Shown here piece by piece: positions 1 through 64,000 of a stretch of DNA of 64,000 bases; within the stretch, counting starts at the first letter, position 1; each line of letters opens with the position of its first letter. The notes under the pieces are model-generated. The model was not told where the DNA came from. It did no database searches and saw only the letters and a list, made by a program, of their open reading frames with translations. The translations under genes were made by a program, and so were the position numbers. The DNA lies in the NCBI GenBank assembly GCA_022606135.1, contig JABYQN010000008.1, positions 1,674,001-1,738,000 of the forward strand, read 5' to 3'. The stretch comes from Fomes fomentarius. Its lineage: Eukaryota; Basidiomycota; Agaricomycetes; Polyporales; Polyporaceae.

Positions 1-234
1 AAAGTCGAAGACGAATAAATCAGAAAGAAGACAAGTAAAGCAAGCGCCTGTGTTAGAATCCTCTTATTACAACTCCGACAGTCGGAGGATAGAAATCTGC
101 AGCCACAATACTAGCGCCGGTTGAACCGTGACGCTGGCCATGGCTTGCTACTCATAAGGTAGAGTAGCACTCAGCCTTGAACGAACACTTTCCCCCCAAC
201 TACCACCTGCTTGCCCCATTTACGTTTCCTGACG

Positions 235-3200
235 ATGTCTGATATTGAGGACGACGTCAACCCCTACAGCGGCGACGCCGGTGAAGACCACGAAGACGAG
301 CAGGAGAACCGTCCATCGAAGAACCGAAGACGTGACTATGATGAGGAAGAAGAGGATGAAGAAGAGGAAGAGGACGAAGACGAGGACGAGGGTGAAGAGG
401 AAGAAGGCACGAAACGAGGTCAAAAGCGGGCCAAGGTATGTGGCGCGTACGGTGAACACAGTATTTTGTTAACTCCACACTAGCATCGGCACAAACGTCC
501 TGCAGTCAATCGCTTCCTCGATGTAGAGGCCGAAGTGGACGAGGAAGAGGATGAAGAAGAGGAAGAGGACGAATATGCACGAGGTAGCTATCCCCTTCGC
601 ACGAACTTGAACGTGTGCAATACTTATTTATTGCTCTAGATGAGTTCATCGCAGATACGGGTGTGGAAGGCGAAGAAGACTACGACGCCGTTCGCAGGGC
701 CGCGGACCACGCTCGCTATGACCGACGAGTTCGGGAGATGGACGACCGGGACCTCGAACAAGTGGCTGAGGATATCAGTCAACGGTACCGAAGAACTGCT
801 GTCCGCTATACGGGAGACATGAGCGATGTGCCTCAACGTCTCTTGATGCCGTCAGTGCACGACGCGAACCTATGGCAAGTACGAGTCAGGGTACGTCCAA
901 TCACTCCCGGTGAGGTCATGGCTCCCTCTCATTTTGCATGCACAGCCTGGAAAAGAGAGGGATCTCGTGTTCAGTCTCATGCGCAAGGCTATGAGTCTTG
1001 AATACGCCGCCCGACCATTGCAAATACTGTCCGCCTTCCAGCGTGACTCGCTGCCCGGTATGATTTATGTCGAAGCGCGCAGCGCGAAGCAAGTCAGCGA
1101 AGCTATCAACGGTCTCGTCGGTGTCTTCCCAAGTCGTGGAATCACTCTAGTTCCCATCGAGGAAATGGCCAGCTTGCTCCAGATCAAGCAGCAGGAGCTG
1201 ACGGTCACCCCTGGCACCTGGGTACGCATCAAGCGTGGCAAGTATCAGGGTGATCTTGCGCAGGTGATGGATGTCACGGAGAACGGGGAGGAGGTCGGTT
1301 TGAAATTCATTCCCCGCATCGACCTCAATCCCAAGGACGATGCTTCGCTCGATGGCAAGAAGCGGAAGAAGCCCGGCGCCGGTCTCTCGTCCTTCAACAT
1401 GCGCCCGCCTCAACGCTTCTTCAACTATGAGGAAGTCGTCAAGGTGTACGGTCGCAAGTCGGTCTACAAGCGGAACCAGGCATATGTCTTCCAGAATGAC
1501 ACTTATAAGGACGGCTTCATTGAGAAGGATTTCCGGGTCACGGCACTCCAGCTGGACGACGTCAACCCTACACTCGACGAGATCACGCGCTTTACTCGAG
1601 GGCAAGACGGTACAGAGAACGAGTCCAGCGTCGACTTATCCATCATTGCGGAGGCGTCTCGCAAGGCTGCAATCTCAGTACTGCAGCCCGGTGATAACGT
1701 CGAGGTCTTCGAGGGAGAGCAGGCCGGTGCCCGTGGTACCGTACACAGCATCGAACAAGACGTAGTCACCATAGAAGGCGGAGACTTTGAGGGTCAGCTC
1801 GTACAGATCCCCGCTCGCAGCGTGCGGAAGCGCTTCCAGCCCGGAATGCATGTCAAGGTCATGACGGGCAAGAACGCAGACGAGACCGGCCTAGTGGTCT
1901 CCGTCTTGGACAATGTCGTGACGTTCCTATCGGACATGTCGATGCAGGAGGTGGGTGCCTCATTTGGATCAGAACAAACATGTTGCTCATGTGTGATGCT
2001 ACGATCAGGTCTCTGTGTTCTCCAAAGACTTGCGTGTGGCGGCGGAGGTCGGTACCGGAACGAACATCGTCGGCAACTACGAGTTGCACGATCTGGTCTC
2101 AATCGAGTAAGTCCCAATGTTGACTGCGCGCGTGTATGCAAGCCGATCTCTTATTGTTATGTAGTCAACAGACTGTTGGTGTCATCTTCAAGACCGAGCG
2201 TGATTCGTTCCGCGTACTAGATCAGAATGGCCACGTCCGCCTCGTGCAACCACATCAAATCACTATGCGCCGAGACTCACATCGGGCCATTGCAGTAGAT
2301 TCGGAAGGCCACGAATTGCGCGTGAATGACAACGTCAAGGAGGTTGATGGCGAGGTAAGTGTTGATTCGCCTCCATTCTTGGGAATCGTCTTCATAGGGC
2401 TGGTCTAGCAACGGAAAGGTCGTGTGCTGCACATACACCAATCCTTCTTCGCATTCCTGCACAATCGTGACTACGCTGAGAATGGCGGCGTGTTCGTCAC
2501 CCGTGCACGTTCACTGGCGTCGTTAGCGCCAAAGGGCCAAAAACTCGCCAACACGGACTTATCGAAGATGAACCCTGCACTTAGTGGTGGTGCGGGCGGC
2601 ATGGTCGGCTCTGGCACCATGGGACGTGGGCCTCGCGATCGCCTCATCGGTGTGTCTGTGATGGTAATCAAAGGTCCCAATAAGGGCTACGTTGGCACCG
2701 TCAAAGACACCAACGGCCCTCATGTGCGCGTCGAGCTGTTGACAGGGAACAAGGTCATCACCATAGATAAGGACAGGCTACGGCGTCGAAAGTGCGTACA
2801 TTCATATTCGTGTAGTTGTCCCGAGTCTCACGATCCCACCAGTCCCGATGGGAGTCTAGAACCCCTCGAGAGGCCTATGGCTGCAATGGGTCCACCACGC
2901 AGCTTCGGCGGTCCAGGTGGTCCAGGTGGCGGCCAAACCCAAAACCCGTACAATGCTGGCGGTGGACGGACACCGGGCTGGGGTGCCAACAATACCGGTC
3001 GGACACCAAATCCATACAACGAGAGTCGCACACCTGCATGGGCGGCGAACTCGCGTACGCCGAACCCATACGCCGAACACGGGAAGACACCAGCATGGGA
3101 CGCTACGGCACGGACTCCGAATCCTTATACTCAGGGAGGCGGAGGGAAGACACCGGCGTGGAGCTCGTCAGCAAAGACACCAAATCCTTACGCGAACGGC

Positions 3201-4018
3201 GGTGGGTCGTCAACATGGGGCGGCGCGACACCTGGACGACCAGCAGGGGGAGGATGGGACGCATGGGTATGTGGCAATATCTTTCTACTATCCTTGGATA
3301 TGGCTCACGATTCGATATCACAGGACCCTCGTTCCGCACCGACACCTGCGTTCACACCTGGGGCGCCGACGCCGGCACCATACTCAACCATGCAAACCCC
3401 TGGCGTGTACGAATACCAGACACCTGCGCAGACGTCGAGTTTCCCGCAAACACCCGGTATCATGGGCGGCAGCAGCTTTGGCTCCTCCGAGATGCCATTC
3501 GGTGAGTCATCCTGACTATTCCGTTCGGGACGCCAACAAACAGTAACATACTATCACGCGTAGAACTCTCACCGAAATGGCTACTCGACCCGGAGCTCGC
3601 AGAGCGTCTACAGGGCATCATGGTCGAAGTTCGAGGCTCGATGGTCGGCGGTGCACATACATGGCACAACGGCGACTTCGAGGGCAAGCAGGGTGTCGTC
3701 CTCTCCGTCTTCAACACAAACAACGACACGTTCGAGTCCACCGCCCGTGTTCGCTTCTTTAACCCCGTCGACCCCCTCCAACCGATTTTGCCCGTACCCA
3801 TCACGTTCCTCTGGCCCGTGCACCCCACACAGAAGGGTGAGGACGTGATCATACTCGCAGGAGCGCAAGGCAAGGGCCAGGAGGCTACCGTGGAAGCCGT
3901 CGAGAGCAATCACGTGATGGTCTTGACGACCAAGAAGACCTTCCTGGTCATTGATAGTCCCTCGGAGCGACTCGTGCGTACAAGGCATGTTGACGAGGTG
4001 GGCAACTTCACCCGGTGA
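235..4018 (+). CDS. SPT5: Transcription elongation factor Spt5
   Basis: Subunit of the Spt4-Spt5 (DSIF) complex that rides on RNA polymerase II in the nucleus and couples elongation to capping and chromatin factors. Ten exons give about 1094 aa: 235-435, 484-583, 640-890, 946-1950, 2009-2106, 2165-2354, 2409-2791, 2843-3266, 3324-3501, 3564-4018, with all phases matching. Seen: an acidic Glu/Asp-rich start (residues 1-100), the NGN domain (about 175-270), several KOW modules (about 270-300, 440, 485, then further ones), a C-terminal repeat region (about 775-875) alternating TPNPY and TPAW, and a final KOW-like domain (about 965-1080). The tail resembles the fission-yeast TPAW repeats, which are known CTD-kinase targets. 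The ATG at 235 is chosen because the acidic tract follows at once and the upstream in-frame codon at 211 is TTG. Length fits the family. Identity is nearly certain; individual splice sites are inferred by eye. Confidence 0.96.
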
Positions 4019-4941
4019 TCCCGGCGGACGACTGGAGCAACCTGGGTTCGGGAGGAATATCTACACACATTGACTTTGCTTTGCTCGTTGGGCAACTTTG
4101 TTAACTTACTCGCACTGTTCTGCAGCTGTTGTACGACGCTCGCACTGTGTATCATACGGATATCCATGCCGACTTCTGCAGTAATCTCATCACATGTTTC
4201 GCAACGGTACCACTGATTACCACTCGAGCGTCCTCAAAGGCTGCCAAAGATTGGAGAAGAACTTGAACCTATTTTTCGAATGAAGGCTGACTGCGTGGTA
4301 TAGTGCGGCGCGTGCACACGGAAAGATGGCGCGATTGGTGAGTGCGGAGGGTCTGACAAGGTTGGAAAGTCGTGGGGGCCCAAATCGACTATCCGGCGTA
4401 GAATATTTAGGGGGACAGCCAGGACCTGCATGGTAAAGCTTAGAGTAGAGGCTGCACAGGACTTGACGGAGGTACTGGTAGTATATGTAGCTTCGAGGCA
4501 AGGTTGCACCGGTAGTAATTACCTCGATTGAGAGTCACAGGCGCGATACCTCAGTAGTAATTTGTCGTACGTGTCAGAACGAATATATTATATGCATAAT
4601 CATTCACGCCCTCTCGATGTGTTCTCGTTGATCAAGCACGATATACTTGCAGCTATTTGCAGCAGGTCCTCCTGTCGTGAAGCAAGCTGCTATGTTTGAA
4701 GAACTGTCCGAAGAACAGCTAGGCGGATGGGAGATCCACGGGCGCCGGGTGCAGTGGGACGGTGAACAACTCGACTAGATCCGCACCTCTCATACCTACC
4801 ACCTACCAGATAGGAGAGAAAGAGCTGATTCCTCGGAGGCGCGCACGGACTCATGACATCCGCAAGCTCGTGCACCGACAACTGCAGGCACAACGAACAA
4901 TACTAGCGATCAACGAAATCTCGACATTGTAAAGGGGCCAA
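4019..4941. other. Intergenic region between convergent genes
   Basis: Lies between the 3' end of SPT5 and the 3' end of the minus-strand hypothetical gene. It should hold both transcript ends. ORFs on both strands here are short, lack conserved motifs and have no sensible splice partners. I see no gene. Confidence 0.6.
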
Positions 4942-5874
4942 TCATGCCATCACAAGTGTACTCTCCTGCAGCATCAGCCGCATCGAGTCTTCGTCCATAG
5001 GAATCCGGTCAGGCTGATCGTCGAACTGGATGGAATACTGGATGCCAGATCTCTCCTGTGTGAACGATACAAGCCCCCACGCGAGGTCGCCTTCTTGAGT
5101 ATTGTAGCTGAACTGGGAACTGAACATGTCGCTGGGCTTGCGCAGTAGATCCTCGATGGCAGATGGACTAAGTTTGCGTGGCGGCGACGAGTGACGGCGG
5201 GACGGAGTCTGAGGAGGCCTGCCGCTCTCAGATCCAGACGCCGACACTTTCGACACTTTGGTTGGGACGGATTGGCTGGACGCCGCGGTCGGCTTTGGAC
5301 AAACACCATGAGTAGGAGGACCCCAAGCGTCCAGCCATTGGAAATGACTGTGTCCAGGTCAATAACGTTCATGGCGTAGACACGACAGCACTCACAGATC
5401 ATCAGCACGTGTATTAATCCGCATATAAACGTCGGAGTGGTCCAGGTATGCAAGGCGAACTTTGTACTCGTCGAAGACGAACTGGGCAGAGAAGGTGCAG
5501 TGCGCACGGAGGACACGACTGCAAAACAGTTATGTAAATTGGGAATACAGAGAAACCGAATATAACATGAGGACGAACTCTTCGGTCGACAATTCCTTCT
5601 TGCTGCTGATCCTCTCGATCTCGGCATCGACATGAGCGAGGTAATCATCAGGATTATCTCCAAGCGGGACAAGGGCTTACGGAGAGAGCGTACTCTCAAA
5701 CCCTGGCCCTTCATACATGGTAGCCATGACCTGGTCGCGAGTGGTGGGGTCTTGAAATGCATAATGAGAGTCTTCTGTGAAGATATTGCAGTAGTTCGCG
5801 ATGCGTTTCGCATACTGTTCTATGACCTGAGGGGATGGAGGAGTCGCGACTTTGTAGTGTGCGACGCCACTCAT
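4942..5874 (-). CDS. Unknown protein, 266 aa, four exons
   Basis: I do not recognise a family. The model on the minus strand is 5874-5694, 5657-5567, 5518-5396, 5347-4942, with introns of 36, 48 and 48 bp that keep phase throughout; that consistency is the main support. The first half is mixed charged and hydrophobic and looks helical (residues about 1-130, with MSGVAHYKVATPPSP at the start). The middle (about 145-195) is rich in Ser, Pro, Thr and Lys and looks disordered. The last 70 residues are again folded-looking and end in LQESTLVMA. No signal peptide or membrane segment is evident. It is convergent with SPT5. The first intron (36 bp, 5658-5693) is shorter than usual and is the weakest point of the model. 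Confidence 0.6.
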
Positions 5875-7439
5875 AGTGAGCAGAGAGGATCAGGACAAAC
5901 AGTTTTGGGGGACGTTGCGAAGTTGAACGTTTGATTGAATTGAACATTCGAATGTGTCACGTGCATGAGACATCCGGCTAGCGCTTTCTCAAAACCGTGT
6001 CGTGGAATACCACTGACATCTGCGCAGCGCTTCTTCACAAGGAGCATAGGAGAATCAAGTTCAATCAAGGTATAACATAATGATCGTGCAACTGCGCTGA
6101 AGACAGTAATGTAGACGCCCGTGATGTTTTGGCAGAGTGGCAATAGATGGCCGCGCAAACCTTGAAACTCTAGATCTGCGGGTGTTTTCAAGTTGCTACT
6201 CGAAGGCTCATCATATGGATGACTATCCCCCCGGATATCATAGACCCGCGCGGTATTCTGCACAATATCGGGCCCCCTAGTTCTCCTCCCCGCCGGCTTT
6301 GCAAGCCTGCGCGCTCACAAACCGCTGACTCGGAGTCAGGGCGTGCCACTCCTCCCCTTTGAGCGATTTAGGACCCACCTGGACACAACTTCATCGCCAG
6401 TCAGCCAACTTTGCGACCCATAATTCCCCAAGAGTCTAACTTATCCAAAAGCGTTGATCCAAAAGTTTTGTTGGTTACACCGAGCACCACCCTCAGCCCT
6501 TCACCGTGTCCCATCCCGCCAAAGCAAACAGCAACACCGTCGCGCTTCCCACCAATGTTGTAGGTGCAGCTCCAGCCGACGGATATTCCCATGGAGGGAG
6601 AAAAGCAATCATCACCATGCCTATTGTATGCGCACGGGCGCGAGAGGGATTGAAGCCATACAGTGGTTTGAGTAGTACGCCGGTAGACTAATGAAATGCC
6701 TGTCGAGGCAATAACGCATAGATGCAGCCTCCCCCAAAAGTTCTCATCGCGTCGACCCCTTCTGTTCTGTTTTCCATCCTCACGACCTTTCTGGCAGCAT
6801 CACGTATACTACTAATCTCATGTCTGCGAGCGTCCTGTCTCTCCTTCAACTCCTGGCACATTAGCGGGAGCAGAGGGGAGACTGTCACTCGAGGAAGAGA
6901 GTCGGTGGCCAGAATGCACAAGTGCGCAGTGGTATGGGTCGAGAGGAGCGCACCTGCCTTGGATCAACATGCGTGTTAGACCCGCCTATGCCAGTACTAC
7001 TTGTCATCCCGCGATGTGCCGTTCATATGGCTGTCTCCAGCGAACATCGGAACGTGCTTCTAGCTGCAGAAGAAGAAGAATGCAGAAACGATGGACATGT
7101 GGCGGCTGCGACGTCGACGTAAGTACGAGGGAATTGCCAGTGTTACCGCGGTTTCACGTTTAAATAGGGATTGCATCGGCGGGCTGGGCCCGCGGGGAAG
7201 GGGATGGGCGAAGCTGTCATGCTGACCTTGCCATATCGTTCCTTACTAATGCGTCTCAGAAGGTCATGCATGCCTAACGCTTCAGCACGAACAGCTGCGG
7301 GGAAGGCTGCTGGCCTTCCGACAGAATAGACGTCCAGAAACGGAAACCCCTTCGTTCCTGAGCTCGCGACATCGAATTATCCATTATACGAGCATGGGCA
7401 CGATAGATCCTTCACCATTCATTGCAATGCATCGTCAAA

Positions 7440-8235
7440 CTGTATGCAGCCCAAGACAGCCGTATCCGTATTCAGCCAGCCATGTTGGCGGCCCGGGAAC
7501 GAGAAGATCGGGAGCGCGAGGGTCGTTCGATCCGATGTCGTGCGTCCCATGGAAGGTCCGGCGGGGAAGTTGGGAAGGTGAGGATGGGCTGTATGCGGTG
7601 GCGGGTGGTCTCCTCGGATTCGGAGCTCCAGCCGGCAGCGGCAGGCAGCGTCCCCGCCGACTCGCCGGGGAGCGATCGGCAGCGAAGGTGAGTGCCAATG
7701 GACAGAGGGGGGCGTGCAGCACATTGTGTACCTGCATCATCTGCAGGCAGATCGTGCGGCTGGTATCCGGCCGTGCTCCTCAGAAGTTTCCTCTGCAACT
7801 TCCAACTGCCAACTACCACCGGTGCACACCGCAGCTACAACGTACACGCACCGCATCATCTTCACCCGTCATCCGTACTTGGCACGCCGACTGACTCGGA
7901 GGGGCATTACGGCATATCGTGGCAGAGAAGATCCTGGTACTTACGTGCCACGCGCCAGGGCTGACTCGGATTCCTCTCTTGAGCGAGCGCGACGGGCGGT
8001 ATTAGTCAGAATTGCCAGTGGGCTGCTCATACTGCCGGGGCGAGACGGAAATGGGGCTCGGGGCCGTTACCCAACCCTCTCCGAGATCCGTGGGCGTGAG
8101 CCGGTCGAGACGAAGCCACGCACGGAGGTCGGACACCTGGCACTAAGTACTAAGTGTTAGCCAAGTGCGTCCAGGATGAGGCCGTGCAAGCACCGTCACC
8201 TAGCATCTCTCGCGCCTTCGGTGACTCTACAGACC
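7440..8235 (+). repeat. Dispersed repeat, copy 1
   Basis: About 0.8 kb shares a collinear series of blocks with 10545-11255. Examples are the block around 7485-7550 (gttggcggcccggg, then tcgttcgatccgatgtcgtg), the block around 7790-7815 (gcaacttccaact) and the block around 8175-8190 (aggatgaggccgtgc). The blocks are separated by diverged spacers, so this is an old duplication. No intact ORF is shared. Its class (transposon remnant or other) is unknown and its edges are approximate. Confidence 0.65.
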
Positions 8236-10544
8236 AGGGTGACAAGTTGAGGCTACTGTGCTGTGCACACGGAGGACGGTAGGGCTGCGTACACAGCTGT
8301 CAACTAGCTAGCGCGGCCTGGCAAATGAGGGCGACTAAGTATACCACTGCGGTGAACCGACATTTCCCGAGAGCTGTCGATGACGAGAACATGGTGCTGG
8401 AGGACCCTGCAAGGCGGTTGAGTTGCGTTTCTGAGCGAGCGCTTGCTGCTCGGCTAGTTCCGAGCAAGGTACACTGTCCGCGTAGCGGCACGAGACGTGA
8501 GTTCAGTCCGCATCATCCGTTTGCCCTCATACCACGACCGTCGACTACGGAGCGGGAAGTTATGCTCTACCGCTCTGACCGCACGTGCTCCGACGCGCTC
8601 TCGTGCAGGAATTGGACCGGATGTGTTGTGAATCCGTGATCGTAATTCTTGCTTCCCATTCTCTCCTGCCGCCTCGCCTCCCTCACCCTCATCGCCTTGA
8701 CCAGGACACGGTGGGCCGAGGGAAAGCAGGCTGGGAAACGAGCTCGAGGTTTCGACGTCGACATAATGCACGTCCGACGGATTCGACGGCAGAAGTGATG
8801 GGTCTACGGAGACCATTTGATCGTCGCGCTTCTCCATGGTTCAGTGCGAGATGCCAGTCAAGAGTCTAGCAAGGGCTGCTCGCTCATCAGAAGCGCACAA
8901 TGAGCGTCGAGGTACGTGAAGTCGCCCTGTATGAGTGGCTGAGTCTGAGTCGTTCGTAGGATCCGCTGGTGAAGTCAGCATCTTCATGAGTTAGGAGGTA
9001 GGAGAGGAAGCGGAGACGAACCACACTGAATATTTCCTCCCATGAATTTCGACTATGATTGATCCGGAGCGGGTGGCGGGAGGCTGTCATACATCAACAA
9101 CGGCGATATGGTTCGGAGGATGCCTCCTGCGGACCTCATAGGGCGGCACTCGCTTTCCGACCTGGTGGCCTTCTGTATAACTTACGACATTCTGAGGCTT
9201 CGGCCTTTTGATATCGTGCAGGTGACATCCAGGTAGTCCACATGTCGGTGAGCTTCCGACTGTAACGGATTTCGGGTCAGGTTGAACCATCGTGCATTGT
9301 GAACTGCGATGAGGGGGTGCTACAACGACCGCAACATGAATGGGTATACAGTGAATGCATGAAATCCGAGTCGCCGCTCGGACACTCACTTAAACACACC
9401 AGGTATCGCATACTCCGCCACTGTAAATCCTAGAGTTATCATCGGCAGCTGTAACTTGGCACCGCACATCGTGGGAGCACTAGCACCACTACAGGAGAAT
9501 CACTCACCTTGTACGTGTGAGTCAATCGAACAGCCGGCCCTCGGGGCGGAGTGTATTCATAGTCTATGACGGGGACCGTGAATGCTGCTCTCACTGTTGG
9601 GCGATGCAGCCTGAGAACGGAACCGCAGAGAACTTGAAATGCTCTTCTCTTTTCCCCGTGCGCCCACATTCGGTTGCTCTGTCTTTCACGGCCTTGTGTC
9701 ATCGCACATACGGACATCTCCCGCGAAGCGTGCAGAATCGACGCAGGCGGGCGGGCTAGTAGCAAGGCGGGCCAGAAGCCACGGCAAAGCTGGGCGAAGG
9801 ACGCACGAGTGCTCCAAGTACCAGCTCGTAGTTTGCATCGGCTTCCAGGCGTCAGCGATTCATTCTCTGTGCCCATCCGGGAAGATGCCTGGAAGATGAA
9901 TGATGATAGATGCACATCTCCCCCCCCCTCAATCCGAGCGAGAGACTGTCTGTCATGCGTACGCGCTGTCGTCCTACTGCAGTTTGTCATCCTACCGCAC
10001 CAGAACCGGAGCGGACGCCTCCCGCGAAGCGTTGGCTGAAGCTTTGAACTTTGAGGCGGGGAGTGTGCTTCTAGCTGCAGAAGCTGCGGAAGGGTATCGA
10101 GAAGTATAGCTAGGCTGATAAGCCCGCGATGACGACATCATCTGGAAGCACATACGGAAGCGAGACAAGGACGGCGCACCACGGGTCTGCAGCCGTCAAT
10201 ATTTGGGCGTGATCCTGGATGTCGATCGTCGGCGGTGGGCCGGCTCTCACATCGCCTGTAGCCCGGCACATCCATGATCCATCTCAAAAGGTGGTTCTGA
10301 ATGTCGACGTAAACGGGAAGTCCAGCGACCTGGTATACCGCTCTTCCGCGAGGCTGGAACGTGCAGGGCAGTGGCGGTGACGTACATGAATGAGCATGGA
10401 CATAGGGAGTGGAAAGTAAATTAGCAGATGGGTGATAGATCCGATACATGCTCTACCTTTGATTGTATGCAAAGCCTGGGCCGGGGAACCTGAGGCTGGA
10501 CGGCCGCGAAGCCCAAGTGCTAACCCGTCACCTGTCGCCGGCCA

Positions 10545-11255
10545 CGCTCAATGCAGGCAAATACAGCCGTACTCAGCAAGTACGTTGGCGGCCCGGGGAA
10601 CGAGAAGCTCGGAAGCACGAGTCTCGTTCGATCCGATGTCGTGCGTCCGCGGCAGGTCCACGCGCGCAACTTGAAGAGAGAAGTTGGGGTTGAATTGTAT
10701 GCGGGACGATGTGGTCTCCGACTCGGAGCTCCAGCAGCCAGGCAACGTCCCGATATCGATGCTGCCGCCTGGCCATATTCGCCGCCAACAACCACCGATG
10801 GCCGGTAGCAGAGGGAGATAGTCAGGAGGGGAGTGCGCTTGAGCTTGAGTGCAGCATCTATGCACGGGACGGAGGATACCGCATCATCTGGCGGCAGATC
10901 GCGCGGTGGGTTTGCATCGGCACGTCCCCGTTCCGTTCCCCCTGGCCTCTGGGCTCAGAAGCTTCCTGTGCAACTTCCAACTACCACCGGAGCGCACTAC
11001 AGAACGTACCTCGTTATCCGTCATCCGTACTGCCCGCCGAAGGCGGCCGAACGGCAGATCGCGTACTGTAATCAAGGTATGCAGAGAGGATACTTAGCAC
11101 ATGCGCCAGAGGAGTGAACCTGCCCCAACCGCGACGGGAAGACGCTCAGGGAGCCACTTCTTGCAGCGAGTGTTGCGAAGTGGGTTACAGGATGAGGCCG
11201 TGCGAGTACCAGGAAACCGGTGACCTAACACCCCTCGGCGTTTGGTGACGAGAAA
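10545..11255 (+). repeat. Dispersed repeat, copy 2
   Basis: The counterpart of the repeat at 7440-8235, in the same orientation about 3 kb away. The blocks keep order: gttggcggcccgggg near 10588, tcgttcgatccgatgtcgtg near 10625, gcaacttccaactacc near 10970, aggatgaggccgtgcg near 11190. Both copies carry small indels, and neither preserves a reading frame relative to the other, which argues against a shared coding function. Confidence 0.65.
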
Positions 11256-12108
11256 ATAGGCATAGGGAAGGTTGTGATGCAGGGGCCGGTGACACTGACA
11301 GATCCCGTACGTACAAGGACACGTACACGAACACTGGTACATGGCAAGGTCCGTATGCGCTGTCTCCGTCACGTCAACCGGGGGCATCCGTGCTCCTCCA
11401 ACGGATGGATTGACAGATGGGCAGATGCCGGTGAGCGAAAGAGCTCGGGTCGTCCAGAGAAGACTAGTACTGCTTGAGACCGCCATGTCTTGTTAACAAG
11501 TGAGTATGCTGAGCTGCTACGGGGCGGGCCCAAGCACTTGGGTGATTGAGGCCTGAAGTCGCCGAGTGTGAGGGGCGACTGAGGGAAGGGAGCAAGCTGG
11601 AGTCTTGGGCAGGGCTAGACCACGCGGGCGGCGGAGGATCCTTGCGCGAAGATTACGAAAGGATGGGCGCGTGAGCCGGACGACATGATGTGTTGAATTG
11701 ACAAATTCCGAGATGACACGGAGATGACACTGATGAGAACCCAGAAGTGTGGTAGAAAGGTTAATTCGATGAGTTACGACTCGCGTGCTCACCAGAACGG
11801 AGAAGGAGAGAGCACGGACGGGACGGCAGCAGGACCAGCGACCTGCATAGAGAACAGCGGACAAGGATGAACTTAAGCGGACAAGAAGCCGGTGTGAGTG
11901 TTCGGGCCGGCGGTACAAGCCGGCGGAGAACACCGATAGCAGATCTGAGATGTGATCGAGGTGTGTGAGTGCTGGAGTGCGTCGATGGAGTGGACCCTGG
12001 CGGTTTGTCCCGCTCTTAATAGTCGCTCTCCAGCCATGGCTCGCCCAAGTGAACCCTTCGCACTGCCCGCCCTCTTCGCTCCTACTCTCTGCTTCCATCT
12101 CTGCTATA

Positions 12109-13875
12109 ATGCCCTTTCAAGACCGTCCTTCAAGCTCACAAACGCGCTCTGCCATCTCCCAGCCGGACGTTTTTGTCAGTTCTCTCCCTCGTTCCCCCTT
12201 GATGCACGCATCGTCTCTCGAAGCACCCCTCCTGACCGCTCTTGCTCTTTGTCTGTTTAGTTTGACGTCGAGATTGACGGCAGTCCAGCCGGCCGCATCG
12301 TGTTCCATCTTTTCGACGCAGTGTGCCCCATCACTGCCCGCAACTTCCGCGAGCTCTCCACCGGCGAGAACGGCTACGGCTACTCGCAGTCGTACTTCCA
12401 CCGCATTGTACCGCATGTGCGTTTATTGCAGCACCTCAGCACCAGCTGTGCTGCAGTCTGATATGCGTGCGTAGTTCATGATACAGGGAGGAGACATCGT
12501 AGAAGGAAACGGCACGACCGGGCGGTCCATCTACGGACCCACGTTCCCGGGTGAGTCTATTTGGCACCGCAGATCGCATCGTACTCGGCCGCTCATTCCC
12601 CCTCCTATAACCCTTCCACCCACCCTTCTGCTCTCTCACCATCTCATCCCGCTTGTTCTTCCGGCCCTGGCGCCCTGCCCTGATGCTGGGGCTCGTCCAA
12701 CTCCCGACTCGGACATTCGAACGACTCGGATCTACGTATATATGCACCCACCCACCTACCGTCGCGCGTCCCGATCGACCTTCTGGGCCCCGGTCGCAGA
12801 CGAGAACTTCCGCCTGCGCCACGACCGCCCCGGGCTGCTCTCCATGGCCAATCGCGGACCGCACACGAATTCATCTCAGGTACGTCGCGTCCTCGTTCAC
12901 GGGATCACTCTCTATCTCCCTCTGTTTGCAAATTCGGTCTGTATTGAGAGGGTGCCGTGCCGTACCGTGTGGGGCACCGTGGACTGCATCCGCCCAATGG
13001 CGTCTTGGCGCCTCAAGCTCTCGATGCGTGCCCCACGTTATCTCAGCACTCGGGCGAGGCTGCTTGGATTTCCAATAGCGTAGTGGGCCTGAGGTACTGG
13101 CACCGTATCGGCACCCTCCGCCAAGCCCGTTCTATGGCCGTTTCCCCATAGTGGCCCCGGGTCTGTGTGGTATTGGCTCCCTCCCTATAGCCCACGAAGG
13201 ACCACTCACATTCTGTTCCTTGCTGCAGCACAAGTGGTCCGCCTACTGAGAGCACGGGAGCGACCGGCAATGGTGAAAGGACATGCAATGTACAACCATG
13301 GGTGACAGTTTGCGACTGCCCCAGTACATGTCGCCTACCCGTGAATTTTACGAGCAGGTCTTGACTGTGAGTCCTGCTGTCTTGGTCGCTGTCGCTATCC
13401 GTCTCGACGTTTCCTCATCTACTCGTGACGAGCTCACTATCTTTGAGGACTCATACTTTTTGACTCTCCGGATGATGACTTCGATTCTATCACCTGTGTA
13501 TGTGATATCCACCATAAGTTGTGTCGGTACGCCCGACAACTGCAAAGCGGAGTAGTACTTCTGCGCGAGGCTGAACAGTCCATAGTTGAGCGCACGTCAA
13601 GCCGCGAGCGCCGCTATACTACATACAGTTCTTTGCTTCGGTTTCTCCTCTCCCCGCTCACTTCAATTCTGACGCTCTCTCTCTCCCCCCGTTTGCCGTT
13701 TTTGTAGTTCTTCATTACGACCGTGCCCGCGCCGTGGTGCGACCGGCGGAACGTCGTGTTCGGTGAGGTCGTGCGCGGGATGGACGTGGTGCACAAGATC
13801 GAGTCGTACGCGACGGACCACATACTGTACAAGCCTGCTGTGGACGTCTTGATTGCGCGGTGTGGGACGCTGTAA
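12109..13875 (+). CDS. Cyclophilin-type peptidyl-prolyl isomerase
   Basis: Single-domain cyclophilin, 181 aa, catalysing cis-trans isomerisation of X-Pro bonds. Exons: 12109-12174, 12261-12416, 12475-12550, 12800-12879, 13708-13875; phases agree. In human CypA numbering I see Arg55 (YFHRIVPH), Phe60/Met61/Gln63 (FMIQGGD), Ala101 (SMANRG), Phe113 (QFFITT) and Trp121 (APWCD). Two usual pocket residues differ: Leu122 is Cys and His126 is Asn (RRNVVFGEV). A 20-residue N-terminal extension rich in Ser and Gln precedes the fold; it is not an obvious signal peptide. The intron at 12880-13707 (828 bp) and the one at 12551-12799 (249 bp) are long for this genome. Cytosolic or nuclear location is likely. 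Confidence 0.93.
12880..13707 (+). other. Unusually long intron of the cyclophilin gene
   Basis: 828 bp between exon 4 (ending ...TNSSQ) and exon 5 (starting FFITT), where other introns in the window are mostly 35-75 bp. It begins gtacgt and ends tttgtag. ORFs inside are short and unsupported. An insertion inside a pre-existing short intron is likely, but I found no terminal repeats or target duplication. Confidence 0.6.
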
Positions 13876-14887
13876 CTTGGTCCAGCTGGCTCGAACGCCG
13901 TGTTGTTGCATAGTAATTTATGTGAGCAGACCCCTGGCCTCTGCGGTGGGTTCAGGTGGACTTGATTCCTTGCCTTTCTCCCATATCTATTGTTTTGCGT
14001 AGTTTACAAGGAATAACAAATATGTACCTTTTTTGCAAAAGAGAAAAAACATGCCAAAAGTTCAGTAACCACGTGTGATTCGACATCAAGTAAGCGTGTG
14101 CAGACAGAACAGGTTTCTCAAGCATGCCAGGTGCTGGCAGTGAGGACAACGTCAGAGCGGGATGGCAGAGGAAATTCTGCCGGAAGGTATTCGAAGCAAT
14201 ATATCGTGATTTCTTGACCTACTTGATCGATTTACTGTGTCGCGGTCCTAAGTTTCCACCGATCTCTACGCTCGAACAGCTGCGCTTCTGTGGCAGCAAT
14301 TCAACGATATGTGCGTGTTGTAGCCAGAAGCACACCAGTATGGAAAACCTTGAATGCGCAGCTGTAGAGCGGCCCGGGACGGAGATGTGGCGAGGAGTCA
14401 GCGTAGCGTGAGCTTCCGCTTCGGCGACGTTGGATCCTGTGCGAGCTAGATTGGTGTAGGTGAGCGTGAGCCAACACTCAACATGCGACGGAGATAAGGC
14501 GTCATGTAGACGCTAATCGTGACGGTCGTCCGAGAGGGCCTTAATGGATTTGAAGCCTATCTCTGCTGTTCGCTATCGCGTCAACAATCGCGCCAAAGTC
14601 TGAGAATCAGATAGATGCGAATTTGGTTGTGTGAAGAAGAGAGTGATTATCGATGCTTACCAACCTGATACATACTTACGTGGAGTCCGAGAGCCGCGCT
14701 CGCAGGACACGAGCTGCGCGCACGCCCTACATATCAAAGCTGGGTCATCGGCACGGAGAGTGTGCGCATCCAGTTTCGGCCGATGATGTCCTGCATGAGG
14801 GGTGAACAGTGAGCCGACGCGAGACATGCCGTCGCTGTCTTCAAAGACCGTGTTTCAGACAGCTGCTGTCACGGTGCAGGTGGGCAA
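13876..14887. other. Intergenic region
   Basis: About 1 kb between the cyclophilin and the first segmental duplicate. It contains an A-rich stretch around 14025-14050. A 95-codon ORF at 14124-14411 has no recognisable motif and no counterpart in the duplication, so it is not called. Confidence 0.5.
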
Positions 14888-17704
14888 AGCATAGCGTTCG
14901 TTACGACTTTGCCCCGTGCACCCGCCGAATATTGGAGGATTCATCCCTTCGTGTAGGCTCGTGTAGACTTTTAGGTCATCGGATGTGGTGATCATGACCG
15001 CCACACACCGCCGGAGGCGAGGGGCGGGACCGGGGCCTTTGAGTAGTGCCCGAGAGGTGGCAAAGGTGGGGACGAGGGCGAGAGGCGGCTCAGAGCGCAT
15101 AGGGAGCTCCTCTCCTTGGAGACGTCGAGACCGAGACCGAGATGATGGTGCGGAAGAGGAGAGGCCAGAGGAGGAGACGAGGATCAAGGAAGGACAAGAA
15201 GTGGGCGTGTTCGAACGAGCGTGAACAGTGACCCGATCGCACAAGTCGGACCATCGACAGGAATACACTGACCTGTGCATGGCAGCTGCAGACATAGCAG
15301 GAAATCGACGCAAGAAGCGAGGCATCATCGGACCACTTGCAAACGCGGCCTTCGAGCATGTGCAACCGCGCACGCTCCCTGTATTTGAGCATACGCTACT
15401 CCGTGCGCTCCTCATCGGGACACATGATGTGTCCTGCTGGACCGGCGCAACACTCGTTCGAGCATAGCGAAGGTGCGTCCTGAACAGATTGGGTCAGTGG
15501 CGGAGCGAGCGATCATCGTCTCTTGATGCGTAAGGCCTTCGGGATGGGAGTCGTATGGCGCGAAGAGTTGATAGAGAGTACAGAAAGGAAAGCGACAATG
15601 AATGAATTGAGTGGACACTCACCAGTGTCTGAATTCCCGGCCTCTAGAGGCAACTTCTGCACTACTTCACCCAGGGCCGAGATCGACATCCGCGCATCAC
15701 CTTAGGTCTTCTATGCATCCATCTTGGGTCAGACGTGATCGCGAAGTGGAACTGGAATCATAGAGAGAGGTGTCGTGTTCGAACCTCGAGGTTTGCGGCT
15801 CCAGGTCAAAGAACGGAAGAGGGAACTAATATCTATGAGCGCTTGTGCTACTTGCGCTCAATGACTGTGACTTCTCCTGCTTAGCATGTGCTTTGTCGCC
15901 GATCTTCAAACTTGCTCACCTTGAAAGGCGACCCGAGCAAGGCTCAAAGTACAGGTACGCGTTTGAAAGCTCTATATAGGACGAAATATAAATCTGACAT
16001 GGCGCAGTGCTCCGTACTGGCAGTGAACGTGAACAATCCTAACGAGCCTGCCCTGTCATGTCAATCACGGCCTCCAAGACATTGTCACATTACTGCAACT
16101 AAATCACAGGAAATAAACACCGCCTTTGTACGCACGACACGTCGCTCTGCACCATCGAGCCTCCCTCGCTCTCCTTGCGCTTCGTGTTCCTCACACCCCA
16201 CACGTACCTCCCCATGCTCAAACGCCCATTTCATCTTAACCGCCGAAGTACTTTCATGCGACCCAGACCCGCACTCCATCGCGACCGGTAATAGGCTCTC
16301 GCTCGAGACACACAACCTATGGCTCGAGTACGTCCTAGACATTGCGCAGCGCCTACCCTCGCCGTGCTCGCCGACGCGGTATGTAAGTTCTTCTCTGATA
16401 CCACCTTGCTATAGCCATTCCCGTGCTGCTCTTCGTGGAGTGCGGCACAAGCGCGCTGCCGGTGCTCGACCACGCACTGCCGGTGCACAGCCCGAGTGGA
16501 AGAGGAAGCGGTGGAAGAAGGCAAAGTGGCACTGGGCCGGCGAAGCCAGATTGTGATGCTGCTTGACGTGTTCACGAGGCTGGACGTGAGGAGCTGTGTG
16601 GTGCTGTACTACGAGTGGAAATGTTCTAGTGTGTGGCGGAGGAGCGTGGATGATGGGGGCAGGCGTCATCCAGGTCTGGACGCTGCTTTGGTCCACATCC
16701 AGTGCGAGTGACAAGTGAGGTCTCGTTGTATGCGACCCAGGGTCCTAGGTGGGTTGGTGTATATCGTTGTCAACGAGTTATGTGTCTCTGACTGACTACA
16801 TCTGATAGATTGGCTCCTTCACGGTTCGCGTGCACGTACCAAGTAGCAGTTGCCGCCTTATCGTTCTAAATAGACCCGAACGCATGTAGAGCGGCCGGTG
16901 GCTGTCAATCACAACGCATGCCTGTGCTGTCCCAAATATGCCACCGATGAGGCTGTATGCCTCCATGAGCGCGCGCCTGTCACTCCACAACGCGTCTTTC
17001 GCAGGCGGTGATCGACGGGACCACATTCCCTCTGATCACGCTCAGCTCTCTCAAGCACGCCGTCCATCTGCTGGGGTGATGATTCCCTTCGAGCTTTTGC
17101 ATAGCATCATTGTGACCGACTGTGGCTCTGATCAGCAGCTGATATTATCTTCTCCTGTGCAGTTCGACTTCTTGCGTCCACAATTAGACGTAAACCCTCA
17201 AGCACAGGCCAATCTTGCCGACAATCAACTTGAGTCGGCACCGATCCCGTCCTTGAGCCCCCAAATCAACCTTCTCGATGTTTACACTCTCACACTTCCT
17301 TCATTCAGGGTGACATGTCATCGTGTGGGTATTCGTACTTTGTTTGTTTGGGCTTCAAGCAGTGCAGTATGTCATACACTTTACCCACTACATCTGTACT
17401 ATCAATAACTATAGATGGCAGGTACCAGGTGTTCTCACAGAATTCCGGACGAGGACTCCAATGTCAGTCCCTCAGTCGGGTGGGCATCATGAACATGGCT
17501 ATTTGTGCCCTGACTGTGAGACGCCTTGAACTGATAGGTCAATACTCTCAAGGAAAATGGCAATGACAGTCATCGTCAAGCTCCACTCCCTGCACTTTAT
17601 GGAGAATATACTAGCACATGATACTGCCTAGTGGCACTGCAGGTTGACATGAGCGATGAGGCTGTACATCAATCAGGTACTACAATAATCTGTTCGGACA
17701 CACT

Positions 17705-17710
17705 TATATA
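17705..17710 (+). promoter_or_regulatory. TATA box of F-box copy A
   Basis: TATATA 67 bp upstream of the ATG at 17772. The same element at nearly the same distance (68 bp) precedes copy B, inside a conserved block cttatatagaacagcact, so the promoter was duplicated with the gene. Confidence 0.5.
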
Positions 17711-17771
17711 GAACAGCACTCCATCTGACGTCGTCTCCATCTCCTGGAGTTTGTTGCTACACCTACTACCC

Positions 17772-19137
17772 ATGGATGACAGTCGCCTTCCTATCGAGAT
17801 GTGTGAGCACATCATCGACTTATTGGACGACGCCTGGGCGGCACACGAGACAAAGACGGCTTGGCGCCACACCTCCCTCGTCTGTTGTGCCTGGCTCCCT
17901 CGAAGCCGCTTCAATCTCTACCGTCAAGTCTACCTATCGCGTCCAGAACAGGCCCGCCTCCTCTTGAAGACCCTGGAAGACAACTCCCATCTCGCACGTC
18001 TGGTCGTTGAGTTCGAAGTCACACCGGACCATCCTCCAGACAAATATATACCATTCTCGCAGCTTGCTCGCCTACTGCAGAACTGCGTCATCCTCAATCT
18101 CGACGTAGCGTGGGACAAACGCTGCCCACCTCGCTTTGTGGACACATGTCTTCATCAGTTCTCCCTGCTGGGAATTGTGGATTTCACCGCGAGTGTAACA
18201 AAATCCACGGCTCGTGGACTCCTGCGCTTCACCCGCTCACTCACAAAGTTGGAAAAACTCACTCTTTGGGGGATGAGTCCTTGCGGAATATGGAGCCAAT
18301 TCGGTCGCTCGGCGCTCGGCGCTCACAAGACGAGAAACCTGCAGCACTCTCAGAGCTCAAGGAGCTCGACTTGTTAGTGCGTAATAATCGTCCTGAAAGG
18401 CATTGCTCTGATCCGGATGGGGCTTCCACAGTGGCACAGTGTATCCATCAAATTCCCGCCGCATTACTTTGGAGACACAGTGGTGGACCTACATCTGAAC
18501 TGTTGCAGTACCGTAATCGACGAGTCGGTGGAGATCTCATGTATGTGCTATTGTTATCCGTATCTGCTCTTCAACTCACCAACAGTAGTTGAACTGCTGC
18601 AGTGCATTGAGAACTTTCAACGATTACAAACGCTCTTCATCCAGGTGGATTCAGACAAGCAGGATGACACCTATAATCCTCTGCGAATGAGTAAAATCAG
18701 GAGACTCTTCTCGATTCTGACAAGGGTGTCATCAGGCTCGGCTCTGCAAACTCTGAGCATTGAGTTGGATCCTCAAGAAAGGCCAGAAAGGAGTTATAAC
18801 GTTGGCCGCAGTGGTCTACTGGACCTTTTGGTCGGAGTAGATATGCTCAAAGTTCTAGATGGGTTTCCCTCATTGAGTGAACTCCATTTCAAGCTCTGGG
18901 AGAACGACGAAGATTACGATGAGGTGTGGTGGGAGGAACAAATGGTGCGCCGGCTGCCAGACCGCCTTCACACAGTCACAGTGGCGATTACGGAGCAAGT
19001 CGAGGATGGTATGTGTGTCTCATATCCACGGACTTGCAACAGGCATAATACATCATGTGGTCATAGAATATCCCCGCCTATGGCTTACAGAAGATGAGAG
19101 AGCCACACCCAAGCGGATGCAGAAGACATCACAATAA
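17772..19137 (+). pseudogene. F-box protein pseudogene, copy A
   Basis: Related along its length to the intact gene at 23511-24915. It opens with an F-box-like start (LPIEMCEHIIDLL, then LVCCAWLPRSRFNLY). Relative to copy B about 10 bp are missing near 18265, just after LTKLEKLTL. This throws the frame and gives a stop at about 18375. The intron at 18377-18431 (gtgcgt...ccacag) is still present and the second exon (18432 onward) still reads like copy B, until another shift near 19010 moves the last 40 residues into a different frame. At least two disabling changes make a functional full-length product unlikely. F-box proteins in general link substrates to SCF ubiquitin ligases. Confidence 0.8.
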
Positions 19138-22100
19138 ACTCAGTGTTCAACCCATCAATATCACTTGACCCTTGTACGAATTTTGGAGGGCATCGGAGGG
19201 AGGATCGGTGGTGCGTCGTGCATAGGCTGCCTATCACATCTAACAGACTCACTCAATTCATGGACATTTTCAAACAGTTGCCGAACGCTGTAGCAATGAT
19301 CAACAAATTGGACCCTCACCTAGACAATCTGGAAGAAACCATGAGCTCTCAACCTATTTTGAAGTCGCGGTAGCGCCGGATATCATCCTATTGACCAATC
19401 CCACGACTCATAAAAGTTAGCGCTTCTTTATCTCTCTCCTGTTTAGCACAACCATAGCTGACCAGAACACGTGTTATTGTAGACCAGCCTCCTCTACCCT
19501 TCTCCTCTCTCTTCACTGTTCCTACCCCCATCGCTTCCAGGTCTGTCATGCCCTTCCCATGCTGTCTCCATATCGTGGATTAGTCTGTCTCAGTAGTCTC
19601 CATCGCCTTATACAAGAGTACCTATGGCGGTCTCTTCACTGCGAGTCTTCAGCTCCGAACGAGAATGGTCGTCGCTCAGGAATGAGATCCGTCCCAGTCT
19701 CCAAACACCACATGCTCTCCCTTTCGTACTCCCGTCGAATCGCACCAAGTAGTTCTCTGTCGCCGCGTATTATTTATCCTACTGGCCGATTCATATGCTA
19801 CAGTTCATTGTGCTCATTCTCCTAGACTATATATCTATCCACTGCGCACGTCTCTTCTATCACAGTGCACTCGACGTAGGTCCGCCGCTACGATATTGTG
19901 ATGACTTTGTGCAATGCCCAGAGCCCCTCGATTCTACTATGTATCATATCTCGAAATCTCACAATCGTCGTTTTGGCCTGGGTAAAGCTAGCGTTCGCGA
20001 CGACTTTGGTCCGTGCACGATTCAAAGACTGGAGGATTCAACCCGCTAGTGTCGGCTTTCAATGAAGACGTCGAGACCGAGATGAGCGGGAAGCACTGAG
20101 GACGGCGGTGCGGCAGACGAGAGGCCAGAGGAGGAGACCGAGATCGGGGCAGGACAGCAAGTGGACGTGTTCGGACGCACGCGAACAGTTGCCTGATCAC
20201 ACATGTTGGGCCTTCCACTCTGAGTCCTATGCCCTGGCCTGTGCATCGGGACATATGATGTGTCCTGTTGGACCAGCGCAACACTCGTTCGAGCATAACG
20301 GATGTACGCCGCACGAGGCTTGAAGGGTCAGCGGCGGAGCGATCATCGTCTCTTGATCTTTAAGGCCTTTGGGATGGGAGTCGTGTGGTGCGAAGGGTTG
20401 AGGACCCAAAGGAGAGCTGCAACGAAACAGTGAGCACTCATCAGTTTCTGAAGCCCCGCCGGCTCCTGCACTAGTGCATCCAGCTCGATATCTTCCAAGT
20501 CGAGATCGCCATCCGCGCATCACCCAATGTCTTCTGTGCGCCCATCTCAGGTTATACTTGATCGCGCAGTGGTAGTGGAAGCAGATTTCAAGCATCTAGG
20601 TTTGCGGCTCCAGGTCAAAAGAACGGAGAGGAAGTGAAATGAGCGCTTGTGCTCATCCGTAAACATCTCCTGCTTAGCATGTGCTTTGTCTCCGATGTTC
20701 GATCTTTCACACTTTCTTCGCGACTCGAAAAAGGATGTATCCATAGTACAGGTATGCTTTCGAGAGGTGTAGGACCAAACTGACATAGCTTAATGCTCGG
20801 TACTACTAGCGAACGTGAGGAATCGTAACGAGGTCACGACGAGCTCCAGGATGTTGTCCCCTTGCTGCATAAAGATCATAGGAAACGTCATATGCATGAC
20901 ACGCCGCTCTGCGGTGCGAATACTCTCGAGTATCTATCCTCATCCACACAAATTTTCTCGCTCCTTCTTGTGCCATGGTCGTCTTGGATCAGATTTGACT
21001 GAGGGTCGAATTGGGCAGCCCCGGGTGCTACATAGCAAGTATCTCCTGGTGGGAGCTAAGACGCCTCCCTTCCTATGATTCTCTAGATCTACTTGTGTTC
21101 TCAAGTCCGAATTTTGAACGCTACTGTCCCCATGTCAGAAACACGCTCAGGGTTCTACTCTGCTGCATGCATAGCCCATGGGTAGTGGATCATGTTCTGC
21201 ATCCGCTCCATCTCGTCCGTTCGCTGCAGAAGACGAGCAGAGGACGAGTGCTCGCATCATAATCTCCGGTCAACATGAAGTTGTGGACAAGTTTATCGGA
21301 CTCTGTCGAGGGATATCATCGAGCTTGGGAAACCTATCAACGCTGTACTCGAACGAACTTCATCTCGTATACGTAATCCGGACTCCAGCCTGAGGCGCTC
21401 GCTTGTCTTATCAGGTGGTCGCTCTGTCGCCCTTATCCCTCCTAGTCCTAATGCTCACGTCGCCTTACCCTCCTGACCTCTACGCTCTTGACTTGAAATT
21501 CGGCCACCGCCACAGGGATCTTCTGTCACACGCCATACAAGTGGTGCATCAGCAGCTACGGAATAAGCTGACCGGCCTCCACTCCAGGTTGGCACCTGCA
21601 ATGACAATTTTAGCGCACGGCCCAGGAACGTCAAGATGCATACTGTATACCGCTCGGGATTCAAGGCGGATACCAGCTATGCAAGTAAAATCTTGTGAGT
21701 CTAGTTGTCCTTGCGAACAAGACGATGCTCACATAGTAGTATAGGCCTGGCGTCCTTACTCTACCTTGCGATGCACGGTTACAACAGTCCGCTGTCTGCG
21801 TCACCCCTTGGCTTTTCGCTGTGAACTCTTGTCCTTATCCGTGTAGACCTCGTTAGGGCCCTAACGCCAACTTTGTTAGATTCCCTCAAGAGCCTATCGC
21901 TTATCCTCGCGAGCAGCGGGAAAGAAACGTAAGGTCTCCACCACCTTGAAACCAATATTGGCAACCCTGATGATCGCTCGACCGGTTGACCCAACAGACT
22001 GTCTCCACGTCCCTTCCTCCTCGCGCTTTGTCTCGCTCCTCACATCCTACACGTACCTCGACATGTTCGCGACCGATGATAGGCATTCGCGCGAGAAACA

Positions 22101-23442
22101 CAACCTATGGCTCGAGTACGTCCTAGACATCGCGCAGCGCCTACCCTCGCCGCCCTCGCCGCCCTCGCCGACACGATATGTTAGTGCCTCTTCTGATACC
22201 GCCTTGCTATAGCCATCCCGTGCTACTCTTCGTGGAGTGCGGCACAAGCACCCTTCCGGTGCTCGACCACGCACTGCTGGCAGCGCACAGCCCCAGTGGA
22301 AGAGCAACCACAAACGGTGGAAGAAGGGCAAGGCAAAGCGGGTCTAGGGCGGAGAAGTAGGTGCACATTGCGGTGCTGCTTGACCGCATGTTCCCGAGGC
22401 TGGACGTGAGCAGCTGTGTGGTGTTGTACGAGTGGAAATGTTCTAGTGTATGTCGGCGGAGGAGCGTGGATGATGGGGGCAGGCGTCATCCAGGTCTGGA
22501 CACTGCTTTGGTCCACATCCAGTGCGAGTGAGGAGCGAAGTCTCGTTGTATGCGGCCGAGGGTCCTAGGTGAAGTAGGTGTATACCGTTGTCAACGAGTT
22601 ATGTGTCTCGCGATGACTGACTGCATCTGATAGATTGGCTCGCTAAGGGTTGACGGTGTGCAGGTACCAAGTAGCAGTTGCCGCCCCATCGTACCCGAAC
22701 GCATGTAGAACGGCTGGCGGCTGTCAATCACAACGCATGCCTGTGCTGTCCCCAAATATGCCACTGATGAGGCTGTATGGCTTCGTGAGCATGTGATTGC
22801 CTCGTGTATTGCACGCCACAATGCTTCTTTGTACTTCTACCGGATGCGGTGATTGGTATTTCATCCCTGGACCACGTTCACTCCGATCACGCTCAGCTCT
22901 CTAAATTACGCCGTCCCCTTGCTCGAGTGGTTCGCTTCTGCACAGCATCACTATGACCGACTGTGGCTCTGATCAGCAGGTGGTGTCTTGTCCTGTGCAA
23001 TTCAAATTCTTGTGTCCGCAACTAGACGCAAACCGGCAAGCACAGGAAACTTGAGTCGGCACCGATTTCGTTCTTGAGCCCCCCGAATCAACCGCCTCGA
23101 AGTTTACACTCTCACACTTCCTTCTTTCAGGGTGACATGTCATCGTGTGGGTATCAGTACTTTGTTTGCTTGGGCTTCAAGCAGTGCGGCATGTCATACA
23201 CTTTACCCACCACAATTGTACCATCATAGATGCTGGGTGTCAGGTGCTCCCACAGAGGCCCATACGAGGACTCCGATGTCACTGAGACCCTGTGAAGGTG
23301 AGTACACATCTAGAGTGCACCTCATTTGCTGGTGTTGAAATCGGATAAGAGCATTTTACGGAGAATATACCACCACATGTACCCCGCTGGTGGCACTACA
23401 GGTTATCCATGAGGCGCCACAATAATCTATGTCGGACGCACT

Positions 23443-23448
23443 TATATA
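23443..23448 (+). promoter_or_regulatory. TATA box of F-box copy B
   Basis: TATATA 68 bp before the ATG at 23511, conserved in sequence and spacing with copy A. Confidence 0.5.
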
Positions 23449-23510
23449 GAGCAGCACTCTCTGACGTTGTCTCCACCCCCTAATATTTGTTGCTGCACCT
23501 ACTACTAGCC

Positions 23511-24915
23511 ATGGACCACAGCCGCCCCCCTATCGAGATGTGCGAGCACATTATTGACTCAGTGGGCCACAGGACGGGTTGGTACCACACCGCCCTCGTC
23601 TGTTCTGCCTGGCTCCCTCGAAGCCGCTTCAATCTCTACCATCATATCTCCCTACAGCGTCCAAAACAGGCCGACCTCCTCTTACAGACCTTGGAAGAAA
23701 ATTCCCGTCTTGCACATCTGGTCGTCGGGTTGGAAGTCGGGATCGTCTTACATCCACTACCGTACACACCATTTGCCCAGCTTTTTCACCTACTGCAGAA
23801 CTGCGTCATCCTCGATCTCAGGGACATAGATTGGGAAACGTACCCACCTCGCTTTGTGGACACATGTCTGTATCGGATCTCCCTGATGGGAATTGCGGAT
23901 TTCAAAGTAAAAGTATCACGATCCACGGCTCGTAGACTCCTGCGCCTCATTCGCTCACTCACAAAGCTGGAACAACTCACTCTTTTTGAGGATTTTCGGG
24001 ATAAGTCCTTTTCGAAGATGGAGCCAATTCGCGCACTCGGTGCTCGGCGTGAACAAAACGGGAAGCCCGCAGCACTCTCAACACTCAAGCAGCTCCGGTT
24101 GATGGTGCGTAATCTTCCTCTAAAGTGCCTCACTCTGATTCGGATGGCCTCCACAGGGGAATAGTGTATCCATCAAATTTCCGCCACATTACTTTGGAGA
24201 CACTGTGGTGGACCTATCTCTGTGCTGTCTCTGGCGTGAGGACGACTCCACCTCACTGAAGATCTCACGTATGTGCTATTACTATCCGTATCTGCTCTTC
24301 AGCTTACCAACAATAGTCGAACTGCTGCAGTGCATTGAGAACTTTCAACGATTACGAACACTCCATATCGAGCTGGGATTAGACAAGCAGGATGACACCT
24401 ATGACCCTCTGCCAATGAGTAAAATTAGGAAACTCTTCTCGATTCTGACGAGAGTGTCATCAGGCTCAGCTCTGCATACTCTGAGCATTAACCTGTATCC
24501 TCAACAAGGACCAGAAACAGGCTACACCGTTGGCCGCAGTGGTCTACTGGACCTTTTGCTTGGAGTAGATATGCTGAAAGTTCTGGACGGGTTTCCCTCG
24601 TTGAGTCAACTCCACTTCAGGCTCCGGGAGGACGACGAAGACCACGACAAGGTGTGGTGGAAGGAACAAATGGTGCGCCGGCTGCCAAGCCATCTTTACA
24701 CAGTCACAGTGACGATCGAGCCATACATGTACAACAGTATGTATGTGTTTCTCATATCCACGATGGCAGCATGCATGATACATCATGTGGTAATAGATGG
24801 TCCCTACCTATGGCAGACCGAAGACGAGATAAATCCCCTTACCCAAAAGAACGCAGAAAACATCGTAACAAATGAGTCGACGGTCAACCCATCCATTATC
24901 GCTCTCTCAACTTGA
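23511..24915 (+). CDS. F-box domain protein, copy B
   Basis: Two exons, 23511-24104 and 24157-24915, give 450 aa. The 52-bp intron (gtgcgt to ccacag) keeps phase 0; without it the gene looks frameshifted. Residues about 5-45 form an F-box-like segment (PPIEMCEHIID, then LVCSAWLPRSRFNLY), the common layout of basidiomycete F-box proteins, in which the rest of the chain recognises the substrate. The remainder is Leu-rich with periodic hydrophobic residues, consistent with a degenerate leucine-rich solenoid. The likely role is substrate receptor for an SCF ubiquitin ligase; the target is unknown. The ATG follows a conserved leader shared with copy A. This is the only intact F-box gene of the pair. 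Confidence 0.8.
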
Positions 24916-25780
24916 CCCTTGGACGTAGTATGAGGACGTCGGAGGAAATATTGGCGGTACGTCATGCATAGTCTGCATGTCACACCTAATAGACTCAATC
25001 TATTCATGGACACTGTCGAACAGTTGCAGACTCGGAACGCTGGAGCGATGATTAACAAGTTGGACCTTCACCGAGACAATCAAGAAGATACCATTTTGAG
25101 CTACTCTCAACCTATTCTGAGCTCGCGATCTAATCTCATATTGACCAGTTCCACGACTCATGAAGTTGGTGCTTCTTCATCTCTCTCCTGTTCGGCGCAA
25201 CCATAACTGACCAGAACACGTGTTATTGTAGGCCAGCCTCCTCTACCCCTTTCTCTCTCTCTTCACTGTTCCTGCCCCATCGCTTACAAGTCCGTCGTGC
25301 CCTTCCCATGCTGTCTCCATCTCGTGGATCAGTCTATCTCAGTAGCCTCCATCGCTTCGGACCCCACTACGAGAGTATCCATGGCGGCCTCTTTACTCGG
25401 CGTGGTCAGCTCAGAACCAGGAGAATAGTTGTCGCTCAGTAGCGAGATCCGTCCCAGTCTTCGAACACCACATGCTTTCCCTTTCGTACTCCTCCCGTTG
25501 AATCTTACCAAGTAGTTCTTTGAACTAAGCCCTGTCCTCACGTAATGATAATGCTACCGGCCGATTCATGTGCTGTAGTCCATTGTGCTCATTCTCCTAG
25601 TCTCAGCACACTATACTATATCCGTCCACTGCGCAAGTGTCTTCTACTACAGTGCACTCGACGTAGGTGCGTATACCGCCGCTGCTATGATACTGTGATG
25701 ACTTTTTGCAACCCCCCGAGCCCCTCGACTCTACTACGCATCATGCCTCGAAATCTCACAGTTGTCGTTTTGGTCCGGCA

Positions 25781-26436
25781 GTATTCTGTGACGTCGACGG
25801 CAAAAAACAACTATTAGAGAAATAGTACTATATATGTTGCGATCACCATGTAGCCACGTTTGGACCAGTTAATGTGGCGGTGCATCGCATCCCCATTTCA
25901 TTTGCCAACAGCCGTGCAGCGCAATGTCTGTTTTGAAGGACATTCGGAGTCATCCGACTTGTATCAAGCTTAAGTTTGCCCAGTCGATCCCTGAGGTGGA
26001 AGTTTCGAGCTGCCAGTCGAGTTGATGGATAAGGCCGCCGCAGCATTTTTGGGTGGTTTGCGACACTGTTCATGTTCTGATTGGAGACTCGGCGTAGTAT
26101 ACAAATAACACCGTTCAACTTCGAGTCAGACGGAGAGGAGGATGGCGCTGTGACAGTGTGGGGCAACGTGACCAGAAGCCCGTGGCTGTGACTTTGCGCA
26201 TCTGTGACAAACGCGACCAATAACGCGCACGAAGGCCTCTTTGTTCGACGCTTTTGTGCTGCTGCGATCCCTCAGCTATGTGGTCGGACTCCCTCGGTAT
26301 AAGATCTCAACCCATCACGTTTGAGGTTCGGCCCCCCTGAGTTCTCCTCGTCACACTATCACCAACTCACCATTTGGAGCCTCTTGAAAAGTTGAAACCG
26401 TTCAACTGCTCACTCGCAATCACTCCATCGCCAACC
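25781..26436. other. Intergenic region upstream of K1
   Basis: Holds the presumed promoter of the kinase-like gene at 26437. A CT-rich tract lies within the last 100 bases. A minus-strand ORF at 25843-26220 shows no motif and is not called. Confidence 0.5.
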
Positions 26437-28601
26437 ATGCCATTCGATTTTAACCCAAACACCATCCTCCTCAACATCACCACTGAAGTGCCTATTGGTC
26501 AGCCCAACAGCGACGGCCGCATGCGGTTCATCCGCAACATGTGGCCGCGCTCTCGAGACGGGGTGTACCTCGAGAAAGACCACGGCCCCCTGGGCTTCCG
26601 CACGCCCAACGGCGAAGTCTGGGGCCACTCGCTCGACGAGCTCGGTTACATCCAGCGCGCCCCGAACATTCCTGGGTGGGTCACCGTGTACTCGCGCAGC
26701 CAGATAAAGGAGCTCGGAGAGAACTACGACGACGATGTGTACGACGAGCCCCTCAGGCGTTCGCGTGTGCGCCGCCCGTGGCCGGTGCTGAAGCTGCCGC
26801 GGAGGCACCCGGCGAACACGGACCCTCCGCTTGGTGCGATTGACGGAGGGTGTGAGGAGGAGCATGCGGATCCCGAGGAGCGGACGTACATCATGCGCTG
26901 GGACGAGTACAGCGACGACAAGACGTCTGGTAAGGCACCGCTCTCTGACTCGGATTCGAAAGGCAAGGCAAAGAAGGAAGAGACGAAGTACGTGTGCCCT
27001 CCCCTGACGTGCTCTGCCGACCCCTCTCAACCTTGCCGCGGCCGACTGGTTCCCAACGACGGCCCCGAGCCTCGCCCGCACCGCGCTGGTTACGCGTACG
27101 ACTACATCTGGTGCAAGCACTTCGTTGCGCGTCTCAAGGCGCATAAGGATCCCTTCAGGCTCGTGGCGGGCACGATCCACGAGATGAGCCAGCCGCGCCT
27201 GGCTGCGGACGCCGACGGCTTACTCATTCTCAACGAGACTCTCAACTCGCGCGACGTGCTGGTTTGCCATGCTGGTGCGAGTCGCAGGGGCTATGGCGAT
27301 CTCAACAATTTCCTTGCTGCTGCGGAGGACTCGATCTTTGGCCGGCCTGCTGCTGAACTTGAGCTTGTGCTGCCTGACGTCGAGCCTGAGGAAGGCGGAG
27401 GAGGGCCTGGCGTGATCCGCAACGACTCTGAGAGCAAGGACGATGATGTGATCATGGACGAAGAGGGATTGTCTGACCAGCCGATGAGTGATATGTCTAG
27501 GTCTGAGAAGGAAAAAGTACAGCACGCACCGGGCCTGTTCTCTACGCAAGACCTCCCAAAGCTCGAGGAGTTCATCCCAGAGGCCCTCTTTCCCGACGTG
27601 CTCCTCGTTCACGACCCGCACAAGCTCACGAACCATAGCCAGCCCGGGTCCGGGGTCGACTCGGAGGACAAGCCGATCAAGTACAAGCGCATATACCCAG
27701 TCTTGCCATCGAAAGAACTCAAGGGGGATGAGGAACACGTCGCGCACCTGCACCTGCACCCGACGAACCGCTTCGGACAAGGGCATCACTCGTACGTCTA
27801 TCGCGCCCCGCTCACCTTGCCCGCGCCGCTCTCTGCGCGCTCGCGCACGGGTCAGTGCACCGTCGCGGCGAAGCTCGCGTACCCGCGATGCACCGCGCAC
27901 CGGCTCCTGCGGAACGAGGGGAAGATGTATGCGGCGCTCCCGAAGCACACGCAGGAGGAGTATTGCGGGTATAATGTCATCCGGCCGTGCAGGCACCCCG
28001 TGCCTGTGGGTGCGATCGTGCCAAAGTTCTATGGGTACTACTTGCCTGTCGACGAGGGGGTCGAGAATGAAGGTGAGCGCGCTCAGGATATGGAGGAGGA
28101 GTGGGGAGAACATGCGGAGTGCGAGCAGTACAGACCGTGCAGGGTGAAGTGGACGAGCCCGATCTTGCTCATGGAGGAGTGCGGGCAGCCTGTGCAGCCA
28201 GAGAAGTTCACGCCCGATCAGAGGTGCGCTTTTCCACTGTGTTGAGTCGTCGTCATGTCCTCTTACTGACTGAACCTGGATTCAGGACGGAATGCTTCTC
28301 GCTCATCCTCCGGCTGAACGTCATGAACATCATCCAGGGCTCGTTCTACGTCCGCAACGTGATGATCCAACCGGGCCCGCTCACCGCCCCGCCCTCGCTG
28401 CGCTCGTTCGACTGGCCGAGCTTCCGGATCATCGACTTTGGGCGTGGGGATATGTGGGGCTCGGAGGAGAGGAAGAGGCAGCGCGAGGGGTGGACGAAGG
28501 AGGAGCTTGCAAAGGCGTACGATAGCTGGCATTGCAAGTTGCGGGAGGAGCTGGCGGATGCGAGGAGGGCGCTGTTGCTCGAGCAGCATATTGGGTTCTG
28601 A
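26437..28601 (+). CDS. Kinase-like protein K1 (probable pseudokinase)
   Basis: Exons 26437-28223 and 28286-28601 give 700 aa. Residues about 30-240 form an N-terminal module shared with K2 and K3 (GFRTPNGEVWGH, IKELGE, RPWPVL, CSADPSQPCRGRL, YDYIWCKH). A linker with LPKLEEFIPEALFPDVLLVHDP-type sequence follows (about 370-395). Then comes a protein-kinase-like fold: glycine loop NRFGQGHHSYVYRA (about 442), beta-3 lysine in VAAKLAY (about 475), alpha-C glutamate in LLRNEGKMY, hinge ILLMEECG (about 576), and in exon 2 the catalytic loop IIQGSFYVRNVMIQPGP and metal loop IIDFGRG. The HRD motif reads QGS, so the catalytic aspartate is Ser, while the Asn and DFG are kept. This predicts weak or no phosphotransfer. 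The ATG at 26437 replaces an upstream TTG-started reading. Its paralogs lie at 51-63 kb. Confidence 0.85.
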
Positions 28602-28942
28602 GAAAGCTTAGTGTATGCGTATACGTAGAAGTCAGGCTGATCCTTGCACGAGTCAAGGTAGTACTACTACGACACTGGCAGGGTACGACTTAGCGCAAGT
28701 AATATGATTACCAGGGAGAGTGCATAGACAAAGACGAATTAAATTGAATTACAACTGTATGACAGCCTCATGCAAACTACTTCGGGAGCCGACGCACGCG
28801 TTTGACAATCACGCACAAAAATGATATGGATTTGATACAACTACACCCGTGGATTCACTCGAAGCTTTACAACTATGTTACATTATGCTTGGAAGTCCTG
28901 CTTGAACAATGATTATATATGCATTGTCATATAGACAATAAG
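28602..28942. other. Intergenic region between convergent genes
   Basis: AT-richer 341 bp between the 3' ends of K1 (+) and the Stf2-like gene (-). No gene is seen. Confidence 0.6.
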
Positions 28943-29534
28943 TTAGACGTCTTGAACGGCGTTGGTCTGCAACAAACAATCGATCAAAACCCGTCATTGT
29001 CATATCGTCGTTGATCATTGGGGGACAACATACCTGAGCATCGGTAACAATGGTGATAGGCTGCTTAGGGGAAGTCGAAAGGGCTGGCGCGGTGCGCGCG
29101 ATGGAGCCAAGGTCGACGTCGGGCGACTTGAGCGCCTTCTTGCGGAACTCGATACCCTGCTGGACTTCCTCGGGCGAGAGCGAACTCGCACGACGCTCAG
29201 GGACAGCAGCACGCTCACGCTCGTTCTGTGCATTCACAGCAACGCCTGGAAGAAGGAAGCAGTTGTATGAGTACCTAGCACGCGATCAACCTTATACGGC
29301 CAAGGGCGAAAGCTTGAGCCTAAGGGGTTGGAGCGGATACTTACCGGTAGCCTCCTCGAATTCGGCCTCTTCATCTTGAAGAGCAGCGTTCTCAATGTCA
29401 AGCTCGTCCTCGAGGCGACCCCAGTTGTGTGGACCCGCACCCTTCTTGGGGATGCGCTTGTCCATGCCGTTCTTGGCCTCAGAACGGTCCTTGTTGAGCG
29501 CGTTAGGGTAGGATGCGCGGGCGGTGCGAGTCAT
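28943..29534 (-). CDS. Stf2/Tma10-like conserved small protein
   Basis: Three exons on the minus strand, 29534-29345, 29245-29034 and 28966-28943, give 141 aa; the last exon encodes only seven residues plus the stop. The N-terminus (MTRTARASYPNALNKDRS, GMDKRIPKKGAGPHNWG) matches the small fungal family that includes yeast Stf2 and Tma10, related to hyaluronan/mRNA-binding (HABP4/PAI-RBP1) proteins. These are hydrophilic, stress-linked proteins associated with ATP synthase or ribosomes. The rest is charged and Ala/Glu/Arg-rich, with a helical-looking stretch around residues 70-110 and no membrane segment. It is transcribed divergently from the OCRL-like gene. Family placement is from memory of the N-terminal motif; the precise function is open. 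Confidence 0.7.
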
Positions 29535-30388
29535 GATGGAGGGCGAGTGTATGTGGGTATGTAGAGACAACAGATGTGATCCGATTAGAGGAGACGACAA
29601 CTGCAAGGGGTGAGATGACGGTGAGAGCAAGAGAGACGTGGTACGGGCGGGTGTTATATAGTCTGGGGCAATCCCGGCTGGTGCTGCGCCACCAGAGCAC
29701 CAAGGTTCGTGAGCCTGCGCCCGCTCGCGTGACAGTGTCGCCAAAGAGGGGAGGGAGCCCGTGGCCAGGTCTCGTCGCGCCTTCTGGGACTTTCGAACAC
29801 GCCCGCTGTCCTGGGGCCTTCCCGTCCGTTCTAGTCCCTGCCATCTTCTGTTTTGTCTTCGCGGTGTTCTCGACCTTCGCGTATGTACGCGTGCTACTGT
29901 TCCTTTGCCTCACGCAAGGTCCTTCACTCTGTAGTGTTTGCCTGCTCCTGAATGCTGGATTGTGCGGGGATGAACAAAGGCACAGACCAGTGGGGTCGCG
30001 TGCGGGCGGAGAATGGACCGTCATCATATCATGACACCGTCCATGCCAATGACCTATGCGGGGAAACGTGGGAATCCGGTTCGGCACAGTGACATCTGGA
30101 AATTGCCGGCGCTCTCTTGGGACCCGGAACACCCCGCATACACCGCTCCTGGTGCGGCTCCATCCATAGCGAACTTGAATATACTCTGACCCACTGTCTT
30201 CGACGAGCTTCGAGCACCACGCTTCTGCTTCCCGAGCTTTCTCATACCTGCTCTTCCGAGACCGGAGTTGACGACAACGGCAACGACAACGACTGAAAGG
30301 GTGACCGACGTTCAAGGCCGACGCGACACGGCGTCACTAGAGAACTCGCTTGGCTTAACTTGACTCTCCAAGCTTCAGGAACAGAGAC
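29535..30388. other. Shared divergent promoter region
   Basis: 854 bp between the start codons of the minus-strand Stf2-like gene and the plus-strand OCRL-like gene, so both promoters must lie here. ORFs on both strands are artefacts of open GC-rich sequence. No clear TATA element is seen. Confidence 0.5.
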
Positions 30389-33300
30389 ATGGCGCAGTCC
30401 AGGCCTGCTATGGACGTGGCTCAAGACATCATCCGTCCGACGGAGGACGTCAAGGTCGCGATCGACGCCCGCTTCGCGCCCAGGACCGACGTCGACTCCG
30501 AGAACTGGTCGGTGAATGACCACGAGCCATCTGTCCCGAGGAGGAAGATCCTTGCCGTCATCGTCCATGTGCACTCGGATGGCAGACATGAGCAGGGATG
30601 GTGAGTGCTTCTGCTAATTCTTGCCGTCTGTGCGGTCCTCGGGTCAGTGGCTGCGGCACTCGTGAAGTGTGTTCGAACCTTGCGGGGTACGTCCGAAGCA
30701 TCATGTGAGTGCCTTGTGGGCTATGTATGGACGTTGAGAAGACGTATTCTGGGACTTAGTGTCTTGCGTCGGGGCGCGTAGGATTGCGCTGTCCGCATGT
30801 CTTGATAGCAAGGACATGCTGCGTTGATTCGGGTGCACATGATGCGAAGGATGCTGCAGCCTTCGCGTCTCGTGCTCGCGTATGCACCTACTGGCTGGGT
30901 TTTTGGTACCATGGTCGATCGCAAACGTGCTTGAGGGAGAGCATCTGCTTCCGGCAAGTAGTTGAGCGTTCTCGGTGGGAGAGACGCATCTCAACGGGCA
31001 TTCTTGCGAAAGAACACCGACGCTTCGTCCCTTGCATGCTCTCTCGGTCGCGCCTCGTGCATGGCGGGTGGAGTAGTGTTTCCCGCATTACTGCCGCAGT
31101 CATACCACGCTTGAGTGTGTTGAGTGTGGAGAACAAGTTGGGAACACCTACCTTTAGCTGTTCCCCCGAGCCATGTTGTTATGCTTGATGAACTTTGCAG
31201 AAGCCTCCAGAACCTAAAGAAGGCCTTGGAACGTTTGTTCCGCCTCATATGCAGTTCTTGGAGGTGCTCGTAAAGACGAGAAGACGGCAGCGGCCGTGTA
31301 TGCGCTATACATGAGAACGATAGCTCAATGGAAGCTCCGCCCTCCGAACATGATATCAGAATGTCCCTCACCTGCGGTCGTGTTTAGGTCAGGAATGCCG
31401 CATATGCTCTCGTATCCGTGTGACGAGGTGTATGCATGGGTCACATCTAGTCGCGCAAACTCGGATATGTGGCTCTCCCCGGCTCCACCGCGTGCGGGAG
31501 TACAGGGACACCATCGCACCTACAGTTTGGTTTCCGGGATTGTTTGCCGTGAGTACATAGTTGCCGATTGGCCCGGCATATCGTGCGCCGCGGTCGAATG
31601 GCGCTGCTATCCATGAATCATCTGTCGCGCTTCACGGCCGTTGAGAGGTGATTGCATGTCAAACAAGGATCCGGGCTTCACGCACGCTCATCGGGACGCG
31701 AGTGAAAGCCCGTGTTTCTTGTTGGACATGCTCAGCCTTTCGCCGTATGTGTGCGGGGCCGAGGTGGTTGGGGAGTATGCCACGAAGTGTCCATTACGAT
31801 GCAACCACCTGCGCGAGATCGGTTGGAGGCGCACACAAAGAGGTTCAGTAATGATCATTGCAAATGTGCATCTACATGGTATGCGTAGTGTGCACTACAC
31901 TTCCAAGACACCGGGGTTCTTGAAATACTTGGCAGCAAGGCCAGATTAGTGGACCACAAATCTTAGAATCGCTCTGCGCGTCGCTCCGCCCTAGATCGGA
32001 CCAAGAAAGATGATGACTCACATGCTGCATTCACAGTATCTTCGTATTCGCTCAGAAGCCTCCAAGGATACATTCTATACCTGACGACTACGTGGTTGAA
32101 CACGCCTTTCCGGTCATCAACGGCTTCTCAATATCTATGTCCCAGCCCCGGCAGATGACCATAGACCTGTCCTCGCCTCAGCCTGGAAGCTCGTTTTCTA
32201 AAACTCAGCCTAGAACAGGTACGTTCATAAGCCGAAAGCGCTGGGCGTTGTGGTTTCCGCATTCCTTCCGCAGTCGGACCTAGGGTCCGCTGAAGCTCCG
32301 TGCCAGGATCCACTACCGGGTAAGAAGGGCATGTCAAGTATGGTGATACAGATGCCTCCACGCAGCACTTGGCGGCGTCTCTCCGTTAATGCTGGCTGTG
32401 CCTCAGAGGCCAACCTTCCTCTGCCGCCTACTCAGTGTACCCGGTAATCGATTGACATCACACATCAGTGACCACACATGGTCGAGACGGAAGCGAATCG
32501 AGCCACAGTGCTTACCATCTTGTCATGCTTGTCATGGCCGCCCCTGTCGGAAGCGATGTGTGGTTCACCATGCTGATCTCTAGTGCTTGCAGAACTTACC
32601 GTCACCATCAACCCGGGAGAAGATACCCCATTTTCACCTATCACCCTGCAGACGAGCGATACCCAGGGCCTGCGTCGTCTTCTCGACGAGTGCAAGCGTC
32701 TCAAGGAGAACTTCAGTAAGCTTGTTACGCCACTTTCCCGGGAACAAATTTTGTGATATCGTTCAGCCGCGTTGACGGACGATGACTACGACTTCGAACC
32801 CTTCGCGTGGGTGGCGCCGTACATGGCCGACCATGCGATCCCACCACTCCGTGAGTGCTTGTGGAGTCTCCGATCCGTGTGTGTGGTTTACGAGACAAGG
32901 GGATTGACAGTTTCGCCGATACCAACCGACTTACGAACACTGAAGAAGCCAATCTATGACCGTCTTGCGCCAGCTAGCGCCGGTCTGCCCGGCAACGACG
33001 TCGCGGACGTCGAACTTATCCGGGAAGAGTGGTTGCGCCAGAAGGTCCAGGGCGACCTGTTCGCGCTGCGCGCGAAGGCGGAGCTCAAGTGCGTAGCAGC
33101 TTGTCCGCACCCGAGAGAGAAGTCACTGCGGGTCGCGGGTGGTGCGGTTGAAAGGTTCTAACCGCAAGTGGCCCGGCAGGATCCGTGTTGGTACGTTCAA
33201 CGTGAACGGCAAGTTCCCGTCGCAGGATCTGTCGGCGTGGGTTCGGAGGGAAGAGCCCCGGACTGCTGCTGCTTCTTCGGCGTTCACAGGTATTCCGCCC

Positions 33301-36300
33301 TTGAGAGAGATATCCCCTCTTTCGTTAGGAGAACATCAGAAGGTCCCTATTGAGGGGATGATCAGTAAGTATCGTTGAGCCTGTCTACTATCTCGTACTG
33401 TGCACATGGAAATGACACATCCATGCGGCCCCCTGCAGCGCACCCTGGCAACCTGACCCCGACGGGGACGGCAACGGGGCATCCTTCAGCCTTAGGCTCA
33501 GCAGAGACGAAGTCGCTCTCCGCAGAGTCAAACGCCACCACAGTCGCGAACCCGCCTGTGCCGGTGTCTGGCGAAACACTTGTTTCACATACATCGCAGG
33601 ATGTCCCTGAGGACCCGAACGATCCAGACATGCTCGTGCTTGGTTTCCAGGAGCTCGACCTGTCGACGGAGGCTCTGCTGTATTCTACGACGACCGCTCG
33701 TGAGGAGGCGTGGTGCATGGCCGTATTCGCGGGATTGGGCGAGAAGGCGGTCCTGTACGAGAAGGTGAGCGCCCGACGTTATCGTCTCCTCGTTCTTAGT
33801 TCATTCAGCGGTGGCTATGCGGGACGAAACGACCCTGTCCGCCACTGCGAACCAATTGCACTGCTCCTCACTCGTTAGCTTGCGTCAAAACAACTTGTCG
33901 GGATGCTTTTGGTCATCATCGTGAAGAGGCGGCTTCGGTCCCAGTTCAGCGAGATACGCACGACCTCAATCGGAGTTGGCATCATGGGCATAATGGTATG
34001 CACGGAAGATGGCTTGTGGTGCGCGCTTGTTGATGGCGGCTTCGTCCCACCGTATTAGGGCAACAAGGGTGCCACAGCGATACGCCTCTTGTTCACGCCG
34101 ACGCCGTCCCCTCCCTCCGGGCCGGTGGCAGACTCGGATGGAGAGGAGCCTCAGGGCCGGCCCACTGCGCTCACCTTCGTGAACGCGCACTTAGCCGCGT
34201 TCGACGAAATGTTTGAGAAACGGAACGCCGACTTCCATGACCTGTCAAAGCGGCTGGTGTTTGAGCCCGTGATCTCCGTGGTCGAGGAGCAGCTGCCCGG
34301 GAACGGCAGCTGGTACACTCGGGCGGCGACCCCGCTCAGTATCTTCGATTCGGACGCCCTCTTCTGGCTAGTGAGTACTAATTGGCTTTTCTGTGTTACT
34401 CCGCGTGGCTGTCGGCGAGGCGCTGATGCATCGCGGCTCTTGGGTGGTGCATCGGGTGTAGGGCGGTAAGTGTGATAATATCCAACACCCTGATGCGCTG
34501 GAAGTCGGGAGTTGTGACGAACTAATCTCCTTTGGTGCAGACTTGAACTATCGGCTGGTGCTGCCGGACGCCGACGTGCGGACCTTGCTTGCGGAAGAGC
34601 AGCTGCGTGACGAGAACATCAAGCTCTTGCGAAGGTTTGATCAGGTTCAAGCGGCGTTACATTTTGGTGCGCGTCACTGCGCTGACGCCTCCATCTTTAC
34701 AACCACAGTTGGCATCCGCGATGAGGACCAATAAGGCATTTGAGGAGTTTGTTGAGCAGCCTATCACGCACGCGCCGTGAGTCTGTTGGATTGTTCGGAA
34801 TTTGCCATTAAACAGAAATGCTCATGGAATTCCCCTCAGCTCGTATCGCTTCAACACGGGTACCCTCGCGGATTCACTTGGTTACGACATGAAGTGCGTA
34901 CGCATGCTCCTCCCAGCGTTGTCGTGTGGGTACTTAGATCATCCCGCCCGCACAGACGCAAGCCTGCTTGGACCGATCGGATTCTTCACCTGGCGTCAGA
35001 GGCGGTGACGGTGAAACAGCGGTCGTACTCGAGCCATGCCACCATCACGATGAGCGACCATCGACCCGTGTCTGCAGAGTTCGAGCTGGAGGTACGTGCG
35101 TTTGGCACGGCGAGCAATCCAGCGCCACAGGACAAGCTATCCATTCTCCGAGCTGTCCGATGCCGGCATGGATCTGGCCCAAGGGCTTCTGTGACGTTCA
35201 GACCTGTCGCTGAGTCTTCTTGGTAATCCCGCACGCTGACTTGGTCTGGCCAGGTATCCGCGCTTAGCCTTTCGGAGTACGAGTCATTCGTGCACCGCCT
35301 CTGGCGGGATGTGTCAGGCATCGAATACGTCGAAGAACGGCCACGGGTTCGGGTGGCGCCGACCAACATTGACTTTGCGAGATTATCGTGGGTGCAGCCT
35401 TTTGACCATGTGCTGTCCGTTTGCGTTGGGACTGAAAAGGGTTACACCAGGTACAAACACCCCGTAACGAGGACAGTGGAAGTCGTGAACGTCGGCAAGG
35501 TGCGTCGATCCGCGGACGAGAAGCAAAACTCTGTTTGTGACGGAAACCCGTAGGTCCCATGTTCGTTCCGGTTTGTGTCTCACAGCCCTGTCGCGACTGC
35601 GTGTAAGCTGTTGTACCCCTCACTTCAAAGCCGGAGCGCTGATCTAGATTGCCCTCAAGGTCCATCCTGGCTGCGCATAGACAGAGCGACTGTATGTGCT
35701 AATCTCGGATGCGAAGCTTGTGACCTGCCTCACAGTATCTTACGTGCAGGGACTTGTTCTTCCAGGGGAGACGGTGGAAGTTACCATCACCGCTCATGTG
35801 GATGATACGCTCGCGGCGCAACTGAATGTCGGTCAGGTCCATCTCGAAGACACCCTAGTGCTACACACGGCGTTCGGTCGGGACCACTTTGTTGCGGTCT
35901 CAGTGGATTATGGTCCGTGATGCCTCGGCCGCCTCGAACAACTTGCTAATCGTCGGCTTTAGAGCGCACATGTTTCGCAACTAGCATGTCGTGGCTTGTC
36001 CGCCTTCCAGGACCTATCAGGGCTCTGCAGTCTCCGAATGACGTCTTGTCGGAAGATCGTGGCGTCAACGCACCTCGCGAGATTATGAGACTAGTGAATT
36101 GGTTGATGAGTAATGCGACGACGGTAAGGCGCTACTCTTCGAAATGACGGGCTACCCTCAATGGGTTACTCGGACGTAGGACGGCCTCTTCTTACTTCCA
36201 GGCGAAGAGGATCTTGTTCGCAAGATTCGCGAGGTAAGTTCATCCATTGCACTCCCACGTACCATGCACAAGACCAAATGTGATCCATGGAGAATTTGGA

Positions 36301-36863
36301 TACGGGGGAAGACTTCAACATCGGCGGTTCCGAAACCGATCCAAGAGTAGCAGTAGCGGTCGCAGATACGCTTCTGCAACTCCTTCAATCATTATTGGAA
36401 CCCATCATCCCCGCTTCACTGCACGCACGATGCGCACAGATGACCAGCAGAGACGAAGCATTTGAAGTAATAATACCTTTCTTGTCGATGGTTGATTGGA
36501 GATTGATTGAGCTTTGTCCGACAGCTCCTGAGCGAACTTCCACCAGTGAATGTAAACGTGAGTGCATCCGTTGATCACTGTATGGAGGTTGTCCTCATCA
36601 GTTATTTACTTCTTAAGGTCTGGATATCTCTCACGGCTTTCTTGCATTACATCGGTCAACAAGCAGCATCCGAAGGTAGCGTCGACCGTCTTGGTAAGTT
36701 TGCGCACTTTCCCGTGACGGTTCCGATCGCTTATTGCTCCCGCGACGTGGACTTGCCGACAGTCGCTATCTTCACACCGGTCCTTTTCCGCGACGATTTA
36801 GCCTCCCCGATTCCCGTGTCTGTGGTCGGCCGGAGGAACTTCCTGCGATACTTCATCGGGTGA
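30389..36863 (+). CDS. OCRL/INPP5B-like inositol polyphosphate 5-phosphatase
   Basis: Removes the 5-phosphate from phosphoinositides such as PI(4,5)P2; OCRL relatives act on endosome and Golgi membranes. 23 exons, about 1076 aa: 30389-30600, 32037-32218, 32593-32715, 32767-32850, 32911-33088, 33180-33364, 33439-33764, 33879-33995, 34059-34370, 34462-34465, 34541-34644, 34709-34776, 34840-34893, 34956-35091, 35254-35499, 35554-35691, 35750-35912, 35963-36123, 36180-36233, 36293-36466, 36525-36557, 36618-36693, 36763-36863. Domains: PH-like N-terminus (1-200); phosphatase (260-695) with VGTFNVNGK, GFQEL, GDLNYR, PAWTDRIL and SDHRPV; ASH-type region (700-880); RhoGAP-like tail (890-1076). In the tail the Arg-finger position reads GLFLLPG, so GAP activity is unlikely, as in OCRL. 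Exon 10 is only 4 nt. Intron 1 (1436 bp) and intron 2 (374 bp) are unusually long. Confidence 0.93.
30601..32036 (+). other. 1.4-kb first intron of the OCRL-like gene
   Basis: Runs from gtgagtgc to ttcacag. Joining the flanking exons completes a Cys codon and gives HEQGC then IFVFAQKPP, which fits the family, so no exon is missing. The interior contains scattered ORFs of up to 134 codons without motifs. A 12-bp word (cagaagcctcca) at 31198-31209 recurs in exon 2 at 32053-32064; it may be chance or a trace of a local duplication. Confidence 0.6.
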
Positions 36864-38774
36864 GATCTCACCGACACTTGGAATACCAGAACCGCAGGCT
36901 TCGTGGCGTCGAGGCGAGGTTCATCAGGAGATTCCGTATTTATCCGTATTAGCATTATATACGACTAATTTATATAGGAATGATGGTACGCGACAGTGCG
37001 GGGACAGGGTCCATTACAAGCGGATTACTATTTCTGACTGCAAACGATACGTCAATGTCATGCTGCCGAACAGAGAAAGGAGAGACAGCGTACACTGGGA
37101 CGTAAGTGCAAGCGATACCACGACGTTGACAGTTGGCGCATGTTTGTCTCCCGTCGCATTTCAGCTTGCGCCCTGCGAAACCACAGGTCAGTCAGCCTGA
37201 TCACTCGTATAGCGCCTGCGCTCATTACCTCTGCAGAATTGGCACGCCATTGGCGTGCGGCGCGGAGTGCGGGGCATGTCGTAGACATCATCGTCAGAGT
37301 CCTGTTGGTTGTTGTACTGCTGGCTTGTTCCGGCCTGTGTTTCTCGGCTGAGTCCGCAGCAGTGCCACCGCCCATAATCCACTCACTTGAGAACTCATAA
37401 TGACGATGACAGAAGATGCGAGAAGAATGAGGTGCTCAAGTGAAGGGCAGGCTTGCAGGCTTATGTATGTCGCTTGGCGCGCTCTGACGACGCCGCAAAG
37501 GATCTGAGACTCCCGTCTTGACGGAAAGTCTGTGCAGGCGTCCTACTTCCCAAATGTTTCCCTGGCGAGCGGCGGTTCGAGCCGAATCCAGGGCGTGCGC
37601 GGGAGGCACTCTACGCCTCCGACGCTCACCATGGTATTCCCGACAAATTGTGACAGAGTCTCAAGTTCGCAGCAAGTCATGGTGTCCGATATGGGTAGCT
37701 CTCTGCTCTGAACACACAGGACCGGAGGGAAGTGCCGCTCCTACCGGACGGCAATGGACGGATCCTGCCTCGGTCTACCAATATTGGGACTTGTCCAGAA
37801 GAATTGTCTTCCATGACAAAGCAGACGCGAGTCAATCGAGATGCGCGGTGAATCGAGTCAATCGCTAGGCACGTACGTTATCAAGGGACCTTATTTTCAG
37901 ACCCATGTCTGGAGAAGCAGCTTCTTGATCCAACCCTCACTGCCCAAGGGATGACGCACACACAATCGCCAACAGTTTGGACCCGTGCGCGAAATAGAAA
38001 GCTAGTTGCTCATCGGCTGACGAGATCTTCCGGCTTGCGCCGCATCGTCACGAGGCATTTGGTCCGATGTCGGAGAACCTAAGCGTAAGGTCATCGCTTT
38101 GTGTGTACCCAAGGGGCTGGTTGTGATGTTCGTCGTCAGGATTCGTACAATAACTACGCGCTTCGTTTTCACGCGGCTGGTGGCCGGTAGTGGGGCGCAG
38201 CCACATGGGGACCCGTGTGGCAAAAGTCACACGAAGCATGCTCTGGGCGACCTCTGGGCAGCCATGGTGGAAGAATATGGTTATGATAGTGCGCAGAGTG
38301 CATGGCAGTACGCCGGGCAGGATCTCGCGCACATTGGGCTTAGGACCGACTAAGCAGCGTCGGACACAGCAACGTGTATGTCCGAATACTGTTTCTGCCA
38401 GCGGGACACCTGTCAGTGGTACATGAGTCGCCCACGAGGTCTGGTCTGGGTGACAAATTTCAGGCGCAGCTCAATTTTATCCACACCGGACGCCCGAAAC
38501 GTCGCCGCCAGCCCTTCCCCGTTCACGAGAGCCCGTGTGTAGTAACAACATCGCACGGGGCTTACCACAGCTGCACAGCTTTACATAGATCAGGCCGGAT
38601 ACATGGGGGCTAGACCAAAGCGAGCCGTCTCTCGCAGAGCCCGGGTATAGGCACGGTTGTGATCCCACAAGTTGGACAAGGCAACCCGCCAAACGTATCA
38701 AGCCCTATAGACAAACGCCCACCAGCACCCTGAGGGGCCTGGATAAACGCTTGACGCAGCGGGAGCGCTTCGGC
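36864..38774. other. Intergenic region, about 1.9 kb, convergent genes
   Basis: Lies between the OCRL-like gene (+) and the arrestin-like gene (-). Two segments look faintly coding. One, near 36978-37100, reads DGTRQCGDRVHYKR and ends at a plausible gtaagt donor. The other is a plus ORF ending at 37400 with a hydrophobic VVDIIVRVLLVVVLLACSG segment. I cannot join them into a convincing gene, so none is called. Confidence 0.4.
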
Positions 38775-40486
38775 TCAATGGAAGAGACGAAACTCTGATG
38801 ACTGCCCGATGGAGCTTGCATCGTCATATCCAGGCGGGGAGTAGACTCTTGGTCTGGGTCCCGGTGCGTGGGCGGTGCCGATGACCACAGGTTCCCGTTG
38901 GAGTACAATATTGCCGCCACCCTCGGGCTGGAATGCAACCGCCTTGGGCGGGTAAACCACGACAGCGTACTTCCAGCCAACAGGTCACGGAACGTTAAAC
39001 CTCAAAAATTGCGCGCGCGTAGTAGAGAAGCAAGGCACTCACAGCGAGCTCGAACTTGCCCAGGCGGCAGGTAGGCTTGAGACCTGCTGGAAGGTGGATC
39101 TCGCCGTGCAGGGTGCGCCGGTGCGGATGCCGGCTGCTGTCGGGCCACCAGACGGCGGTTGCTAGCTCCTGCACACCGTGCTCGTATTCGAGGCTGGGAA
39201 GCCTTTTGCTTCCACTGGGGTTCAAGCTCGCTTCCCCTGTCGCGATTTGCCGTAGCAATCGGACGACGGGGGTTTGCGGTCCGGACAGAAGATCCAGGGC
39301 TTGAGGATCTTTAGTCTCGATGGTTATGACACAAGGGATGACGCTCCCGCGAGTATAGCAGAGCTAGTGGGGTATGTGAGTGTAGACAATCATCGATGGA
39401 AGAAGACCGAGGACATACAGGTTTGGCTAGGGCGAGCTGTCCAATGTAGACGTATTCGTGAGAAGGAAGCTCAGGCACAGAAGACTCCGTACACACCGTA
39501 CATAACGCATCAACTGATCGTGTGGAAAACACCGAGCCGTGAATTGGGAGAGGCGGGAGACATTTCCAGCCGTCGGGGTCGCTGTCGGGGCCAGGCAATG
39601 GCGTATTCTCGAGATAGGCAAGTTGTCGGGCCATGGAGGGCGCGTCAGGCCGTATTAGTGGAGAATATCCGATAACAGTCCCGAGTCTGATCGTAAGAGC
39701 GTGAGAACGGGCAATCATGAGGAAGGGAAGTCAGCGCGATCAGAAAGAAACTTAGAACGCACTTGCTGTCCACGCGGAACCGGCTTCGATGAACGGTGAC
39801 GAGTACTTGGTATTGTATGTGGACGCGCGCCATTCGCTCGGAGAAGGAATTGGGGAGTCGGTATGACTGCTCTTGGCCGTTTGATGACTTCAGTTGGCAG
39901 TGGGTTGGCAGTGTTAATGAGAAGGGCCAGCTATGGCGCCCGACAAGCTTGCTGGGCGAGCAGGAAGAGGACGGGGAAGAAGCATCCCATAGCGTTTCGG
40001 ATATCTGCACGAAGTCGAGAACCTCCGTGACAGAGGATGTCATCTGACCGATGACCTGTTCGCTTGCGTTAGCGAAAACCCATCGCATTCCACGTCGTCT
40101 CAGAGACGAGCGTGGGTTGTATGAAGACGGCATAGTGAGTGCTTGCAGATCCACCGCCAGCGCCATGATTTAATCAATCGTCACCTTACCTGCACGGATA
40201 TAGATCTGATAGAATCCTCTTTTTCGCGATGGAGTGTGACGCTACCAGTGATGGCTTTGCCTTCGAAGAAGGCCGGGAGATAGGCAGATGCTGGTACTCC
40301 GCTGATCACCTTGAGAATGAGCCATGGTTGTCCCTTTGAATTTGCGAGGTGATAGGAATGCTCTGTGCGCGTTTGTGAGGGCGAACTCAGGTGTGATGTC
40401 GACGGACTTGGGCGTGTATCACGCGTCCGCGGCTGGTCGTGGTGCTGTGAGGACCGGCGTGTGTACTGCGGGAGCTCTGAGTCCAT
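38775..40486 (-). CDS. Arrestin-like protein
   Basis: Six exons on the minus strand, 40486-40190, 40055-39763, 39686-39497, 39436-39419, 39363-39043, 38969-38775, give 437 aa with all phases consistent. The chain follows basidiomycete arrestin N-domain proteins: start MDSELPQYTRRSS, first beta strands with FFEGKAITGSVTLHREKE (about 75-95), WPFSLTLP (about 145), YRLPNSFSERMARVHIQYQV (about 165-185) and RLRQ-like strands after LDLLSGPQTPVVRL (about 275). The C-terminus carries Pro-rich PGPRPRVYSPPGYDD, a PY-like element of the kind alpha-arrestins use to recruit Rsp5-type ubiquitin ligases. The expected role is adaptor for membrane-protein ubiquitination and trafficking, inferred from the fold. 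Exon 4 is an 18-nt microexon (LALAKP). The ATG at 40486 is preferred to upstream ones because the family starts there. Confidence 0.82.
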
Positions 40487-42655
40487 GGCAGTACACGCGA
40501 CGGGAGTGTGGGGAGCCGCAACCAGTGCACAGAGGCCAATCAGGGTGTAGCGTCCTGTTATATGCAAAGGGGAAGGGCGGCGGTCAGTGGCACCATTCTC
40601 TATTGATGCCTATGATAGGGGGGATGTTCTTGGATGGCGGAACCCAGTTAGCCACCACGAGGACTCGGCTATAGAGTGAGATAGCAGGAGAGTACACGGG
40701 AGGGAGGAGTCTCAGCATAAGAAGAGATGTTTTAAAGTTGGGAGCATGAGGTCTTCTGTCGTATTTTCAACCTATGCGAGTTCGGCGCAGGTTAGCGACG
40801 ATATTGCGCATTGTATCATGATGGTCTAAAGGCTTCCGTTCATTGCTATCTAGTCGCCCAGGTCATGAAGAAGAAGGATTGAACAGACCGCATGCTCTCC
40901 CATGTCACGACATGCATATGCATATGGAGGTCTAGTGCAGAGACGCCAATCTGAGCCAACTCTGGGTGAAAATGCCTTGACAAGTCCAAATATGGACCAA
41001 ATAAGTCCTGTCAAGGTATTCCCATAATCCAGTTTAACCCGCTTGATACTTAGGCGCCGGAGTGTCTGGTCCTAATAGGGAACGCGAGCTATTGAGTACC
41101 TTCTTGTCGCCGCAGCGTGTCCCTCTTTGCACCTCCCAACGGCCGCAACTGACTTAGGACACAGGGGGCCGAGCATGTGCGAACGTGAGCACATGCTCTC
41201 TGATAGCAGCAGTGTTCCATATGGCACACTGCGTCGCCCACCTGATCCAACCCAGCGTTCTTGTGTTGCAATCATCCTCGAGGCAACCGGAACCAATAAA
41301 GACGATTGACTCGAGAATGCGTAGATTTGGCGACATATCATACTGCTTGAAGCATATCTTGTCTTCAAGCCACCACGACGCTTTGCTCGTCTCCAAGTTG
41401 TGCCTTTGTCGTTCATTGGGGCCCGGTCCCAGTTCTCGAATCCCCCGTTCTTCAGGGTACTCGGACGCGGCGCCCTGGCGCTGGACCACACGTAAACATC
41501 GGCAGCTCGCTTCCCTGGCTTCGACAGACTCTATTGACTTGCTCTCGACCACGTTGTAACCGATGGGGACCGTGGCAGTCTTCTAGCCAGACAGCCTCTC
41601 TCCGGTGACGTCTGCAACGCAACAGTCTATCTGTGGAACTGGATCTCCCCCGTGACCGAATGGATTGTACCCTCCCCCCTTCTTACGCCCCACCGAGCTA
41701 TCGGGACGTCTCCTACGACAGCACGTAACTCAACGGCGCGGTCTCTCAGGCTGCCTCCTTGGCCGAGCTTGCTGAGGGCGCCGCCCGACGCCGCCGCCCA
41801 TCGGCATACTCCCGCTATGTGCACGGAACCTACCACATATCACCCCCATACCCTTCGATCGAAACGCTCTGCTACCATGCCGCTCAAACGGAATATAACT
41901 ATTCTAGGCTCCGATACGCGGGACTTGTCGCTTCCTGTAGACCCAAGTGATGGTTTACGGGCGTAGTAACTCCGTCTGGCGGTGTCGCGCTTGCTAATCT
42001 GCTTGGAAGGAAACTTCAGCATATGTCCGGCCTTGTGTGGCTGCTCGTACCTATGCATCGTCAAACCTTGTGGAGGTAAAACGCCTGAGGAAGAAGTTCG
42101 CGGCATTAACTGCCTGGCAGTCAAGGGGAGACTGCTTCCGAAGAGCACCGGTACTCAGATGAGGTATCTGAGTTGCTCCTAACTAATCCTTATGAGATTC
42201 GACAGGGATACGAACATGCACTGGTAACTGTGGATTAAATCGACAAGGTCACCAGCAAGCCTTAAAGGATCGGAAGACACCGTTCCAAGTCGTTCGTATT
42301 CAAGATTGCCTCGACGTATGATGGAGAACTTTCAGTTTTCGCTCTCTACGACATCAACACTGTCGCTTGTGCCTCTTATAATGGTGTGGAAACAGCGAAA
42401 ACCCCGCTCTTCCTCGGGAGTCCTTTTTGGGCGCCGGGACCGGCTGTTCGGGCCGAGAAGGCCAAATACCCGATTTGGGAAATGCACCCGGTGTCGGGCC
42501 TCGGGTGCATTCTGGCACTTTCTCGAACTCGTTCTCCCTCCATCCATCTTCAAAATGGCCGCTCTCCGACCTTGCTTCGACCACCGTATACCATCTCCAC
42601 ATCGTCTAGCTAGAGAGTGCACGCAATCTCAACGGCGACGACGACGACACTAATC
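40487..42655. other. Intergenic region, about 2.2 kb
   Basis: Divergent promoters of the arrestin-like gene (-) and CYP40 (+) must lie at its ends. Overlapping ORFs at 41072-41559, 41627-41966 and 42306-42650 occur on both strands, show no motif, and have no intron pattern that extends them. A small 8-bp inverted repeat (ccttgaca/tgtcaagg) sits near 40975-41015. No gene is called. Confidence 0.5.
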
Positions 42656-44308
42656 ATGGCATCCGATTCAACCAGATCCGTCGTCTTCTTCGACGTCACC
42701 ATCGGGGGCAGGCCCGCAGGGCGGATAGTCATCCGGCTATTCAACGACATCGTGCCCAAGACTGTCGACAATTTCCGTGAGTGACGCCTCCCATGACCCT
42801 GCGCGCAAAGCAGGCTGACGTCTCGGCGCATGACAGGCGCATTATGCACAGGAGAGAAGGGTGAAGGCAAGGCCGGAAAGCCCCTACACTACAAGGGCAG
42901 TACTTTCCACCGTGTAATCAAAGGGTACGCCACCCCGTTCCCGTCGTCTCTACGGGCAGAAGGCGGCCGATATTAACGAGATCTCAAGGTTCATGGTGCA
43001 GGGAGGAGACTTCACGGCCGGGAATGGAACCGGCGGCGAGTCAATATACGGGGAGAAGTTCGAAGATGAGAACTTCGAGGTGAAGCACTCGAAGCGCTTC
43101 CTGCTGTCCATGGTGCGTGCTCCGCTCTTGCTCGGTCACACGCGCAAGAATACCCACACATGGACAGGCGAACGCAGGCGCGAACACGAACGGCTCGCAG
43201 TTCTTCATCACATGCAACCCGACGCCACACCTTGACGGCAAGCACGTTGTGTTCGGCGAGGTCGTTCGTGGCAAGTCTGTCGTGCGTGCGATCGAGAACA
43301 CGGAGACGTCTAGTGGAGACCTCCCGGTCGAGCCTTGTGTCATCGCAGACTGCGGCGAGCTTTCTCCGGACGATCCGGCCCTCTCCGTCCCCGCCACGGC
43401 AGACGGCGACATCTACGAAGATTACCCGGAGGACCAAGACCCTGTCGATGGCCAGGACATCGGCGAGCACCCAGAGGGCGCACTGAAGATCGCGCGTGAG
43501 GTCCGCGAGGTTGGAAACAAGTTGTTCAAAGATGGCAAGTACGAGGACGCTCTACACAAATACCAAAGTACGTAAACCATTCGCCACAGTCGGCTCTCCT
43601 CTTGTACGGTATCTCGGTAACCTCGGGGACGGTGACAATGCCAAACAACCGCCACTGACGCGTCTCCCGGTGTTTCTTGTGTCCACAGAAGCCATCCGGT
43701 ATCTTGACTTCCACGTCGACCTTCCCGAGGGCGCACCGCCAGAGCTCAGAGACTCGTTTGACGCGCTGCTCGCGCCCCTGCTGCTCAACTCCGCGTTTGC
43801 GGCGCTCCGCGCAGGTGGTCCTCCGAACGCGCGGCTGGCACTGCGTGTAACAGATCGCGCGCTCGCGAACCTGGAGCTCAACGACACGGATAAAGGTACG
43901 CAGCGTTGTCCTCGCTCGAATGTTGTCACTTTGGCGTCATCATCCTCGCCCATTGCTCTGTTCCTGTACCTATTCGCTTCGCTCCATCATCTCTTCTGAC
44001 ACATCGCGCGTCCGGGCGTTGTTTCCTCCTGTCAAATCTTCCCTAATCCTCGTTCTGTTCTGCACGGGCGAACCGCTGACTCCTGCTGTGACTCTTGGAC
44101 GTTTTCATCTACAGCGAAGGCATACTACCGCAAGGGCCTTGCACACATCGTGATCAACGAGGACGACGAGGCGGAGGAAGCGCTCGTGAAGGCACACGGG
44201 CTGCTCAAGGACGACAAGGCGATCCTCGCCGAGCTCGAGAAGGTGCGCGGACGCCTGCGCGGGAAGCGCGAAAAGGAGAAGAAGGCGTTCAAGAAGCTGT
44301 TCGCATGA
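42656..44308 (+). CDS. Cyclophilin 40 (PPIase with TPR domain)
   Basis: Hsp90 co-chaperone with an N-terminal isomerase and C-terminal TPRs. Six exons, 42656-42776, 42837-42924, 42989-43112, 43168-43567, 43689-43895, 44115-44308, give 377 aa, the usual CYP40/CPR6 length. Cyclophilin domain (about 1-175): catalytic Arg in [28 protein letters not shown]. The CypA Trp121 position is His ([15 protein letters not shown]), typical of CYP40 proteins and linked to weaker cyclosporin binding. After a linker of about 35 residues ([14 protein letters not shown]), TPR helices start at [19 protein letters not shown] and continue with [12 protein letters not shown] and [12 protein letters not shown]. These should bind the Hsp90 C-terminal MEEVD. 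The chain ends with a basic helix, [14 protein letters not shown]. It is cytosolic. Confidence 0.95.
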
Positions 44309-44608
44309 CAACTGGGGTAGTGGCTGGCGTGTGGTGGTGCTGGACTGAACTCTCGAAGCGAAGCGTGTGCGTGTACTATTTGAGGAGTATTGGGACTGGA
44401 GTTGGAAAGCTTGCAGAAGCGTCTATCTTGTTGTAGCATTCAACCCAATCTAATCGCAGTGTTGTTTGGTTATGAATGATTGATCGGATGGACTCGTATA
44501 CACATGTGCAGCTACTTCCAGCTAATGATACAAACGTCCGCAAGCTATGATCGATGCCCCGGCTGTCGCCGCCGACGCATTGCGACATTATGGATCATAC
44601 ATCGCACA

Positions 44609-45087
44609 TCACGACTTGTCGGCAACGGGGAAGTCCTTGCCCGTGGCGTTCTTGTACTGGGAGCGGATGAAGTCGCTGATCTGCTCGTCCTTGAACTGCT
44701 CCTGCGCACTCTCGTTCGACTGCTGGCCCTCCTTGAGAACGTGCTCCTGCACCCAGTCGACCGCTGCGATGGTGAGACCGTTGGTAAGTCAAAGATCGAT
44801 ATGGATCGGGATTCGATATTGAGGGTGTGTCGGCGCGCGGTGACAGTACCGGGTACGGCGAAGGATACTAGTAGGATGCATGGGATACGCACCCTTGTCG
44901 AGCTGGTCCTCCTTCTGCTCCCCAGATGTGCCTCCTCCTGCGATCTCGTTCAGCTGTGCCACATCGCGTGCATGAGTGTGCCAGCCTCGTGCGTGCGGAG
45001 GAAATGAGACGGTACCTTCTTGCCGAAGCCGCCGAGGAAGCCTCCAGACTGCTGCTCGCCGCCCTCCTTACGGTCGTGTTCAGGCAT
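44609..45087 (-). CDS. Conserved fungal small protein, 95 aa
   Basis: Three exons on the minus strand, 45087-45016, 44953-44893 and 44763-44609, with consistent phases. It begins MPEHDRKEGGEQQSGG, has a Gly-rich segment (FLGGFGKK), then a charged amphipathic helix (KAVDWVQEHVLKEG, then QEQFKDEQISDFIRSQYK) and ends GKDFPVADKS. Many ascomycetes and basidiomycetes have short proteins with the same design (Gly-rich head, DxVQEHxL helix, DEQISDFIR); I know no established function. It is hydrophilic, without a signal or membrane segment. It is convergent with CYP40, whose stop codon lies 300 bp away. Confidence 0.75.
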
Positions 45088-45168
45088 AGTAAACGATGGT
45101 GGTGGTGGTGGTGGTGGAAGATGAAAATGAAGACGGGGTCGGAAGGAGATGGGAGGGTGGTGATGTGC

Positions 45169-47503
45169 TTATGATACGGTTTGTTGAGATAGGGGTGTAG
45201 AATGCGGTGCTTGGTAGACGTGTGCCAAGGCAAGGAGCGTGACACCATGCTTCCTGTCAGTGTTGGCTGACGTCATGGTATCAGTGTGTTGATCGGGAGG
45301 GCAAGTCAATGCGAAGTGTCGTTTGTGAGAGCTGCAACTTGAACCAGCTCTATCATCATGAACATCTTCCACCTCCTGGGCTCCCCACAGCGGGCACAGA
45401 CAACGCACGCCATCCTCGTAATCCGCCGAAACACTGAATTTGATGTTAGTCTCCGAGTCCCGTTCCCCTGACTCGGCCGGAAAGTTGGAATACCAAGGTC
45501 GGTGGAGCGCAACGATTCCTACGGGTTCTGGATCTAGGCTGTGATGATCTTCAAGTTCCACCTTCACCATTACGCGAACTGGGCCAACTGACGGCCTGTC
45601 CGGCCAGATGATAAACCCGATACGGAGAGAGCTGTGATTCTTCTTGTGGAGCGTGATCGTATGCCTATGCATGCTCCTGGGCGGGTGCCGCACCTGGAAT
45701 CCACCTCGTGTACCATAATGCTGTACCAAGCTTCCATCCCTCTCGTGCATGGTCATACACCACGGGTCTAGCTCGACACCTGGCATGCTCGTTATGCCAT
45801 GGGCACCTAGCCGGCGACCGTATCGATCTGGCGTCATCGTGCCATTGACTATGAATGGGCATATAGATGTGTTTGAGCACGACATGGCACCTCCACATGG
45901 TCAATTGCTCGTGCGATACACGCCATAAGCGAGCATTAGGGCTGGTATGCCGGCCGCGGAGCTTTATGGTCCCACCAGCCATCTCCATACAGGCATCCCG
46001 AGATTCGATGGATCCGGCGGGTATTTTGGTAGGCCTGAATCCCACAGAGATGGCCGGCCATACAGACAGGGACGTCCGACGCCGTGCATCTTTGCTCGTG
46101 GTTGGGGAACGTCTACAGCATACAAAAACGAGGAGTCCTCCTGCCCCTGCGTGAGACTCGTCCACAAGTTCACATGGTAGGATCGCAAACTACCACGAGT
46201 CATCGCCATCGCAGAAAGTAGCGCAATATCGGGTAAGTAACTCGGGGTAGCACTGTGCGAAGGAAAGGAGGGGAAAAGAGATACGCACGCCATAAGGAGT
46301 CACCACCATCGCAGAAGGGATTATCATTTGAAGGCGGCGCATATATTCTGGGTGCGACATGCACCTAACTGAGGAGCTGCATGTAATGTCTTTGGGAGAG
46401 TGTGCAAGGATGGAATCAGGAACCACAGATGGGAGTCATGCTGACGTCGCCGGTACGTGAAGTCAGGGCACAGATAGTCGACGCATTTCTTCGTGACGTT
46501 GTATGTGAACCTCGGCCTGTCAGCGCTCAGACTCGGAATGGCCACATCTCCTACGTCACTCGCTGTCACCGGAAGATGCCATCCACTGAGGAGCCCCCAG
46601 GCAAGCAATGCTCTTGTCGGGATCCTTGCACATCATCTCTTCCTGTAGCCTGAGGAACGCCCGACTACCCTTGCCAGGAAGGATGGGCATAGAGATATTG
46701 AAGATCCCCAGCAGGGCATACACCATGTCCTCCACTCTCGTCGTTCTGCGCAACACGGCCCACGACATGCGTTGGGTTACGCTGAGACGTGACCGCTCCG
46801 TTCCCCTCCCGAGAACAGCCCGGTCGACCCGGGTGATTTCGTGTATCGTCCTGCAGAGTGTATGTACCCTTTGTACCGAGGTAGGTCCAGTCCCTTGACA
46901 GGAACACCACCGTCGCTGGTGCCACAAGCTCCTGGAGAGTCCACCCTCGAGTGAACCATTTACTCTCGCGGAAAGAAGAGCCCTCACCTCGGAAGTGATA
47001 GGCTGGCAGTCTGCGCGCGGGGGAGGGACGTCCGCGAGGTATGCATAGCAGATTCGTGCGGAACGATACCAGTTGTACAAGGAGTTGATCGCCTCGGAGA
47101 CCTGGTGCCTGCTCGACTTGTCGATGCAACACGAATCAATCCATATGTAGCGGAAGCTGTGCGTGCGCGCGACCGCACACGCTCCCCCGATATTCGCGCA
47201 GACCCTGGAACCGTAGAAGATGTTGAACGCTCGTAGGCGGGTCTCTTGGACAGCGGCTTCGAGGCTGATGCACCACTCCGCCAGACGATGTGCAAGACCC
47301 GCCTCCATCCTGCGGAGCAGTGGAAGACGCGCGCGGTAGAGGAACAGGCGCAGATGCGTGCAGATGAGGGAAAGGAGAGAGAAAATGTATAGCAGGATGA
47401 CACGACAAACTCGTGCAAGGACTGAGCTCCGTGCCCGATCGAGCACATAGATTCTTGGATAGCACGTATGTCCATGTACGACTGCTCTCCATCTGGATCC
47501 CAT
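45169..47503 (-). pseudogene. HET-domain gene, decayed
   Basis: HET domains mark fungal heterokaryon-incompatibility and related cell-death proteins. On the minus strand the core motifs appear in order but in changing frames: YIWIDSCCIDKSS and AINSLYNWYRSARICYAYL (about 47150-47020), SKWFTRGWTLQELVAP (about 46960), SVTQRMSW and TTRVEDMVYALLGIFNI (about 46780-46690), then LAWGLLSGWHL (about 46600) and a downstream VTPYGVRISFPLL block (about 46290). Frame changes near 47015, 46860 and 46615 have no usable GT-AG introns across them, so at least three indels disrupt the domain. The N-terminal ILSHTW-type opening was not found. A 238-codon ORF (45169-45885) is probably the remnant C-terminal region. 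Sequencing error could explain one change but hardly three. Confidence 0.75.
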
Positions 47504-48598
47504 ACGTGTGATAGTGATAGGATGGCTTAGCGAACTTCATCGTGGCTAGTGAAGGAACGAACCTCTCCGGTGACTGTTGAGCAACCGCTTTCGATCCAGG
47601 ATGGAGTGTTGTGATCAGTCACGTAATCTGCCAACGAGGATGGTAGTGATTCAGCAGTATCACTGACCTGAGGACCTCCAAGTACGATGTGCTGTGATTG
47701 TGCTGAAGATGAGATTGGCGTTCGATGGTGGTCGACTCACAACTTGAAGTTGAACTTCATCACCGTGAGAGGACTTCAGATAATGTCTCTGAGAGATACA
47801 GTGATCGGCCCGGCCCGGCCGCGAATTTTGATTGCCAGGGAACGGTCCTGTCTCCTCAAAGCACCCAAGCTTACAGTAAAGTGAGGCCTATAGATTCGAC
47901 AACCACTATAATGAATGGATATGACCAAAGGTCACTACATTGACGGGAGAGTGCCATTCTGGTCTCCGCCAATCAGCGCCCAAACCAAGTCACAGTACTG
48001 TCACGGACTCCGAATCCACAGGCCTCGCACTGCATGTCCTAGGGCCCATCACAAACCTAAGCAGCAGCCCTTTACTCCAACAGGCACATATTAGTCTACT
48101 ATGGTTAGTCACAGTGGCAAATATTCATCAGGCAATAACTCGTGCCAGTATCTGCGCTCCTACCATGCGAACACTAGCCCGTCCGACCGGGGGTCTGTAC
48201 AACAGCAATCTTGCATCACGTCGAAGCGTGGTTGTGAGTTCTTCCCATGAGAGACACTAGATCCGAGTTCCATCTCAAGGGAGCAACAGTGTCGACCGGG
48301 TGGCTAGGTGACAGCAGAATCCACTCCGGGCGACTTGAGAGGTAGCATTCTGGCCGATGATGAGAATCATATCGAGAAGGTGCACAGTCTAATAGAGCGT
48401 AGAGGGAGAGCAGACTAGACCCTGACCGGTCACTGCAACGTATCGAGCACAGTTACAAGCAGCGCATTCTTAGTCTCCCCATGGACGTGGGGAAGGGCGA
48501 TCATATAACAAAGCATTCTGCAACGGCGAAAGACCACGGTAAATACCAAGTAGCACGTCAACGTCCAGGCACTCACAGCATTCAGGTGCTGTCTGTAG
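47504..48598. other. Intergenic region, about 1.1 kb
   Basis: Between the HET pseudogene and the next pseudogene. Short ORFs only. I looked for the missing HET N-terminus on the minus strand and did not see it. Confidence 0.5.
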
Positions 48599-49036
48599 TC
48601 AACGATCCTTCATATATTCGAGCATCTGTTTTACTCTCGGGTTGTGACTGCTTTCGACAGTGCCTCGGGCGAGAAGATCTGTAGTCAACGAATCAACCAC
48701 ATGCATGTATGAATAACAACAGAATGAAGCAATACACACCACTATCTGACCCGGTGCGGGCAATAGCAAAGCAGTTTGGTGCTCAGCCGCTGAGTGTGAG
48801 CGACACCCCTTGCGTCTGAGTAGGAGCCCAACCGAGAGCCTCCGCCAGCTCTTGATCCACATAGACGGTGTCGTTATCGAGGACTACCTTGAACTCCTTA
48901 GCAGTGCAGCTAGAGCTCAGAACAGACTGGAAGCGGAGCCCATGAATACGACGTGTCGCAGAGCGAAGGATGCGCGATAATAGCATTGCACAAAGGCGTA
49001 TTGGCCAAAAGTCGATGTCACTGAACACGAGCAACG
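48599..49036 (-). pseudogene. Truncated pseudogene, C-terminal part of a basidiomycete family
   Basis: Two exon remnants: 49036-48740 and 48678-48599, joined by a 61-bp intron (gtgtgt to ctacag) in phase. The protein reads LLVFSDIDFWPIRL, then VVLDNDTVYVDQELAEALGW and GVSLTLSG. A TGA (48785-48783) then stands where I expect TGG, because the next codons read AP..CFAIAR, matching a GWAPxYFAI motif I recall from uncharacterised Agaricomycete proteins. Beyond the stop the frame stays open to LLARGTVESSHNPRV and a normal end, KDR. The 5' part is absent: the reading starts at a splice acceptor-like tag only about 60 bp from the edge of the palindromic element. Function of the family is unknown. Confidence 0.6.
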
Positions 49037-49080
49037 TGGCGTTCTACACGAAGCGCTCAGTCACCGAGGTCAGCGCTTTA

Positions 49081-49096
49081 CTAGTAGTACTACTAG
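49081..49096. repeat. 16-bp perfect palindrome beside the foldback element
   Basis: ctagtagtactactag is its own reverse complement and abuts the left end of the large inverted repeat. It is absent from the right side. It could be a remnant of a preferred insertion site or of excision repair. Confidence 0.7.
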
Positions 49097-49832
49097 TCAC
49101 CGGGGGCATAGATTGATGGGACAGCCTGTTATATTGTAGAGATTTTGTAGAACTTGGCAAAATAAGTTTACTGTAGCACATGGTGTTATCTGGTAATCGA
49201 ATGAATGTCCCATTTTGGATAGAAAAAACAAAGGAATCTCAATGGAACAGCACTGTCTTATCCTTTGTCCATTTATCCTTGATATACTATAGAACAGGGT
49301 GTGGCACATATGTTCCATGCAAATTGAGCCACTGATGGTGTTAGCATGGGACAGACTGTCCCATTGATGAGCCACTTCAAAAAAAGGTGGCATAGGACAA
49401 ATGATGAATAAAGAGTGGACCACTCTGTCCTACAGAATTCCCTTTTGACATTCACCAGTGTCCATTTTTAAATGGAGCAAGCAGGAAACAACAGTAGAGC
49501 TAGAATGTAATTCCATGTTCTATGGGTGAATCACCATATATTAGTTCAAAATGCAATTCAAATCATACAGAGAGAATAGTGCTCACAATCAATTCCTAAT
49601 GGTGGCTTGGATACAGGGGCCAGATATCAGTAGTGAAGGTGATGCTATGCTCCTTATGGTATCTCGGTTTCCATGCTATATATGCTAACTCTGGACGGTG
49701 ATGCTAGTACTGCTATATATGCTAACATTAGCTGTGATTGCTTGTACTGCTATATATGCTAACACTAGCTGTGATTGCTAGTATGCCTATATATGCTAAC
49801 ACTGGATGGTGATGCTAGTACGCCTATATATG
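49097..49832 (+). repeat. Left arm of the palindrome
   Basis: 736 bp, AT-rich compared with its neighbours. The word tgggaca or its complement recurs several times (for example near 49118, 49206 and 49348, the last as a local hairpin tgggacagactgtccca). Subterminal repeats of this kind can be transposase-binding sites, which is inference. Confidence 0.85.
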
Positions 49833-50021
49833 CTAAGACACAAGCAATTACAGCTAGTGTTACCATATATAGGCGTACTAGCATCACCATCCAGTGTTAG
49901 CATATATAGGCATACTAGCAATCACAGCTAGTGTTAGCATATATAGCAGTACAAGCAATCACAGCTAATGTTAGCATATATAGCAGTACTAGCATCACCG
50001 TCCAGAGTTAGCATATATAGC
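49675..50021. repeat. 37-bp tandem repeats around the palindrome centre
   Basis: The word ctatatatgctaa starts near 49676, 49713, 49750, 49787 and 49824, exactly 37 bp apart, and the series is mirrored on the other side of the loop. Units carry variants (ctggacggtgatgctagtac against ttagctgtgattgcttgtac). About 4.3 units lie in each arm. Confidence 0.8.
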
Positions 50022-50599
50022 ATGGAAACCGAGATACCATAAGGAGCATAGCATCACCTTCACTACTGATATCTGGCCCCTGTATCCAAGCCACCATTAG
50101 GAATTGATTGTGAGCACTATTCTCTCTGTATGATTTGAATTGCATTTTGAACTAATATATGGTGATTCACCCATAGAACATGGAATTACATTCTAGCTCT
50201 ACTGTTGTTTCCTGCTTGCTCCATTTAAAAATGGACACTGGTGAATGTCAAAAGGGAATTCTGTAGGACAGAGTGGTCCACTCTTTATTCATCATTTGTC
50301 CTATGCCACCTTTTTTTGAAGTGGCTCATCAATGGGACAGTCTGTCCCATGCTAACACCATCAGTGGCTCAATTTGCATGGAACATATGTGCCACACCCT
50401 GTTCTATAGTATATCAAGGATAAATGGACAAAGGATAAGACAGTGCTGTTCCATTGAGATTCCTTTGTTTTTTCTATCCAAAATGGGACATTCATTCGAT
50501 TACCAGATAACACCATGTGCTACAGTAAACTTATTTTGCCAAGTTCTACAAAATCTCTACAATATAACAGGCTGTCCCATCAATCTATGCCCCCGGTGA
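49864..50599 (-). repeat. Right arm of the palindrome
   Basis: The reverse complement of 49097-49832. Its outer end lies 28 bp before the start codon of the Doc-like gene, so any promoter of that gene closer than about 0.7 kb must lie within this arm. Confidence 0.85.
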
Positions 50600-50626
50600 G
50601 TACCTCCTGCATCTCATCCAAACGAA

Positions 50627-51173
50627 ATGGCCGCGCATGCTGCTCGCCTTGCCCATCTCCTCACTCCAGAGTTCGCATGCCGGATAAATGCACAGATTGT
50701 GCACCCTTCCATCTCGAAGCTCGTAAAGCCTAGCGAGCTCGAGTCAGCGTTGGCTCGTCCGTTGACTGTAGCTATGCAAGAGCCCAACTGCCACGCCACA
50801 TACCTCGCCGCGAGCCTCTCATACGGTATTATACAAGGTAGCATGGCCTCCATATTCGATGTGCATCATCACTCATCAAAGCCATTGCTCAGGACATCCG
50901 TTCTTGGATGGTAACAAACGAACAGGTATGTCTTCTGTTACGATCTTCGAAGTTGCGCGTCCGGGCCTCATTTCTGTCGGAGCTTTCTTGCTCGCCAATG
51001 AATACTTGCGTGCCCAAGGGCTTCCAGGTGTACTCGACGAAGGGAAAATTGGCACTGTCTATCAGGGGCTTATAGATATCGCCGATCGTCACATGAATGC
51101 TGCAGTCGGAAAGCTGGATGACAATGGAGGGGGGCTTGCTCGGAATGTAGGTGCCGCGAAGTCGGAACCTTGA
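50627..51173 (+). CDS. Doc/Fic-family protein (bacterial-type death-on-curing)
   Basis: Three exons, 50627-50837, 50893-50925, 50983-51173, give 144 aa, close to bacterial Doc. The middle 33-nt exon carries the hallmark HPFLDGNKRT, and the first half has the helical Doc layout (residues 20-65). Fic AMP-transferases have GNGR in the motif; here it is GNKR, as in Doc, which in phage P1 phosphorylates EF-Tu as the toxin of a toxin-antitoxin pair. Whether this fungal protein has that activity is unknown. No Phd-like antitoxin was seen nearby. Introns at both edges of the motif show it has been fitted to a eukaryotic genome; an ancient bacterial origin is inference. If the second intron is retained, the frame stays open but the region after the motif no longer resembles Doc. 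The reading frame is intact. Confidence 0.85.
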
Positions 51174-51307
51174 GTTCTTACAATCGAAATGCGCACTCTG
51201 GGAAACCATCGCCTTCGCTCAGCGCCACAACCTACGTATAGCGGTTTATTGAACAAGAGAGTAACAACGACATCGCATCAGCGTGAAGGGGACAGACATT
51301 GACTTGA

Positions 51308-53187
51308 TCAGAAACCGAAAATCTCGATGAGCAGCTCGCTTCGAGCCAAATCGGCCTCTCCTCTTATCCTAGTGATGAACTTCACCTTGCGGTTCTCCAC
51401 ATCCGGTTGGTTCACCTCCCAGTCCCAAAGCTTGCCGCGGCCATAGTCGATGATACGAAAGCTCGGCTGCTTGTACGTACGCTCGTCTGGGGGAAGTGTG
51501 AGCGGACCCGGCTGGATCAGGATGTTGCGGACATATGGCGAGCCCTGAAGGTAGCGGAGATGGTGGAGACGCATGATAAGAGTGAAGCATTCCGTCCTGC
51601 CATGTTGATCAGCATAGACGTTGTAGGGAGGAGGTAGGAAACGTACCTCTGATCAGCGGTGAATTCAGACGGGTCGACTGGCGTGCCACACTCCTCCATC
51701 AGCAGAATCGGCGAGGACCATTCGACGGTGCAAGGGTAGTCCTCTTGGCAGCCAGTGTGCTTCCTCTCGATGATCTTCCCGTTCTCGTCGACAGGAAGGT
51801 AGTACCCAAAGAATTTGGGCGCGACCGCACCAACTGGGACAGGGAAACGGCACTGTGGTACGACCTCATAGCCACACCACTCCTCTTGGGTGTGCTTAGG
51901 TAGCGAGTCGTATACGCGAGCCTCGTTGTGCAGCAGACCATGGGCAGTACAACGGTTGTATGCGAGCTTAGCCGCGACCGTAACCTGACCTGTCGGGGAG
52001 CGTGCGGAGAGGGGCGGAGGGAGAGTGAGAGGAGCACGGTAGACGTACGAATGGTGACCTGACCCCAACCGGTTCGATTGGCTGAGATGGAGGTGGGCAA
52101 TGTTCTCCTTGGGTGGGGTGCCCGAGTCCTCTGTCTTGTCTGCGTTTTGGCGGAAGGGATAGAAACGCTTGTATTGAATTGGCTCGTCCTTGTCTTCCGC
52201 ATGATCTGCCTTTCGGGAGCGCGTCACATTTTGCGGGTCGTGGACCAAGAGCACGTCAGGCAAGTACTCGGAGGGGATAAACTCCTCCAGCTTCGGAAGA
52301 CCGTCGACCGAGTGTAGATCGCGAGCAGCTCCCTCATTCTCTACACCTACAGCAGACGCAGTGTTGCACAGTGGGGTGATCGTAGCGTTAGATAGGGGCT
52401 TCTCCCCGAGGTCCTCAGCCGGATCCGCCACGACAACGCCTGCGGCTCTAGCGCTCTCCGAGTCGCTATCCGGGTGGGTATACTCTGGAGACGCAGAGTT
52501 TCCGATCGCGTCATCGCCAGAGTCTGAAGGTACGTAGATGGAGGACCCAGCAGTGTCATGGGCACCAGTGATAGAGATCTTGCGGGCGAATTCGTGTTGA
52601 ACGCGATTGAACCTCTCCTTGACGTGATCGCACCAGATGTAGCCGTAGTACATGCCGTGCTCGTTCTTCAACCGCTCCGGCCCAACATTCGCCAACAACG
52701 GCCCAGTGCATATCCCCTCTGGATCGTACGGGCACCCTCCCGTGACCGCGGGCATCTCAGGGGATTCAACTGCGTCGCGCTTGCCCACCGAACCCTCGTC
52801 GTGCGGGGCCATCTGCGAGTGCTCGAGATTGCACCCCCTATCGCGTGCGTTGAGGGTACCTGTAGCGCGTCCGTTCGCATTGAGGACCTGCAACACTGGC
52901 CAGGGCCGAACAAGACGTGGCGGGACGAGCGGCTCGTCCCACTCATGGTCGTCGTAGCCCTCACCGAACTCCTTGATCATGCTGCGTGACCAGATGGTGA
53001 CATATTGTTCCACATCCGGGTTTCGTGGGATCCAGAAGAAGTGCGCGAGTTGGTGGCCCCAGATGAAGCCGTGCGGGGTGCGGAAGCCCGGAGGGGCGCG
53101 GTTACGGTGAAGGATGGCACCGTTCGGGTCGCGCACCCACCCGAGGAGGATGTCGCGTTCGCGTTCCTCAACGGCTTTGGAGGACAT
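51308..53187 (-). CDS. Kinase-like protein K2 (probable pseudokinase)
   Basis: Exons 53187-51647 and 51596-51308 give 609 aa. The architecture matches K1: N-terminal module (GFRTPHGFIWGHQL, IKEFGEGYDD, RPWPVL, CPYDPEGICTGPL, YGYIWCDH), linker LPKLEEFIPSEYLPDVLLVHDP-like, glycine loop NRLGSGHHSYVYRA, beta-3 lysine VAAKLAY, alpha-C glutamate LLHNEARVY, hinge ILLMEECG. After the conserved intron come the catalytic loop YLQGSPYVRNILIQPGP and metal loop IIDYGRG. The HRD aspartate is Ser, and DFG is DYG. The start at 53187 (MSSKAVEERERDI) aligns with K3 and has a TATA element about 110 bp upstream. K2 and K3 are nearly identical across the kinase-like region, so they are recent tandem duplicates. 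The function is unknown; regulation by binding rather than catalysis is a reasonable guess. Confidence 0.85.
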
Positions 53188-53681
53188 TCCAATCTTTCGA
53201 GTGGCTGGAAAGTCGGTGGTGAGAGCGAGATAGTGGTAGAAGGAAGTCAACGAGGGGATCAGTTCGACGGGTCACCGGGTGACAGGAAGCTTCAAATATA
53301 TACCTCCAGTACAAGCTGTCAGATTAGATCGATTCCCACCGATGAGGCATGCCTTTGCCTGCTGCCTCGAGCGTGGTGCACCGACTACCTTGAGTCATGC
53401 GCTTTGTCGTCGCAACATGAGGAGCAAAATATACTAGTGTTCACGGCACAGCCATACCGGTTATGTACTTAACCTAGTCCTCGCGTTTCAGAGTGATTAG
53501 CTCGGATCCTCGAGAAGCGGCACGTCTATCGCATCATGTACACTAACGTATGATACACAGTGACAAAAGCTCGAAACTCTATGGTACAGGGAGTCTCCAT
53601 CTATCCTACAGATGCGAACAGTGTGATTAGCCTCATACTAACTATCTATTGCATCGGTGAAGGAGAGGGATATGCACTTGA
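53188..53681. other. Intergenic region K2-K3 with duplicated flank
   Basis: Contains the K2 promoter and K3 3' flank. The block around 53580-53625 (ctatggtacagggagtctc, then acagatgcgaaca) recurs at 55966-56011 downstream of K4, which marks the repeat unit of the tandem array (about 2.38 kb). No gene is seen. Confidence 0.65.
53296..53302 (-). promoter_or_regulatory. TATA element upstream of K2
   Basis: ATATATA about 110 bp before the K2 start. An equivalent TATATA stands at the same distance before K3, next to a shared aagctt word. Confidence 0.45.
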
Positions 53682-55527
53682 TCAGAACCCGAGATCCTCT
53701 ATGAGCAGTTCACTGCGAGCCCGGGCGATCTCCTCTCCCGCCCTACGGGCGAAGTCGAACTTGCGCTTCTCCATATCCGGTTTGTTCATCTCCCAGTCCC
53801 AGCATTCGCCGCGGCCATAGTCGATGATACGAAAGCTCGGCTGCTTGTACGTACGCTCGTCTGGGGGAAGCGTGAGCGGACCCGGCTGGATCATGATGTT
53901 GCGGACATAGAACGAGCCCTGAATGTAGTCGAGGTGGTGGAGACGCTGGACAAGGGAGAAACATTCGGTTCTACAATGGTGCGATAATCAGCATAGCAGG
54001 CGTAGGGAGGAGGTAGGCAACATACCTCTGATCAGCGGTGAACTTGGACGGTTCGACTGGCGTGCCGCACTCCTCCATCAGCAGAATCGGCGAGGGCCAT
54101 TCGACGGTGCAAGGGTAGTCCTCTTGGCAGCCAGTGTGCTTCTTCTCAACGATCTTTCCGTTCGCATCGACAGGCAGGTAGTACCCGAAGAACTTGGGCG
54201 CAATCGCCCCCACTGGGACAGGGAAACGGCATTGAGGTACCACATTATACCCACACCACTCCTCTTGGGTATGCTTAGGTAGTGAGTCGTATACGCGAGC
54301 CTCGTTGTGTAGCAGACCATGGGCAGTACAACGGTTGTATGCGAGCTTAGCCGCGACTGTAACCTGACCTGTCGGGGAGCGTGCGGAGAGGGGCGGAGGG
54401 AGAGTGAGAGGAGCGCGATAGACGTACGAATGGTGACCTGATCCCAACCGGTTCGATTTGTTGAGATGGAGGTGGGCAATGTTCTCCTTGGGTGGGATGC
54501 CCGAGTCCTCTGTCTTGTCTGCGTTTTGGCGGAAGGGATAGAAACGCTTGTACTGGATTGGTTCGTCCTTGTCTTTCGCATTACCCTCCTTTCCGGAGTG
54601 CGTCACATTTTGCGGGTCGTGGACCAGGAGCACGTCAGGCAAGTACTCGGAGGGGATAAACTCCTCCAGCTTCGGAAGACCATCGACCGAGTATAGATCG
54701 CGAGCAGCTCCCTCGTTCCGCTCGCCGGACTTACTCTCTGCACCTGTGTCAGACGCGGTATTGCCTGGTGTGGCGTTCGTAGCATCAGAGGGGGACTTCT
54801 CCCCGTGGCCATCAGCCGCATCCGCCACGACAAAGTCATCGCCAGAGTCTGGAGGCACGTAGTGGCAAAGCCCTATAGTGTCGGGAACGAGGTGGACATG
54901 CCCAGTGACGGAGATCGCGTGGGCGAAGAAGCGGCTGGGTTCGTCAACGCTGTTGATCCTCTCCTTGAAGTGCTCGCACCAGATGTAGTCGTAGTACTCG
55001 CCGTCCTCGTTCTTCAGCCGCTCCGGTCCAACATTTGCCAACATCGGCCCAGTGCATATCTCCTCCGGGTCATCCGGGCACTCTCCGAAGAACGCGAGCA
55101 TCGCAGGGGACATGGCTGCGTCGGGCTTGCGCACCCAACCCGCGGGCGGCGCGATCTTCGAGTGCTCAAGCTTGCATCCCCTATCGCGTGCGTTGAGAGT
55201 ATGTGTAGCTCGTCCGTTCGCATTGAGGACCTGCAACACTGGCCAGGACCGAACTAGACGTGGTTCGACGAGTGGCTCGTCCCACTCCTTGTCGACGTAA
55301 CCCTCGCCGAACTCCTTGATCATGCTGCGCGACCAGACAGTGATAGCATTCGCACCAGGAATTCGTTGAATCCAGAAGATGTGCCCCAGTTGGTGGCCCC
55401 AGACGAAACCGTTCGCGGTACGGAAGCCCGGAGGTGCGCGATCGCGTTGAAGGATGGGACCCTTCGGGTCGCGCTCCCACCAGAGGCGGATGTCACGTTC
55501 GCGCTGCTCAACGGCTTTGAAGGACAT
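53682..55527 (-). CDS. Kinase-like protein K3 (probable pseudokinase)
   Basis: Exons 55527-54026 and 53970-53682 give 596 aa. It carries the same modules as K2, with long identical runs from the linker onward: NRLGSGHHSYVYRA, VAAKLAY, LLHNEARVY, ILLMEECG, then a YIQGSFYVRNIMIQPGP-like catalytic loop and IIDYGRG. The catalytic aspartate is Ser and DFG is DYG. The region between the N-terminal module and the linker (about residues 200-260) differs from K2 by several indels, while the kinase-like half is conserved, so purifying selection or gene conversion acts on that half. The intron after DQ-R is at the same codon and phase as in K1, K2 and K4. The ATG (MSFKAVEQRERDI) is set by alignment with K2. 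Partner and pathway are unknown. Confidence 0.85.
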
Positions 55528-56079
55528 TGCAATCTGTCGAGTCGCTGGGAAGTCGATTGGTTATGTGGTGGAGAAGGTGAGATAATGGTGGAAGGAAGTC
55601 AATGTGTGGATTAGTTCGACGCGTGACAGTCGAAGCTTATATACCTCAGGCAGTCCAAGGTGGCAGATTGGATCGATGCTCACCGATGACGCATGTCTTT
55701 GGTCGCTTTGGTCCAGCTTGGTGCCGCACGGGCCACCTCAAGACTGCGCTTTGTGGTCGTGGACAGGGAACAAAAGAAACAACTGTGACTATTCACGACC
55801 TAATCTGGCGTGCTGGCACAGCCATGTCGGTTAACCTCGTGTTTTAGCGTAATTGACTCGGATCCTCGACAAGCGATAGCCATGATCTATCCTTTGTCTG
55901 TATGACTGAATGTAATGTACAGGAATCTACAAAGTATGATACACAAGTGGCAAGATCTCGAAAATCTATGGTACAGGGAGTCTCAATCTATTCTACAGAT
56001 GCGAACAATGCGAACAGATACAAGACAAAAAAAAGGATACAGAACTTCGTACTTTTCTCGTTCGGCACGGCTTCCCATC
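55528..56079. other. Intergenic region K3-K4
   Basis: Holds the K3 promoter (TATATA at 55638-55643) and the copy of the block shared with 53580-53625. A poly-A run occurs near 56026-56034. No gene is seen. Confidence 0.6.
55638..55643 (-). promoter_or_regulatory. TATA element upstream of K3
   Basis: TATATA 111 bp before the K3 start, matching the K2 element in position. Confidence 0.45.
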
Positions 56080-57298
56080 CTACAGTATGTTGATAAAACC
56101 CAACTCCTGCATCGTGACAAGCACATCTCGTTCCCGACCCTTCTCAAATGCGCGCTTCGCTCCCATGGCGCTCTCCAATGGCAGTATGTGGGCAAACCCC
56201 CGCCAACGACCAAAGCTGATGAGCCTGTAGCTCGGATTGTCCATTGAGCGTTCCTCAGGAGGCGCAGTGAGCGGGCCCGCTTGCACGAGCATGTTGCCCG
56301 GGATCGGGGAGCCGCGCGAGAAGCCCTGGCGATGCATGCGCTGGACGAGCTCTAAGCAGTGCTCTCTGTGACAAATCGCGTAAACGTGAGCATCGGGTTA
56401 TGACACAAGCACGACACAGTGACTCGGACTCGGGTACGAACCTGTGTGCTAACGACATGACCTCGGGCTGCTCCACAGGCTCTCCGCAATCCTGCATGAG
56501 CAGGATAGAGTTGGGCCAGTGCGGGACGTGACAGTCCGAGTTCGCGAAATCCTTGCACTCTTCGTGCGTGCGCGCGAGGATCTTTCCCTTAGAGTTCACG
56601 GGGACGTAGAAGCCGTAGAAGTTCGGCACGATTGGTGGTGCGAGGTTCTTGGGCTTCGACTTGGGGTTCATCACGACGCCCCAGCCGGGAAACCCGCGCG
56701 GACGCATGGCGGGCAGATGTGCCTTGAGTGGCGCGTCGGCGGAGATGAGCTCGGAGTCCTCGAAGAACTCGCGCGGGAAAGCAGCGTAGCCTTTCGCCTC
56801 CTCCTTCAGGAGGTGGTGGGAGCGACAGCGAGATGTCGCTGTCTTTGCCACGACAGCAACGCGTGTTGGCGATGCGTCTGTGGGATGGAGTGTGGCGACG
56901 AGGGACGCGCGATGGACGTATGAGCGACGGCCTTCGGCCACAAGGTTTGAAGAGTCGAGGTGAAGCTGGCCCTCGCGTGGCTCCCTGTCTCGGGCTGGAA
57001 CCTCGGGGAACACGCGCTTGTAGCGCAGAGGCTGACCCGCCCTCTTCGTCCTCCGATTGGTTACGTTGCTACGATCGAACACGACGAGGACCTCGGGAAG
57101 ATGGTCCATCTCAATGAATCTTTCGAGCTTCGGGACACCATCTATCGAGTACGGATCTTCGACGTCCGGATACTGATTCTGTGTCGGGATGGACTTCCCA
57201 GCAACTTGGACGAGTGGCGTAGGTGAGGTGTTCTCCTTCCCAGAATCGGAAGATGAGGAGATGTCCTCAATAGAGGGTTGGCGTGGTACTCCAGGCAT
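56080..57298 (-). CDS. Kinase-like protein K4 (degenerate pseudokinase)
   Basis: Exons 57298-56442 and 56365-56080 give 380 aa. It lacks the 230-residue N-terminal module and begins with a Ser/Pro-rich tail (MPGVPRQPSIEDISSSSDSG), then the linker (VPKLERFIEMDHLPEVLVVFD). The fold markers are eroded: the glycine loop reads NLVAEGRRSYVHRA, with no GxG. The beta-3 lysine (VVAKTAT) and alpha-C glutamate (LLKEEAKGY) persist, and the hinge is ILLMQDCGEP. The catalytic loop is FSRGSPIPGNMLVQAGP (Asp to Ser, Asn kept). The metal loop is LISFGRW, so the DFG aspartate is also gone. Catalysis is therefore very unlikely, yet the reading frame and the shared intron are intact, which suggests a retained non-catalytic role. 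Confidence 0.82.
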
Positions 57299-57897
57299 AA
57301 TGGGGTAAGGAAAGGGTATGTGGTTGTGCGATCACTGCTGCAGCGACTTGTCTACGGTGATTACTAAGATGTGGTTGGATAGTCGCACTGAAGCCGCTAG
57401 TGACAAACGGAACACAAAGCGTCAGTATCACATGTTCTGTTAAGCCTGCAGCTTCAGCAGCAGCAAGCTTACGTTCTGAGACCGTAGTATGTGGCCTGAG
57501 GTTGGGCGGGTCGAAGGTTGGTGGTGGTTGAGGTCGAAAGTGAATCGATCATCAAGCGCCCGTATCAAGCTTGCATTCTTCCGTCCGACATGTGGCCGGC
57601 GTGGCCACTTTCTCAAGGTGCTTCTTTGCGTTATCATTACTCCGACGACCACAATCGTGTTTATCTTCCCGCATACGTATCATGATCATTGTCGTAGTGC
57701 ATTACATAGTAATGTAGTAACAAGCCGCTGACGTGACGTAGGTCCGCCCAGTCAAGACAAGGAAGCGCTGAGCGCTGAGAGGCTGACCGCCACGATTCAT
57801 TATAGTACATCTGCTGTAGCAAGCGTTCGCAATCTACAGTAGACCTTGATACGTCAAAAAACAACGAAATAACGAAGTAGACGCACCACCAAGCACC
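57299..57897. other. Intergenic region K4-K5
   Basis: About 600 bp upstream of K4 and downstream of K5. The part around 57600-57870 is AT-richer. No gene is seen. Confidence 0.6.
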
Positions 57898-60041
57898 TTA
57901 ATCCTCCCACTCATCCGAGTCCGAATCCGAGTCATAGTACCCTGAGTTATCCGTCTCGCTCACGTCCTCGTCGATGCCGTATTCGCCGATGTCAACCCCA
58001 AGATCGTCCCAAAGCGCAGCAAAGTCTGCGCCGCGCATAGCGCAGAAGCCAGCCCGGAACAACGGGTTGTTCGTCAACGTGAACCCATCCCCCAACCCAA
58101 AGTCGACAATCCTGAAGCTCGGCTCGTCGAGCGAGCGCTCTGTCGGAGGCGCGGACAGAGGACCGGGTTGTATGAGGAGCTTGTCCGCAGAGAGGCTACC
58201 GTGAATGAAGCCTGACTCGTGGAACAAGTTGAGAAGCATCAGGAGAAGCATCCTGTACCGGGGTCGTCGTATGTCAGCTATGTATATTCTCAAATACGGC
58301 GGAAGGAGAGAGGTGAATGAAGACGGGGGAGGACGTACTTCTGGGCCTTCGTGATGCCCGCCGGATCGACGGGGTCGCCGCAATCCTCGATCAACAAGAT
58401 TGGGCACGGCACATCGTAAGCCTGGTGATCGCCATCAGGGCCACAGTCGTTTGCAAACAGCCCATCCTCGTGGCCCTCGAGGACCGGGACGTAGTACCCG
58501 TAGAACCTGGGGATTGTCGGAGGAACTTCAACCTGCGCGAGGTCTCCACGCGAGAAGCGGAGTTGAGCTGGGGGTGGCTTGTTCTCTCCTGCTGAGGAAG
58601 CGTCCTTGGATTTGAACGTTTTCTTCATCAAGCTGCGGAGCATCTTCTTTACGGGCCCTTTGTGGCTCGACTTTCCTTTGCCCATCGACGGCTGCTTCTC
58701 CTTGCCGTCAGTCTCTTGCGACGGTGCAGAGTTGGACGCGGACGCAGATGGGTTTGCGCCTGACGTGGAAGCCTTGGTTTTGTTCTCCTCAACGTACTCG
58801 AGCATGGTCCCGCGCATGTGTCGAGGTAGCGTCACCATGTACGTCTTCATATAATCCTCCGGGACCGCCTGGTACATGCGGGCCTCTTGGTTGATCTGAG
58901 AATGGGCGCCGCAGACTGACACCGGGATCTTCGCGACCACACGGGAGCGACGGGGGACACCGTCAGCAGGCTTGTACGCGAACTCGATCGGCGCCCTGTA
59001 GACGTCGGAGTGAGCGCTGCGGGCGATCTGGTTGCCACCGGAGAGATAAAGGGTAGCCGTGCCTCGGGGAGGGTTGTGATCCGTTGTTGCACGTAGAGGC
59101 GAGACTTCTTGTCCCTTCACGGTCAGTTCTGCGTTGACCCGGATGTAGCGGATGGGAGAGACAGAAGTGGGGATGGTTTGCGAGATGCGGTGGGGGTCGT
59201 GTACGTAGAGATCGTCAGGAAGCTCGTGGCTAGGAATCAAAACATCTAGGGCTGCCAGACCAGCTAGAGAATAAGCGCCGACTTCATGGTCGGCGAGGGT
59301 GCTGGCAATGGGGGCAACCTGCACATCCTAGCGGACAGCGATGATGAGAGGGGAGGCGAGAAGTAGGAGGTAGTGAATGAGGATTAGTTAGTGAGCAGAA
59401 GACCAGGAATCACTCACAATGTCGTCCGATAGCGAATATCTTGGGGCGAGGCCGGGCGGAGAGAGGTCGTTCGCGGGCGAGTTGCTCGAGTTCGAGCCGT
59501 AACCTTCGGTGATCGGCGAGTCGTCAGTGGATGGCGAAATCTTCTCGACCTTGAAAGAAAGGTCTGTAGAGAGTTTGGAGAGCGGAAGTGGGTGTGAAGC
59601 GGAGTCCGACTCCCTAACCATCTGGTTCTTCAAGCCGATCGAGCCTCGGAGGCTCGGGACTGGGGTCGGTGGGGGAACGGGCGGGAAGTATTCGTCGGCG
59701 TCGAGCGTAGGAAACTGAGCAGCAGCCATATTGGAGGGTTTTGGTCGCAAGTACTGCGTCAGATTCAAAGTGAAGGGCGAGAATGCAGAAGCGCGGGAGC
59801 GCGCCTGCGTTTTGAGCTGCCCGTAAGCGGCTTTTGGCGCCGGTTTAACCGACGGTGCGCTGTTGGCGTGGAGCCGGGAGAGCAACCTGCCACGCTGGTT
59901 GCCATGGCTGGAGGGCCGGGATGTGGGGTTGGGAAGGGGTTCGTCGATGTAGTCGAAATGATGGACCGAGCCGTTCTTGGACTTCGATGGATAGTTTGGA
60001 CCACGTTCAGACGACCGGCGAGTGAACCTAGCGTTAGGCAT
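57898..60041 (-). CDS. Kinase-like protein K5 with long Ser-rich N-terminus
   Basis: Exons 60041-59418, 59327-58339 and 58252-57898 give 655 aa. Residues 1-208 are Ser/Pro/Arg-rich and probably disordered, unlike the N-terminal module of K1-K3. The fold starts with linker LDVLIPSHELPDDLYVHDP, then NQIARSAHSDVYRA (glycines lost), VVAKIPV (lysine kept), QINQEARMY (glutamate kept), a basic Ser-rich insertion of about 100 residues (KSSHKGPVKKMLRSLMKKTF), PRFYGYY, hinge ILLIEDCGDP. After the family intron come FIHGSLSADKLLIQPGP and IVDFGLG. His of HRD is present, but Asp is Ser and the metal-binding Asn is Lys; DFG is intact. The acidic tail ends DSDSDSDEWED. The first intron (59328-59417) joins the Ser-rich exon in phase. 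If that splice is wrong, 59418-60041 would be a separate gene. Confidence 0.75.
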
Positions 60042-61471
60042 CGTAGTCTTGAGGTCTTGAGATGTTGTACTCCGCCTACTACAACCCGATATCGATGCTG
60101 ATCTGTAGTCAATCGAGGACCACTGCGTTGAAGGCAATCAGTCTTGTTTGCGGTCTACTGAGCGGTGGGATCTTGTCGTCGCAGGCGGGAGTCGAGTCTG
60201 CGACGTCTCCGTCTTGCTGATATACAGAGGATCAGCCACGATGTGTGGCCGTTGTGGCCTTACGGAGGCTGGACTCAGGGGCATTACCATTCGACGATCG
60301 CTTGAGTGAGAAGTTTGACATGCCCGATAAGGCGACGAAACCCACCAGTCTGACTAGAACCCTGTCGGATCCGCACTGAGTTCTTGCGACGGTGGCTGAT
60401 CCTACTCATGAACAACGGAGAAGCTGGCGTCCGTTGGCTCCGAATGCATACCTAGAAGGATGCCAGCTCACGGTCGCAGCGTCAAGACAAGGATAAGCCT
60501 CGGGGCCACACCTGCAAGACGCACGGGTGCAATTAGCCCACGAGGTTCGGCGAAGATCAAGAACAGATCGAGGCCATGCTCACCACACGAGAACAGATGA
60601 CGCAGGTGCCACCCACCAGATGCTCATGTATGTGGAGTACTATACTCGCTAGTTTCCGCAGACAGCAGACAGCTCATCACGCCTTCGACAAGGATGGAAA
60701 TAAAGTGAATTCTAGTGGTACGTAAGGTAAGTGTGTGGGGTGATAGATAGAGCAACAGAGGGGCATAAGAAGACCCCGAACGTCGCTGAGGAAGGGTCAG
60801 TAACTACGTCCGAACTCGAAAGAAGCAAAAGCCGAGCCAATGCAAGCGACTCGAAGAGAGAAAGTCCGCAAAGCCATAGACAACTCGGAAAGTCCGACGA
60901 AAGGGATAGGGTGTTGTGAAGGGATGATACAATGCTCGGGATTTCAACGGATACATGGGCAATACACAATGAATGGCTCTTGAGTCGTCGGAAGTCGTGG
61001 AAAGGTCACACGAAGTATTCGGCGAGTCGTGATCGAGGCATTGGAGGACGAGTCATCCCCGGTATACGTCGTGAAAGTCTCGTTGGTCGTCGTTGGATCT
61101 GCGAGCAAGATTATCAGCGGATCCTGCTCGACAAGGCCACAATATCGTGCGCAAGCCACAAATAGCATGGATGAACACCGATATTCGTGCGATACGGCGA
61201 TGTCTATCAGCACGTCAATCTCACGTAAGCCAGTCTATTATCCAGCGAAGACCAGGCTTTCAAGCAAGATAACAGACTGCTTCCTTGAGCTCAGTGCATG
61301 CCGGGCTTTGGCCGTCTTGCAGACGCGCTGTAATCACAAGACCCAGGAGAGAGGAAGACACCTACGTGGCGAGTCATGATAAGTTTCGCCATGGACATGG
61401 GCGCCCGTGAATCATACGGTTGTGTGACTGGGAGAGTATGAGACGACGAGGGCGAGAGACGGGCAAGGGGT
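60042..61471. other. Intergenic region, about 1.4 kb
   Basis: Upstream of K5 and downstream of the minus-strand membrane protein. ORFs are under 120 codons on both strands and lack motifs. No gene is called. Confidence 0.5.
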
Positions 61472-62071
61472 CTACACACCGAATCGCGAACGGCTGACTT
61501 GCCAGTCCATCCTCGTCAGCTCCGTACCGCCGACATAGCCTTTGGGCTCCTCTAACTGCTCATCCTCACCGATGAGGGAGTCTAATGAGAAGGAGACAGG
61601 GAGGCCGCTCCAATTCCAGAGTGGGCTCTTGCCGGAAGTGATGCTCATGTCTGGAGCCGGGGTGTCGACCCCTGACTCGACTCTATGCGCGAGGCGGTGG
61701 AGGGAGCCGGAGCCGACACAGACGACGGCGAGTACGGAGGTGAGGAAGGAGAAGACTAAGAGGAGCTGGAGAAGTGAGAGCGAGAGAATTTCGCTCATGG
61801 TCGATAGCCGTAGACGGGGTGATGCCGGGGAGGCCTGCGTCGACGTCTGCTGGAGAGTGCTAGCAGCACTGGCGGACGCGGCGAATGATGAGCTCGACAG
61901 CTGTCGTGGTTGTCGAAGCGGGGAGAGCGGCGACGACAAGCACTGGAGGTGGGAGCTGAGAGGAGCGAATCCCACCCCAGCCGTTGCTATCTTTGCCTGC
62001 GCACTCATCCCGGCAACGCCCGGCTGAGCACTGTTACCCACCGCCTTCATCGCGCCTTCTCTCGTCGCCAT
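61472..62071 (-). CDS. Small single-pass membrane protein, unknown
   Basis: An uninterrupted ORF of 199 aa. From residue 92 it reads MSEILSLSLLQLLLVFSFL, a hydrophobic segment of about 24 residues ending VLAVVCVG, followed by a hydrophilic tail with acidic patches (LIGEDEQLEEPKG) and the end SRSRFGV. An internal ATG at 61798 (MSEIL) would give a 108-aa protein that starts right at the membrane anchor. The preceding 91 residues are Ser/Ala/Pro-rich and may be translated 5' leader. I favour the short form biologically but give the full ORF. No family is recognised. It stands alone on its strand between K5 and the K6 pseudogene. Confidence 0.5.
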   Translation of the reverse strand: MATREGAMKAVGNSAQPGVAGMSAQAKIATAGVGFAPLSSHLQCLSSPLSPLRQPRQLSSSSFAASASAASTLQQTSTQASPASPRLRLSTMSEILSLSLLQLLLVFSFLTSVLAVVCVGSGSLHRLAHRVESGVDTPAPDMSITSGKSPLWNWSGLPVSFSLDSLIGEDEQLEEPKGYVGGTELTRMDWQVSRSRFGV

Positions 62072-62677
62072 CCTGTTTCTGTCGTCGTCGTCGTCGGACT
62101 CGTTGATTTGCTCGCTGTTTTGCTCTGGCTGCTCTGCCTCGGGTATTCTCTTGCTGGGTGTGCAAAGGGGCAGGTACCACGCCCTCTGTCGATCTCGCGG
62201 CTCTACCGTTGCCAGGCTCTACGAAGGTGTCTCAAACGCGTGCCATTCATATGTTGTACCAGGTAAGCGGTTCACGGTAATGTATTGCTATGCTACAGAG
62301 ACCAGGCAACATTTTTCAATGAATGTATTCAATGCTTGACTGGACGACAACTTCTTTGCACGTCTGGACCTGGAAGTTCTGCCCTCACGTTCATCCTCCC
62401 ACCAATCATCGAGATTATGAGTGTGGAAGCTTATGAGCAGTCCTCCCGTTCCTTTCTCTATCCTGCTACTGGGCCGTCAAATCGTTAGCTCAACCTTGCA
62501 TAGATGGTCTGAAGCGTGGTCAACATCCCTGCGCTATAGATTGAGTTCAAATGACATAGAATGTAGTGCATCGCGGCGGGACAAAAGCCTTTGTCTTGCG
62601 GCGGCCTGGGCGTTCGTTCGTATGTATACCACAGTCTCTCATCCTACCAACAACCAACCACCAACCTCACGAACACG
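62072..62677. other. Intergenic region with CGT-type microsatellite
   Basis: Divergent promoters of the membrane protein (-) and K6 (+). A gtcgtcgtcgtcg run lies near 62082-62096. Nothing else is seen. Confidence 0.5.
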
Positions 62678-63447
62678 ATGCTCAATTTGCTGCGCGAGCT
62701 TCCCCGAAACGTATACGAACGGTCCCCTTCAAAGCGTCGCTCCAGCTCCTCTATCCCAGTCACGCTACTACCAAAGTATGTGGCCCCAAACGTGGACAGC
62801 ATCCCTGCTCTGAACGTAACCATACGGGATGAATGCCTCCCGGACGACCTGATGGTTTACGACCGATTGGGCCTTACGGGACGTATCGCTCAGACCCCAA
62901 TTCACTATGCGCGGTTCTACCCTGTCCTGCCTCGAGACTCGAGTGGCTTCCCGAATGGCAAGCGAGGACGCATGCCCAAGTACTTCTCGGGCCCCTGCGC
63001 CATGTGGCTCATCTGTACCTTGATTGTGCAGCACAGCTCTCTAGTGGATCGCAAAGTGTGGTTCTACGGACGCCGGTTGTGCTGCCCGATTACCTCGATG
63101 GGCGGGATGAAGGGAAGACCAGCATGGTCTCCGTGGTGGTGAAGTTGGCACGTGGTGTATGTGGCGCGCATCAACGCCTCATGGAAGAAGCAAGCCTCTT
63201 CAGCAGCGTGTCGCGCATGTTCGCAACCACAGCGCACTGCTATGACGCGGCCTTGGACGGTAACGTGGACTTCGGAGTGGACGACATCCCCAAGTTCTAC
63301 GGCTGTTATCTCCCAGTGCGGAGGGATGGCTCGATGAAAATCCGAGCTCACGACGATGGGTGTAATGAGGAGTGCGAGCGCGAGATAATGTGGGCATCGC
63401 CCATCCTGCTCTTGGAGGAATGCGAGGAGACGATCAGCGCGGATTAG
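62678..63447 (+). pseudogene. Kinase-like paralog K6, pseudogene
   Basis: The ATG at 62678 opens a reading frame with the family linker (PALNVTIRDECLPDDLMVYD, then FYPVLP). The family continues in another frame from about 62990 (HVAHLYLD, VVVKLAR with the lysine, LMEEASLF with the glutamate, PKFYGCYLP, ILLLEECEE), so a one-base frameshift lies between about 62950 and 63000. At the point where the paralogs have the codon CAG and the conserved splice donor (gatcagag|gt), this copy has TAG (63445-63447), and the donor gt is lost. The catalytic-loop exon is not recognisable downstream; a faint RQGIDYIHYTRCN remnant follows near 63510-63550. It lacks the N-terminal module, like K4. Three independent lesions make it clearly non-functional. 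Confidence 0.8.
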
Positions 63448-64000
63448 ATTTGTGCGTACTATTGTCGCTGTCTTACCTGAGTACACGCGTTCATGGGTAT
63501 GGTGGTTAGACAGGGCATCGATTACATCCATTATACACGTTGCAACATGTGCGTCCCCCGTTTCTGCTGTAGCCTTTCGAGGTTGACGTGCGTTGCAGGC
63601 GGTGTTTGTCCCTGCTTGAACGAGACATCACGATTTTGGCGTCGATGACTCGGTGTGCGAGTCAGATCCAGATTGAGTCACCCGATCGTCCAGGGAAAGG
63701 TACGAGGGGATTCCTTTGAACGGTTCACGACCGAATCGTGTCGTCGGTGCTTGGGGTGAATCGGTGGGGCACCTCCGGCGAGAACAATTTTGCATATTCG
63801 ATTGTATGGATTTGTTATAGAGGGAGGCCGATCCAGGAACACTCCGTGAAGGTATGCACGCATGGTCGAATTATCGAAGACTGGCAGGGAGCTGGTATTA
63901 GCGCTCGAGGACAATTACTCTGGTCGGACAATGACTTGGCATTAACCGGTGCGTCATTCATGGCTAGATTTGGCGCCATGGCCGCTGTGGTCCACGTTCG
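63448..64000. other. Downstream region to the window end
   Basis: Contains the possible remnant of the lost K6 second exon (around 63510-63550) and no other support for genes. Confidence 0.5.

Follow-up and report, generated by a model that had tools for sequence, protein, structure and literature searches.

An invariant serine in place of the HRD aspartate in a family of predicted kinase-fold proteins clustered in Fomes fomentarius

Ten loci clustered in about 58 kb of the Fomes fomentarius genome belong to a family in which the HRD catalytic aspartate of protein kinases is replaced by serine. The alignments indicate that this replacement is an old trait which the family, so far uncharacterised, has preserved, rather than a recent breakdown, since the same swap was found in every readable relative among mushroom-forming fungi. 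On balance, we favour the reading that these are ATP-binding, non-canonical kinase-fold proteins that would act as nucleotide-dependent switches or scaffolds. What the computation shows is a predicted kinase fold, a Ser that does not vary and retention of the residues by which kinases bind Mg-ATP (Lys, Glu, Asn, DFG-Asp, the glycine loop and Arg at HRD+4).

The window, the whole stretch of 64,000 nt that was analysed, holds K1 to K6, and the coordinates given for these are positions within it. K7 to K10 belong to the same cluster and sit beside the window, beyond its limits; outside the cluster, the rest of the genome gave one short weak match only. K1 lies on the plus strand (26437..28601; exons 26437-28223 and 28286-28601). 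Its glycine loop is at 27775-27792, Lys at 27871-27873, Glu at 27916-27918, the Ser replacing the HRD Asp at 28341-28343, Asn at 28356-28358 and DFG at 28434-28442. The next four genes are on the minus strand, and all five are spliced models. K2 (51308..53187; exons 53187-51647 and 51596-51308) has the Ser of QGS at 51541-51539, DYG at 51448-51440 and the codons of an N-terminal domain at 53187-52804; the model is identical letter for letter to the NCBI Fomes fomentarius protein P0001 (609 aa). K3 (53682..55527; exons 55527-54026 and 53970-53682) has the Ser of QGS at 53915-53913 and DYG at 53822-53814, and contains NCBI P0005, which is the K3 protein starting at an internal Met. The two eroded members follow. 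K4 (56080..57298; exons 57298-56442 and 56365-56080) has no N-terminal domain and places the Ser of RGS at 56310-56308 and SFG at 56217-56209. K5 (57898..60041; exons 60041-59418, 59327-58339 and 58252-57898) is identical letter for letter to NCBI P0122 (655 aa), with the Ser of HGS at 58197-58195 (codon AGC), Lys in place of Asn at 58182-58180 and DFG at 58104-58096. Its first coding exon (60041-59418) was absent from the earlier note.

That note had counted six related genes. K1 to K5 do have intact frames; K6 (62678..63447, plus strand) keeps the beta-3 Lys (63142-63144) and the alpha-C Glu, but the pieces that match fall in two frames, 11 bases apart, the last piece holds an in-frame stop, and no QGS motif could be read after that piece, leaving the catalytic exon unreadable. 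K6 was therefore classed as a pseudogene rather than a sixth intact gene. In K1 to K5 the intron preceding the catalytic exon interrupts the identical codon, in the phase after the second base, and a matching solution with the same codon and phase exists for K7 to K10.

The motif readings of the earlier note were reproduced for the five intact genes, and its shared intron agreed with the spliced models. The beta-3 Lys and alpha-C Glu were present in 5/5. The HRD position reads QGS, QGS, QGS, RGS and HGS from K1 to K5, and the DFG motif DFG, DYG, DYG, SFG and DFG. The glycine loop is intact in K1 to K3 (GQGHHS, GSGHHS and GSGHHS) and lost in K4 and K5 (AEGRRS and ARSAHS), and the catalytic-loop Asn, kept in K1 to K4, is Lys in K5. 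Thus K4 is without the DFG Asp and K5 without the Asn, and both are on long tree branches. Erosion in the cluster is limited to these two and the broken K6; the other members retain Lys, Glu, Asn, DFG-Asp and the glycine loop.

A search for the family beyond the cluster, which the earlier note had proposed, recovered 125 (120 listed), 68 and 88 proteins in three protein database searches at E<=0.001, ranging from Botryobasidium to Russula, Mycena, Thelephora and the Polyporales. Many of them carry no database name beyond 'Protein kinase domain-containing'. Ser was found at the HRD Asp position in 166/166 of the proteins reaching it, one case being a misalignment. The beta-3 Lys was retained in 238/239, the alpha-C Glu in 243/243, the Asn in 165/168 and the DFG Asp in 166/168; Arg at HRD+4 is nearly invariant. 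The HRD-position Ser is one of the slowest-evolving sites in the domain, whereas neighbouring sites drift: of 326 sites ranked by rate, Ser is 1, Lys 3, Asn 5, Glu 9 and DFG-Asp 19. Furthermore, Arg523, Arg553, Arg561 and Arg567 are 98.8-100% conserved over 82 alignment rows. The distance from DFG to the C-terminus has a median of 47 residues (quartiles 36-54, longest 184), an APE-like motif follows DFG in 2/153 proteins, and the family generally lacks the activation segment and APE that follow DFG in canonical kinases. Because the Ser is family-wide, it is older than the cluster duplications, and the family ancestor would already have had both the Ser and a short C-lobe. The stepwise loss proposed earlier did not hold, since the Ser is common to the whole family and further motif loss is confined, among the five intact genes, to K4 and K5.

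Predicted structures showed the bilobal topology of the protein kinase-like (PKL) superfamily, supporting a kinase fold, as the earlier note had expected. Moreover, the loss of the HRD Asp places the family among pseudokinases as defined by loss of at least one of the VAIK Lys, HRD Asp and DFG Asp. PF00069 gave no match in K1, K2, K4 and K5, nor among 72 distinct family members at E<=10; for the related PF07714, K7 scored 16.2 bits against a cut-off of 23.1. No whole protein with a displayed cut-off reached that of any Pfam kinase model. FunK1 (PF17667) is likewise a family of kinase-like proteins with an expansion in fungi; it was originally described in the mushroom Coprinopsis cinerea (PMC3203195). 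However, PF17667 matched 0/72 members at E<=10, and none of the 145 exon-level genome matches listed as best candidates fell in the cluster (C8:1700000-1759000).

According to the favoured reading, most members would bind Mg-ATP but not phosphorylate proteins through the canonical mechanism. The bound nucleotide would determine the kinase-domain conformation, and likewise that of the conserved N-terminal domain where present, and this would then control a partner protein, much as STRAD-alpha does with LKB1. The N-terminal domain, whose position on the kinase domain is suggested by pTM only, cannot be essential to the mechanism, since no match to it was found in K4, K5, K7, K8 and K10. K4 and K5, with the nucleotide site partly lost, would if acting at all be nucleotide-independent scaffolds, and K6 is dead. 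STRAD-alpha, the pseudokinase partner of LKB1 for which an ATP-dependent conformational role is described (PMC2686265), also combines a kinase fold with Ser for the HRD Asp. It differs in that the beta-3 Lys, one glycine, the Asn and DFG are gone, all retained in the mushroom family, and in keeping an ordered activation loop where the mushroom proteins end soon after DFG. Against the favoured reading, the retained Lys, Asn and DFG exceed what a pure scaffold would need, STRAD-alpha having lost all three. The invariant Ser is also unusual for a site that is simply dead and whose residue is free to drift, as in MLKL (PMC4718504) and in PSKH2, where different species have Asn, Asp or His (PMC7586955). 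The HRD Asp is replaced in EphB6 (HRS) and PSKH2 (HRN) as well (PMC7586955), but these are vertebrate paralogues inside otherwise known kinase groups.

The possibility was considered that the family is an active non-canonical enzyme, transferring AMP or phosphate, like SelO, with no HRD Asp. The metal would then be held by the DFG Asp and Asn, the DFG Asp would also be catalytic, and the Ser would position a group or be modified. SelO has an equal residue pattern, with Lys72, Glu91, Asn and DFG-Asp kept and HRD changed to HGV, QGN or HGS (PMC3281104), and is reported to be an AMPylase with flipped ATP (PMC12409994, PMC8097203). The slow rates of the five active-site residues and the four conserved arginines also speak for activity, and the earlier description of the proteins as catalytically dead is unproven, since there is hardly any variation at Lys, Glu, Asn, DFG-Asp and the HRD+4 Arg, all but the last of which active SelO also keeps. 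However, SelO PF02696 matched none of the 72 members (E<=10) and nothing in the cluster; its genome matches (5/5) all fell on C4 and represent the genome's own SelO, a separate gene. The family glycine loop is ordinary, the peptide-substrate-binding part of the C-lobe is absent, and a residue pattern does not prove activity. We consider an active enzyme unlikely, though the least unlikely of the alternatives. Slightly less probable is its specific form, an Agaricomycete-specific active class without HRD Asp or activation segment, in which Lys, Glu, Asn and DFG-Asp hold Mg-ATP and the Ser serves for positioning, for a covalent step through phospho-Ser or adenylyl-Ser, or in SelO-like AMPylation.

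Plain dead paralogues that are turning into pseudogenes and persist by chance in a rapidly duplicating tandem array would account for K6, for the early stop of K9 ten residues past DFG, and for the long branches and lost motifs of K4 and K5. However, kinase-domain dN/dS was 0.32 for K2/K3, 0.46 for K7/K8 and 0.28 for K1/K9, supporting coding constraint on the kinase domains of these recent pairs. Only these three pairs appear Fomes-specific, and to that extent the expansion is lineage-specific as claimed; the larger paralogue groups are common in the tree to Fomes, Ganoderma, Lentinus, Trametes and Daedaleopsis. Such persistence of orthologous groups among polypore genera, and of the family among distant Agaricomycetes, makes decay improbable.

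Minimal kinases of the Bud32/PRPK, Kdo and RIO types have a naturally short C-lobe and keep the catalytic Asp (HGD). The family shares the small C-lobe, and K7 gave sub-threshold matches to Bud32 and Kdo models. With Kdo/WaaP PF06293 (cut-off 21.3 bits), whole P0126 scored 20.1 (4.5e-4) and K7 19.5 (7e-4); weak, sub-threshold matches were seen in 3/16 and 2/66 members in the two scans that covered the 72 distinct members, which listed weak Kdo matches only. The catalytic exons of K7 and K8 scored 21.5 and 21.7 bits with neighbours counted, but ordinary kinases of the genome also match this profile, so a Kdo match indicates the superfamily only. A small-molecule or lipid kinase of this type, in which the catalytic acid sits elsewhere, for instance at Glu594 in the final helix (Glu/Asp in 98% of the family), is the most doubtful reading, since the Asp of HGD is Ser here and the structural part played by the F-helix Asp is more likely for position 594.

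No description of the family was found in the fungal kinome, fungal pseudokinase or Fomes literature as judged on top-ranked titles, and published kinome tables could include a member. The family is widespread in mushroom-forming fungi and tandemly expanded in Fomes fomentarius. Its frozen Ser, combined with intact Mg-ATP residues, offers a clean natural test of ATP binding alone versus other catalysis, with K4 and K5 as eroded internal controls within the same cluster. If the family were an active class without the HRD Asp, kinome surveys relying on Pfam kinase profiles would miss that class.

The K1 to K5 genes were reconstructed with their introns, and in each the intron preceding the catalytic exon falls after the second base of one shared codon. 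All 609 residues of K2 agree with those of the Fomes fomentarius hypothetical protein P0001, and the K5 model is likewise identical to NCBI protein P0122. The NCBI model of K3 (P0005), which starts at an internal methionine, looks mis-annotated. The earlier note had described six predicted pseudokinase genes with stepwise loss of catalytic motifs. Its motif statements for K1-K5 were all borne out, and its gene list required two changes. K5 gained a first coding exon in the spliced model (60041-59418, minus strand), and K6 proved to be a pseudogene, with a frame change at an 11-base gap, an in-frame stop and an unreadable catalytic loop.

The window covers positions 1674001-1738000 of contig JABYQN010000008.1 (C8), and the cluster extends beyond it. 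When the whole genome (40.9 Mb, 24 contigs) was searched with K2, K7 and a distant Russula member, the matches were confined to 1.7005-1.7580 Mb of C8, except for a single short, weak match on contig C7 (E 0.002). Four further loci were located beside the window, K7 (C8:1738325-1739930), K8 (C8:1741397-1742935), K9 (C8:1752689-1751032) and K10 (C8:1758782-1756254), the upstream end of each being drawn stop to stop. A matching intron solution exists for all four, with alternative splice choices also fitting some. The NCBI model of K8 (P0123) looks mis-annotated, as another splice leaves out the catalytic loop. The catalytic exon of K9 has a stop ten residues past DFG and family-like C-terminal sequence in another frame, so K9 may be a damaged gene or an assembly error. 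Clusters in other species are suggested by the locus tags of family members in Ganoderma sinense (GSI_08868, 08872, 08883, 08912) and G. adspersum (V8D89_000199, 000214, 000220).

Other genes lie in and around the cluster. A HET (heterokaryon incompatibility) domain exon (PF06985, E 1.2e-7; window 46556-47536, minus strand) is located between K1 and K2, and a Fic/DOC domain exon with an HPFLDGNKR motif (PF02661, E 7e-6; 50772-51173, plus strand) is tail to tail with K2. By eye, the plus-strand ORFs upstream of K1 include two similar tandem paralogues resembling Agaricomycete F-box proteins (17712-19097 and 23484-24915) and, at 847-3515, ORFs whose basic KOW-like text and TPNPY repeats give them the look of the elongation factor Spt5.

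Among 5.8 billion proteins searched in three runs, at least 244 different relatives were listed. Many polypores are among their named hosts, as are Mycena, Dentipellis, Russula, Lactarius, Thelephora, Plicaturopsis, Jaapia and Botryobasidium, and together these hosts presumably span several Agaricomycete orders. One member, P0176, is recorded from a metagenome-assembled genome of Peltula, a lichen ascomycete; it groups with Thelephora in the tree and would reflect either contamination or transfer.

The 244 relatives and nine Fomes proteins were aligned to a family profile, which yielded an aligned stretch for 249 of the 253 (247 of them distinct in sequence). The HRD position, site of the catalytic Asp in kinases, was reached by 166 proteins (157 database and 9 Fomes; 164 distinct), and all 166 have Ser there, one (P0196) through misalignment. 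These include all nine cluster members with a readable catalytic exon, reading QGS in K1, K2, K3 and K9, RGS in K4, and HGS in K5, K7, K8 and K10. At the H position 140 proteins have Q, 20 have H and the rest N, R, Y or L; residues at the R position include G, N, Q, K, R, C, Y and A. The beta-3 Lys is kept in 238/239 proteins, the alpha-C Glu in 243/243, the catalytic-loop Asn in 165/168 (exceptions K5, its database copy P0122, and P0196), the DFG-Asp in 166/168 (exceptions K4 and P0196), an Arg at HRD+4 in 162/168, and the two glycines of the glycine loop in 222/234 and 230/235. When 326 sites were ranked by rate on a 77-row tree, the Ser column was first, in the slowest class, followed by Lys (3), Asn (5), Glu (9) and DFG-Asp (19), with the H and R positions at 52 and 163. 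On this evidence the serine is taken to be ancestral to the family and frozen. Furthermore, its codon is TCN in eight Fomes members and AGC in K5, sets not joined by any single base change, and the serine itself therefore seems to be maintained by selection.

The protein ends a median of 47 residues past DFG (n=153; quartiles 36 and 54; longest 184), and APE-like letters follow DFG in only 2 of 153 family proteins. Six ordinary kinases were taken from the same genome; five were readable, and four of these had APE 19-23 residues past DFG. The predicted model finishes in a single long helix (K2 residues 580-601) in which residue 594 is acidic in 98% of aligned rows. We infer that this would be the F helix and 594 its structural acid. 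The family C-lobe leaves scant space for a peptide-substrate site of the usual kind. At the other end of the protein, an N-terminal domain (WSRSMIKE...RPWPVL; K2 residues 1-128, window 53187-52804, minus strand) is conserved in many relatives and, within the cluster, in K1, K2, K3 and K9 only. A PDB match for the K2 domain was looked for and none was found, despite a confident model.

In the tree, K1/K9 fall with proteins of Ganoderma and Lentinus. K2/K3 are placed with those of Ganoderma, Dichomitus, Lentinus and Daedaleopsis, and a third polypore group holds K7/K8/K10. With SH-aLRT from a short search as the sole support measure, only three Fomes-specific pairs were seen among the rows used, K1/K9 (95), K2/K3 (99) and K7/K8 (100). 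K4, K5 and a Daedaleopsis protein join (92) on long branches, which make the position of K4 and K5 unsure. Pairwise dN/dS of the kinase domain was 0.28 for K1/K9, 0.32 for K2/K3 and 0.46 for K7/K8; dS was saturated in more distant pairs.

Pseudokinases are a known kind of protein; no description of this family was found in the top-ranked titles and abstract openings of the literature searched. A Fomes transcriptome study reports contiguous co-expressed clusters including kinases (PMC11827164). The strongest constraint lies on the Mg-ATP residues and the usual base is absent. There is also a precedent in STRAD-alpha, which has a kinase fold with Ser likewise in place of the HRD Asp, binds ATP and acts by conformation (PMC2686265). 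For these reasons a nucleotide-dependent switch or scaffold is favoured, with modest confidence. The main rival, which we consider unlikely, is catalysis of another kind, as in SelO, an AMPylase with flipped ATP (PMC12409994, PMC8097203). SelO has the same pattern as the family, HGS variants included, with Lys, Glu, Asn and DFG-Asp kept and the HRD Asp lost (PMC3281104). However, the SelO profile matched none of the 72 distinct members scanned at E<=10, and its genome matches lay outside the cluster; the family may nevertheless use a SelO-like mechanism. Likewise, the FunK1 profile matched none of these 72 members, and none of its genome matches listed fell in the cluster. K4 and K5, in which the nucleotide site is partly lost, would be nucleotide-independent, if functional.
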